From the NCBI RefSeq assembly GCF_042453785.1, contig NC_091669.1, positions 10,614,501 through 10,678,500 on the forward strand: 64,000 nt of DNA, given 5' to 3'. Below, in pieces: positions 1 to 64,000 of this stretch. Under the pieces are notes generated by a model that saw nothing but the letters and a program-made list of their open reading frames with translations, was not told where the DNA came from and did no database searches. Source of the stretch: Malus domestica (lineage: Eukaryota > Streptophyta > Magnoliopsida > Rosales > Rosaceae). Every line of letters starts with the position of its first letter. Position 1 is the first letter of the stretch. Both the position numbers and the translations under genes were made by a program.

Positions 1-598
1 AATTGTCGATGTGCGTGATTTGGGCTGGAGATCAATGAATTAGATAAGATGACTAGCAAAAGGGGTTTATGAACTTGGGATATCATATGGGGGTTAGTTT
101 CTATAATAGAACATTCGAACCACCTCTGTAGGGGTAAAATGCATGGTATGGGACGTGCAGGTTCGTATGTTTTATTTTATAAATGAACGGGGGTAACTGA
201 AGAGGTTGCATGGCATTCATGCATCATTATAATTGCTGTTTTGAGATTTGGCTATATGATTTCATGATACTTAATTTAATATTATCAATTTACTGTGATA
301 AGGTTATGTCTCTACTGAGCTGTTAAAGCTCATCCCTTTATTATTATGCAGGTTTATGAACTAGACGTTCAAGTGAATAGGCAAGATGAGATCGGATTAG
401 ATTGGAAGAATAAAAATTTTATTCATCTTTTTACTGTAGGTTGTAAAGAATTCTTGATTTGTTTGATAATCATGAATTATTTTTAATAAAAGGAGTTATT
501 TTCCAATCCGTGTCAAATTTTATTTATTTATTGAGCTTTTAACTCGTTTCAGATTCGGTTTCGAGTTTTATTACCGACTCCGGGTCTGGGGCGTGACA
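1..598 (+). mobile_element. Right end of a gypsy-like LTR, cut by the window edge
   Basis: The stretch ends in GGGGCGTGACA, the usual terminus of long plant gypsy LTRs, and carries the short hairpin-like block around 318-332 (gagctgttaaagctc) that often precedes the end of such LTRs. No primer-binding site follows, so it is either a 3' LTR or a solo LTR. The left end is outside the window, and family and age cannot be judged. Confidence 0.5.
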
Positions 599-1440
599 AT
601 TTCCTAATTCCAAACTTTGTGAAACGTTGCCATGTTATATATTATAATGGATTGTTTACACAGAAAATTTTCCATCCATTTTGTACAAGAAATGCATTTA
701 TGGTAAATTTTTAAGTGTGATATGCTGCTGGATTTTTTGCAGCATAATCTGTTTGTGATATTATTTTGATATACCTACGCAACTCCTAAATTCATGAAAT
801 TTAAGTATGATACACATTGATATGTTTATTTTAAATCTGTAAATTTTCACCAGAATTGGATGAAAAATGTGTTATTGGTGAATTATTTATTCTCGGGAAT
901 GTATTGCAGAATTTCTGCCGTTTCTGCAGCATATTCCATTTCGCTTTTCTTTTTGGCCCATTTTCAAATTCTCAAAAATTATGAAATTTTAGGTAAGAAT
1001 AAATTTATATGTCTACTTCATTTATGGAAATTTTCATGCACTTTGGAGTAAAAACGAGTATTTGGTAAATTCTTTAGTTTCGGGTATGTACTACAGAATT
1101 TCTGCCGTTTCTTCAGCACATTTCTTTTGGAATTAAGTTATTACTCACTTGTAAAAATTTAAAAATTATGAAATTTTACGAAATCATGACCATATATGTC
1201 TAGTTCATATCTAAAAATTTTCATGACAATCTAAATAGAATTAAGTTTTTAGTGAATTTGCAAACTAAAGTAGTACTATTGAATTTTGGTACTTCAAAAC
1301 TAGTTTTGTTATGTGATATTAATGTTTCACTGATTTACATCTATTGTTACCGATTATTGTACAAGTTTATGGTTCCAATATGTCCTCATTTTATGCAAAT
1401 TCTCAATACTAACGACTTTTATAGACAACACTGATTAAAT
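599..1440. repeat. Degenerate tandem repeat, about 185-bp period
   Basis: No gene is seen. A block centred on 'ttctgccgtttctgcagca' recurs near 722 (poorer), 914 and 1095, each preceded by related 'aaattttcatg' and 'atgaaattt' strings. This gives three or four decayed units about 180-190 bp apart. The short open frames here look like chance. Confidence 0.45.
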
Positions 1441-3520
1441 TTTGATTTAAAGATTATTGGTTTGTTTTGCTTAAACCAATGTTTTGTTTGGGCATCAATT
1501 CTGATTATGATGATAATTGTCTTTTGAGAGAAAATTGGAAAGTGGCATTAGTTTACTAATTGATCATTTTGGTCCCTATCGAATAACTGAATAACCATGT
1601 TTCCTCTTTCGAGAACTCTATTGTTCAATGTCAACAATGACGTACTTTTGTGTTTGATTAAATCTTTTGAGAATCATTGAATATCCAAAAAAACAACTAT
1701 CTAATACTGTTCTAAAGGATTATTTTGAAAAATCAGAATTATAATTTATATGGTGAATACTTTTGTCCCAAAGGTAATTTCAAGAAATCACTCACAAATT
1801 ATAAACTAGTATTATAGCAAATCATAAAGTACTTCCAACATATTTTCATCTGGCCAAAGTTGTTGAAGTTATACGTATTTTTTGTATTTTATGTTTTGGC
1901 TAGCTAGGCATGTATTTTCTTTGCATGATTAGTTTATGCCCAAAGGTGTAACAATCATGCAATTTGCAGTTGGTTCGATCCTCCACAACTTGACTACTTC
2001 CATGATGAATCTTGCAGAATCGAGAATGAGTAGGTAAATTTACCAATCTTTTGCCTTAATTTTTCCCGAGTTCTAAATTGGATTAAAATTATTGTTGAAA
2101 AATTGATGTTACTGAGATATCTAAATGTTTATTTTAATCGACTTTGTTTTAGAATTAAAACATAAATTTGAGTTTGGATTCTCTTATAGGGTTTCATGTT
2201 AATTTGTGACCTAATTTTTTCAATATTCACATAGAAAAATCATGATTATTATTTTAAGTTTTATTATGAACCTTGCATTTTGAGGAGTGTTTGCCCAAGT
2301 GGGAGCAATAATATATTATGGGCTTCCCACTCATCAATTTTTGCATCCGAAGATAAGATGTAAATCATGATATTTGGTTATATTTTATTTGTTAAATGTA
2401 ACTAACCTTGCAGGAAATTTTACTTTGAATCACTATCGTTATTTATCAATATTGAACTGATAAATACAATACGACCAGATTCATATTCATGAAGGATTAA
2501 TGGGTACATTCTGCTCAAAAGTGTTTTACTTATTAATTCTTGTTTGCTGTTCAAGAAATTGGACTTGTGATTTATATGTTATTGATGAATAATTAATTTG
2601 CTCAAAAGTGTTTTCTTATTCAATACAACTATAAATCAATGTATAGTGAAACAAGAAATTGACAAGATTGCATATACTTCATCTGCTCAAAAGTGTTGAA
2701 GCTGTATACATTTTCCCTTGTATTTTATGTTTTAGCTATGCAAACCTAATATAATTAGTTTCTATCCAAAGATGATTATGGAATTATATGCTTTTGATGC
2801 AATAAGAAAACATTCAGTTAAAGTTTTCTATTTCTATGAATTGTTAGATGAACAAAACTGACCAAATAATTTTGTATAGTTTTTCAGTCACAAGAATCAC
2901 TTCCCTACATATATCTAGAATAATCTAGAATAAAGATGTTGAGCTCACAAATTTTATGTTTTATATTCCCTGACTAATGTTTTGCTAATGGTAGTATTTG
3001 AAAGGTATCTATTTCATTTTATAGGCATTTATAAAGTTTTTTTTTACTCTCTTAATCAATGGGAGTAATAATTTGTTTATCTAATCGGTGGGAGTAGGAG
3101 ATTACCTTTTGTGTTAAAAATTTGAAGTGTTAGTACCTGATACTTTAAGAGTAAATTCTGTTTAAATTTTGTTCATAAATTTTAATGAGAAATCCTAATC
3201 TCGTTATTATATCAGATTGTTTAAATTGACAGAAATTCGTGCAAAGAACTCATTCTAGAGTTCATTTTGTTTAGTGAAATTGATATTTGGTTCATCAGTT
3301 TCAGACACCATGGCATAGTCTACAACTGTATGCTTGGATTGAATGTGCATGTGATTACAGAGCACAAATGCCGAAGGATATGCATTTTGATTTCTATAGT
3401 TCTAGATTCAGTTTAAGTAATAGTTGTCTTTTGAGGGATAACTGTTGTATCTTTGGTTTAGTGATCACTGTGATTCTTGTTGCAATCAAAGTGTTGGTAT
3501 TGACACTCAAAGTGGGAGAA
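1441..3520. other. AT-rich region, probably non-coding interior of an LTR element
   Basis: No supported gene. The motif 'tgctcaaaagtgtt' recurs near 2512, 2601 and 2683. The stretch ends in a polypurine tract (aaagtgggagaa, 3509-3520) immediately before an LTR. It is best read as the coding-poor interior of the LTR element whose 3' LTR follows. No matching 5' LTR was found in the window. Confidence 0.4.
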
Positions 3521-4022
3521 TGTAAGACTCATGTTGAGTTGTCAATTATTATGAATCGAATTACTTGAAAGACAAATAACTTGATCTTCAAGATATTTGG
3601 CCTTTAACGTGATTCAATATTGGTTAGGAAGAATAATGGAACCAAGATATATTTAGTTGACTAATTGAAACCCTAATTAAGTAAGACATATTGTACATGC
3701 CTTGGTGGGACAACATTAAGAATAAATGGTGATTTGGTGTATTCCTCAAATCACTATAATAGGTGGAATTAGGGGAACCCTAATCACTATATTAAGGGTG
3801 TCTCATCTTTCACAAAACACACGTTCTATTCTGAGCAAACTCTATTATTGCTAGAACACTTCCGCTTATTGAAAGTAGAAGACTCCTTTGTCATCCGCAA
3901 GAGCCATGTCATCCGTATTCCAAAGATAAGTAAATTGTAATTGATTTATTGTAATTTTTGTTTATCAAATCCGTGATCCTAATATCCTGTTGTTATTCTT
4001 ATTATTTCATAAATATCTTACA
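3521..4022 (+). mobile_element. 3' LTR of a copia-like retroelement (502 bp)
   Basis: It starts TGTAAG and ends CTTACA, a 6-bp perfect terminal inverted repeat of the TG...CA kind, and is directly preceded by the polypurine tract at 3509-3520. Those two signs together define a 3' LTR. No 5' partner or target duplication is visible, so the element is an incomplete fossil. Confidence 0.6.
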
Positions 4023-4207
4023 AGTGGAAGTAGCAGGAGAAATGACGATGGGGGCATCCTTCCAAAAGCAGAAACAGAAAGTGGCACCAAAGGAAAAGGA
4101 TGAGGTTTTAATTCTTATCGAAAGACGGTGATAGAAAGTGCTTTCCACAACTAAGTGTTCCAATCGGAGGTTGATTCGTTGACTTGGGTTGCTCATGTGC
4201 GTTTGTG
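4023..4207 (+). repeat. Direct repeat, copy 1 (about 185 bp)
   Basis: It matches 4374-4557 at roughly nine bases in ten, starting at 'gtggaagtagc' and ending at 'tgcgtttgtgt'. Both copies keep one short open frame reading VEVAGEMTM followed by a lysine/glutamine-rich stretch. That may be a leftover exon, but no family is recognised. Copy 1 begins right at the end of the LTR at 4022. Confidence 0.8.
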
Positions 4208-4373
4208 TCTGTACTGTGCGCTTTCAAATGATATTAAACATGACGATTGTCTCGTGTTCGTTACGTTCGTGCTGTTTGATTACGTCATCTTATCCAATTA
4301 ATCATTAAACACACTATGTTATCAGACTGTTGACTTAAACTGTTTATTTTGTAACTGGTCGGAAAGAAAAGTA

Positions 4374-4557
4374 GTGGAAGTAGCGGGAGAAATGACGATG
4401 GCGGCATCTTTCAAAAAGCAGAAACAGAAAGTGGCACCTAAGGAAAAGGATGAGTTTTTAATTCTTATTGAGGGACGGTGATAGAAGGTGCTTTCCACAA
4501 CGAAGTGTCCAATTGGAGGTTGACTTGTTCACTTGGATTGCTCATGTGTGTTTGTGT
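4374..4557 (+). repeat. Direct repeat, copy 2 (about 185 bp)
   Basis: Second copy of the block at 4023-4207, about 165 bp after copy 1 ends. The same frame stays open up to a TGA at the same place, with changes such as G-to-A in the MTMG/MTMA stretch. Source unknown. Confidence 0.8.
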
Positions 4558-5639
4558 GTTCCACTTCTTTTTGGTGTGGTTCATCATTCATTGATTTGTT
4601 CAATCCTGCACTTAAAAACAAAATGGCAAATGCAAGAGGATAAAAAGGAAGTGTTCGTGCCAGTTTTAAACATGGGATATTTTTGTTCACTACCGTATCT
4701 GTTTTGTTCAATGGATTTAAATTTTTGAGATTTAAGTCTATTTACTATCATATTTTTTATATGCCGATATATTTACACTAAGGAATTGACAGGAATAAAT
4801 TGAAATCAAACTCGCCATTTCATTTACGAGGTTCGAAAAATTTCAAAAAATAGAAATATTATGAATAAAAAATAATAAAAGATGAATACGTAAGATATGT
4901 AAACTAAAAGACAAGAAGAAAAGATTGAGGAAAAAATAGGACAATTATGCTATTTGGAAAAAAGTCTTCCAAAGAGGGGAAGTCTGTTAGAGTTTGCTTT
5001 TCGATTCATATTGTGGTTCGGGATGTCTCCCATTAGCTAAAGTCTCTTAAGTACAAGTGGAGAAGAATATCATCATACCACAAAACTAAGTGAAGTAGAC
5101 ACACATTAAAATACCAATAGCATCCATGTAACAAAGTGACCCTCACACTAAAAATTTCCCAACATAAACAAAAAATTTAACCGTGATTTGCAGATGCAAA
5201 AGATTAACTCTAATACTTTATCAAATTTATAAGTTCAAACATTATTCACAACTTCCATCAATCAAATACACAAGACTTCTTAAAAAGAATCCTAATTATT
5301 AATTACTAGTAATAACATCTGCTAGAATATTTGTCTTCTCTATAAATATGATTCCCTGAAATATGTGGACAAAAAAAAAAGGCTAACGAATATCTTCAAT
5401 AATTGCCTTCAATAATGCATCTATTTTGAATAGTATGAATAAGAAGCTTTGAATCTTCAATTTCTCGAAAGAGATATATTGAGTAGAGACTTTATGTGAG
5501 TTTGAAGAGTATATAATAAGGGTGTGGTGACTGGCGTGAATGTGGAGAGAATCCATCATTGGAATCTTGAAAATATCGTTTGTAAAAAAAAAAATCATTC
5601 GATAATTAATTTAATCACATTATTATCTGCATACAAAAA
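4558..5639. other. Gene-free AT-rich stretch
   Basis: I see no supported gene, RNA or complete element. It consists of AT-rich sequence with poly-A runs, and the short open frames show no domain signature. Confidence 0.5.
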
Positions 5640-7480
5640 ATCTTTTTTATAACCGGCATTACATTCCTGTTAAAAAGTTTTGAACGTGCTTAAAAATAGA
5701 GAAAATAATATTGAATGATGAATCACATTATTGCTAGCATAAGTGAGGTACTAATTAAAAAAAATTGTACAAAAAATTAATTATTAAAAAAACTTTGTTA
5801 AAATGAAGAAAATGCCCCTACCTTATTTGATGCATTCATTGGGATGCTTTGAAGTTTTTTTGTTTTGGGGGCATTTTTGTCCAAATATTTGGGTTGAAGC
5901 TTGGTGACACCAAAAACACTATTAACCTTTTGTGTTGTCTTTATAGATAGAGTATCATCCTATAATGTACTTTGCCCAGAGTAAGATCTCAAACCCTTGG
6001 CCTAAAACCTCAAATTTTGAGCCTAGAAAATTTAGGTTTTAACCTAAAGACAACTTTTCTACTGCAACCCTTTTGACCTAAAATTTTAGCCCCAGATTAT
6101 TAAAGAATGAATTTAGGTTTTTTTTAATTAAACTTAAAAAAATTATGTAGACTATCCTAAATTAATTTTATAAACATTTTAACCTAAAAATATTTAAATT
6201 CCGATAAATATTGAAAAATCATTAAATTGATACATGAAACTTAATACAAACGATAATTAATAAACCACATAAACTTAATACAATCGATAATTCATAAACT
6301 ACATAATCTTAATAATGATATCCACCATCTTGACTTGGTGGTGGACTTGGGATATAACCTTGAGATGAATCATCATCTTGAACTATACTCCTTGTGGCAT
6401 GCTTTCACAAAATTTCCTTATCCTTATCACGTAAGAATTTCTTTCTCTCTGGAGTGTATTTGTCGAGGTTCTCCCTCATGAAATTACATTCGAACCATTC
6501 TTGCTCCCTATCCCCTTTGTGCGTAATGGCCAAACGTATTTGGGCCGCTTCTTCCTCTCGAGAGCAATGGCTTTCGATCAATCTTGCAAATCCGGTAGCA
6601 ATTTGTGCGCTAATCGGATCTTGGGACTTCCCTTTTTTCTTTGCTTCCTTTTGCTAATCTTTTCTCGGGGGCCTTGCAAAAGAAGAAGTTGGGGTCAACG
6701 AATCCACACCTTCATTGACATCATTTGTCTGTGCAGCTTCACTATGAAATAATCTTCCCCATTGTTGGTCCGCATTAGTTCCCCACCTCGGACAATCCTT
6801 GAAGACGTTCCAAGCATGATGCAACTTAAGAGCTTGATTTTTTGTGTAGTTCTTGTCTTGTAAATTGTCATTGCTTTGTCACCCTATGCAAGAAATACAT
6901 AAAAACAATTAGTTGCAAAATAATATTATGTATATGACAAATAAAATATCAACAAAGAAACTCACAACTTCTGTGGCGCTCCTTCCAATAGCCATGTCAA
7001 CCACGATTCTCTCCAAGATTCCTTTCCATAAAGTGCACGCTTTGTTGATAACCTTCCACCGATCGTAAACAGCACCACCTTCCCTTCGGCCAGCGTTGGA
7101 GTTTTCATTGAACTTATCAATGATTTTATCCCACAAAACCTTTGTTTTTATTCGTGCCAATGACACCATCTTCACTAATAGAAACCCATGCTAAGCATAA
7201 AGCAACATCTTCCTCAAAGGTCCAATTATGACCTCTAATATGCTCTTTTACCATCTTGAAAAATTTGGAAATGGGAAGAAATGGTAGAAAGAAAAATTGG
7301 AAGAGTTGTAGGAGAAAAGTGAGTTTTTTTTTGTGGATGTTTGAACAAATACATAGGTATTTATAGAGTTTTTGGGTGAATTTTGAGTTAAATAATTTTT
7401 TTTTAATTATTTTAACCTTTGGATTTAAATTTGGGCCATTAGATTTTTTTTTTATTGTTAGATGTAGTTGATCTCAGCCT
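5640..7480 (-). mobile_element. PIF/Harbinger-like DNA transposon relic, copy 1
   Basis: The segment carries a broken SANT/NAM-associated gene (6405-7254), and its flanks recur in inverted orientation around 40850-43250. For example, 7270-7420 matches 40920-41040 reverse-complemented, and 5640-5900 matches 42950-43220. That makes it one mobile unit. Proteins of this SANT plus NAM-associated type are commonly carried by Harbinger-derived elements in Rosaceae. Exact ends and target duplication were not fixed. Confidence 0.5.
6405..7254 (-). pseudogene. SANT/Myb-like plus NAM-associated domain protein, broken
   Basis: Starting at the ATG at 7254, the frame reads MVKEHIRGHNWTFEED and continues into the tryptophan-rich start of a Myb/SANT-like domain. 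It then loses frame, and the next segment (VLWDKIIDKFNENS, then YDRWKVINKACTLWKG) continues in another frame. After an intron-like gap near 6890-6965, a second coding block (about 6405-6700) reads SAQIATGFARLIESH and RENLDKYTPERKKFLRDKD, ending at TGA (6405-6407). This is the layout of the plant 'No apical meristem-associated C-terminal domain' proteins carried by Harbinger-type elements. At least two frame losses are seen, so it is a pseudogene. Confidence 0.65.
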
Positions 7481-7789
7481 TCGGTTGCAAATCTAGCCGT
7501 TGGCTTTCTGGCGCAAGTGGTTGACATGTCCATGTGGATGGGGCCATGTCAGTCTCTGCCTTGGCGCGTCTCTTGATATGTTCTTTTTCTGCAAGATATT
7601 GTGATTACTAGAAGTTATATGCCTATTTACGAATTTGGTGACGTAATGAATTCTTAAGATATTGCAAGTTACGGCAAGTATTTTCATACTATACGTAGTA
7701 TGTATATTTTAGAAACTATACTTGTTTTACGACGAGGTGTTATAATGTTTTCAAAAAGGTATTTATAAAACTTTATTTTTAGGCCTACT

Positions 7790-8094
7790 GACCCTTGTTT
7801 TTCGCCCCTCCAGGTTTTAGTAGTTGAGCTTTCGTACCGATAAGGATTCTTGGCAAGTTTTGGTATAGATGGTTACCTTTGATGGTATAATTCTCATCCT
7901 ACTTTACTTATGCTCTGACATCACGTGTGAAATGGGTTCATTCCCGTTCACAAGCACATTCTTACATTTAGGCACTTTTAGGTTTAAATTTACTGACATT
8001 TTACACATCACTACACTTGCAGCTTCGTCACCCTCCTAACGTCGACCAGCACAGCTTGATTCAGATTCCAGGTGGACATTCCGGGTCAGGGTGT
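7790..8094 (+). mobile_element. Possible gypsy-like LTR tail
   Basis: The stretch ends '...cattccgggtcagggtgtg', which resembles the 3' end of long gypsy LTRs, and is preceded by non-coding LTR-like sequence. No second end or flanking duplication was found, so this is a weak call. Confidence 0.3.
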
Positions 8095-8359
8095 GTTTGA
8101 AGTGCAAGAGTGATCAGTTGTTGTAAGCATGCAGTCGAGCCAAGTGGTGATTCCTTCTGAATTCCTCATTGAAAACAAGTGAAATGAACGAGAACTTAGC
8201 TGTAAGGTAGGAACTGCATAACAATTGGATAGTCATTGGCTTGTGAAGTGGTGTCCGTCGAGCTTCTTAAGTCTTCGGGCTTTGATGTAGTGGGAGGTCA
8301 CACATGGTACTTCTTCAGATTGTAGGCGCTCTACCTTTTTTCGATTTTTTTTATCATTT

Positions 8360-10560
8360 CATGGTGGCGAGGGTGTAATTACTCTTACCACCATTGTATT
8401 TGATCGTGAATACCCATTTACATCCCACTGGTCTTTTCTTTTGTGGTAGTGACTCATCACTTCAAGTCTTATTTTTCTATAGAGCTTCCATTTCAACTTC
8501 CATTACTTTTGTCCATCGGGGATCTCACGAAGCTTCTTCCACTCTTGTTGGGATTTTGATTCCATTCATTGTATCTACCATGGCTTGGTATGTAGAGTAC
8601 AATTAACGTGTAGAGACATACTTTGCAATAGCATACCTGACTTTTCCATCCGATGAATACTTGTCAGGTGGTTTCCTATGATTTTGTCTAGATGACAACG
8701 CATAAGTACTTTCAATATTAGTCAAATTACGAGCTCCATTAGGTTGGGATAAACTTACCTCATGAATATCCTCAAGCACATGGACGAGTACAATAAGAGG
8801 AGGATTATTACTAGAAGTGCCTTGGTCATCCAAATTTTGAAGCAATGGTCGCAGCTCACTACTGCCATGATCTCATGCACTAGGTTGTGCACCAACCTGT
8901 TCTCCTTCTATCATACCCTCAGGCCCATTTCCAAACTGGAGTTGATGTGCTGCTTCACAGGTTTCAAAGTTGGTCAAGCCTAGATTGGGCTCAAACCCCT
9001 CGATTGGAACTTATGGCAGCTGTCGACCCGGCTGGCAGATGTTGTCACCATGGTAGACATCATGCTGGCAGGTGTCGCACTGCTGGGTTACACAGTAGCC
9101 ATCATCCTACCCAGTTGGAAGATTAATCCAACTGTAATCTTCTTGTGTACTTGTCTCCCCCTAAAGGTTATAGTTGGTTTGATTAGTGACAAAGAACATC
9201 TCATGCTAGGAAAACATCACATCCACAGTGACATATGTATGTTTGGTTTGTGGGTGGTAACACCGGTGCCCTTTTTGCTGACCATTAAATCCCAAAAAAA
9301 ATACATTGAACTGCACATGGATCCAACTTACTGCGTTGATTCGTATGGAGATGTACATAGGCCACACACCTAAAAATACGTAGTGACAATTGAAGAAAAG
9401 ATGGTAACGTCACATGGTCAGCAAAAACCTCCATGGAAGTTCGAAAATTGTGTACTCTGGTAGGCATTCGGTTCATTAGATAAACAGAATATTTGACGGC
9501 ATCCGCCCAATATTAGTGAGGGGCATGAGCACCAATAAGAAGTGCTCAAGTGATTTCCAAAATGGCCATGTGATAAAATAATGATGCATCGTAAGTCATA
9601 TGATCTGTAGCTTCAGAGTCAATTATCCACCCAGTATCTCTTTTGGTGGACGATATTAAAACAATACCGATTTTACCTAAGCCTTCCGAGTTTTAATTCA
9701 TTGAAATCTGATTGATGAGAAACAGTAATGGACCGGTTTCATCACCCTTAAATGATGTCTCCAAGGCTTGCCTCGCTGACTGGGCTTCTGCCGTGACAAG
9801 GTGGGACAAACTGGGCCCAGGCTAGCCTGCTCCAACAGCTACAATACCCCTGCTGCTATCAAGTTTGTCTTGTTGAACTTTGGGCCCAACTTGGCCTCCT
9901 CCACTCTGTGTCGTCCCTGCTGCAACCCGTGCTTGTTCTGAGGCATGTTTATTCCTTGCTTTTAATTCCTTTTTCCTTTCCCAGTACCATTCTGGGTAAC
10001 CATGACTTTCAAAACAGGTTTCCTCAGTTGTCGGGTTCCATTACAGTGATTGCAATGGAGTTTATCTTTATCAATATCCTCCTCGATCGCCGAAATTTTC
10101 CCTGTTAGATACCTTAGCTTATCAAGCCTTGGGTTGGACACGGTGTGCACGGGACTCAATTCTGCCTTCTGTTATCCACCCATCGCAACAAGTCTCGTGG
10201 ATAGGTTTGATTAAGTTTCTCATAGCTTTGATGTTTACAAAGGCTGCAATTCGATTTTGTTGTTTCTAACACAGACTAGAGCTCAAACTGTGAGAGAGTT
10301 TACTGGGAGTTTGTTGGCTGTCGAAGGCAGGCCTAAACTGGTCTTGATACTAAGTAGAATTTTTCAGGTCGACTGGCCGAGGGCCCACCCCCAACAACAC
10401 CGATATTGTCCCCTCTTTACCACATGCACAATCCTCAGGTGTGGGGTTTTATCACAAAATGTCTCAATGTTAGTTAGAGTGAGGTAATTCCATATAAATG
10501 GGTTCTCTTCTTCCCTCCTGGCCAATGTGGGACAATTAAAGGTTCCAACACTCCCCCCAC
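8360..10560 (-). mobile_element. Old Ty1/copia relic
   Basis: Read on the minus strand there are scattered copia pieces: a protease-like WIIDSE..DHM stretch near 9620, an integrase tail around 9300-9470 (CVAYVHLHTNQRSKLDP) and the integrase-RT linker near 8620-8840 (NHRKPPDKYSSDGKVRY). The high-coordinate end has an LTR-like start (TGTTGGAACC on the minus strand, from 10550) with a polypurine-like run beside it. The element is heavily degraded with many breaks, and is clearly older than the copia element at 17216. Confidence 0.6.
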
Positions 10561-10978
10561 ACGTGAGACCCCATTTATGGGTCACACGTGAAATAAGTCA
10601 TGCGTGTGTACGCAAGTGGAATTCCTCTAATTATATCAAAGCCAGTTTCAACCTCTTTTCACTATACGAAGAATATTAAACTTTCTACAATCGGAAAAAA
10701 AATAGACAAAAAACAAACTCAAAGCCAATTGAATGACGAAAAACAAACTGATCAAAGCCAATTGACCATGACGAAAAACAAACTTGCTCCAATTCAAATG
10801 TGAGGTATCTTACTCATGTTAGAATGCCAATACCAAACTCAAAATCAATTGACAATGAAGAGTAAAATCACCACTCTTTTTTTATGTTCTACTGCCTCAT
10901 TGCATTTTCAATGTACCATTTGCATATTTAGATAGGTGTTCAAAAACAAGTATTGAGTGCATGGTAATATTATACTAA

Positions 10979-11166
10979 GGGCTAGTTTGGCATTGCTGAA
11001 ATTATTTTAAAAGTAGCTTTTTAAAAAAAAATAGGGCTAAAATTTGTGTTTGGTAAATGAAAAAAAAATTTGTCAAAATCATGGGGTTCAAAACAACTAT
11101 ACCCTTGCTTCTGAAAACAACGTGTTTTTTTTTTTTTTTCACAGCATAGCAACTACAAACTAGCCC
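10979..11166. mobile_element. Tourist-like MITE (188 bp) with TAA target duplication
   Basis: The ends are GGGCTAGTTTG and CAAACTAGCCC, a perfect 11-bp inverted repeat, flanked by TAA at 10976-10978 and 11167-11169. Three-base TAA/TTA duplications are typical of PIF/Harbinger-derived MITEs. The interior is AT-rich and non-coding. Confidence 0.75.
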
Positions 11167-11720
11167 TAAAAATATTAAACTTGCTCAAATAATAGACGAA
11201 AAACAAACTTGGAACTTACTGCATCCAGTCATAAAATGATCTTGAGCTTTGATGGATCAAAGTTAGATCTGGTCAATAAAACGCCCCCAATAATGAAGTG
11301 TAAGAGTAACCACCATCCAACACGACTCACAGTGTCACCCAATGCATTCGGAGATGGTCTAGTTAACGCATACTTCAAGGGATGTCACCCAATAGCGTAG
11401 GCTCAGTTATAACGGACAATTATTTTAAACACATGGAATGAAAAAAACCAAAAAAAATAAGAGTAGCATCATCGTCAATGATTCACTCATATGATCGTGA
11501 TATCACATTTGCTCTAGTGCCTTCGCAACCTTAGATTTCTCACCATAGAACTCAATACTAACATCCATTGCCAAGCTCAAAGGCATTACTGTACTGGTTG
11601 GTTGGACCGAGTGAACAACGTGGACAGGATGAAGTGGAGAATGTATAGTCATGACCCAATTGGAATTGAGAGGACATGTTTACTATTCATTAATATTTGG
11701 GTAAGCATGAGTGAAATGAA

Positions 11721-11910
11721 TGAGGATCGGATTCTTTTTGTGATTATTCTAGGGATCTTCAAATTATGTTCATTTATCATATATCGTGCAATCAAAAATT
11801 ATTTTATTTAAAATTAAATATGAATAGTACATAATGAAAACTGATCGCACGATATACGATGAACAGACATAATTTGAGAACTCCTAGAATCCTCACAAAG
11901 AGGATCCTCA
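11721..11910. mobile_element. Palindromic MITE (190 bp)
   Basis: The two halves are inverted repeats (TGAGGATC... and ...GATCCTCA; cattTATCATATATCGTGC and GCACGATATACGATGaac) around an AT-rich centre. Flanks TGAAATGAA (11712-11720) and TCGAATGAA (11912-11920) look like a worn 9-bp target duplication, which would suit a Mutator-like origin. Related to the element at 13281-13455. Confidence 0.65.
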
Positions 11911-12584
11911 TTCGAATGAATTAACGCTAGAAATTGAGATAAGCGAGAATTAGAGTCGTGAATTCTTATTAAATTGTTTGATGATTGCCATGAAACAAAA
12001 GAAAATAAGTGTATTTCCATCACAACTGTTTACGATTGTCAAAAATCAAAACCAAAACCATTTTGATTGCCAAAAGGCTCTTGGACAAATTTTCATTTTT
12101 GTTCAACTACTTCCGTCAAACTTGAATGTGAATAGCTTATCTGAACCTACTAATTATGCCATGCCTCATACTCGCCCGAAGCGACACAATACAAAACTTC
12201 AAACAAAACTAACTTATCCAAGACGGGAACCACCAATCAATTCGACTCCACGATGCCGACTACACCGATTCTAGAGATATTCATATCATCCACAAGAGGA
12301 GTGGCCACAGACCTGGCCAATTTATGGCTCAGGCACGGGTCGGCTGAGGAGAGCAAATGCCTGGGTCTAGAACGAACACTACCTATGCTGGCTTCTTCAT
12401 TTGGACTTAGAGTGGAGGAGTATTTTATTAAAACGCAAATTCAGCTGAAAATCATCTTTATATATAATACTACGTAGATTGCATTTTAGTGCACTATGTT
12501 TGAATAACAGTGGGATCTATTTGTATTAGTGAGTTTTCTAATCTACTAATTCCTTGATAAATCATAGATTATTCTTGGCTACTC

Positions 12585-13255
12585 AAAGATGAGGAGGAAA
12601 TCCTCCTACTTTGTGCTAATGATCGAACTGTTAAAGATGTAAATCATTATGTAAAGATCATCTTTACAAAAAAAAAAATTAAATTAAAACAAATGTTGTT
12701 AAGTCAATCAACAATTCAATTGCAGCAAGTAGATAAACGGTTCGTAATATTTTGATGACATAACAATCTCATACTTTTCTTTTTATTTTTTGTAAAATGT
12801 GAAATTTAATCTTTACACAATGACATATAATATGATTGATTCTGATCATAAACACAAAATTATATGAATTTCTAACAACACATTTTTAAAAGGATTTGGA
12901 TTCTCTGCCCTCCCATTTCGGTACTCTCCCCGTGCCCTCCTGTTTTGTGTGGTCACAGTTAATCCATGCTAACATTTTATATTGTTTTTTATAAAAATAA
13001 TAAGATAAAAAAAATAGTAATATAAAATATTAACGTGGCTTAACCGTGACCACACAAACAAGAGGGCACGGAAGAGCACAGAATTGAGAGGGCAGAGAAT
13101 CCAAGTCCTTTTTAAGAAGATATCCTCTCATCGTTTCAGTAGTCCAGTATTATTTTAAGTCATATATATCATGTGCATGACCGGTGGTTGGCGGTGGGTT
13201 TTAATTCTTGGAAATTTTCAGATAGAGGTGATGATGTCATGTCTTTGCTGTCCTT
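12585..13255. repeat. Block duplicated at 46245-46740
   Basis: Sequence from 'gtgctaatgatcgaa' through 'ggtgatgatgtcatg' recurs at 46300-46740 next to UGT copy C. It contains the promoter-like TGATGTCAT block at 13232-13240 without an adjacent UGT, and a MITE at 12890-13108 that is absent from the other copy. No gene. Confidence 0.7.
12890..13108. mobile_element. MITE (219 bp) with long inverted arms
   Basis: About 75 bp at each end are inverted copies (...TTGGATTCTCTGCCCTC / GAGGGCAGAGAATCCAA..., and TGTGTGGTCAC / GTGACCACACA). The segment is missing from the homologous block near 46565, which shows the empty site. TTTTTAA flanks it on both sides (12883-12889 and 13109-13115), a likely 7-bp target duplication. 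Confidence 0.8.
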
Positions 13256-13280
13256 TGCTAATTTTTTTGGTCAATCATCG

Positions 13281-13455
13281 TCTGACCCTTTTTTATAGAT
13301 TCCGTGATCGTAATCTTTATCACATTGTATAGTAAAGAATTATTTTAAAATTTAAAATTTAAAATTAAATACAAATAATACCTAACGAAAACTGACCGTA
13401 CAATATATGATGAACGGTCACGATCACGGGATCTCTAGGATCCTAGGGAAGGATC
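13281..13455. mobile_element. MITE related to 11721-11910
   Basis: The right arm (CTGACCGTACAATATATGATG...) matches the right arm of the 11721 element, and the arms pair around the AT-rich centre (CCGTGATCGTAAT against GATCACGGGATC). Ends are approximate and no clear target duplication was found. Confidence 0.55.
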
Positions 13456-13472
13456 CGCCAGCTAGTACATGT

Positions 13473-13605
13473 AGGGTACGTTTGTTGTACAGGACTATCT
13501 CGGACTGGACTAGCTTCAGGGACTAAGCTGGATTGGCTTAGATTAGACTAATCTGGACTAACTTAGTGAAACGTTTGGTGCAGTCTCGGACTAAAAAGCA
13601 TGATA
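13473..13605. mobile_element. Small TIR element fragment
   Basis: It starts GGTACGTTTGTTG and ends ...AACGTTTGGTGCA..., with an inner palindromic core (cttagattagactaatct). The GGTACGTTTGG-type end resembles the ends of the 2.7 kb element at 35320-38027, so it may be a deleted relative. Confidence 0.4.
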
Positions 13606-13884
13606 ACGAAAAACCATCACATTCATCACCCAAATGACCAACAAAGCAATTGAGAACAAAAATCATAAATTTTTTATTATATAAAATTATAAAATTTTCA
13701 TTTAATAAATAATGATGTTAGGAGCTACACATGATATGGAGTCAGCGAATGAAGTACAATGTTGTGTATACAAAATGTATATATACGTTCTATATGATTT
13801 CTATTCGGCATACAAACTCAACTCAGGATCTTCTCCCTTCTTCCAGTAACTGGTGGAATGGTGCACTCGAGTCTGGACTCTCAA

Positions 13885-14214
13885 TATCTGTTCTTCGCAT
13901 ATCAAATACGAAGAGAGCTTAACCTCGTGGCTGAAGATAAGGACACGCCAACATTCCTCTATGCACCCAACATGTGGAAATGCACTTGAGGTGCCCACCC
14001 ATCCAGCTGGTTTAGGAGAGGTAAGGACTGCTAGTAACAAATTGAAGCTGTGACAATTCCTACAAGACCTCCGCCAAAGACGTCCTTCCAATGATTCAGT
14101 AATCATCACACGAGAGATTCCCACGACAGCAGCACATAGTGATGGAAGAAATACAATACAAAGCTTTGCATAATAGCCTCTGTGATCAAACACTTTGATC
14201 TTCCCAGACAAATA
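13885..14214 (-). pseudogene. Lipid phosphate phosphatase (PAP2 family) exon remnant
   Basis: After an acceptor-like 'ttgcatag' the minus strand reads [19 protein letters not shown] and then [14 protein letters not shown], the signature of the last part of plant LPP proteins, membrane phosphatases acting on phosphatidate-type lipids. In the family GISRV is followed by DDYWHHW. Here the frame is lost at that point, and the rest ([16 protein letters not shown], then [15 protein letters not shown]) continues in another frame with stops. Only this terminal exon is seen; the catalytic earlier exons are missing. It is a dead fragment left by duplication or deletion, not a working gene. Confidence 0.65.
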
Positions 14215-14399
14215 CTATGCAAGAAAACCAAGAACTGCAAATAAAACTGAAGTATTTCAACACAAGGAATCAAACAACAACAATTTTCTGCATTTATTTA
14301 CATAAGTGAGATTAAATGAACAATTGTAAAAAGCAATTGAAATAGAATCGAAGGGATATGAACGGGAAAGTACAATAGACCAAAACAAATAACTAAACC

Positions 14400-14850
14400 C
14401 AGTGCACCAGGATACTGCCATGGCAGCCATTGCAAAGTCATTGCAAAGTAGATACATAGACAAACAATTAATGAATTTGGCTCCAAGTTTTCGAATTTTA
14501 TTTATTAATAATTTACCAAAAACAACACCCAAACTCCAAAGCTTTGCATCTGCATCCCAATTCTTTGTCCTTAATACTAGTTTTCTAATCAAAAGCCTTG
14601 CATCTACATCCAAAGCCTTGCATATACATCAAATTGTGGACGTGATAGGAATAGACAAGAGCACCACATGCTGAGGCACACAATTCTTTGTCCTTAATAC
14701 TAATTTTCTAATCAAAATTTACACCATAATTATCATTTTACTTTCCTCATATAACACCTAATTACTGATATTAATATGAACAAATGTGCATCCCCGTGCA
14801 CCAGGCTACTGCTATTGCAAAGTATTATAGTCATTGCAAAGTACAACAAA
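14400..14850. repeat. Local direct repeats
   Basis: A 37-bp string containing 'ctttgtccttaatacta' occurs at 14557-14593 and 14681-14717, and 'gtgcaccagg.tactgc' near 14402 and 14797, each followed by 'attgcaaagt' strings. This is a small local duplication in non-coding DNA. Confidence 0.6.
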
Positions 14851-14929
14851 CACCATGTACAACTGAAGAATGTAAATTTATCTGCTCAAATAAATTGATT
14901 GAGACACTTTTAAAGCGTCACAGTGATCG

Positions 14930-15297
14930 TTTCACAGTGTTAGCACATGTCTATTAGTAGTTGGCAATGCTCAACACTTTTTTCTTTGGTAATGAGGAGT
15001 TGGTCATCTCAGGCTTCCATTATTGGTAAAAACAAAGTCTACGTGAAAATGATGTCAAGGTGAATTTTTAGGCATGCATGTTATATGAGTTTTGGCAGTG
15101 TTAGGCGCACATACCAGCTGATCACAGATATTTGTTGACAAATATGTAAGCAAGTCAGATTTTCAAAGAACAAAAAAAGTCACCATTAGATCTTAAGATT
15201 TAATACGTAAATTATGTTAATAGAAAATTTACAATACAAACGTTGCAAATTACAATATGAAAAATAAACGAGTAAAATATAAAACCCACCCACTAAA
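14930..15297. repeat. 3' flank of UGT copy A, shared with copies B and C
   Basis: The stretch with 'gttggcaatgctca', 'gagttggtcatct', 'ttttaggcatgca' and 'acaaacgttgcaaatta' recurs at 29590-29968 and 46740-47047. It shows that the duplicated unit extends some 300-550 bp beyond the stop codon. No separate gene lies in it. Confidence 0.8.
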
Positions 15298-16713
15298 TTA
15301 AATTTGATTAATAAAACGTTCCAATGAAGAGTAAGAAGAGCCACCTTCCACCAAGGTTTTCTTGCTCTTTTCACTCATCTCCTTCACTCTTTTCCGTACA
15401 TCACCGTCGCGCTCCATCGCTTGCCTTATCCCTCTTTCTATATCTTCTGCACTCACCAACACGTCACTGTCCTTCCTATAATCCAACTTAATCTCCACTG
15501 CCAATCCCAATTCCTTAACCAGTTGAAAGGCATTCAGGTTTTGCTCCGCGTACATTGGCCACGTGGCAATCGGCACCCCGTTCCATAAACTTTCCAACGT
15601 GGAATTCCACCCGCAATGTGATACAAACCCTCCGATCGCCGGATGGGCCAGGATGGCCGCTTGCGGGGCCCAACCTATCACCTTCCCAATCGGAGCTGTC
15701 CGATTAAGAAACCCTTCGGGCAAGACTGCGTTTAGATCCGCATAGTCGCTTGGCATAGCTATCTTGCCTTTAGGTGGGGGCCGGCGTAGGGACCACAAAA
15801 ACCGCTGCCCGCTATGCTCCAGCGCACAAGCTATCTCTTTCACCTGGGCCTCACTGAAACTTCCCATGCTCCCAAAACATAGGAACACCACCGACAAAGA
15901 GGGCTGATCATCGAGCCACCTGAAGATATCCGAGCCCTTATTTTCATCACATCTTTTGAGGTTCAATAAGGGCCCCACTGGATACACGGGTGGGATTTTA
16001 TCATCAAAATCAAGATAATGAAGAGCATGCAAATCCAGCTCCAAGAATGTATTTACCAAAATACCCTTGATTTGTCTACACCTGCTGGTATAGTTGAGGA
16101 TTGATTCGGTGATCTCTTTGTCCGCAAACGTACCGGGCAAGACTGCGGCAGGGCAAGGGTTGATGAAACTCGGGACGGCCAACTCAGCGCTCGAGCGCGT
16201 AAACTCAGTTATATCTATGCCGCCCTCGTCGCGAAGCAATTGAAAATGGAACAAAAGTGCGAGCAGCGAAGCGTTGGAGGTGAAGAACGCGTAGGAGGGA
16301 ACCATGAATTCGTCAGCCACGTCAACTAGGGTTGCGCATAAAAAGTCGAGCACGAAGCCGGCAAGCCGAGGCCTCGACATCGACTCAGACTGATCTGACT
16401 CAGAAAGTAAGTTGACAACGGCGTCTCTGATGTGAGTTTTGTGATTTTCGACGAGGATTCTGATCAAGGACCCGTGTTTGGGGATGGCTTCTTGTTTGTC
16501 CGGTTGGGCTTCGGGGAGGTTAACGAAGTTGATGCGGTGAGAGATTGAAGAGTCAGCGATGGTGAATGGTTGGTCGTAGGGAAGCTTCATGACGAGGACT
16601 GTGATAAACAGTTGGTCGTCCCGAGCAACGAGTTGCTCTGCAATCTCGATCGCTGATACGATGTGGCCGATAACCGGGCCGGGAACGACAACTAGTTGTG
16701 CTGGTCTCTTCAT
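15298..16713 (-). CDS. UDP-glycosyltransferase, UGT71K1-like (copy A)
   Basis: A 471-aa single-exon family-1 glycosyltransferase, normal length for plant UGTs. The N-terminal acceptor domain begins [17 protein letters not shown], with the catalytic base His17 and its probable partner Asp123 (in VLDF). The C-terminal domain carries the PSPG box from Trp348 to Gln391 with [11 protein letters not shown] Gln at the last PSPG position favours UDP-glucose. The expected role is cytosolic glucosylation of phenolic acceptors; apple/pear UGT71K1/K2 act on phloretin, and substrate here is inference. Differences from copies B and C include VVPGPV at the start, T384 in the PSPG box (A in the others) and many changes at 124-215. 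The start is fixed by alignment with B and C. A TATA-like box and a conserved TGATGTCAT block lie just upstream, and a copia element sits farther upstream (from 17216). Confidence 0.93.
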
Positions 16714-16767
16714 CTTTTCGGAAATGGCAATGAAAAGCTCAGCTGTTTTATTTAGAAAAAATGTTTC

Positions 16768-16795
16768 ATATTATAGTAGAGTGGTGTGATGTCAT
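16768..16795 (-). promoter_or_regulatory. Core promoter of UGT copy A
   Basis: Reading toward the gene there is TGATGTCAT (its complement ATGACATCA at 16787-16795), then CTATAATAT (16768-16776) as a TATA-like box about 55 bp before the ATG. The same arrangement is kept in copies B and C. TGATGTCA resembles a bZIP/TGA-type site with one mismatch; binding is inference. Confidence 0.5.
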
Positions 16796-17023
16796 GCCTT
16801 CGCTCACAGTTTCTGAATTACTGGACAAGTCAAGATCTTAATTAGTTTAATATTGGAATGACGGAAATCAAGCCAGAGGATAAAACAAAAGGTTATCAGA
16901 TTTGATTTTGGTCGCACTACTAGTCGTAGGCCAGTGCAACTGTTTTGCCATTATTACAAGTCGGTCAAAGAGTAGGAATTGAAAAGATATATTATGGATT
17001 AGCACAACCAATAAAGTTTCACT

Positions 17024-17163
17024 ATGATATTCACAAACATCATTTTACTTTTTTCATATTCTTTTAATTTTTTGTAATCGGATTGGATGAATTGAAAAAG
17101 ATCAAATGATAGAAATTAACAAGAGATGTAGGAGAAGTAAAAAATGATGTGTGGATAACACAC
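17024..17163. mobile_element. MITE (about 140 bp) related to 43731-43879
   Basis: It starts 'atgatattcacaaacatca', contains 'atcggattggatgaattga', and ends 'aaatgatgtgtggataacac', the same plan as the MITE at 43731. It interrupts the conserved 'agtttcacttttt' stretch that is continuous at 48708 and 53500. The flanks share only TCACT, so the target duplication is worn. Confidence 0.7.
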
Positions 17164-17215
17164 CCCTCACTTTTTTACTTGGTCTATGTTTTATATTGTC
17201 TTCAGTAGAAAGTTT

Positions 17216-17423
17216 TGTTGAGAGTTATATATTAGTTAAAGTGTAAATAGTAGTTCATTGTTTCACATTGGTGAAGTACATATGTAATACCAATTGTAAC
17301 TCCTATATATACTCCACTTTGGAGATTAATGAATGTATAAGAAATTCCCAAATATTGTCATATATATTTTTGGTATTTACCATGTTTAGTTTAATATTAG
17401 TATTTACCATGTTTAGTTCAATA
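17216..17423 (+). repeat. 5' LTR of the copia element
   Basis: 208 bp, TGTTG...CAATA, with a TATA-like 'cctatatatactcc' inside. It is followed directly by the primer-binding site. Confidence 0.9.
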
Positions 17424-20400
17424 TGGCATCAAAGCAGTTCGCTCTTGGTGACCTATGTGCTTTAATTTTGTGCCCACATTTTTCGTAATTTCCTTCGTAA
17501 AAAAAATTTTAAAAAAAAAAAAAACAAAGTGAATAGTGGCGCTACAGTACAGTGCGTGAACAGTTGTCTGCTTTGTGAACAGTGGTCCTCTACAGTGCCG
17601 TAAAACAGTGATTACTACAGTCGTGAATAGTGCTCTGCTACAGTGTCATAAACAGTGCTCTGCTATAGTATCTGGTAAATTGTTTTCATTCCGCTGCATA
17701 TCTTTTGTGCCTTTATTGTTCGCGATTTTTGTTCAATAGCTCAATATAATCATAGTGTTATTATGCATCTTGGTGGAACAAATAAATGGATAATAGATAC
17801 TGGGGACACTGATCATGTGCCTAGTGACCCTAGAGTGTTTGATGAGTTATGTGATTATGTTCGTGATTCGTATGTTACTAGTGCAAATGGAGCACATTTC
17901 CTTGTGAAGGGTGAAGGCACTATCTTTCTAACTCCTACCTTATCATTGGTCCGTGCTTTACTTGTTCTTGATCTTAAGTGCAATCTTTTGTCGGTAGGAA
18001 AACTTCTTGATACCTTATATTGTTCTGCTCACTTCTACCCTACGTATTGCTATTTTCAAGATATTCAAACTCAGAAGATAATTGATCATGGTAAAAGAAT
18101 AGGGGGTTTGTACATCTTGACTATGGAGGATACTGTTGTTTCTGGTTTAAATAATCATCAAGTTTTAAGTGCTAAAGTGGATGACAGACATCAAATTTGG
18201 TTGTGGCATCGACAATTGGGACATCCATCATTCAGTTATATGAAACATCTATTTCCTTCTTTGTTTCGCACTTGTAGTGATTCAGAGTTCAAGTGTGAAA
18301 CATGTGTTATGGCTAAGAGTCATCGTGCTTCATTTCCTGTAAGTGATTCTAAAGCTACTTTGCCATTTGATTTGATACATTCTGATGTATGGGGTCCAGC
18401 GAAAGTTACTTCTAATGGATTCCGTTAGTTTGTTACTTTTATTGATGATTGTACTAAGTTAACTTGGGTGTTCTTGATGAAGAATAAGAGTGATGTTCCG
18501 TTACTTCTTCAAGAATTTTGTACAATGGTGTCTACTCAGTTTCAGACCAAAGTTAAGGTCTTCAGGTCTGATAACGGGGGAGAATATGTGAATCACACTT
18601 TGGCATGTTTTTTTCGTGATCATGATATTATTCACCAGGCGACTACTCCGTTTACACCCCAACAAAATGGTGTGTCTGAATGAAAGAATAGTCAAATAAT
18701 GGAAGTTGCTCGCTCATTGATGTTGGATAAATGTGTTCCTAATCATTTGTGGGATCATGCTGTTTTGGCTGCTGTGTATTTGATCAATCGTGTTCCAAGT
18801 AGGGTTCTTGATTTTCAGACACGGTTTGATGTGCTACAACAACATGTTTCTCTTGTTTCTGTATCAAATATTCATCCGAAAGTGTTTGGGTGTATTGCGT
18901 ATGCGCATGTCTACTCTCATCAGCGGAGTAAACTTGATGCACGTGCTCTCATGTGTGTATTTATTGGGTATGCTAACAATCAGAAAGGCTATAAGTGTTA
19001 TCATCATCCGACTTAAAAAACTTATATTACTATGGATGTCACCTTCCATGAGGAAGTTTCGTATTTTATGAAGCCCTCTTTCGACTCTCCACTTCAGGAG
19101 GAGATGGGGAGTGAAGTGCAGATTCGAAAAGATGATATGGATGATGTGTTACAGGCAGAGTTGGGAACATAACCTATTATGTTGCGTGATACTAATCAGT
19201 CGACTACAAATAGTGATCGGTCACCTATTATTCCCTGAACTATTTCTACTGACGATATATCAGATGTGCCCAGCGAGTTGCCTGTTAGTATGTCTGACGA
19301 ATTACCTTCTAATGATCGGTTGCCTGCTGCTGATATGTCTAACGAGTTGCCTGATAATGGTTCGTCCAATGATGATTCTTCTAACAGTTTGGTACAAGAT
19401 GGTGGCATACATGAGGTAAATTCTGACGATTCTTCTACTTATCAGTTGCCTCCACGAGCTAATCGTGGAAAACCTAAAGTACAATATGAGCCTGATATGC
19501 ATGCCAAAGCCAAATATCCTATCAACAATTATGTGTCTACTCATCGTTTATCCAAACCATATGCATCTTACATATGTCAGCTATCTAGTGTATCAATTCC
19601 AACAAAATTGCAAGATGCCTTGTCTGACCCTAAGTGGGTTAATGCCATGCAAGTTGAGATGAAAGCTTTGGAAAAGAATTCTACCTGTGATTTGGTTCCT
19701 TTACCAAACGGAAAAAAAAAGCCGTTGGATGTAGATGGGTGTTTACTATTAAGCACAAAGCAGATGGTTTTATTGACCGGTATAAAGCTAGATTAGTTGC
19801 TAAGGGTTATACTCAAACCTATGGGGTGGACTATCAGGAGACATTTGCTCATGTTGCCAAACTTAATATTGTGCATGTTCTTCTGTCCTTAGCAGCAAAC
19901 CAGGATTGGCCTCTGTTGCAACTTGATGTTAAGAATGTTTTCCTTCATGGTGATCTTAAGGAGGAAGTGTATATGGATCTCCCACCTGGTATTGGAACAT
20001 CTCCTGGAAAAGGTGTTGTATGTAGGTTATGAAAGGCTTTGTATGGTTTGAAACAATCTCCTAGAGCGTAGTTTGGGAGGTTTACAAGTTCAATGAAGAA
20101 GTTTGGGTATATCCAGAGTCATTCAGATCATACTTTGTTTCTAAAGCGACAAAATGGTAAGCTAACTGCATTGATTATTTATGTTGATGACATGATAGTG
20201 ACTGGTGATGATCAGAATGAGATACAACGTCTTCAAAAGTACCTAGCTATTGAGTTTGAGATGAAAGAATTGGATGAATTGAAGTATTTTCTTGGAATCG
20301 AGGTTGCACGATCCAAGCATGGTATTTTTCTGTCTCAACGGAAATATGTTCTTGATTTGTTAGCTGAAACAGGTATGTTAGATTGCAAACCTGTTGATAC

Positions 20401-21143
20401 TCCGATTGAGCAGAATCATCGTCTGGGCTTATTTCCAGATCAAGTTCCTACTCATAAGGAACGGTATCAGAGGCTTGTGGGGAGATTAATTTATTTGTCT
20501 CAAACTCGCCCTGACATTGCTTATGCAGTTAGTGTGGTAAGTCAGTTTATGCACTCACCTAGTGAAGCTCATATGGATGCAGTAACCCGTATTTTGAGGT
20601 ACTTAAAGATGGCTCCTAGCATAGGCCTGTTTTTCTCCAAGAATGGTCATTTAAATGTCGAAGGGTATACAGATGCAGAATGGGCAAGTACTATCACTGA
20701 TCGGCGATCTACATCCTGATACTTTACGTTTGTGGGTGGTAATTTAGTTACTTGGAGAAGCAAGAAACAAAAAGTGGTGGCTAGGTCAAGTGCAGAAGCT
20801 GAGTTTCGTGGTATGTCGCATAGTGTATGTGAGTTGTTGTGGTTAAAAAAATTGTTGAGAGATCTTGGGTTTAACCCCAAAGGTGCTTTGAAACTTCATT
20901 GTGATAACAAGGCTGCTATTGAGATTGCTCATAATCCAGTGCAACATGATCGAACAAAACATGTGGAGATTGATCGACATTTCATTAAGGAAAAATTGGA
21001 TGCTGAAATTATTATGTTTCCGTTTGTGAGATCTGAAGATCAACTTGCTGATGCTCTTACTAAGGCTGTGTCTAATAGTGTGTTTTCCAACTCGCTTGAC
21101 AAGTTGGGCATGCGTGACATCTTTGCACCAACTTGAGGGGGAG

Positions 21144-21351
21144 TGTTGCGAGTTATATATTAGTTAGAGTGTAAATAGTAGTTTATTGTCCCACATTGGT
21201 GAAGTACATATGTAATATCAATTGTAACTCCTATATATACTCCACTTTGGAGATTAATGAATATATAAGAAATTCCCAAATATTGTCATATATATTTTTG
21301 GTATTTACCATGTTTAATTTAATATTAGTATTTATCATGTTTAGTTCAATA
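21144..21351 (+). repeat. 3' LTR of the copia element
   Basis: 208 bp, preceded by the polypurine tract and about 96% identical to the 5' LTR. The UGT upstream block resumes right after it. Confidence 0.9.
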
Positions 21352-21500
21352 AGTTGAAGAACTGAAAATCGACATGATGCACACTAAGTCAAGATTTCAG
21401 TTACTAAGCACATCAATGTTGTGCTAGTTTAAATCGATACAGAATCCGACGTGTATTGTTCATTTGAAGATATTCGATAATATTTGAACGATAAGAGGGG
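21352..21500. repeat. Distal part of the UGT copy A upstream block
   Basis: Sequence 'gttgaagaactgaaaatcgac' (20 of these bases match closely) and what follows corresponds to 53565-53720 and, in its first part, to 48760-48830. It is the continuation of the sequence broken off at 17215 by the copia insertion. Confidence 0.75.
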
Positions 21501-22059
21501 AAGAGGAGGAGAATTTCACAAGTCCAAACTTCTGTACCCAAAACTATACGTAGCGTCTTTGTGCTCTATCTATTTGAGTGACAAGTGTTTTTTTACTTAA
21601 ATTCATCCAACACCATTTAAAAAACAAAAACAAAAAACTAAATAGTAAAGAAGAATAAACACAAGATCCCCCTAATCCCACCCACCCCAACGCTACCTTG
21701 CCAGCAGACTCCCTCTCCTCCTCACCTGTCATTGTCGGCGAGCATGTCTGATAAGTTTCCCAAACCTTTATGATGACATTGATGACGCTTCTTACATAGA
21801 ACCCAGAACTATTTCCGCCCCAATTGCAAAAACGCACAACCCAAAATTAGAAAAATTGACATAGTATTGAATTTTGAGAGGATTTTTAATGAATAAACCA
21901 TGCCCTCTCTCTTTCTTGTCTCTCTCTAACCCACAACTATTTCCACTTGTTAATGTTCAAAATTGTAAGGTTAACAAATTTAAATAAATGATATTAGATG
22001 GACTGATGAGATGGGTTGAGATTAAATGGACTCAATGAAGTAAGTGGTTTATCCCTAAA

Positions 22060-23960
22060 AAAAATGGGCTACATCTACTGTGTTGCTCTCAATATGATGA
22101 TTTCAATGCCATATAGTGCACAATTAATACATTCATTCTATTATCTCTTATTTGTCTAACCCCCATTATAGAGGTATTCACCCCTTTATATAAGCCTTGT
22201 CCCTTTGAGGCCTCTCAAACAGACATTTAAAGTACCAACCACTTATACTAGCATACTAACAGTTTTTCACATAATCGAACTGGCCTTTGTCGACGAAATG
22301 ATGTATTGGCAATCGGATAACACACCTTTTAAAGACTAAATGGCCCACGCTTCTCGCTCGAACCTCGGTTGCTCTGGCTTGCCTTTGTGTCCCATCGTAG
22401 ACCTCTGATGTTTTCTACACTTTGTTGAAAAGTCCAAGTAGCACTTAATTAAGTAATCTTATTCTTGGAGACTTGTGCTATAAGATGTCAGCATGCCCAT
22501 GTGTTCTTCTCAGTCAGCAGCCTCTCTCTCGTCTTGGTCAGACTAAGCATGCGGGCTAGTTCTCTGAGGATTCCTTGGGCCTCGGGTTTCCTAGCATTTC
22601 CTTGTGCCTATGTGTTGCCCCTAAAAACTACCAAGCCTACGTGGTACACATGCCAAGTAATTAAAAAGCTAACTACGTCATTCGGTTGTGTAAGGTGTGC
22701 CAACTCAACGGTCGACCTTGGTCGGTGAGTAAAATAAGTTGATGTTGCATTAGGCGCACTGCTGACTTCTGATTCTCGCGACTGCGGCCGAGAAAGGAAC
22801 ACGTCTCGGCCTTCGGGTTCTAGAGCCTGAAGACAAGGCTACTAATTCTGCGAAGTTCAATATCAAATTCAACTCTCAGGGTGTCGAATGTAGTAACCTG
22901 GTAACACCTCACTTTACAAAAAAGGCTGATGAGATGACCTCTGCCAATAAGGACTCGAAAATTCTTTTTGACCAAGATTTGAATAGGTAACCAGTTGGTC
23001 TCGGAGCAGTGCTATTTATCCAAACTGAAGATGTTCACAGGTTGCCTTCACAATGATGTTTATCCAAACTGAATATGTGTTGACGAAAAAGGAAAATAAA
23101 AATCTCAAGGTTGTTGAGAGGTTTCGCATAGAGCAAAAGTTTGTGCAGGGCAGTTTATGTGTTGAATTGGAGAGGCCTTTTTAGTCGTCTGCCGCTCGGT
23201 ATTAATAGAATCAAAACTCTTAGACGTGTTGTAGAATCCAACCAGTGAACATCCAACTATCTTTGATGATAAATCACAACCATCCTTTATCCCAATCTCA
23301 ATTGCCGCAACATCAAGTAAAATCACAACTGGACAAAATGGCATATGCCATCTTTTATCCCATATTTCCACGTGCATGGGTTCATAAAATCAATAGCACC
23401 TTTATTGGCTAATTATCTAAGCAAGTTACCCCGTGCTGGATAAGTAACCCAATCTCCTCCACCTCATTAACCAACCAACGATGGTCATCAGATCATCTTT
23501 ATCTAAACCAACTAACTTTGATCAAATTCCAATGATAATACGATCCCATATTTATCTCCATTGTATTTGTATAAATGCATGGAAGATAGTCTGCCATACT
23601 CTAACTCCATTCATGATAGTCATGCTATCTATCCATGAGATTGCAGCAGTATTAATTCACACGATATCGTATCAAATCACCACGACTTTATCACCTAGTT
23701 GTGCTCTAGATAATTCAATATATTATTACGAGATAATTATTATGATAAAATTCACAAAATTATTCCTTAACAATAACTAAAATTATTCTGACTCGGTCAC
23801 CTAATGGCTTAGAACTTCGTTCACTCAATAGCCTCGATCGTTCAGGCCGATTGTGTAATTTTGGGTCCAAACACTATGTCCATGGGTGGGCCCAAAATTC
23901 CCCTAACTCCTTCGTCAAGGGGTTACTTGTTCACAAATACGTACCCTCTAGCAAATCTAA
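22060..23960. mobile_element. Probable decayed LTR element
   Basis: No gene is supported. A promoter-like 'acccctttatataagcc' at about 22181, followed by LTR-like non-coding sequence and GC-rich 'ggccgag' patches near 22780-22810, suggests the R-U5 part of a long LTR and some interior. Ends and family are not defined. Confidence 0.3.
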
Positions 23961-23978
23961 TTTTCAACCAAAATAATA

Positions 23979-26900
23979 TGACACACCCCAAACCCGATAT
24001 CCCCACATACTAGGGTAAGCATGTGTTGGCCGACACCTGAGGGTGACGAAGCCATTTTTAACATGCATACCAATAAAATATGAAATTAAAACAAATTAAA
24101 CCAAAGCAGAATCGTGTTCAAAGCATACAACTACTTAAGAATAATGTGAAAGAATTATAATAGAAGGTACGAATAAAGGAATGAGTCATACACTGAGAAA
24201 ACTCGAAGATGCCTAAGCGAAAGTGCCTGATGCCGGGATCATGTGCCTCGATCCTAACTCCTGAAGGGCGCAAAAACAGAAAAGATGAGTGGACCATAAT
24301 TTATATTAATACTAATAGTAAGAAAATTGTTTTATTTATGAACGTAATAACCTCCTGTTTTGAAAACACATATATAATACTACATATATATTTTATGGAA
24401 AAACCCTAGCATGCCATGTAGAACATTCGTAAAACATGTATGTAAAACCAGTGCTAAAAAATGGTAATCACGCCCGAAGGCAATTCTGTAAATCATCTGT
24501 AAATCTCGTCAGTGAAGTACTCAACTAGGGGTATCATAGTCACCCCAAGGCAGTACATGTCCATCACCCGAAGGTGAAGCTGAATAACATGTCCATCACC
24601 CGAAAGTGAAGCTATATAACCTGTCCATCATGACACGCCCCGACCCTGATATTCCCCGAATACCAGAATAGACACGTGCTGGCCGACACCCGAGGGTGAC
24701 GAAAGCCATTAATTGATACAAAAGCTAAGAATAAGAAATAAATAAGGGTTATGAATTTAAAATACCAAGAATTTATAATTTAGGAACGTGCTCAGAGCAT
24801 ACAATTAAACCTAATCACTAAAAGGAATTAAGATAAAATTTAATGAATAAAGGAGTGAGTCCTACATTCGAGAGGATCCGAATATGCTGCTGCAGAAGTG
24901 TTTTGACGCCGGGATTAGGTGCCTTGATTCTAAGTCCTGAATGGGGGCGCAAAACAAAGGTGAGTGGACCAAGTTTATATATATATATAATAATAATAAA
25001 ACAATTATCAAGATACTAACCCCCAAAGTTTATATAAATGAAAACTACTAGCATAATAAGTGATGAATTTAATAAAAATCCTAGCATGCCAAAGTATCTC
25101 AAAAAGCCATATCGCGGAAAATCAAAACAGTAAACGTCTCGTAAATCGTCTCGTAAACGCGGTGTGCTGCTAGAAAGATCACTGAATAAATATAACTCCC
25201 GGCCCAATGCCTGCACCTCAGTCTCTGTGCCCGTAGCCAGAGATAACTCCCTCCCGGCCCAATGCCTGTCTCCGTGTCCCTCAGCCTTTCGCTAGGGATT
25301 ATTTCTCCCGGCCTACATGCCAACACCAGATCCTCGCCCCAGGCGGCATAGTGTCCACTAGGTACGCACAAATAGTTACGTCTCTCTTAAATAACCACTT
25401 CATAGCATAGGTTACCGAATATCGTCTACGCTATAAAGAGGGGTTCAAAAACATGTTCTAGCATCCTATCGTCATCTGTCAGATAGTCTACCAGTTCATG
25501 ATTTTTATAGAAAATACGATATATAAAAATATAGCTCAAAATAGGCTAACAATTAATTCCTCACCAAAACACGAGACGATAATCAATATATTAAAACAAC
25601 AGGCTCCACATAAATCAGATCATAAATTCGTAGGCATGCTAATCAATTATGCAATTAAACTATGAAATCATGTAATTTTAGAAGGGGTCCACTCACAAAT
25701 ATTCCTTAGCAGAAGAGTCGCGCGAATAAGGATTTAGAATTTCTCCACTAGCAATTTTACCTAAGAACAAGAATGTATAATTAATAAAATGATTTTTCTA
25801 AAAGATTGGTTTTGAATTAATTTAAATAAGGGATTTGGGATTGGATGGGTTTAGGGTTTTTAATGGGTTTTGGGAACCTAGGGCTCTAGAATTAAAAGGG
25901 GATGGAAAGGGGTTTGGGCATTAAGCCCAAACATATAAACTTAGCCACACACGCACACGGGCACAAGGCCCTCAGGCCTCACTACAGAAAACAGGGCTTT
26001 AAGCCCTTGATTAAAAACCGGCCCAAGGCCAAAACAAAAGCTAGGGCCCGAGCCCTTTGGGCTTTAAAAAATTTAAATAATTAAAAATAAAAATGGAATG
26101 GGTTAGGGTACTGGGCTAAGGCAAAACGGGCTGGAGGCCCATGGGAAAGGAAATGGGAAAGGCCGGTTGGCCTGTGGCTTGCCGAGAGAGAAGGCCGGAG
26201 CTGCTACAGCTCCGGTCACCTGAAAACTGGAGCTTCAAGCTCCGATCTAGGTACGAACGTGAAGCACAAGGAGAGAGGAAGAGATTTATACCTTCCAAAT
26301 GTCGTAACTCGGTCGGAGGTGACCGGGAAAGTCCTCGGGGTGCACGGGTTCACCGGAAAAGTGGGTGTGCTCACCCACGACCGTTCCGAAGCAAAAACCT
26401 ACGTAAAAAGGTAAGGTTCAAGCTTCTAAATCACAACCAAACCAAGAACTAGGTACGAGAGTAAGAGATTTGAGACCTACCCGACGGAAAAATGGGGAAA
26501 ACTCGCCGGAGCTTTGCTCCGTGCCGTTGAGCCGCAGTGCAGGGATCCCTGGTTCGTTGCGAGCCTCTCTTCGATGGTGACTCGGTCCTAGTGAGTCCAG
26601 GGGAAGAGAGAGATGCGAGAGGTTGAGGGAGAGAGGTACGGGATAGCTGAGAGGGAGAGAGCTAAGGGAGAGTTACGGGGGAGAGAGACGAAGAAGGAAG
26701 AGAGAGACCGGGGGAAAACAAAAAAAATTATAAGGTGGGCCCTACGGGCTCACCAATTAAGACCTTAAAACAATTTTTAAATAAAATGGGGTTGGGGTGT
26801 TTCACATCACCCGAAGGTAAAGCTATATAAAATAGCATACATCCACACTGACACTAGCCGTGGCTAGTGAAGTTATCCAACACTGTTTATGGCAGTGAAA

Positions 26901-28529
26901 ATGGAGGTATATAATATATCATATCTCACTCCTCCATTATCTGTGTCCTATGGCCAAAGACATATATACACGTGGTGTGCAAATGTACCGTATGATAACC
27001 CACTAGGTTAGTACCAAAAACATATCTTAAAATCTCATATCAAAACCAGAGCTCATCAAAACTCAAAGCGTCATCTCATGAATCCATAATATAAATCATG
27101 ATCAAAAGCCACATAATTTGTATATGTAAATCCATAATTCATCACCTTTAGTGAAATGTAGGTTTGATAAATAATAACCTTCGTAAAAATAATTCAAATA
27201 ATTCAAATAATTCTTAATTTCTCTTAAACCATAAATATAGAAATCTATAAAGGCATAATATAAATCCATAATATAAATCACATTCAAATCGTGAAATAGA
27301 TCGTGCATGCTAGGCTAATATTTATAAAACATATAGTTTAAGAAGGGGTCCACTCACAAATTTTATTGCCTGAGAACCGCTCGAACTAGTGAGGATGACG
27401 TCGTTTCCTGCCAACGCGCATAAACACAATTAGGGACCTTTTAGTAAAACTATACCTAAACGATAGAATTTGGGAATGGACGGTGGATTTGGATTCAGCA
27501 CGTCGGAAAACCTAAGGAGGGACCTCTGGTTTTTCCCCCACGTGCTGCCGCACGTGGCAGCCGGCCACCCCGACTCGTCGGAAAATCGAACAACTCCAAA
27601 AATTTTCAAATTTTACAAGAATGAAGATCTCAATGAGAAGAATAACTTTTGTACCTGGGCCGAGTCCAATTCGGCCAAGAAACACCCCCAATCACCCTCG
27701 AATCGTCGGAAACCCTAAAATAGGTGAACCCCGATTCGTCGAATTCGTAGCTCCACCGCCCCCAAACTTGTTTGGGCTTTGATCCAGACCTCGAAGGGAG
27801 TTGAACAAGGGTAGTGGTCGATGGCGGTGCTTGCAAAAACGATAGATTTTTGCCGATCTTCCCATGGTGCCGCCGGTGGTACCCTCACGAAACCAAGGTT
27901 AAAAATAATTAGATTTAGGGTGGAACTTGAAGAAGAAGGTCGTGGAGTTGGTTCTAGGTGGTTAAGTGAAGTGATTTGCTGAAAAAACAAACGAAAAACC
28001 GTCGGATTCCATAGTTACCGTTCGGGTCGAGTTGAAAAATGAGAAACGGGTCGTGGATCCTGTGGTTCTCATCTCCCTCATTTCCCCTTCCTTCTTTCTT
28101 CTCCCATTGGTCATCATCCATCCCCTCTACCCTGGATTGGTCCTCATCCCCTTCTTTCACTCATATTTCTTTCCATCTCAACCGTATTTCTCCCTCATTT
28201 CTCTTCTTTCTTTTCCATCACAGCCACACATGTGGCATCAGATTGGTGTTCCAACAAAATTTGGAGCCTTCCAAATATATCGTCAAATGACCATTTTGCC
28301 CTCAACTTTGTTCGTTCATAACTTATTCGTTATAACTCCAAAATACGTTCGTGTTCGTAGCGACAAATACTACGAGTATACACCAAGAAAATGGATCTTA
28401 CGTGACATGATAAGGCGGTCAACAAAAGTTAACGTATTAGCCTCGAATGGCATTTTCGTAAATTTCGTAAATTTTCATAAATTTACATTTTAAAATGAAG
28501 GTTTCCACTTTCCAAGAGGTCAAAGGCAG
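23979..28529 (-). mobile_element. Long solo LTR (about 2.37 kb) interrupted by a nested solo LTR
   Basis: The left end TGACACACCCC and a right end near ...GGCAG (28529) are flanked by TAATA at 23974-23978 and 28530-28534. On the minus strand it would read from TGCC... to ...GGGGTGTGTCA, the gypsy pattern. Its own sequence is 23979-24630 plus 26810-28529. No internal coding region is present, so it is a solo LTR. The right boundary is the less certain one. Confidence 0.65.
24631..26804 (-). mobile_element. Solo LTR (2174 bp) nested in the 23979-28529 LTR
   Basis: It starts TGACACGCCCCGACCC and ends GGGGTGTTTCA, with a perfect 5-bp duplication CATCA at 24626-24630 and 26805-26809 within the host LTR's own repeated 'ccatcacccgaa' motif. 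It is the same family as 38540-40840 and inserted after the outer LTR. Confidence 0.88.
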
Positions 28530-28534
28530 TAATA

Positions 28535-29590
28535 GGACCGGACTCCACCTTGGATTATGTGAGAAACATGGGGTGGTGGGTTACATAGAGTAATTAATTG
28601 GTTTTCAACCACCCACCGCTGAGTTGTCTATTTTTTATTTACTTATCTACTTAAAATAATGTTTTATGAGGATATATAAATAATGTTTTGTTGTCTTCTA
28701 TTTTAAATTACCATATTATCTACTTAAAATACTCACATATATATGTATGTTCTTCTTTTAAAAAAAAACATAATACTCAATAATTATATATTAAATTTAA
28801 TTAACCTACTTTAAAAGAATGATAAATTACCATATTATCTACTTATCCCCTTAATTAACCTTAATAATTATATATTAAATTTAATTATCCTATCTACATT
28901 ACTATATTTCCTTATTTTCCTCCTATTTTGCATTTTATATGGTTTTAAATTGTCAACTTATTGTACATGTGTCATCCGACAATACTCCTCACTATGGTTA
29001 TATGACAGACATGCTTAATTTGTTTATAAAATTTGGACTTGTTGGATACTCTTTTTGCATTTTATCATTCTTTTATTATCTTATCCATGGATTTCATACA
29101 AGTATAATTTTTTGTAAGTATCAATATGCACTTATTTACAAGATATACAAGAAATTTACTTAAATCCTCCTAGGCCGCCTAGGCGCTAGGCGCCAACCCG
29201 CCGTTCGACTAGCGCCTAATGTTTTTTAGAACCTTGGTAAAAGAGTAACAGAGACCAAAAAAAACCACACATAAAATGAATGCAGAGGATTTAATCACAT
29301 ACGTAGACAAAGAGTGGGGCTAGCTGTGACTATTTGTTTTGGTAGTGTATAGTGTGTATAGCAGCTGATGAAATAGACAGCTCATATTAGTGAACTTAAG
29401 TCCCTCATGATTCCTTGAATATCACGCAACTGCGAACACAAGACTTATCTGCATTTATTGAGGTCAGAAATGGGGAAGTGTATATATATTCTCCCGCATA
29501 GGATCGATGGATTACAAGTTTACAAAAAACACCATGTAGAGCACAAGAATGTAAATTTATCTGCCCAAAATAAATTGATCGAGTGTTAAA
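28535..29590. other. Gene-free AT-rich stretch
   Basis: No gene or complete element is seen. A GC-rich palindromic string 'ctaggcgctaggcgcc' near 29177-29192 is the only striking motif and resembles ends of plant TIR elements. From about 29400 the sequence grades into the 3' flank of UGT copy B. Confidence 0.45.
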
Positions 29591-29968
29591 ACACGTCTAT
29601 TAAGTTATTAGTTGGCAATGCTCACAGTTTGTAATGAAGAGTTGGTCATCTGGAGCTTCCATTATCAGTTAAAAAAAACTCTATGTTGAAAATGATGATC
29701 CAAATTAATTTTTAGGCATGCATTAGGCACACATGCCAGCTGAATTGATCAGTACAGGGCCATTTTCTGAAAATCTCGACATCAAGGTTACTTGTTCACA
29801 CATACGTAAGGAAGTAAGATTTTTAGAGAAGAAAAAATGTTACCACAAGATTTTGAGATTTGATATGTTGAACTACGTATTACAACGAAAAACTTATAAT
29901 ACAAACGTTGCAAATTACGTAACGTAAAAATAAGCGAGGAGAATATAAAAGCCCCCCCCCCAACCCAA
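29591..29968. repeat. 3' flank of UGT copy B, shared with A and C
   Basis: Homologous to 14940-15297 and 46740-47047 (strings 'gttggcaatgctcacag', 'gcatgcattaggcacac', 'caaacgttgcaaatta'). The match to copy C is closer than to copy A. Confidence 0.8.
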
Positions 29969-31384
29969 TTAAATTTTATCAATAAAACGCCCTAATGAAG
30001 AGTAAGAAGAACCACCATCCACCAAGGCTTTCTTGCTCTTTTCACTCATCTCCTTCACTCTTTTCCTTACATCACTGTCAAGCTCCATCACTCGCCTTAT
30101 CCCTCTTTCTATGTCTTCTGCGCTCACCACCACGTCGCTGTCCCTCCGATAATCCATCTTAATCTCCACTGCCAATCCCAACTCCACCACCAATTGAAAG
30201 GCATTCAGGTTTTGCTCCGCGTACAATGGCCATGCGGCAATCGGCACGCCATTCCATAAACTTTCCAACGTAGAATTCCACCCGCAATGTGATACAAACC
30301 CTCCGGTTGCCGGATGGCCTAGGATGGCCGCTTGCGGGGCCCAACCAATCACCTTCCCAACCGTAGCCGTCCGATCAAGAAACCCTTCGGGCAAGACTGT
30401 CTTTAGATCCTCGTAGTCGCTTGGCATAGCTCTCTTGCCTTGAGGTGGGGGCCGGCGAAGGGACCACAAAAACCGATGTCCGCTGTGCTCTAGCGCGCAC
30501 GCTATCCCTTTCACCTGGGCCTCACCGAAACTTCCCATGCTTCCAAAACACAGGAACACGACCGAGAAAGGAGGCTGATCATCAAGCCACCTCAAGATAT
30601 CCGAGGCCTTATCTTCATCACTACTTTTGAGGTTCAATAAGGGTCCCACTGGATACACGGGTGGGATTTTATCACCAGAATCAAGATAATGAAGAGCATG
30701 CGATTCTAGCTCCATGAATGTATTTACCAAAATGCCCTTGGTTTGTTTATACTTGCTGACGTGGTTGAGGGTTGATTTGGTGCTCTCCATGTCCAGAAGC
30801 GAACCAGGCAAGACTGCGGCAGGGTAAGGGTTGATGAAACTCGGGACGGCCAACTCAGCGGTTGAGCTCGTCAACTCAGTTATATCTATGCCCCCCTCGT
30901 CACGAAGCGATTGAAAATGGGACATAAGTGCAAGAGCCGAAGCGTTGGAGGTGAAGAACAGGTAGGAGGGAACCTTAAATTCGTTGGCCACGTCAATTAG
31001 GCTTGCGGAAAACATGTCGAGCACGAACCCGGCAAGCCGAGGCTTCGACGTCGACTCAGACTGATCTGACTCGGGGAGTACGTTGATAACGGCGTCTCTG
31101 ACGTGAGATTTGTGATTTTCGACGAACATTCTGAAGAAGGACCCGGGATTGGGGACAATGTCTTGTTTGTCCGGTTGGGCTTCGGGGAGGTTGACGAAGT
31201 TGATGCGGTGAGAGATTGAAGAATCAGTGTTGGTGAATGGTTGGGCGTAGGGAAGCTTCATGACGAGGACTGTGATAAACAGTTGGTCGTCCCGAGCAGC
31301 GAGTTGCTTTGCCATCTCGACCGTTGATACGATGTGGCCGATGCCTGGGGCGGGAACGAACACTAGTTGTGCTGGTCTCTTCAT
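29969..31384 (-). CDS. UGT71K1: UDP-glycosyltransferase, UGT71K1/K2 type (copy B)
   Basis: A 471-aa intronless UGT. The N-terminus [17 protein letters not shown] has His17; the Asp partner is Asp123 (VLDM); the PSPG box runs Trp348-Gln391 with [20 protein letters not shown]. From memory it is nearly the published apple UGT71K1 / pear UGT71K2, which make phloretin 2'-O-glucoside (phloridzin); a search would be needed to confirm which. It differs from copy C at about 32 of 471 residues by hand count, concentrated at 124-155 and 196-212 in the acceptor-binding half. One odd residue is Gly292 in [10 protein letters not shown], where A and C have Glu. The promoter and 3' flank are shared with A and C. 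This is the best candidate in the window for an active phloretin glucosyltransferase. Confidence 0.94.
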
Positions 31385-31438
31385 CTTTTGAGAAATGGCA
31401 ATGAAAATCTGAGCTGTTTTATTTAGAAAAACTCTTTC

Positions 31439-31469
31439 ATTTTTATACGGTGATACGGTGTGATGTCAT
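31439..31469 (-). promoter_or_regulatory. Core promoter of UGT copy B
   Basis: TATAAAAAT on the minus strand (31439-31447) lies about 55 bp before the ATG, with the conserved TGATGTCAT block at 31461-31469. The spacing is the same as in copies A and C. Confidence 0.55.
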
Positions 31470-31599
31470 GCCTTCGCTCATAGTTTCTGAATTTCAAGTC
31501 AAGATCTTAATTACTTTCAGTACTGGAAGGACTTGGGCATCAAGCTTGTCTGCTTGAGGATAAAACTAAAGGTTATCAAATTTGATTTGTCAACTACTG

Positions 31600-32259
31600 G
31601 TGTAACATGTGTGACACGATTGTTTCGGAAATATAAAACAAAAGGATATTTTAAAATACATTTAACCAACTGCTGAAATCAAATAGAATCAAATTTAATG
31701 GTAAAAAAAAAATCTCACGGTCCAAATTTAAATTTAACAGCTAAAATAATTTAAAAAATAGGCATTTTGATTCAAGTCCAAAATATTCAGCTATTTTCAA
31801 ATCTAGTCCAGTTTTATTTAATTTGTTATTATACCTGTTTTGCCCCTTAGAGTAAAAATAAAAATAGATTTAAATTTCTTAAATTTTAAATTTTAAATGC
31901 CTTTATCTACCCACTTTCTAATTGAAACATTTTAAAAATTCATATACAACAAATATGATAAGTTTATTAAAAATTAAAAATTTGGAGAGGTAAGAAACCT
32001 GTGAAATCAATATAATTAATCTATAATATAGGTATATTATAAAGAAGAAAAACATGTGAGGTAGATTATGAACAAAAACCTATGATATAGGTCTACAAAA
32101 GTATTGTCTACCTCAATATATACCTATTATATAGGAAGACATATACTTTATACCTAGAAAGCAGATATACTCTACAAACTATGAGCAAAAACCTATGGTA
32201 AAAGTTGATAAACATTTAATTTGAGATAAGTTATAAAAAATATAAAAAAACATGTGATA
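31600..32259. other. Gene-free AT-rich stretch upstream of UGT copy B
   Basis: Homology to the other UGT upstream blocks ends near 31600. The rest is AT-rich with a few imperfect repeats of 'acctat.atataggt' near 32075-32130. No gene. Confidence 0.5.
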
Positions 32260-32264
32260 TATAT

Positions 32265-35149
32265 TGTGAAATCCCGTTTCTGGATATCATTGTTATAATC
32301 CACATATTCGTATTATTGAGACTTTATATTATTTTACAAGAAATTATATTAATTTATTTGAATTTAGATTTTAAATTAAACTAGTTACGAAGTTGAAGTT
32401 TGGAAATTAATTATCTAAAATTCGTAGACCTTTCTAGGTCACAATTTATATTTTTGGATAGATCTCGAAACCACGAACGCATAGGCGAAAGCCGTTTGCG
32501 AGTCCGGATTATAATGGTAAAGTTGCGGACATCTAAAGTTGTGTTTCTAGACTATAGATTTTAATTTTCTTTAAAACTCCCCGTGGAAATGGTGACCAAG
32601 GAAAAAAAGGGAGGACCAACCCAATTCATGGGGGAGTTTAAGGGAATCAATCAGGAAAAAGAAAAGAAAAAAAAAAAGAGGGGAGTTGCGGGAGAGACGG
32701 GAAAAAAAAAAGGGGGGAGAGACCAACTGGAGGAGGGGAGAGGAAAGGGAAGAAAATGAGTGACCAATGGGGGAAGCAGAAGGAGGGAAAGGAAAGAGGG
32801 GAGGAAACACACAACCCGGACCCCCTTCCCCTTGACCCGACTTTCCTCGACCTGACCCGCACTACAACAAATTCAGACGGGTTTCCCGTCCATTTTTCCG
32901 GCGATTGACAACCTTCCACCCCTACCAAACAACTCCCCAGCCCTCCCTCTTCCATTTCCACCCGAAATTAGAAGGAATTTGGTTTTGTTTTGGTGGAAAA
33001 CAACGCGACGAGATTTATGGGTGTTGGCGGCAATTCCACCGTTTTTGTAGATATCGCCGATGACCACCACCCTTGTCCAACTCCTCTTGAGGCCTGGATA
33101 AAAGCCCAAACCAGTTTGGGGGCGGCGGAGCTACGATTTTGACAAATTGGAGAACACCCAATTCTAGGGCTCCGACGGGTTTATGGCAATTGGAGGCTTT
33201 TTCCGGCCAAAATGGACTTGGCCACAAGTATAAAACTTGCTTTACTCATTGAGAGCTTCATTTCTGTAAAATTTGGTAATTTTTAAAAATAGTTGAATTT
33301 TTCCGACAAGTCGGGGCTGCGGGTGTAGTGGCGGCCTGGCCAATGGGTCGAAGACGTCCTTTTAAGTTCAAATAAATGCCTTGGTTTCATAATTAATATT
33401 TGTATGACGTAATTTGATTGTTTGGACTTAGTTCATTACGATACCTTACTTGGTCAAAATATAAATCAACGATCCGACCATTGGATCGTCACCAAACCTT
33501 AATGCGTGATAGAACATAATATTTGTGCATCATAGAAACTTACGGATCGGGAATCCGACGTATGAATCTTCCCTAATTGGATTTCTAAGTTGGTAAAATA
33601 AATTGTTGACCGCCACTTAATTCTAGTAATTGGTGGAGATCCGATCGTCGGATCGCGATGGGAATTTAGTATGTTGTTCTAGAAGCATAATGTGGACTTT
33701 GGGAAGTTATGGATCAGAAATCCGATGTGTGGATCTTTAGGATCAAATTACGTAGAGTTGTGGACCCTATCGTTGACCAAGAGTTGATTTGTGGTCAACA
33801 CGTCTCGAAACGTTTTAAATAACAAAATTAGTACTTCGGAACTAATTCAAGTCTAGTGGGCCTATATTGGTGAGATAGTGACTTGAATGCATGAGATATA
33901 ATTATTATCTTAATTTCTTATATTAGTATCATTTGTGAATATGAATTGGTCTTATAAATATGATTTCTATTGAAATGTGAACTTTATATATTTAGCCATA
34001 GACCTATGCTAATTAAATATGTTTTGGCTTGTGTATTGATGATGTTTGTGGTATCTATGTGTTTAATTAACTTTTTAATAATGGGAATGACAATTATGGG
34101 ATCTAAATATTGTTTGATAATTAATTGGGTATGATTGCCAAATGAATACCTATTCGAACTTGGCATTATTACCTAGCATGAGATGGAGATGAAATTCAGG
34201 AAATGAGTTAGGTACTTTATTAGATTTTTAGTAGAAATAGTAATTGAGGGAATTCCCTGTGTTGTGCTCCATATGACTAGATGATGGTTGATATGTGGAA
34301 TCGATAGCATGTATGTGTATAACTATGTATAACTTTTATGCTTGTATGATAAGATAGTTAGTGGTCATGAGAAGTTGATAGTGCAAGTGATTCCGTTGAG
34401 TGATGGTTCGGAATCATATCCTTGTTTGGATTCCGTTGAGTGGTCCAAAGTCGCATCACTTTACTTGTTGGTTTCTTAGATTTGATATCAGCTACAGAGA
34501 TGTAAGCTTGGCTTAACTGTGTCACTCTAGCCTTAGTTTTAGTATATTTGTGAGCAATGGTTTTGAGAATCTTGTGGATTGAATTAGAAAAGCTGTTGAA
34601 CGTTTGGGTGACTCCTTCAAGATTTTCTATGATTTCTTAAAGTATGAATTTAGAAGATATGGTTATAGTTGTTATTATTCTGGTCAAATTAGTTAATTAG
34701 TATGGATAGAGAATTGTATTGTGCTTCGTCGGTTCTTTGATATGATATATGTTGTGAATTGCGGTATCATGTTGCGACATAATGACTTATATAGAAGATG
34801 GAAGGGAAATCATGATTTTCAGGTGGGTTTGTTATGTAACCCTGAGTCTAGTAATTTCATGGTTGTCAAGTTATATTGATTGATTGAGAAATGTTATGCC
34901 TTTCGGCTTAAACGGACTGTGTTATATGTCAATTGTAGTGCACGATGAACTACGAATGGCTTGATCCCTAGGTAGGGTACGTAGGCAGTCTAACGAGAAG
35001 CTTACATGCAGCCATAAAGTGCACAAATTTTACTACGCAATTCGAGGCATGTGCTTGCTATATATCTCGGAGACGAGTATGTTAGATATATGGTTATTTG
35101 ATGACGTCACGTGTCAATCATGGACGTACGTCAGGATCGGGACGTGACA
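32265..35149 (+). mobile_element. Solo LTR, gypsy-like (2885 bp)
   Basis: It starts TGTGAAATCCCG and ends GGGACGTGACA, with a perfect 5-bp duplication TATAT at 32260-32264 and 35150-35154. There is no primer site, polypurine tract or coding interior, so it is a solo LTR left by LTR-LTR recombination. A related fragment lies at 52741-53335. Confidence 0.85.
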
Positions 35150-35956
35150 TATATAGTTAGATAAAATACTATTAATCTATAATACTATTAATATATGTAC
35201 AGGGTAGATTGATAAAATAAAAAATTCAAGTAGATAAACACCAACGAAACCAAATGTGGTATCTGGATGACTTTCCCACATCATACCTTGCATATGAGCC
35301 ACAATGTTTAGTTCACTTTGGTACCGTTTGGTACGCAGACGGGACAGGACAAGACGGAATGAAACAAAGGTTCCATGTTATGTTTGGTACGCGCAGGATG
35401 GAACGAGAAGATTGTTCCGTTCTGCGTTTGGTACTCGTTGGACGGAACGGAACCAAAAGATTAAATGACTAACTTACCCTTGTTCCATATGTTGTTTGGT
35501 ACAATGTTTATGCGTGGGACGGGACGGGACAATTTTATTTTATTTTATTTTTGAACTTGTTCATATTTGAACACATATATGCTCATCTATGATACATTTT
35601 TTACACTAGCACATGGCTAAAGATATATTATGCCATGACCACCGGTCTGCAAGCATCTCTGGTCCTCGCTGACATTGCGAATTCAAAAATAAGCAAAGAA
35701 TAAACATTGTATAACTGGAGCAGACATTCGGTAGGGATTCAGATAAACTTGATCCATATTAAAGACGTCTTAGTTGCATTCAAATTATTTGCCCAATAGC
35801 AGAACAGTTTTACACGTTCTCCTTAATCTAAATATATAAGCACATAACAAATTTAAACAGTAGGGCATTGACAAAGATCGACTCCATGCTGTGGAACTTA
35901 AATCCACTAGGATAAATCATGAACAAAATTAACACGACCATAGGTCAAACAATACA

Positions 35957-37285
35957 TCAGTCGTGCAGTGTTCCCAGTATATCCTCATCTCGATATAGAT
36001 GGTACCTAAAACAGCAAAAAATAAATAAAAAATAATGAGCATCTAATCGGACAAAGGAAGTGAATGTCGAAAGAAATAATACAGAAGTAAATGTTCTCAA
36101 AACTGCATCTATTTCTCAATCCTGACTAGTTTCACAAGTTCTTGTAACATACGTAACATAGTATGCATTCTCAAATGTTGTTCAGTGTCACACACAGAAA
36201 TCCAAAAACACATGCTAACTAAAGCACACCTCTGCTTTACTGCAAAGATGCCTACTTGAGTCAATTCGCCAAATTGTAATCCTAGTAATAATACACATAC
36301 AATGGATAAAAGCACACCTGTTTACAGAGAGCGATAAAAATAAGACACATACATACAAACCCCATGGACAGTCATTCGTGTAAGAGAAACAAGTAACATT
36401 TCACTATGTATTGTATCCATATGTTGGTTTATCTGAATGTCGCAAATTTGCAAGATCCATGTGTTGTATCTCACTGGACAAAATAGATAACATTTCACTA
36501 TGTATTATCCAAGTACTACAAGGTGACAAAATAGAAGCTGAGAATCACTTGAATGAACTTACTAATGTGATCAGTTGTCCTTTCTTCTTGTCTGTCTGCC
36601 TTTGAGCTTTTATTCAGTTGATAAGATTCTTCAACAAAGTAGAGGGTATGCACCAAAACCTAACAAAGTTAGACCTTAATTATTAGATACATACGAACAA
36701 GCATCAACTGTATACTCAACCTATAAAAGAAAGGGCAATCGAAATAAAGAAAACACTAGAGCAGAAAATTCCACCTTCCACAATTGCTAAATTAATGTAT
36801 GAGTAATTACAGCAATATTGGCTTCTAATCAATGTGACATAAACCTCAAAACTAGCTAGAAGACTGAATCGCATTCATAATTCCACCAATATACGACATT
36901 CAGATCAACCAGCACATGGATATGGCATAAATTTACTTGACCAAAACCCTACAGAATGAGATTACTTTACACTGGTGAGGGTAGCATCTGGAAGTGAAAA
37001 TGATAACCAAACTGTTGCAAATCTGCAAGAGCACATATTTTCTATTTCTACAGAAAATTTATCAACATTATTAGTTCTTTTCACCATTTAATTTCCATAA
37101 CTTTCGTGCTACTAAACACAAAATAAACATGACAGAAAAAACATACAGATTAAGAAGCAAACTTACTCGAATTGATAGGCATAATCGACGAGGTCGATGT
37201 TGGGAATAACAACAGGGCCTCTCGAAGGACATGCACGAAACGATTTTCTCAGAGGAAGACGATTGTTCTCTGCAGGATCAAACAT
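35957..37285 (-). CDS. Possible two-exon mini-gene inside the TIR element (55 aa)
   Basis: Exon 1 (37167-37285, 119 nt) starts with ATG and reads MFDPAENNRLPLRKSF..., through VVIPNIDLVDYAYQF, to a GTAAGT donor. Exon 2 (35957-36005, 49 nt) follows a pyrimidine-rich TTTTAG acceptor and reads YHLYRDEDILGTLHD then TGA. Joining them keeps frame and gives 168 nt, that is 55 aa plus stop. Without splicing, exon 1 would hit a stop in the donor. I recognise no family. It could be a captured host gene fragment or an element-encoded peptide. The purine-rich stretch upstream could be a 5' leader. The model rests only on consensus splice sites and frame. Confidence 0.35.
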
Positions 37286-37599
37286 TCTCCTAAAACAATA
37301 TGACTGATTTGTGGATCAAATTAAAACCCAGAAATCCCAGAAATAAATCAGAATGCAGAAATCCCAGAAGTAAATCAAAACCCATAATCGATTAAACCCA
37401 GAAATCGATAAAAACCAGAAAACGTTCAAAACCCACTAATAATTTCACAAATCTTCAAAACAAAATCGAAGAAAATGAAGAAGAGGAAGTGGAAGAGGAA
37501 GCCCTGAGAGCTACAAAAAAACAGATTGAACCTGGAACGGAGATGCAGATCTGAAGATGCTACACGGAAGAGGATGAGGAGGAAGGTTCGCAGAGCTGC

Positions 37600-37760
37600 T
37601 ACACGGAAGAGTTGCGAAGGGGAAATGCAGAGCTGCTACACGGAAGAGGATGAGGAGAAAGGTTGCGAAGGGGAGATGCAAGGGTGAAGAGGCTACACGG
37701 AAGAAGATGAGGAGTAAGGTTACGAAGGGGAGATGCAGAGGTGAAGAGGGTCAGCGGCTG
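37600..37760. repeat. Short imperfect tandem repeat in the TIR element
   Basis: The unit 'gctacacggaagaggatgag' with 'aaggttgcgaaggggagatg' recurs at 37558, 37598, 37635 and 37691, with a variable period of about 37-56 bp. Confidence 0.65.
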
Positions 37761-38848
37761 AGAAGAAGAAAAGATAGTTTTTAGGGTTTGTTGTATGATT
37801 TTGATGATGTAAATTTTGAAAAAGACAAGGAGCATTTTTGTCTTAAAATGTTAAAATTTTCTGTCCCGCGGACGTGGAACAACTCGTTCAGAGGGGAGGT
37901 GGAACATAAAATCATTCAAAACTTGTCCTGTGAAACAGCCCGTTTCACTCGTTTTAGGTGCACCAAACGTGGAACGGAACGCATCGTCCCGTTCCGTTCC
38001 GTCCCGTCCCACGTACCAAACGCGACCTTTAAGCATGATTAAAACGGACACGAGAATTAAATGCAAAAAGTGTCATGCATCATTCAAAACAACACCCAAG
38101 TAGAAGAATCATCATCCTGTTGTTGTAGAGCAACAAGTACCATGATAGTATGTTTGAGTTTCTCTCAGAAAAGTTGTAGCGCAACCACCTTCAACTCATG
38201 GTGGAGCAACAATGCAGTCTTCCATGTTGCAACAACTTTAGCATAAAGGGGGAGGATACTCCACCTGATGCCCAACAGCAGACGCAATAGACATCCCCTT
38301 CTCATCCCTCATATATAATCACCCCAAAATCACCCAACCAATAATTCTTACGAGAAAGTTTAAGTTATTAACAGATTAGTTCAAATCCTATAATTAAGGA
38401 ATATGTTCAATTACTAATCCTAAAACTAAAGGATTAGGTGCATTTACATATTTATAATAATTTATAATCTTAGGGGTATATTGGTGTGAAAAAAGTAAAT
38501 ATGTTGATGTGAAATCCTAGTCATCAAACCTATTTCACATGACACGCTCCGACCCTGATATTCCCCGAATACCAGGATAGACACATGTTGGCCGACACCC
38601 GAGGGTGACGAAAGCCATTAATTGATACAAAAGCTAAGAATAAGAAATAAATTAAAAATTTAGGAACGTGCTCAGAACATACAACTAACTAAAGTTCTAA
38701 AAGAATTAATATAAAATTTAATAAATAACGGATGTGGTCCTACACCGAGAGGACTCGAATATGCCAAAGTGAAGACGTTGACGTCGTGATCGTATGCCTC
38801 GATTCTAAATCCTGAAAGGGGGCGCAAAACAAGGGTGAGTGGACCAAG

Positions 38849-38850
<2 letters not shown>

Positions 38851-38886
<36 letters not shown>
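38851..38886. repeat. (AT)n microsatellite
   Basis: About 36 bp of uninterrupted AT dinucleotides within the solo LTR; the matching place in the 24631 copy has a short run only. Confidence 0.9.
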
Positions 38887-38888
<2 letters not shown>

Positions 38889-39924
38889 CCGAAAACAGTT
38901 ATGAACATACTAACCCCCAAGTTTATATATAATGAAAACTACTAGCATAATAAGTGATGGATTTAAATAAAAATCCTAGCATGCCAAAAGTATCTCAAAA
39001 ATCATATTACGGAATAACATCGCGGAAATCAAAACAGTAAACATCTCATAGATCATCTCGTAAGCCCGGTGTGCTGCTAGAAAAATCACTGAATAAATAT
39101 AACTCCCGGCCCAATGCCTGTTTTGTGGTCTCTGCGCCCGTAGCCAGAGATTACCAACTCCCAGCCCAATGCCTGCTTCGTGTCCCTCAGCCCGTAGCTA
39201 GGGATTATTTCTCCCGGCCTATCTGCCAACACTAGATCCTCGCCCCAGGCGGCATAGTGTCTACTAGGTACGCACAAATAGTTACGCCTCTCATAAATAA
39301 CCATTTCATAGCATAAAGTCATCCATCGTCTATACTATAAAGAGAGGTTTCTAAAACATGTCCTAGCATCCTATCGTCATCCATCGGATAGTCTACCAGT
39401 TCATGGTTTTTATAGAAAATACGATATATTAAAATATAGCTCAATATAGGCCAACAATTTATTCCTCACCAAAAACACGAGACGAAAATCAACATATTCA
39501 ATAAACATGCTTAACATAAAATCAGAACATAAACTCGTAAGGCATGCTATTCATTTATGCAATTGAACTATAAAATCATGTAATTTTAGAAGGGGTCCAC
39601 TCACAGTACTTCGCCGTCGAAAAGTCACGCAACTAGCAAAGACAGAAATGCCACTATAATTGCCCCTAAGCACATAAAGAGTCTAATAAATAAAACTATA
39701 TAATAGCAATTGAATTTGGGAAAACGGACATTGGAAACGGATTCAGAACATCGAATTACCATATAAGAAGGGTCCTGGTTAAAAAAAAGACTCGAAGGCC
39801 TTAAGCCTAAGGATTTTGGGTTTCTAGATAAAAAGGATTGGGTTAAAAAAGGTTAGGACCTATTAAGTTTTGGGTTTGGATATGTTAGGTACAAAAGGGG
39901 TGGTTTGGGCTTAAGCCCAAATCC

Positions 39925-39996
39925 ACACACACACGGCACACAACATACACACACACACACACATACTACACAAACACACACACACACACACACTCA
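39925..39996. repeat. (AC)n microsatellite
   Basis: CA dinucleotide runs broken by 'ggcacacaacata' and 'tactacacaaa', again within the solo LTR. Confidence 0.9.
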
Positions 39997-41050
39997 CAGC
40001 CCAAAGGCCTCACAACCAAAAGGGTTGGGCTCGGCAGGGAAGGCCCAAAGGCCTTGGGTTTCGTGGGTCGCCGGACCCAATGGGAGAGAAAGCCAGAAAT
40101 CGGCCTGAAACTGCACAACCTTTAAACGGCCATAACTTTGTCACAACTCAACGAAATCAAGTGAAACAAGAACGAAAGTTGTAGTTATCGAAGAGATGAA
40201 GAGAATGGTACCTCGCACGACGTCTAACTCGCCGTGGTTTGGCCGGAAAACGCCTCGAAAGCTGTCGGACTCGCCGGAAACTGGGTAAGATTCAAATGAG
40301 TATAACTTCTTCAATACTCAACGAAATTGGGTGAAACAAAAATGAAAGTTGTAGTACTCAGGGAGATGAAGAGATTGATACCTTAAATGCCGGCCAACTC
40401 ACCGCGGTTTGGCAGGAAATGGCCTCGAAAGGGACAGTGCTCGCCGGAGGCTCCTGGGATTTCGTCGTCCTTTCTACAACGAGAGAGAAAACTGCAGAGG
40501 TTTTGATGGTGACGTCCTCAGCAGATGGTGTGGTTGAGTGTTGCTTAGGGAAAAGGAGTTGCAGGATTTCGTCGTCCTTTCTACAACGAGAGAGAGAAAA
40601 CCTGCAGAGGTTTTGATGGTGATGTCCTCAGCAGATGGCGTGGCTGAGTGTTGCTCGGGGAAAAGGAGTTGCAGCGAGGGAGAGAGATGAGGTTCGAGAG
40701 AGAGACACGGGAGAGTTGGAGAAGAGAAGAGAGAGAGAGACCAGGGGAAAACAAAAAAAATCATAAGGTGGGCCCCACGTGGCTCACCATTTAAGAACTA
40801 AAACTATTTTTAAAATATAAAAGGGGGTTGGGGTGTTTCATCACATAAATGACTATTTTTAATTCTGGCTCACAAAATAGGATCTATATCAATTTTCCCC
40901 TAAAAAAAATTATTTAACTCAAAATTCACCAAAAAAATAATCTATAAATACCTATGTATTTGTTCCAATATCCATATAAAACTCAATTTTCTCCTACAAT
41001 TCTTCCAATTTATCTTTCTACCATTTCTTTCCATTTCCAAATTGTTCAAC

Positions 41051-41125
41051 ATGGCAAGAGAGCATATTAGAGGTTGTAATTGGACCTATGAGGAAGTTGA
41101 AGGCTTGCTTTGTGGAAAGATTTAG
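41051..41125 (+). pseudogene. Start of a SANT-type transposon gene, truncated
   Basis: Twenty-four codons beginning MAREHIRGCNWTYEE match the start of the broken gene at 6405-7254 (MVKEHIRGHNWTFEE) and then stop. Only the first helix of the SANT-like domain remains. Confidence 0.6.
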
Positions 41126-41210
41126 TGATTTTTGAACATTTATTAGAATTTAAATATTTTTAGATCAAAATGTTCATATAATTAATTTACGATAGTCTAC
41201 ATAATTTTTT

Positions 41211-42847
41211 GGGTAAAGTACAAAAAACTACCTCAACTATTGGTATCACGACACTTTCATACCTCATCTTTAGAATTTAGTCCAATGTTATACCTTCCGT
41301 TACTTGGCCGTTTACTTTTCAGTTAAATGCTGACGTTACTTGATCCGGAACCCACTTTTTATTAAAAAATTAATAAAATATTATTAAAAACTAAAAAAAT
41401 CATTTAATAATTTTTAAATATTAAAATAATAAAGAAAAGTTTAAAAAAAAATTAAAAATCTTCTGTTCGTGCCCTTTCCCCTACCATTTTCTCTCTCTTC
41501 TCCCCCATCTTCATCTTCTTCCCCCTTCCAGCTCCCTTCCTGCAACCCAGAAAAAAAAAAGTTAAAAAAAAAAAATCCCAAGTTCGTCCCCTTCCCCAGT
41601 TCCCCCCTCTTTCTTCTCCCCCATCTTTATCTTCTTCCCTCTTCCTGTGACCCAGAAAAAAGAAGGTAAAAAAAATAAAAATAAAACAAATTTGTCTTCC
41701 CCCTCACCCACCCTCAGTTTGTTCCCCCCCCCCCCCCCGGAAGAAGAAGAAAGAGAGAGAGGGGAAAAAAACAAAAAAAAAAGGAAACCCAGTTGAAGGG
41801 TTTGTCCGTCCTTCCCCCCCTCCCCCCTTTCGTCCCTTCCCCCTTCATCTTCTTCCCCTACCTGCTTAATCTTCAACAAAAAAAAATAAAAACCCATCAA
41901 CCCCGAAACCCCATTCCTGAAACCCCCCCCCCCACCCAGATCCCTCCCACACCTGCAACCCAAATCCACCACCCCTCCAATCTGCAAAAGAAGAAGAAGA
42001 AGAAGGAAAGAAAAAATAAATAAAAATGCCAGTTCGTCTGTCCATCCCCCTCACCCTACCCAACTTGCAGAAGAAGAAGAAGAAGAAGAAGAAGAGAGAA
42101 GAAGGAAAAAAAAAAAAAAAAAGGAAACCCAAAACCTAGTTCGTTCGTTCCTCCCCCCACCCCCACCCCCATCGCACCCAACTTGCAGAAGAAGAAGAAG
42201 AAGAAGAGAGAGAAGAAGAAAAAAATAAAGGAAACCCAAAACCCAGTTTGTCTGCCCCCCAACCCAAAACCCAGTTCGTCCGCCCCCCCCCCCCCAACCC
42301 ACCCAACTTGCAGAAGAAGAAGAGAGAAAAGAAAAGAAAAAAAATAGGTAGGGGAAGAAGATGGGTTTTCAAATTTGGGCCGGGGGGGTTTGACGGGATC
42401 TGGGGGGTGTGATGGGATTTGGGCGGGGGGGGTTCAGGTATGGGGTTTCGAGGGGGTTGATGGGTTTTCAAATTTTATTTTATTTTTTTTTTTTTGTTCA
42501 AGATTAAGCAGGTAGGGGAAGAAGATGAATGGGGAGAAGAGAGAGAGGGGGGAATGGACGAAAGGGTTTTTTTTTATAATTTTTTTTTACTTTTTTTATT
42601 ATTTTAATATTTAAAAAATATTAAATTTTTTTTTTAGTTTTTAATAATATTTTATTATTTTTTTTAATAAAAAGTGGGTTTCGGATCAAACCATGTCAGC
42701 ATTTAACTAAGAAATTCACGCCAAGCTAACGGAATGTATAACATTGACACAAATTCGTAAGATGAGGTATGACATTGTCAATTTTAAAAGATGAGGTATG
42801 AAAGTGTCGTGACACCAATAGTTGAGGTAGTTTTTTGTACTTTACCC
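41211..42847. mobile_element. Mutator-like TIR element with about 250-bp inverted ends (1637 bp)
   Basis: The ends GGGTAAAGTACAAAAAACTA and its complement start inverted repeats that can be followed for about 250 bp on each side. They are flanked by a perfect 9-bp duplication TAATTTTTT at 41202-41210 and 42848-42856. Nine-base duplications with long TIRs are the Mutator-like pattern. There is no transposase. The interior is a set of repeats of a unit with 'cccaacttgcagaagaagaa', C-runs and poly-A, which opens long but low-complexity frames on both strands that I do not count as genes. Confidence 0.88.
41570..42340. repeat. Simple-sequence-rich tandem block in the Mutator-like element
   Basis: Repeating modules of C-runs (up to about 16 C), 'aacttgcagaagaagaag' and 'ggaaacccaaaacccagttc' lie at about 41800, 42060, 42180 and 42300. 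Strong strand asymmetry makes long spurious open frames. Confidence 0.8.
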
Positions 42848-43269
42848 TAATTTTTTTTTTAAATTTAATTTAAAAAAAAAATTAGCCTAAGTTCATTATT
42901 TAATAATCTCGGGCTAAAATTTTAGGCCAGAAGGGTATGAGCAGAAAAACTTAAACAAAAATGCTCCCAAAACAAAAAAATTCAAAAACAACCCAAAATA
43001 ATGCTGGGGTACTTTCATCATTTTAATAGTATTTTTTTAAATAATAATTCTTTTTGTACAATTTTTTTTTAAATTAATATCTCACAATAGGTTAGCAATA
43101 ATATAATTCAATCAGTTGTTCATTAAATATTATTTTCTCTATTTTTAAACACTTTCAAAACATCTTAAAAGGTGTGTAATACCGGTTAAAAAAAAAGTCT
43201 TTCACACGCACATAATAATGTGATTAAATTAGTTGTTAAATGATTTTTTTTAACAAACAATATTATATA

Positions 43270-43570
43270 TACTAAGGGGGAGGAGGTGGGCTTAGCCTCA
43301 CAATGAACTAGCAATAATGTGATTTAATCAGTTGTTTATCAAATATTATTTTCTCTATTCTTAATGTAAATTCAATAGAATGTAGATGGAAATTGAAATG
43401 CCGAATTTATTATGTGAATTTAACTGCTTTGATTGGTTTGTGAGGGATTTTTTCTAGCATGATCTAAGATTATTCATTTAATTCAAATATTTGATTTTCC
43501 TTTTGTCAATTCACGCATATTATTACGTTTACAATTTGTCAATTCACGCATATAAATATGTTTACAATGT
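43270..43570. repeat. Block duplicated at 54160-54370
   Basis: The strings 'tttgattggtttgtgaggg', 'tctagca.gatctaagatta' and 'gtcaattcacgcatataaat' are shared. It links the flank of the PPR pseudogene with the 3' flank of UGT D. Confidence 0.75.
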
Positions 43571-43730
43571 GAAGAAGGCAGTTATAATAGCCTTCACGGG
43601 AAGACACAACACAAAACATTAAGATTTTCAAGAGTTCTAAGTAGATCAACCAATATAATACGACAATACGAGTCACCCACGAGTAAGCCAAATGGAAGAA
43701 AATAAACTACTCGTGCAGGATATTCCATGA

Positions 43731-43879
43731 AACGGTGTGATATCCACACACCCTTTTTTACTTCTCCCACACCTTTTTGGTTTTCGACCGTTGGATCGGA
43801 TAAATTGAATAAGATCAACGGACAGAAATTAACAAGGGGTGTGTGAGAAGTAAAAAGGGGTGTGTGGATAGCACATCCC
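43731..43879. mobile_element. hAT-like MITE (149 bp) with 8-bp target duplication
   Basis: TTCCATGA flanks it at 43723-43730 and 43880-43887, and the empty site is visible in the duplicate at about 63070. The ends (GTGTGATATCCACACACC / GGTGTGTGGATAGCACAT) are inverted, as are the inner TTTTTACTTCTCCCACAC / GTGTGAGAAGTAAAAA. Eight-base duplications suit a hAT-type origin. Confidence 0.85.
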
Positions 43880-43887
43880 TTCCATGA

Positions 43888-44316
43888 AATCAAAGTATCA
43901 TTTAACTAAGTATGGCCATGCGCAACACTATAATATACAGAAATCATGCTTTTTTAAGTGACCCGAATATATGTATGAGGCGTCTTTGAGATGGCAGCTT
44001 ATTAACTTGCTATGGCTCAACCGCTAGTGTCCAAAGTTCACTACCAAAGACCATGTGGACAGATTTAAGCGCCATCTAAAAAGAATATAACTTAGACAAC
44101 TGCTGACCTGCACCAAAAGCTAAATTAGCAAGAAAGTAAATTCCAGCTGCAGATACAAACATCACGATACATCACATAAACCTAAGATGAAGCTAAACTC
44201 AATAAAAAGACATGCCCACTGACTTGCCAGAAACCAGCCAGTTTAGTTTTAGGAGAATTCACACTTTTAATCCAGTCCTTAACTATGTATTTTTAAGAAT
44301 CCTGAGAAAATGCATA
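43888..44316. repeat. Duplicated 3' flank of the PPR gene, copy 1
   Basis: Together with 43575-43722 this matches 62930-63480 closely. No separate gene is seen. Confidence 0.8.
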
Positions 44317-46300
44317 TCATAGACGATTAAAGTTGGATTGACAATCACAAACGATAAACTTACATGAAGGGCAGTTTTCCATGGATAGATAGTTCTTGTT
44401 ATGATCCTGCAAAGGAGATGCGAAACAGTTCAAAAAACCGCTAATATCAATCCAACTACATCCAGTCTCCTTCCTCAAACCCTTTTCCCTCATTTGTTTC
44501 CTCACAGTATCCACGTTTTCCCACTTGCCTTCCTCGGCATACATATTTGAGAGCAAAACATGGTAGCCCGTTTTGCCATTTGCTGCCTCTAGTTCAAGCA
44601 ATTTCCCAGCAACAATCTTTCCCAATTCAAAATGTTTATGAATTCTGCACGCCCCAAGAAGTGAGCCCCAAATTTCCATCGCATCACCCTCTTCGCCCAA
44701 CCCTTTGACAAACTCGTAGGCTTCAACCACTCTCCCAACCCTCCCTAACATGTCAGCTATATAGCAATAGTGTGCCGTTAGTGGTTTAATATTGTATTCC
44801 CCTTTCATTGAATCGTATATCGAAAGACCTTCGTTAACCAAACCAGCATAACTGCAGGCAGACAAGACCGCAACAAAGATTATGGCATCAGGTGCAGTGC
44901 CAGATTTCTGCATTGAGTGAAACAAAGAGAGAGCTCTCTCACCCATTCCATTCTGACCGTAGCCCAGCATCATTGTGGTATATGTGACAGTGTTCTTCTC
45001 ATGGGATCCAGCGAAAACATTTTCAGCATAAGTGACTGCACCACATTTGGAATACATGTCAATTAGAGCAGATCCCACGAAGACGTTTTGGTCAAGGTAG
45101 TGGCGGATAGAGAACCCATGGATTTGCTTAACCATATCTATGTTTCCCACAGGATTACAAGCTGGTAGAACTGATGCTAAGGTCACATCATTTGGTATTA
45201 TTGCTCAAGCATCTGCCTAAAGACAAAGAAAGCTTCTTCAGAAATCATAGTATTCCATGAAACAACATCCCTCTCAGGCATCTTATGAAAAATTTTGAAT
45301 GACATGTCAACAGAATTGCACCTTGAATACATTACGATAGTCGCATTGAGTAAAATAACGGGCATCAATCTCAAATGCTTGATGATAAAAGCATGCAGCT
45401 GTCCAGCTAATTCCAACTGTTGCATCTGTGAACATGCAGTTAAAACTGATAGGAAGGTCACCTCAGCAAGAATAGCCAGTTCTGAGTTTACAGCTTGAAA
45501 GAAGAGGTCGATCGCTTCAATAGGACTGTTATTTTGAACATATGCACCGATCGTAGTGTTCCAAATCTCTGTATTTCTCTCCGAACAATGGTCAAAAGTC
45601 TTCCTAGCATATTCAAGGCAACCAAACTCGGCATACATAAATATTGCCGAGCTCACAACAAACAAGTCAGTCACATATTCCCCACCCAACCTAAGAAGCT
45701 TACCGTATAAAACACTCGCGTTCTTATAGTCTCCCATAGCGGAAAGTGCAGGGAAAACATTGACAAAACTGACAGCACTCGGTCTTATTCTCATTCCCAT
45801 CATCATCCTAAACTGCTTCACTGCTTCTGCATATCTTTCCGTCTTAACATACCACGAAACCAGCGTATTCCAAGCAACCACATTCCTCTTGCGCATTGTA
45901 TCAAACACTCTACGCACTAAATCATACTGTGAATAATCAAAGTCATAATAACAAGCAGAGTACATATTCAAAAGCAAATTACACACAATCCTACTGGGTT
46001 CGGATGACACCGAAGAACATGGCAATGCAGGGCTTACCCATCTTGAAATTGCGCGTGTCGGTGCAGGCTTTGAGGGTAGAAGAGTAAGTGTAAGGGTCGG
46101 CCTTGGTGCCGGGAGAGGCAGATTTCATCTGGGAGTAGAACAAGAGGGCTTCATTGGCCATGTTGTTGCAGATGAATCCAATGATGATGGTGTTCCAGAG
46201 CACGGTGGAGGGGCGAGGCAAAGTATCGAACAGTTGGCGGGCAAGGTGAGGAGGAGGGATTCCTCCTGAAAATGTTTTGCGGACGATTCATAAAATTTCG
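44317..46300 (-). pseudogene. Pentatricopeptide repeat protein (PLS class), broken copy
   Basis: PPR motifs run along the minus strand: FDTLPRPSTVLWNTIIIGF, FDTMRKRNVVAWNTLVSWY, PERDVVSWNTMIS, VGSALIDMYSKCGAVTYAE, and an E-type end (KETGCSWIDISGFLNCF). Such proteins bind organelle RNA, usually as editing factors; it recalls Arabidopsis At3g22150 (AEF1), by memory only. It is dead. The frame is lost near 46020 (after KACTDTRNFKMGK) and again near 45190. Where NTMIS runs straight into EEAFFVFRQMLEQ, about 80 residues present in relatives appear to be missing. The C-terminal extension seen in the copy at 63719 is deleted, so SGFLNCF runs into former 3' UTR. The N-terminus is also lost near 46270-46300. 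Confidence 0.85.
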
Positions 46301-46740
46301 TGCTAATGATCGAAACCATTAATGATATAAATCATTATGGAAAGATCATCTTTATAAAAAAAAATTAAAGTAATGGTTATTAAGTCAAATAACTGCAACA
46401 AATAGATAAAACAGCTCATAATACTATTAACAATTCTTACTATATATTTTTACACATTTTGATGACATAACGATTTCAAGTGGTGATCTTTACGCAACGA
46501 CATATAATATGAACAATTCTAACGATAAACACAAAATTTTGAGAGTCCGTTACAACACATTTTTAGGAAGATATCCTTCTCATCGTTTCAGTTGTAAAGT
46601 ATTATTCTAAGCATGTATATCAATTGCATGGCTTGTGGGATGGGGGTGGTGTTTTAATTCTTGGATTTTTTTTCATGTGGAGGTGATGATGTCATGCCTT
46701 TGCTGTCATTTGCTAATTTTTTTTCATGTGGTCTACTAAT
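46301..46740. repeat. Block shared with 12600-13255
   Basis: It carries 'gtgctaatgatcgaa', 'aaagatcatctttat' and 'ggtgatgatgtcatgcctt', the last being the UGT promoter block (46687-46695) with no gene next to it. It lacks the MITE found in the 12890 copy. Confidence 0.7.
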
Positions 46741-47047
46741 ACGTTAGTGGTTGGCAATGCTCACAGCATGTAATGAAGAGTTGGTCATCTGAAGCTTTCA
46801 TTATTATTAGTAAAAAAACCTCTATATTGAAAATGATGTCAAAATCAGTTTTTAGGCATGCATTAGGTGCACATACCAGCTGAATTGATCAGTACAAGTT
46901 AGATTTTCAAAGAAGAGAAAATGTCACCACAAGACTTTAAGATTCGATACGTTGAACTATGTATTAACGGAAAACTTACAATACAAACGTTGCAAATTAC
47001 ATGACGTAAAAATAAACGAGGAGAATATAAAAGCCCCCCCAACCCAA
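46741..47047. repeat. 3' flank of UGT copy C
   Basis: Matches 29590-29968 and 14940-15297. Confidence 0.8.
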
Positions 47048-48463
47048 TTAAATTTGATCAATAAAACGCCCTAATGAAGAGTACGAAGAACCACCATCCA
47101 CCAAGGCTTTCTTGCTCTTTTCACTCATCTCCTTCACTCTTTTCCTTACATCACTGTCAAGCTCCATCACTTGCCTTATCCCTCTTTCTATGTCTTCTGC
47201 ACTCACCACCACGTCGCTGTCCTTCCTATAATCCATCTTAATCTCCACTGCCAATCCCAACTCCACCACCAACTGAAAGGCATTCAGGTTTTGCTCCGCG
47301 TACATTGGCCATGCGGCAATCGGCACGCCATTCCATAAACTTTCCAACGTAGAATTCCACCCGCAATGTGATACAAACCCTCCGGTTGCCGGATGGCCTA
47401 GGATTGCCGCTTGCGGGGCCCAACCAATCACCTTCCCAACCGTAGCCGTCCGATCAAGAAACCCTTCGGGCAAGACTGCCTTTAGATCCTCGTAGTCTCT
47501 TGGCATAGCTCTCTGGCCATTAGGTGGGGGCCGGCGTAGGGACCACAAAAACCGATGTCCGCTGTGCTCTAGCGCGCACGCTATCTCTTTCACCTGGGCC
47601 TCACCGAAACTTCCCATGCTTCCAAAACACAGGAACACCACCGAGAAAGGAGGCTGATCATCAAGCCACCTCAAGATATCCGAGCCCTTATCTTCATCAC
47701 TACTTTTGAGATTCAATAAGGGTCCCACTGGATACACGGGTGGGATTTTATCACCAGAATCAAGATAATGAAGAGCATGCGATTCTAGCTCCATGAACGT
47801 ATTTACCAAAATACCCTTGGTTTGTTTCAACATGCTGGCGGAGTTGAGGATTGATTTGGTGCCCTCCTTGTCCAGAAACGAACCAGGCAAGACGGCGGCA
47901 GGGTAAGGGTTGATGAAACTCGGGACGGCCAACTCAGCGGTTGAGCTCGTCAACTCAGTTATATCTATTCCCCCCTCGTCACGAAGCGATTGAAAATGGA
48001 AAAAAAGTGCGAGAGTCGAAGCGTTGGAGGTGAAGAACAGGTAGGAGGGAACCTTAAATTCGTTGGCCACGTCCATTAGGCTTACGCAAAATATGTCGAG
48101 CACGAACCCGGCAAGCCGAGGCTTCGACGTCGACTCAGACTGATCTGACTCTGGGAGTAAGTTGATAACGGCGTCTCTGACGTGAGATTTGTGATTTTCG
48201 ACGAGCATTCTGAAGAAGGACCCGGGATTGGGGACAGTGTCTTGTTTGTCCGGTTGGGCTTCGGGGAGGTTGACGAAGTTGATGCGGTGAGAGATTGAAG
48301 AATCAGTGTTGGTGAATGGTTGGGCGTGGGGAAGCTTCATGACGAGGACTGTGATAAACAGTTGGTCGTCCCGAGCAACGAGTTGCTTTGCCATCTCGAC
48401 CGTTGATACGATGTGGCCAATGATTGGGGCGGGAACGAACACTAGATGTGCTGGTCTCTTCAT
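47048..48463 (-). CDS. UDP-glycosyltransferase, UGT71K1-like (copy C)
   Basis: A 471-aa intronless UGT, about 93% identical to copy B by hand count. It reads [17 protein letters not shown] with His17, Asp123 (VLDI), and PSPG Trp348-Gln391 ending in MYAEQ. All catalytic and sugar-donor residues are kept. Changes against copy B cluster in the acceptor half: [22 protein letters not shown] and [20 protein letters not shown]. Substrate range may therefore differ although the donor should again be UDP-glucose. TATAAAAT and the TGATGTCAT block precede the gene at the same spacing as in A and B. The downstream flank is the shared 3' block, then the PPR pseudogene. Confidence 0.93.
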
Positions 48464-48517
48464 CTTTTGAGAAATGGCAATGAAAAGCTGAGCTGTTTTA
48501 TTTAGAAAAACTCTTTC

Positions 48518-48545
48518 ATTTTATAGTAGAATGGTATGATGTCAT
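48518..48545 (-). promoter_or_regulatory. Core promoter of UGT copy C
   Basis: CTATAAAAT on the minus strand (48518-48526) lies about 55 bp before the ATG, with TGATGTCAT at 48537-48545. Same layout as A and B. Confidence 0.55.
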
Positions 48546-48589
48546 GCCTTCGCTCATAGTTTCTGGATTCCCTACACGTCAAGATCTTA

Positions 48590-48950
48590 ATTAATTTTCA
48601 TACTGGAAAGACTTGGACATCAATAGCAAGAAGATAAAACAAAAGGTTGTCAAATTTTATTTTGGTTCCTCCACTAGCCGTAGTCTATGGATAAGTACCA
48701 CCAATTAAGTTTCACTTTTTATTTTGGTACTTACGTTTCATATTGCCTTGAGTAGAATGTTGAAGAATTGAAAACCGACATGGTTCACACGCGGTCAAGA
48801 TTTCAGTTACCATTACTAAGCACACCATGTTCTATACAGTGGTTATCTTTTCTTCTTCTTTTCTCAAAAGCAACGAAATATTCATCGTCGAATTAGAATC
48901 TTGTTCACAATTAGAATGCTGGGGTTGGGGTTTGTTCACAATTGGAGCAG
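48590..48950. repeat. Distal upstream block of UGT copy C
   Basis: Shared with 53345-53985 and with 16830-17215 plus 21357-21500 ('aaaggtt.tcaaatttgatt', 'attaagtttcact', 'cttgttcacaatt'). It ends where the gypsy fragment begins. Confidence 0.75.
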
Positions 48951-51900
48951 TAGTATAGGTCCCGGAATGGAGATACCCTTACCTTTATCATTCTTCTTTT
49001 GACCCTCATTCTTGTCCTCATCATCCTCACTGTCAGGAAGATTATCAGAGTCCTCCATCCTAACCAAAATCTCGAAATACTCATGATAATCAGCGCAGGG
49101 AAGTGCATTGGCAAAGGTACGCCACTTCTTCTTAGATCCCAACTTGAAACGTCGAAGCATCTCTCCCTGATTACCAGCTATATCAGGGTCATAACGAGAC
49201 AAATCAGTAAACCTTCTATAATATTCATGTGCCGACATATTTCTCTGTTTCAACCTGGTGAATTCCTGTTTCTTACGATCAATATACTCAGGAGGGACGA
49301 ATCTCTTCATAAAATTCTCTTTGAACACTTTCCAGTCGGCTGCCGTCTCAGGTGACATGTACCTAGTCTGATTCATCCACCATGCTGCTGGTTCATGACC
49401 CAAAAACCAAGTGGTGGTCTCCACCCACCTATTAGCAGGGAGATTCCCCTGACTCTGCATCACCTGGAAAGTCTTCTCAATATGATCTAGCCGTTTCTCT
49501 GCCCCCTCATGACTTTCATTACCCATAAACCGATCTAACTTCAAGTTGTACATGGTCTCCAGAGGTGTCCTCGGAGGAGGGGGAGGACGAATCACATTCT
49601 GTAAAGCCTGGGCCATCGCTTCCCCTAGCTGAGTAATATCCGGGAAATTAGGTTCAGAAGTACGGCGGGACTCCCTACGCTCCCTACGAGGCGGCATGAT
49701 TCTGACAGAAAACATCAAAAGATCGTTAAGACATTAACAAATTTACAGGACTGCAACCTAAGCTCTGATACCAAACTGACACACCCCGATCCGGAGGATC
49801 CAGGTGTGCTGGCCGTCACGTGGGCGTGACGTAACCATCGGCGCGACACGGAAGCAAAATAACAATATAACTCAGCAGAAATTCAAACCAAACTCAAACA
49901 TAACCACCTACGAACATAACCGGACGAGTTATCAGGTAAACACATAAGTTCAGAGCATAGGTTAACTGCAGTCAAGTAGGTCTAAAATAAAATACATCAC
50001 CCTCAGGTGAGTCCTACATGTCGAAGGTCTGTCAGAAAGCCGGAAAAGACCTCGAGAGCCACCAACCGCTAATTTAGAACCTGGAGGGGCGCAAAACAAA
50101 ATGAGTGGGTCAGTAAAACCAAAGATTTTCCAAAACATTTCAATTAAAACATTTCTAACCCCTCACCGTAAAACCTGTATACATTCTCCAGAAAAAGTAG
50201 ATATATATAAAACCATATGAAGTCTCAAAACTTAAATCCCAAATCTTTAACATTTTTCAAGGAAACATGCCATGCAATAAATCAAAATATAAATCAGGTG
50301 AAATAAGGAATCAATCGGAGACCCTGCAGTTGGTCCTATACGATTAATTCAACAGCTCAATATCCCACTAAGCCGGAGCCACCACAGTGACCTGTACGGC
50401 CCTACTCTGCACATCACTCGGAACTACGTGAGGTAGTCTATACGATGAAAGGTGTAAAAATACGCTCTAGTGCTTCTCTCATCATATCATCAGCGCGCAT
50501 ATCTAAGGTCACCCACCAGTCAGAACCCCTCTAATGGTCTGTGCGACTGGCATGTCGGAACCCTCACATGGTCTGTACGACATCCACCTACTTGGATCCA
50601 AGGCGAGCGTGCGGTGTGGTGAATAAAATAAGCACTAACACCTAGGGTGCAGGTTATGAGCTTGAAACATCTTATCAACAATCAATTAAATGAATAATGA
50701 ACTCACCTGACTTACCTGTGCCTCCACAGCACCATGCAACATGTATGCATCATATATCAATCATATAACTCATATGAAATTCACATTTTCCAAATAATTC
50801 TATGCATGGCATTTTCAAAACATAATTTCGTATAAATTCATCTTCTGGGAAAAATTAATAGTATAACGGTAATACGAAAACAAAACTGCCCACTCACTGA
50901 TAAGTCGACGGGTCGTAACCCCCGTGGCGTCCCTGGATGCGGTCGTCCTCGGGATACGTCTCACCTATATGCGAAATAAATATAAAAACGTTAATTTTAA
51001 ACACATCACCAATATTTCGAAATAATTTCTCATACGATGCTCAATTTGGGTATATGAATATACCACATCGACCTACTCGACGTCACGAGCGTCGAGAAAT
51101 TTTTAGAAACTGATTTGGACTCCCCACGCGCCCTCACGCGCCGGCTAGAGCTCGGCTCTACGCGCAGGCCACGCGCAGCCACGCGCGGCACGTGTCATCG
51201 TCTTCCCCAGGGTTCGCCGGACTGGTTTTTCCGGCGACCCAATTCCGGCCAAACTTTAAACCTCTTGTTCTCCTTCGTTTTTCACCCATTTTCTTCGTAT
51301 TTTATACCAAATTGAAGCCCTAAGAGTGTACTATCACGTTGGACTAGTTTTAGGGTCTAAAAATCAAGAAATCTCACCGAGCAAAATCCAAGAATTCGGC
51401 CAACTTTGAAACCCACGATCCCGACGTCCAAATCCTTCAAACGAACGTCCCCGAGCTTCCTTAGGACCTCACTAAGCTTGCTATAAGCTTGAATTCCCCT
51501 GAAACACAACATTTTACGTTCGCATGAACAGTACCCAAAAATGGAGGTTTCGGATTCCACGTGAAATCGAAGGTCTCACTTCCTAAAACTAGCACCAATG
51601 AACTCAGGACGTCAAAAGGATGAAGATACATACCTTATTTGCCTCGATCCGTCAAGTTTTGAAGGGTTTTGGTGGTGGTCCGTACGTGGAGGGTGAGGGA
51701 AAGAGAGAGATCGTGAGGGAGAGAGACAGAGAGTGCTACGGGAGGGAGAGAAGACAGGGAGTGCGTGTGTGTGTGATTGTGTGGTCCAACACAATCCTCA
51801 CCATCCATCCAAATCCCTAACCAAAAAAATTCCAATTCCAATAGTTTAATCCCAAAACTTACAAAATTAATTCAGATAATGTCACACACACACGTACCCA

Positions 51901-51968
51901 AATGGCCGTCAAGGGTAATTACGTCAATTCACGCCCCCGATATAGAAATCCCGGGACGGGCTGTGACA
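48950..51968 (-). mobile_element. Ty3/gypsy element, 5' part (LTR, primer site, gag)
   Basis: Reading down the minus strand: an LTR-like region from 51968 (TGTCACAGCCCG...) to 49777 (...TGTCA), about 2.19 kb. Then comes a tRNA-iMet primer site TGGTATCAGAGC (49762-49773) and a gag open frame (about 49700-48950) with the retrotransposon-gag core (RFMGNESHEGAEKRLDHIE, WMNQTRYMSPETAADWKVF, FMKRFVPPEYIDRKKQEF). Protease, RT, integrase and the 3' LTR are not in the window, so it is an incomplete fossil. Age cannot be set without a second LTR. Confidence 0.85.
49777..51968 (-). repeat. LTR of the gypsy element (about 2.2 kb)
   Basis: TGTCACAGCC...GTGTCA on the minus strand, with the primer site a few bases beyond its 3' end. 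Confidence 0.75.
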
Positions 51969-52740
51969 AAAGTCTTTATCATTAATATATTAATGAATTA
52001 CATGTAAGTTACATAATTTTTATAATAAAAATTAGTAATTGATTTAGAGTTTTAATACTCACACCCTTATTAAAATCCTAATTAATTTTCAATTCAAACA
52101 TTTTCAAAATATAAAAAATAAAATTAGAATAAGTTTGTACCCATTACATTTTTACATAAAAAAAAATTGATATGTACCAATTTGTTATATGAAAAATGTA
52201 CCCTTTTTTTTAATACACAATATGTACTAATTTGTTATATGAAAAATGTACCTTTTTTTAATACACAATGTACCCATTTTTTTATATAAAATTCATTCAA
52301 TATTTTCTCTAATCCATTTTAAAACTTATATGGGTACATTCTATTTCGTTGATTTGAAAATGTATTATGTCAAGTTTAATAGAAGAAATTTAATAATGTT
52401 ATTAAGCCTAATATATTCTTCTTTTTTTGTCTTTTTGAAAAATGTACCCATGTTTTGGTACAATAATTTTTTGGTTAGTATTTTTTATGAACGTATTCAT
52501 GTATATATATATATATATATGGATACACACAATATATTGGAGAGTATAATTTATTTTTAATATTTTTAATCCCATAGATTATGGGTTTTATTTTAAATCT
52601 CATTAATATAAATAACTACAAATTTTATTTTTAAGTTAAAAATATAATAACTTATATAGAAATACATTATTACATTACTGTCAGGGACTTCGATAAAAAA
52701 CTAAAAATCACAAAGGTTTCAATCAAAGAACATTGATAGT
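51969..52740. other. AT-rich gene-free stretch with repeats
   Basis: There is a short tandem repeat of 'ttgttatatgaaaaatgtac' at about 52177 and 52230, and an (AT)n run at 52501-52520. It is possibly an old transposon remnant; no family assigned. Confidence 0.45.
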
Positions 52741-53335
52741 TAGGGACCGTATCCAAAGTGTCTATTTAAAATATGTAGACCTTTTAGGGTCACCCTTAAT
52801 GTTTTTTAATAGAGTTCGATTCCACGGGTGCATAGGCAAAAATGGTTTGTGAAGTGGACCATAACTAAGAAATTACAAGCAACATAAGTCGGGTTCAAAT
52901 AGTAATTTTAGACTTGCTATAAATAGCAAGTCAAAATATGTGGAAAAGGAAGTGGACAGTTGACCCGGACGTGACCCGTTTACCCTAGAGCGAACCGACT
53001 TCAAACCCGTTTCCTGCAGCCTTTTTCGACGCCTACTCGAGAGTTTTTCCAGCGAATCGAAGCCACCCACCACTAGAAAACAACTCAGCGTCACCCCAAC
53101 TTTCATTTCCACCCGAATGAACGTCGTCGTCTTCCCTGAGCTCAAGACGGCAATCTCGCCGTTCCTGCACTTTCTGACACCATCCACCACCACCACCTGA
53201 CTCACCTCGACCCTAGAAACAAAACCCTAACTTTCATTTGGGCGTTGGTGCAGCGAGCTTCCCACCAAACGAGGCTTTTCACGGCAATTTCACTGTTCTC
53301 AATCCAGTTTCAGGCCCCCGACACGGGTATAATAT
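52741..53335 (+). mobile_element. LTR fragment related to the solo LTR at 32265-35149
   Basis: It shares the early LTR part ('gtagacctt.taggtcac', 'cacg..cgcataggc') and the later 'catttccacccgaa' region in the same order. Both ends are missing. Confidence 0.55.
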
Positions 53336-53344
53336 TGGGAAATA

Positions 53345-53990
53345 CTTGGAAATCAAGCCACATAATTAAAAAGGTATCAAATTTGATTTTGGTTCCACTA
53401 GTATTCGTAGTCCACTATGCAATTGCTTTGCCATTATGTATAAGTAGGTCAAAGAGTAGGAATTGAAAACATATATCTATGGATTAGCACTACCAATTAA
53501 GTTTCACTTTTTTTATTTTGGTACTCAGCACTTACCATATGTTTCATATTGTCTTGAGTAGAAAGTTGAACAATTGAAAACCGACCCGATGCACGCACAT
53601 TCAGTCAAGATTTCAATTACTTAGCACACCAATGTTGTTCTAGTTTAATCAACATAAAATCTGACATGTATTGTTCATTTGAGGATATCCGATCATGTTT
53701 GGACGATAGGATGGGGAGGGGAGGAGGAGTCTGGCATGTGTTGTTCTTACCATAGGAGGCCTCTGTGTATTAGGAGTGAATTTACTTAATATAAGTTGTA
53801 AATTATGATCTATCAAGTTTACTCTAAGATTACATCCTTTAAAACCATCTTTAGTGGACCATAAGTGCAACCAATTCGACATTGATAACCTTTTCGTTTT
53901 GTAAAGCAATGAAAGATTCATCATCGAATCGGAATCTTGTTCACAATGAAATGTTGGGGTCAGGGTTTGTTCACAATTGAAACGGTAATA
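53345..53990. repeat. Orphan UGT upstream block
   Basis: It is homologous to the distal upstream regions of UGT copies A and C, including 'agtaggtcaaagagtaggaa' (one of the longest matches), but no UGT71K coding sequence lies on the expected low-coordinate side, where an LTR fragment sits instead. It looks like what is left of a lost gene unit. Confidence 0.7.
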
Positions 53991-54159
53991 AGGTCATGTC
54001 GGGTCAAGGGAAACCCGCAGTGATACCAACACAGCAGAGTCAAGTAAGCGGCCAACTACTAATTACAAATAAAACTTTCTCAACTTAATTACATGCACAG
54101 TCCAACATATGTTGAATTCTATCCAAAAAAATTATGATGCAAAAAGTGAAGTCATTCAA

Positions 54160-54370
54160 TACACGTAATTTAACTGCTTTGATTGGCTAGCAATAATATG
54201 ATTCAATCAGTTGTTCATTAAATATTATTTTCTCTATTCTAAATGTAAATTCAACTGCTTTGATTGGTTTGTGAGGGTTTTTTTCTAGCAAGATCTAAGA
54301 TTATTTATTTACTTCAAATATTTGACTTTCCGTTTGTCAATTCACGCATATAAATACGTTTACAATATGT
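54160..54370. repeat. Block duplicated at 43270-43570
   Basis: Same strings as listed for 43270-43570; it includes a local repeat of 'ttaactgctttgattgg'. Confidence 0.7.
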
Positions 54371-54531
54371 AAATCACTCGAAATACGCCGTGATTCAAAA
54401 AATATCTTCTGCACGCTCGTGAGCGTGTGCATGAAGGCTAGTAAAAATAAAAGACAACATATTTTCCAAGAAAAATTTAACCCTTTGAATTTTCAAATTT
54501 CTCCTTGAGAATGATCATAATCTTTGACAAA

Positions 54532-55983
54532 TCATAGGGAAATTTGATCAAGAAAACGTCCCAATGAATTGTAAGAGGAGCCACCAACCATCAGGGCTTT
54601 CTTGCTCTTCTCACTCATGTCCTTCACCCTCTTCCTCACATCACTATCCTTCTCCATCAACTCCTTTATCCCTCGCTCTAGTTCATGTGCCTTCACAACA
54701 TTTGGGTACTCACCGTACAAGTCCCTCCTATACTCCATATTAACTTCCACCGCCAATCCTAATTCCCTCACCAACTCAAATGCATTTAGTTGTTGCTCCG
54801 CGTACACCGGCCAAGCTGCGACCGGCACGCCAAACCATAGGCTCTCCAACGTGGAATTCCACCCGCAATGGGACACGAACCCTCCGACGGCCGGGTGGGC
54901 TAGGATCGCCACTTGCGGAGCCCAACCTATGACCTTCCCAATCCCAGCTGTCCGATCGAGGAATCCTTCAGGTAGGACTGCCTTAGGATCCGAATAGTCA
55001 CTAGGGGAAGCGATAATCCCCTTTGGTGGGGGCTGGCGCAGCGACCACAAGAAGCGATGCCCGCTCTGCTCCAGCCCCGATGCTATCTCCCTCACCTGGT
55101 CCTCACCAAAGCTTCCCATGCTCCCAAAGCACAGGAACACCACAGATGAATCGGGCTGCTCATCTAGCCACTCCAATATATCCGACTTCTGCTGAGCCTG
55201 CTTCGAACCCACCTCGGTTTCACTGATCTTTAGGTTCAGAATAGGTCCCACAGGGTACACAGGTGGGGTCTTACCATCAGAAAGTGAATCAAGGGCGTGT
55301 GATTCCAACTCAACGAACGTATTTATCAGAATACCCTTGAGTTCTCTAAACCTGTTGGCATAGCCAAGGAAAGCTTTCGCACCATCCTTGTCCAAAAGGA
55401 CGCTTGGCAAAACTCCAGCCGGAACCGAGTCGACAAAAGTTGGCAGTGTCAACTCAGCATCCGAGCCCTTGAACTCGCTTACGTGCTTGCCATACACGTC
55501 GCGAATCGTTTGGATATTAAGTACCAGCCCGAGAAACCCGGCCGGCGAAGTGAAGAACATGTACGTAGGAACTCCGAAATCATTGGCCACGTCGACCATT
55601 GTCGTGCAAACCATGTCGATGACAAACCCGGCAACCCGAGTCGACTCGGACTCTGACTCGGCGAGTTTGGAGACAGCATCTTTGACGTAGGGTTTGTGGC
55701 TCTCGACGAATTTGCTGCGGAAGGCGTTGGGACTTTTGCGCGTGTCGATGTCGGAGGCGGCCTGTGGGAGGGTGATGAAGTTGACACGTGACAACACGGG
55801 AGAGGATTCGAGGGAGGATATGTAGGCCTCTGTACCCTTGGATTCGAAGGGGAGCTTCATGATGAGGACTGTGATGAAGAGTTTCTCGTCTCGAGAGACA
55901 AGGAGCTTTGCCATCTCCACGGCGGAGATGAGGTGGCCGGTGCCGGCATAGGGGATGAAGACGAGTTTCATTGGTTGCTTCAT
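54532..55983 (-). CDS. UDP-glycosyltransferase, UGT71 family (D)
   Basis: A 483-aa single-exon UGT beginning [17 protein letters not shown] with His17. The Asp partner is Asp123 (VIDM), and the PSPG box runs Trp354-Gln397 with [20 protein letters not shown]. The terminal Gln points to UDP-glucose. It is clearly in the UGT71 group with A-C but more distant, with a longer loop before the PSPG domain ([19 protein letters not shown]) and an insertion near 415-425 ([11 protein letters not shown]). Acceptors are probably small phenolics; exact substrate unknown. It has its own promoter region, not obviously the A-C type, apart from a weakly matching GATCTCATGCC block at about 56168. All key residues are intact, so it should be functional. 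Confidence 0.93.
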
Positions 55984-56084
55984 TTGGAAATTTATTAGGA
56001 GTTTGATAGCTTTGGAGGAAATGAAAATTTAATTAGCTGATTGATGTACAAGCTTCTTTTCTTTTAGATGTGTGTCTGTGTATG

Positions 56085-56105
56085 TATATACTATATATAT
56101 ACACA
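56085..56105 (-). promoter_or_regulatory. Possible TATA region of UGT D
   Basis: An alternating TATATATATAGTATATAC stretch on the minus strand lies about 110 bp before the ATG. The low-complexity context makes the exact box uncertain. Confidence 0.35.
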
Positions 56106-56410
56106 GATAAATATATACTCACTCTCACACACACACACACATTATGGATGTAAATGATGGAGGTGATGATCTCATGCCTTTGCTGGCATTGGTTAAATTG
56201 TTTAGTTAATTCGCAGGATATTTATAACAAAGACTTGGAAACCAAGAAAAGGACCTTTGGGGTTCAGAGAAAGTTTCATGCATGCCTCTTGGCCACAAAT
56301 TACGGAAGAGAAATTGGAGTAGTGATCACGGGAATAGATAAGTTGTGTGAATATTCGAGAAAAAATATTCATAAAATAATACGATAAATTCTGTAAATGT
56401 TGGATAGAAC

Positions 56411-58462
56411 CAAGGAACAAAATGCCGCCGATATTATCGGTTTTTCACAATACCAATATTTTAATAGGTATCCAACGGGTTTTCGTCAAAATATCGCGAT
56501 ATTATTGATAATATCGATAATATCGCGATATTTCCGAAACTATCGCGATATTTTGGAACTGTGCTACTCGGAGAAGAACTGGAGAAGAACGCCGGAGCTT
56601 CTACAGCTTCGGCCGACTGTAAAAGAGCACCCTAGACACCGATCTAGGTATCAAAATGAAATAGAAGACGAGATGAATGTTTTTATAAATTCTGTTTGCC
56701 GTGAAACAGTCGGAGGTGTTTAGAAAGTTCGTCGACACCCACGACCTCGCCGGAGATGGGTGTGCCTATTCCCGAGCCAATTTCGTCCCAAAAACCTTGC
56801 AAAAACACAATTTTGAACTTAAATTTCACATATAAGCTTCAACTAGAACAGAAAGAGGCAAACCCGAAGCTTACCTAACCGGAGAAATTCAAGAACCTCG
56901 CCGAAGTTCCTACGTTCGCCGAGTTGCAGAGACGAGAAGGAGAGGGAGAAAGACAAGGTTGCTAATGATGATGGGTGTCTTCCTGAAGCAGGTGCGATGG
57001 TGTGCGTGTGTGTATGTGGGTCTCGGACCCTCGGTGCAGAGACAAAAGAGAGAGACAGTGCCGACGAGGGAGGAGCAGAAGGCGATGTGGGAGAAGGATC
57101 GAGAGACCTTGGGTCTTTGTGCATGTGTGTGGGAGAAGGATCGAGAGACCTTGGGTCTCTGTGCATGTGTGTAGGAAATCTGTGTGTGTGTGTGGGAGAA
57201 TGGAGAAGGGAGATCAGAGAAGAGAGAAGGATGGAGAGAGAGAGACTGTGTGCATGTGTTGTGTTGTGTTGTGTGCGTGTGTTGTGTTATGTGCGTGTGT
57301 GGTGGCGTGTCGGTGTGTGTGTGTGGTTGGGTCATCTGACTCACACTCACCTGACAACTTTTACAATCACTTTTTACAATTTCAGACCATGGACAAAAAT
57401 AATAGTGCTTTCATAATGAAACCGTGTGCCATTGTGAGTTTGTGATATTCTTTCACATTCAAAACCGTGTGCCACTGTGAGTCTGTGATATTCTTTCACA
57501 TTCTCAGAGGTGGAGTATCAGAGCCATTCAGAGCATTTTCGTTTCTTCTTCTTCCCTTACCCCTTTCAAAGTCATTCCAGATCCATTCCAGAGCTTGAAC
57601 ACAAAGGTTCCATATTTAAAGTAAGTTTACAAACTTATATTTATATTATTGTAATTTATACAACAACAAAAAAATTTGTATGGACTCGTATGTTAATTTT
57701 TTTAAGTAATTAAGTAATGTTGTATAATTATTCCCTAGGATAATTTTAATATGTTTAATGTTATTTATTATTTTATTAATATTAGGTTTGATTATCAAAT
57801 TGGATTATTATTCATTAATATTAGGTTTTTTAGTTATCAAATTGGATTATTATTCATTAAATTGGATTATTATCAATCTTCAAATGATTTTGCTTATGGA
57901 CAAGGTCAACCAATCTCGGATCCATATGGGTGACATGTTAACAATTACATGCAAAACTATTTTGGGGATTTATCATTTGATAACTACTATTCACAATACA
58001 CTCACTCTACACATAGAGATGATGAAGATAGTGAAAAATTTGAACCTCATAGGAACTCTATGTGGTACTAAGTCACTCATGTATCTTACCATGCAATGTA
58101 TAAAGTATAAAATATTGTACTAATTAATTATATATAAATGATTATGGTGTGTTTAAACTTCTTTCATTAATTACTACATATTTTCTACACTCACAATGTT
58201 TGCCAGCTCGCTATATAATCAACTTGATAATGTTAAATTCATCATGCAATGCATTTCCTTCCAATTTTTTTTGATAAACTAATAGATAATTGACTAAATA
58301 AACATCCTGCAAAGTTTCAATAAAAATTTCCAAGTTTTTCTTACAATTTCCGTGGTTTCCATATTATTTTTATCGATATCGATATTATCCCGATATTTCC
58401 ATCGATATTTCTGTGTTTTCGGACTACCGATATTTCCGATATCATCGATATTTAATACCTTG
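56411..58462. mobile_element. TIR-like element (2052 bp) containing an LTR piece
   Basis: The ends CAAGG and CCTTG are flanked by a perfect 8-bp duplication GATAGAAC (56403-56410 and 58463-58470). Both end regions are full of 'cgatatt' and 'gatattatcg' palindromic strings. The middle (about 56570-57350) resembles part of the 24631/38540 LTR family. No transposase. It is non-autonomous, perhaps hAT-like from the 8-bp duplication. Confidence 0.65.
56570..57350 (-). mobile_element. LTR fragment inside the TIR-like element
   Basis: It shares 'gccggagct.ctacagct', 'ccgatctaggta' and 'gtcggaggtg' in order with 26190-26340 of the nested solo LTR. It continues into 'gagagag' and GT-rich sequence, including a 42-bp tandem duplication at about 57089-57172 (gaaggatcgagagaccttgg). 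Confidence 0.55.
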
Positions 58463-58649
58463 GATAGAACGGGAGAGTTCTTTGTTTTGAAATCCAACTA
58501 CATAATATATATTTTAAGACTATCCAAATTAAAAATAAAAACTCAAAAATAAATCGGATAGAACGGGAGAGTTCTTTGTTTTGAAATCCAACTACATAAT
58601 ATATATTTTAAGACTATCCAAATTAAAAATAAAAACTCAAAAATAAATC
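58462..58649. repeat. Perfect 94-bp tandem duplication
   Basis: 58462-58555 and 58556-58649 are identical, each starting GGATAGAACGGGAGAG. The unit starts at the target duplication of the 56411-58462 element. Lack of any difference indicates a very recent event or an assembly artefact. Confidence 0.92.
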
Positions 58650-59269
58650 GACGACTTGTAGTAGGACTTATATAATAGAGGTGTACCCTAATAATTACTT
58701 TTATTTATTTTTTTATGAACCAACGTTATTATCTACATTAAAGGGGAGAGAGAGTGGGCTTAAAGTTCACAATAGACTATCAATATTATAGTTCAAATTT
58801 ATCTTTAGCAAGAATCGAATCTAAAAACTATCACTTATAAATAAAAAAGAATATCACTAAACCGTAGTACGAAGTGATTAATAATCATTTTTTAATAGTT
58901 ACAGAAAACATAATATTTCTAACATTACTCGTCAATCAAACGGACTTAAGTTGAATTCATTTTTAGGCAACTTTTTTCTTTTTAATATGCTTTATTTCTC
59001 CATCCTCACTTCCACGAGCTTATTCTTCTTCGTTCAATATTTTTCTTATATACATTTCCAATATTTTAAATGGAATTAATAAAGAAAGACGCAATGACCT
59101 GAGCTGTAAAAGAACAAATTTGCTTTTTGACCTGGGGGAGTCGTAGCCGACAAGAATACTGCAGTCTGAAGAAAAAGACAGATTCCGAAAGCTGACCCGG
59201 CATGCACCTTCCACCTCGTAATCTATTTCTTTGTCTTCTTTCTTTATTTAAATTATTACGATTTAATCA

Positions 59270-59385
59270 CGTCAATATTTAATATTATTTTTTTATAAAT
59301 ATAATAAGATAAAAAATAATATTACGTCAATATTTAATATTATTTTTTTTATAAATATAATAAAACAAAAAATAATATGTGTGAG
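59270..59385. repeat. Tandem AT-rich repeat
   Basis: The unit 'acgtcaatatttaatatta', followed by T-run and 'ataaatataataa', occurs twice at about 59269 and 59323. Confidence 0.75.
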
Positions 59386-59755
59386 AAGAAGAAGAAAAAA
59401 GATAAGAATAGAAGGAAAGAGAATCCTACTATGTAATAATTATATAGACATATTGAGGAAACAACGGACGTGCATATTTATGACTCCCTTGCCACGTGGT
59501 ATCTTACTATGTTAGTGATTTCCGCACTACCTGTTTTTTAAATTTACACTCTTTCGTTTGGATTTTTCTTTTATTTCCTACAGAAGGAGGTCTGAAAGAG
59601 GTGTGGAAATTGCTCCCGATAATGTGCACGTCGATTAAAATGGAAATTAAAAACTGCTCATTGGACTTTGCATACTAAGAAATCATTGGACCAAGAAATC
59701 ATTGGACTTTTGATTTGTTATTATGCTACCAAGATAATTAAGCTGCACTAATTAG

Positions 59756-61264
59756 TCACAGGAAGATCTGATCAATGAAACGGTCCAATGATGAGTGTGA
59801 GGAACCACCATCCATCAACGCTCTCCTGCTCTTCTCACTCATCTCCTTCACCTTCTTCCTCTGCTCACTCTCAACCTCCATCACCTCCCTTATCCCTCTC
59901 TCTATCTCCTCCGCCCTCACCACCACCTCCCCTTCCCTCCTGTAATCCATCTTAATCTCCACCGCCAGTCCCAACTCCCTCACCAGCTCAAACGCATTCA
60001 ACTGCTGCTCCACGTACATTGGCCAAGCCGCAACTGGCACCCCGTACCAGAGACTCTCTAGGGTTGAATTCCACCCGCAATGGGACACGAACCCACCCAC
60101 CGATGGATGGCCCAAGACCGCAACTTGCGGGGCCCATCCTATGACCTTCCCTGTCCCGGCCGTGCGGTCGAGGAACCCTTGGGGCAGGACTCCGCTGGGA
60201 TCAGCATAATCACTGGCGAATGGAAGCTCCCCCTTTGGCGGGGGCTGGCGTAGGGACCACAAGAATCGGAGGCCGCTGTGCTCAAGCGCGGCGGCTATCT
60301 CCTTCACTTGGTCCCCACCAAAGCATCCCATGCTCCCAAAGCACAGGAACACCACCGACAAAGGAGGTTGATCATCAAGCCACTCCAAAATTTCCTTCTT
60401 TTTGGCCAGCTCCGAGCCTTCAGGGTCACTCTTCAAGTTCAGTATGGGCCCTACAGGGTACAGCGACGGGGTTTTGCAGTCGGTAAGAGCTCCGCGGCCG
60501 TGGGATTCTAGCTCCATGAAGGTGTTTACCAAAATCCCCTTGGTTTCTCTGAACCTTCTGGCATGGTTGATGAACTCTGTGGCGCTATCCTTGTCCAGAT
60601 ACATGCCAGGCAAGACTCTAGCAGGCATTGGGTTGACAAGACACGGCAAAACCAAATCAGGATCCGATTCCTTCAGCTCAGTGCAGTCCTTGTTCTGCTC
60701 GTCATGAAGGGTTTGGAGGTGGAGCACAAGCCCGAGAAAGCCTGCGCCGGACGTGAAGAAGACGTAGGTAGGAACCCCAAACTCATTGGCCACGTCTATC
60801 ATGGTGGTGCAGAACATGTCGATGACAAACCCGACTAGACTGGGCTTGCAATCAGACTGAAGGGCCTCACTAGTGAGCTTCGCGACTGCATCTCTGACGT
60901 GTTGTTTGTGATTTTCAACGAATAGCTTCAGGAAGAGGCTGGTCTTAATACCCTTCGTCTCTACGGCTTCCTCCGGGAGGTTGATGAACCTGATACGTTC
61001 GGCGTCGTCAGCACCCTTGAGCTTCAACTTGGACTCCAAGGGCAGCTTCATGGTGAGCACTGTGATGAAAAGCCGGTCGTCTCGAACAACTAAGAGCTTT
61101 GCGATCTCGAACGAGGACGCAAGATGGCCAATACCTATGGCAGGAATGAACACTAGCTCTCTCTCTCTCTCTCTATATATATATATTACACGTAAGTATG
61201 TATGTGTATACATATCGAAGCATGCACATGGATTGTGGTGTTTTATATAACAAATATAAACCAC
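59756..61264 (-). CDS. UDP-glycosyltransferase, UGT71 family (E), start region altered
   Basis: The UGT body is complete from [12 protein letters not shown] (residue 36 on) to the stop. His47 and Asp149 (VIDM) are present, and the PSPG box is Trp377-Gln420 with [20 protein letters not shown]. The expected reaction is UDP-glucose transfer to small phenolics; substrate unknown. It is closest in feel to D and other UGT71s. The usual first codons (MKxPxxLVFIP) are not there: the frame runs straight from ELVFIP into a (CT)n(AT)n microsatellite (RERERE, IYIY). The only in-frame ATGs are 18 and 35 codons upstream of the family start, in unrelated sequence. It may use a new start with an odd 30-residue leader, or be silent. 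The annotated start (61264) is the farthest in-frame ATG and is uncertain. Confidence 0.8.
61157..61187. repeat. (CT)n(AT)n microsatellite at the UGT E start
   Basis: An 18-bp CT run followed by about 13 bp of AT, lying exactly where the first codons of the UGT should be. Confidence 0.9.
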
Positions 61265-62590
61265 TCACAATTCTTGGAGCTTTCCCTTGGCCCAACCACG
61301 AAAGGACGTACAAAGCTTTCATGTTATCTTTTTAGTAACGACAGTGCTGGTGACCTTTTGAGGTGATAAATCCTGCATTGCCACACACATAACGATGTTT
61401 ATATGTATATGGTGTACGTAATGAAATCGGTTTCTTCCGTAAGGGAAAAAGGAGAAGCACCAAAGTATATTTAAGTAGAAAGTTGGAAAGGAAAATCTCC
61501 ATACGGCTCAACAAAGTTAAAATAAGCAAAAGCATTTTTTTAAGTCTTGGCAGCAACGAAAACTTAGTAGAAGATACTACAATCCGATTATTGTATATAA
61601 ATGAACCTTTTGTCTGACAAGAATATGGATCGTAATAAAAAGTTAAAAAGAAAGATAGGATCATAAAATAATCATGAAAATTAGAGCTTTTACGTGTTGT
61701 ATCAGGGAACCCAACGAGATTCGGAAAAGAAAGTGGAACAGAATAAACAGAGAAGAATACCTAGTGAAAGGACTTCCTCCCATTTCTGCACAGAGGAAAA
61801 TGTCCGTCTGCAGCTACAGCACTAGAACTTCCCTTCAATGGGCAGGGCACAACGGAGCTGTCTGTTTTAGTTTTTGATGGAGATTTCCGCGGCCAGATGC
61901 GGTTTCCTCATGTGCCCTGTAACATGACCAAATTACAGATTTTCTTTCACAGAATTATAACCAATTTAACCTTCAAAAGAACGAAAAGTTTAATATTTTC
62001 CTCATTCATGACTGTGTGTGACTCAGTAACGTGAGAGCGTATATACGTAGTTCACTTTAACAATATACATATCAGGAAAGTATAAGACTGCAAGGTAACA
62101 TATGATATACTGGCCTTATGACTCTCTATCTTATCCACTGCAGAGAACACATTACTGAACTACATAGCAAACATTTATGATGGCCTTGATGGGAAATATA
62201 TCCCATGCTGCAAATTCACATTTATATACTTACTACCAGTTTAGCAAGCATCCTTCCTAAATTATTATTGCCCAACCAATTCTAAAAATTATTATTGCCT
62301 GCTTCACAACTTCCATATAGAATCCAGATGGCATATTCCATATTTGGGTTGTTGTACAAAAGCGACAGATATGAGATCAATACATAAGCAAGGCAAAGTT
62401 TGATAAATACTGAAATCCAAATAACCCAAAGATTTATACTATAGTTGAGAATAAGCCTACGTTTAGTTTGGAGACGGCAAGGAAATTCCAGTAATAAGAA
62501 AGGGGATTACAAAAGTGTTTTACATCTCACAAACCCAAATCCCACATGCACCCAAGCTTACATAATGTGGACCCAAAAGTAAAGGAACTA
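61265..62590. other. No supported gene
   Basis: This is upstream sequence of UGT E. The TATA/TGATGTCAT layout of copies A-C is not found. Short open pieces near 61780-61930 after an acceptor-like 'ttacag' on the minus strand are too short to call. Confidence 0.4.
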
Positions 62591-62594
62591 TGTC

Positions 62595-62726
62595 CTACAT
62601 CATTACATATTCATCAGTGTTTTGCCTCTGCCAATACAAAGCTTCCATACACTGATGAACAACACAAGTTACTTTGGGTGTAGTACCAATAAGTAGACTC
62701 TTATTCAACCACTTCTTAGCTGCTCT
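62595..62726 (-). other. Exon-like open stretch, product unknown
   Basis: The minus strand reads AAKKWLNKSLLIGTTPK then VTCVVHQCMEALYWQRQ, ending in TAG, with a balanced composition unlike the surrounding AT-rich DNA. No domain is recognised and no partner exons were found. It may be a terminal exon or chance. Confidence 0.22.
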
Positions 62727-62929
62727 CGGTGCACAATTAAATGCATATAAACTAGTGTGTTAGAGAAGTCAAATAAAACAAAATCAGTGTACCTTAGGAA
62801 GTCATATTGAATGGGCAGATAGTAGATACCAGCCTTACAAACATAGGTGACGTGAGTGATTTAAAGCTAAGTAACAAATTCAACCATAGCCAATTAGTCA
62901 GCAAAGCCACATAAATATTGCTTATAATA

Positions 62930-63480
62930 GCCTTCATGGGGAGACACAGCACAAAACATTAAGATTTTCAAGAGTTCTAAGTAGATCAACCAATATAATA
63001 CGACAATACGAGTCACCCACGAGTAAGCCAAATGGAAGAAAATAAACTACTCGTGCAGGGTATTCCATGAAGATCAAAGTATCATTAACTAAGCATGGCC
63101 ATGCGCAACACTATATACAGAAATCATGCTTTTTTAACTGACCTGAATATATGTATGAGGCGTCTTTGAGATGGCAGCTTATTAACTTGCTATGGCTCAA
63201 CCGCTAGTGTCCAAAGTTCACTCTCAAAGACCATGGGGACAGATTTAAGCGCCATCTAAAAAGAATATAACTTAGACAACTGCTGACCCGCACCAAAAGC
63301 TAAATTAGCAAGAAAGTAGATTCCAGCTGCAGATACAAACATCACGATACATCACATAAACCTAAGATGAAGCTAAACTCAATAAAAAGACATGCCCACT
63401 GACTTGCCAGAAACCAGCCAGTCTAGTTTTAGGAAAATTCCCCCTTTTAATCCAGTCCTTAACTATGTATTTTTAGGAAT
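62930..63480. repeat. Duplicated 3' flank of the PPR gene, copy 2
   Basis: Matches 43575-44316 closely but lacks the 149-bp MITE, giving the empty site TTCCATGA at about 63064. Confidence 0.85.
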
Positions 63481-63718
63481 CTTGAGAAAATGCATATCTT
63501 AGACGATTAAAGTTGGATCGACAATCACAAACGATAAACTTACATGAAGGGCAGTTTTCCATGGATAGATAGTTCTTGTTATGATCCTGCAAAGGAGTTG
63601 CGGATGCTGCAATGCGAGCATCGAATGGTGGATAATTTGCATGCAGACTTGTCAAAATAGTTTACCACATTGAATGACACCACAAGCTGGGAAAAGATCT
63701 TCTTTCAAGAATTCTTCA

Positions 63719-64000
63719 TCAGTCATAAGGTTCCAAGATTGCATCTAAGGAAGAATTGAGAGAAGGCCTATAACCAGTATCTTTCATCTTCACAGTCAAT
63801 TCCTCCAATATATCATATATCTCATCACCCTGAGGATGGTTTTGGTTCCTAGATACGAAACAGTTCAAAAAACCGCTAATATCAATCCAACTACATCCAG
63901 TCTCCTTCCTCAAACCTTTTTCCCTCATTTGTTTCCTCACATTATCCACGTTTTCCCACTTGCCTTCCTCGGCATACATATTTGAGAGTAAAACATGGTA
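63719..64000 (-). CDS. Pentatricopeptide repeat protein, C-terminal end (partial)
   Basis: The open frame continues off the right edge; the visible 93 codons read YHVLLSNMYAEEGKW..., the E motif (MREKGLRKETGCSWIDIS), then GFLNCFVSRNQNHPQGDEIY and a tail ending ILEPYD-stop. This is the end of a PLS-class PPR protein with E/E+ motifs but no DYW domain, expected in plastid or mitochondrion as an RNA editing factor (family knowledge; resembles At3g22150/AEF1 by memory). It is the sister of the pseudogene at 44317-46300 and keeps the C-terminal part that the pseudogene lost. Whether the rest is intact lies outside the window. Confidence 0.85.
   Translation of the reverse strand, partial: YHVLLSNMYAEEGKWENVDNVRKQMREKGLRKETGCSWIDISGFLNCFVSRNQNHPQGDEIYDILEELTVKMKDTGYRPSLNSSLDAILEPYD

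Follow-up and report, generated by a model that had tools for sequence, protein, structure and literature searches.

A probable UGT71-family tandem array of at least eight genes in apple, with one copy that has lost its native start

The nearest described counterparts of the genes reported here are glucosyltransferases of apple and pear. Residue 15 is Gly in UGT71K1/K2 and Ile in UGT71A15/A16, according to the accessible text of PMC5059724, and the published identities, in the portions available, are 34.6% between UGT88F1 and UGT71A15, 46.3% between UGT71A15 and UGT71K1, and 36.1% for UGT71K1 to UGT88F1. The apple members of these pairs are UGT71K1 (ACZ44835) and UGT71A15 (AAZ80472), the pear members UGT71K2 (ACZ44837) and UGT71A16 (ACZ44836), and UGT88F1 has the accession ACZ44840 (PMC5059724). 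A further apple enzyme of the same family, MdUGT71B1, is reported to accept quercetin, phloretin, kaempferol and naringenin (available part of PMC10825616, citing another paper). Its sequence and locus were not found, and it is possibly one of the genes described below. In strawberry, UGT71A33, UGT71A34 and UGT71A35 as well as UGT71W2 accept both phenolics and abscisic acid (ABA) (same source). The available text on Prunus mume (PMC6274698) counts 32 tandem duplication pairs in the whole UGT family, and its UGT71B6-like group E, to which we liken the present genes by description only, includes some near-consecutive gene numbers (Pm014836, Pm014846-848). The relatives of known structure that come closest in sequence include LbUGT1 (UGT71AT6, PDB 8wp5) and LbUGT3 (UGT71BG1, 8w53), which are phenolamide enzymes of Lycium, and the triterpene/flavonoid enzyme UGT71G1 of Medicago (2acv) (PMC11139883, as far as its text was available). 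The acceptor half has diverged from theirs. We found no report of a UGT71 tandem duplication on Malus chromosome 9, which says little, as subscription papers were mostly outside the search.

The window, by which we mean the whole stretch of 64,000 nucleotides that was analysed, contains five full-length, intronless UGT71 frames, all on the minus strand (Table 1). They agree with the preliminary description of five intronless UGT frames on one strand, and all five match PF00201 above the cut-off (Pfam; E-values 2.7e-22 to 3.3e-24). The cluster of five stands only as the part inside the window: the window edge cuts an array of at least eight UGT71 genes over 64 kb, and C2, D2 and E2 follow to the right, E2 ending 15.5 kb past the edge. 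A D-type tail fragment sits between C2 and D2, and tblastn with UGT71-type queries found no further UGT71-like fragments within the window. In all eight array genes the frame is uninterrupted and the catalytic residues are conserved. They share one strand, one family, homologous flanks and graded Ks values, as expected of a tandem array. A PPR gene has been duplicated together with the UGTs, with a second copy at window-relative 63063-66467 and a third at about 89417-92683. The recurring pieces of the PPR-C-D-E stretch are 94-98.5% identical, except for one spacer piece at 86.5%, and some spacer segments have no second copy there.

Table 1. Positions of the array genes and associated features (window coordinates unless marked otherwise)
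Feature	Position	Strand	Remarks
UGT71 gene A	15298-16713	-	471 aa, intronless
UGT71 gene B	29969-31384	-	471 aa, intronless; tract of derived sites in common with C2
PPR-C-D-E stretch	43582-62781		pieces recur, order unchanged, at window-relative 62922-81273
PPR gene region (PPR/E-motif)	43880-46719	-	two adjacent open pieces, 44317-45186 and 45198-46025
UGT71 gene C	47048-48463	-	471 aa, intronless
UGT71 gene D	54532-55983	-	483 aa, intronless
UGT71 gene E, frame	59756-61264	-	502 aa counted from GTG, intronless
E, conserved coding part	59756-61156	-	from about codon 6-7 of twin E2 to stop
(AG)9 tract	61157-61174	-	abuts E coding sequence; deletion junction (E/E2 alignment)
Displaced ATG (61213), in frame, with new N-terminal codons	61175-61213	-	upstream of (AG)9; 485-aa frame
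TATA-box-like TATATAAA	61242-61249	-	same in E2; 36 nt before displaced ATG
C2, twin of C	C9:10681802-10683214		outside window; window-relative 67302-68714
D2, twin of D	C9:10689118-10690560		beyond window
E2, twin of E	C9:10692635-10694044		beyond window

The assignment to the UGT71 family, already made in the preliminary description, was confirmed by the PDB matches and the tree: the genes are nearest to named UGT71 enzymes and apart from other UGT families. Six PDB sequences are listed for D at E <= 1e-100, including UGT71AP2, two UGT71G1 constructs, 8wp5 and 8w53; 7bv3, also among the six best, is named UGT74AC2 in the available part of PMC11139883. The eight array genes and two relatives on contig 17, H1 and H2, form one clade (99/96), separate from a group of UGT71 genes with Gly15 (97/97); the six other sequences, presumably of the UGT72 and UGT88 types, also stand apart (100/100). 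The grouping of H with A/B/C is supported only at 86/94, and the tree program gave a warning about meeting long branches. In the alignment all ten genes have the 44-residue PSPG box with its terminal Gln, which is typical of UDP-glucose use, and all ten have the catalytic dyad, His17 and Asp123 in B numbering. In the usual UGT mechanism this dyad activates the acceptor.

The array proteins would be soluble, inverting UDP-glucose glucosyltransferases, with the dyad activating a hydroxyl or carboxyl acceptor. By analogy with the relatives, the acceptors may be flavonols, chalcones and other phenolics, possibly also ABA, and the range may be as broad as reported for the UGT71A enzymes of apple and strawberry. 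We consider it fairly likely that the locus is a UGT71-family tandem array of at least eight genes, arisen by repeated duplication, that it codes for broad phenolic and possibly ABA glucosyltransferases, and that gene E has lost its start. A narrower role, in which the array mainly forms the glucose ester of ABA or serves to buffer ABA raised by stress, is possible but rather doubtful. UGT71A33 and UGT71A35 of strawberry act on ABA, and ABA significantly raises seven of the nine P. mume homologues tested (available part of PMC6274698); such a role has been suggested for the UGT71B6-like genes of that species. Such a role is drawn solely from relatives, however, and those enzymes are promiscuous.

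Outside the frame, A, B and C remain homologous over 195-220 bp of 5' flank and 304-456 bp of 3' flank. Over gene and flanks, A and B are 83.2% identical (2112 aligned bp), A and C 85.3% (1990 bp) and B and C 90.6% (1998 bp). Past about 200 bp the 5' flank of B is only 32-47% identical to those of A and C, that is, not alignable. The idea of copying as whole units holds for the gene units of about 2 kb in A, B and C and, independently of these, for pieces of the larger PPR-C-D-E stretch. Ks is 1.0-1.2 for D and E against A/B/C and against each other, 0.19-0.22 for A against B/C/C2, and 0.038-0.052 among B, C and C2. It is 0.012 for D-D2 and 0.019 for E-E2, the youngest pairs, with four and six synonymous changes only. 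D and E, which had been described as older, are so as lineages, but both have recently been duplicated. As a yardstick we used seven UGT gene pairs, six between contigs and one within contig 7 (L017-L030, Ks 0.139); Ks was 0.19-0.24 in five of the six cross-contig pairs, which we take to reflect the whole-genome duplication, and 0.98 in the sixth. A/B/C, D, E and H, the last kept on contig 17, are four lineages that go back much further than any of the remaining splits. Copy A parted from B/C/C2 at a divergence close to that of the gene pairs presumed to be homeologous. The splits among B, C and C2 came later, and the most recent ones are D-D2, E-E2 and the flank of the second and third PPR copies.

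Nine of the 12 derived sites that B and C2 have in common lie in one run, and none of 100000 shuffles reached that; 56 of the 95 informative sites were left out of the test because they precede alignment column 586, where the flank of B is not alignable. The tract points to gene conversion or exchange between B and C2. The residue differences are concentrated within residues 1-245, the acceptor half, in B-C2 (27 of 35, p 0.002) and A-B (61 of 96, p 0.012), but not significantly in B-C (p 0.066) or C-C2 (p 0.15), in a test that covered these four mutually non-independent pairs.

Ka/Ks is near 1 in the youngest array pairs, 0.91 for D-D2, 0.93 for E-E2 and 0.91 for B-C2, which is compatible also with copies under no constraint. 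It is conceivable, if somewhat unlikely, that most of the array is drifting, with redundant recent copies being lost, E already a pseudogene, and no more than one or two of the genes of importance. The recent array pairs range from 0.50 to 0.93, as compared to 0.22-0.30 where Ks exceeds 0.8. In addition, the native start of E is missing, and there are decayed pieces, the D-type tail fragment and a relic on contig 17. On the other hand, eight frames are open with their catalytic residues, Ka/Ks is imprecise with so few synonymous changes in the youngest pairs, and H1-H2, the young pair on contig 17, has a Ka/Ks of 0.29. We find an ordinary birth-and-death UGT71 array to be the best reading.

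The array and contig 17 have homologous flanks, and the relic on contig 17 is 32 codons long. Ks of H1 and H2 is 0.83-0.95 to A/B/C/C2 and 0.99-1.07 to the D and E types. Flanks and place would fit H1 and H2 being simple homeologs of C, but their Ks to the A/B/C type is about four times that of the five cross-contig pairs, and because of this we prefer ancient paralogs with reciprocal loss.

Residue 15 is Ile in A, B, C, C2, E2, H1 and H2 and Thr in D and D2; E is without a native start. Ile as in UGT71A15/A16 is thus found in seven of the nine genes with a native start, and Gly as in UGT71K1/K2 in none, although the family is the same. The UGT71 genes of this genome that do have Gly15 have one intron and are located on contig 11 and 33 kb to the right of the window (C9:10711412). 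The protein L032, coded on contig 15, appears to be of the type of UGT88F1, a plant UGT with a PSPG box like the present ones, and is 33.5-37.5% identical to all ten array and contig-17 proteins. The values for B/C/C2 are 34.2-34.8% to L032 and 45.7-46.3% to three of the four contig-11 proteins, which would match the two published for UGT71A15 if UGT71K1 is of the contig-11 type. The three contig-11 proteins are 34.4-35.5% identical to L032, as compared to the 36.1% published for UGT71K1, a figure that D (37.3%) and E2 (36.0%) fit about equally well. A, B and C are probably of the UGT71A15/A16 type, a label that comes from one published residue, and the identity figures allow other assignments. 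B, which had been likened to UGT71K1/K2, is unlikely to be UGT71K1, as it has Ile15 and not Gly15; the identity percentages do not decide, and the likeness was probably wrong. Gene identifiers, primers or map positions placing UGT71A15 or UGT71K1 on chromosome 9 were not found in the mostly non-subscription literature, as far as its text was available.

We regard it as quite unlikely that the array is a dihydrochalcone locus, with a UGT71K1-like B, making phloridzin or trilobatin from phloretin. The family is also that of UGT71K1/K2, the identity figures alone permit the swapped assignment with UGT71K1 in the array and UGT71A15 on contig 11, and phloretin is accepted by MdUGT71B1 and listed as an acceptor of UGT71K1/K2, in vitro, and of UGT71A15/A16 in the accessible text of PMC5059724. 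A table in that text, however, gives UGT71A15 a Km for phloretin of 82 uM and a kcat/Km of 0.005, as compared to 0.62 uM and 15.68 for UGT88F1, and the enzyme is slow on phloretin, 2.4 mU/mg (available part of PMC8278484). The residue at position 15 is, again, not the Gly of UGT71K1/K2. No recognised dihydrochalcone-pathway gene was present among the 20 window ORFs of at least 120 aa (12 of them Pfam-scanned; intron-split genes were outside the search), and the other recognised framed genes among the 12 scanned were PPR and retrotransposon pieces. The proteins that appear to be of UGT88F1 type, with His15, have their genes elsewhere, on contigs 15 and 8; the genes here are neither of that type nor beside recognised dihydrochalcone-pathway genes, as would be expected for the phloretin 2'-O-glucosyltransferase. 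We take MdPGT1 to be UGT88F1. Phlorizin goes down by up to 90% when MdCHS or MdPGT1 is lowered, according to the part of PMC11638483 available; guides for MdPGT1 were sought in PMC9280197, in whose accessible part the term is absent. Of the proposed dihydrochalcone or phenolic glucoside locus, the dihydrochalcone part is therefore unsupported, but a weak phloretin activity of the array enzymes is, by analogy, quite possible.

That C2-D2-E2 and the deletion in E are artefacts of assembly or haplotype, two alleles placed end to end, is very unlikely. The regions of D-D2 and E-E2 have 96.8-98.5% identity, a level that alleles can show in an outbreeding tree, but C-C2 reach just 94.0%, the spacers differ in content with one piece at 86.5%, and there is a third PPR copy further on. 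C-C2 are also more diverged at synonymous sites than D-D2 and E-E2 taken together (Fisher p 0.0025).

The UGT enzymes here are of a well-known kind, and the odd part is the start of E. This gene is not intact in the ordinary sense: it has lost the native ATG, and position 61264 is a mere upstream GTG. About 125 bp of E2 are missing in E, including the native ATG and the stretch preceding it. The native start was lost through a deletion at the (GA) repeat. E would then be silent, or else its translation would begin at the displaced ATG and give the protein a new N-terminus; two out-of-frame ATGs, 61229 and 61223, lie upstream. When the structure of E was modelled from this ATG at 61213 onward on a five-row alignment, the mean pLDDT was 41.4 and the pTM 0.37, and the model was not used. 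We give very little credence to E being a start-relocated enzyme with a length-unstable switch, in which (GA)n is fused in frame between the ATG at 61213 and about codon 6-7. If it were, the N-terminus of E would carry Arg-Glu repeats, and one GA unit gained or lost would turn E off or on between alleles, comparable to bacterial phase-variable loci.

With labels such as '71K1-like', a locus can be wrongly linked to phloridzin synthesis, and in breeding the window should not be treated as a phloridzin locus absent enzyme data. Tandem UGT arrays are a main source of new plant glycosides, and this one displays several stages together. One copy is older, others are younger and carry a conversion tract, the D and E pairs are very recent, and there are also a gene fragment and a copy without its start.

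The window covers positions 10614501-10678500 of contig 9. The five full-length minus-strand UGT frames (A to E) of the preliminary description were found where it had placed them, and all five passed the Pfam UDPGT cut-off; UGT71-type queries found no further UGT fragments within the window. The cluster is, however, larger than the five genes described. Twins of C, D and E (C2, D2 and E2) follow to the right of the window, giving an array of at least eight UGT genes. When the genome (651 Mb, 19 contigs) was searched with B, at least 33 matches had E <= 1e-60 (90 of 396 candidates scored), and ten genes were far ahead among those scored: the eight of the array and the contig-17 relatives H1 and H2. 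All ten retain His17 and the Asp, together with a PSPG box that ends in Gln.

Self-comparison showed that pieces of PPR-C-D-E are repeated rightward in unchanged order, PPR being the gene adjoining C. The identity of the repeated pieces is 96-97% for PPR, 94.0% for C, 96.3% for the stretch left of D, 96.8% for D and 98.3-98.5% for E with its upstream flank, and 86.5% for one spacer piece. PPR is found a third time beyond E2, 98.2% identical to its copy between E and C2.

Features of the array and its surroundings
Feature	Contig	Position	Remarks
UGT array	9	10629801-10694044	eight genes
C2	9	10681802	right of window
D2	9	10689118	right of window
E2	9	10692635	right of window
D-type UGT tail	9	window-relative 69950-70734	two pieces (residues 400-482 and 367-393), between C2 and D2
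PPR gene	9	window 44317-46025 (-)	PPR repeats and E motif; this copy open only as two adjacent pieces; three occurrences, moves together with UGT duplication
Copia-type remains	9	window 17763-20719 (+)	between A and B; several frames with gag pre-integrase, Pol beta-barrel and RVT_2 domains
Adjoining frame	9	window 20732-21136	no Pfam match
Retrotransposon gag frame	9	window 48936-49718 (-)	PF03732; 473 bp upstream of C
L024	9	10711412-10713122 (+)	one-intron UGT71 gene, Gly15, 33 kb from window; then a broken second copy
Many more UGT exons	9	~10.02-10.26 Mb, ~10.73-10.84 Mb	both sides of array; frames mostly 250-340 aa
Many other UGT exons	17	~11.04-11.41 Mb	
N-terminal relic	17	11617063-11617158	32 codons
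L031, L032	15	51313547-51338729	His15
L033	8		His15

Protein identity is 80% for A-B, 82% for A-C and 93% for B-C, 57-60% for D and 58-62% for E against these three, and 63-64% for D-E. Apples have a past genome duplication, for which cross-contig UGT pairs serve as a yardstick; five of six pairs gave a Ks of 0.19-0.24, and the sixth, at 0.98, is presumably not homeologous. Synonymous divergence (Ks, Nei-Gojobori) was 0.83-0.95 for H1/H2 against A/B/C/C2, 0.99-1.22 among the D, E and H types and for the D/E types against A/B/C/C2, 0.19-0.22 for A against B, C and C2, 0.038-0.052 among B/C/C2, and 0.012, 0.019 and 0.045 for D-D2, E-E2 and H1-H2. This implies that four lineages (A/B/C, D, E and H) are far older, that A split off at about the age of the yardstick, and that the remainder is young. 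Flanks homologous to the array are present on contig 17, where the relic lies near the expected place of E, close to a flank homologous to that of E. It is closest to E2 (69%), with H1 nearly equal (65%), and suggests that a contig-17 copy of E was lost.

A single block duplication does not account for all pairs, since C-C2 has an excess of synonymous change, 16 of 320 sites as compared to 10 of 658 for D-D2 and E-E2 together (Fisher p 0.0025). B and C2 have nine consecutive derived sites in common (alignment columns 1436-2307) inside the C-C2 background; with 39 of the 95 informative sites included, a run of this length was reached in 0 of 100000 shuffles. The shared tract is most simply explained by gene conversion or unequal exchange.

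The best solved relatives included UGT71AT6, UGT71BG1, UGT71AP2, UGT71G1 and 7bv3, the last named UGT74AC2 in the available part of PMC11139883. A tree of 21 rows placed the ten array and contig-17 genes apart (99/96) from a second UGT71 group of contig-11 genes and L024 (97/97), with six rows of other types separate (100/100); H grouped with A/B/C at just 86/94, with a long-branch warning. B had been likened to the phloretin glucosyltransferases UGT71K1/K2. According to the accessible text of PMC5059724, UGT71K1/K2 carry Gly, and UGT71A15/A16 carry Ile, at the position of His15 in the paper's UGT88F-like enzyme; comparison with it presumes start-codon numbering there. At residue 15, A, B, C, C2, E2, H1 and H2 have Ile, and D and D2 have Thr; four contig-11 genes and L024, a candidate UGT71K-like gene, have Gly, and the UGT proteins L031, L032 and L033 have His. 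The same text gives identities of 34.6% for 88F1-71A15, 36.1% for 88F1-71K1 and 46.3% for 71A15-71K1. Our values, 34.2-34.8% for B/C/C2 and 34.4-35.5% for contig 11 to L032, and 45.7-46.3% between B/C/C2 and three of the four contig-11 proteins, agree with B/C/C2 being 71A15-like, but not uniquely. With contig 11 as A15, either D (37.3% against L032, 45.9-47.1% against contig 11) or E2 (36.0% and 47.2-48.8%) would fit about as well as K1. As the identities allow more than one assignment, the decision falls to residue 15, an indirect line of evidence, by which B/C/C2 are probably 71A15-like.

L031, L032 and L033, which we take to be UGT88F1-type, are likely candidates for the phloridzin enzymes of the apple genome. 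A scan of 12 of the 20 window ORFs of >=120 aa showed, apart from the UGTs, PPR frames and pieces of Copia and Gypsy type. PMC11638483, in part, reports phlorizin down by up to 90% in lines with lowered MdCHS or MdPGT1, and makes MdPGT1 responsible for phlorizin and MdPGT2 for trilobatin. Together with the UGT88F-type genes elsewhere and the gene content of the window, this leaves the earlier suggestion of a dihydrochalcone locus unsupported.

E is 98.5% identical to E2 across 1471 bp, beyond which it is without about 125 bp of E2, comprising the ATG, codons 2-5 and the preceding stretch. An (AG)9 tract in E (61157-61174) abuts codon 7, its final GAG being codon 6, and the stretch absent from E is bordered in E2 by a (GA)n tract and GAG. 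With such borders, it is likely that the deletion arose by slippage or microhomology. The element TATATAAA at 61249, upstream of E, is also kept in E2. Downstream of it, the ATGs at 61229 and 61223 open frames of 18 and 16 codons, and the one at 61213 is in frame with E, with a putative product of 485 aa; in the E/E2 alignment, a one-base difference creates a stop in the corresponding frame of E2. The remainder of E is open and the catalytic residues are retained.

By analogy with characterised relatives, the array enzymes most likely glucosylate a broad range of phenolics. UGT71A15 accepts phloretin (Km 82 uM), chalcones, flavanones, a flavone and flavonols (PMC5059724, in part), and the available text of PMC10825616 lists quercetin, phloretin, kaempferol and naringenin as substrates of apple MdUGT71B1, and phenolics and ABA as accepted by strawberry UGT71A33/34/35. 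ABA raises seven of nine tested P. mume UGT71B6 homologues, according to the accessible part of PMC6274698. Differences between copies concentrate in the acceptor half (residues 1-245), with 27 of 35 for B-C2 (p 0.002), 61 of 96 for A-B (p 0.012), 22 of 32 for B-C (p 0.066) and 17 of 25 for C-C2 (p 0.15); these pairs are not independent. The array is real but ordinary, under-described because of the window edge, and contains an interesting copy that has lost its start.
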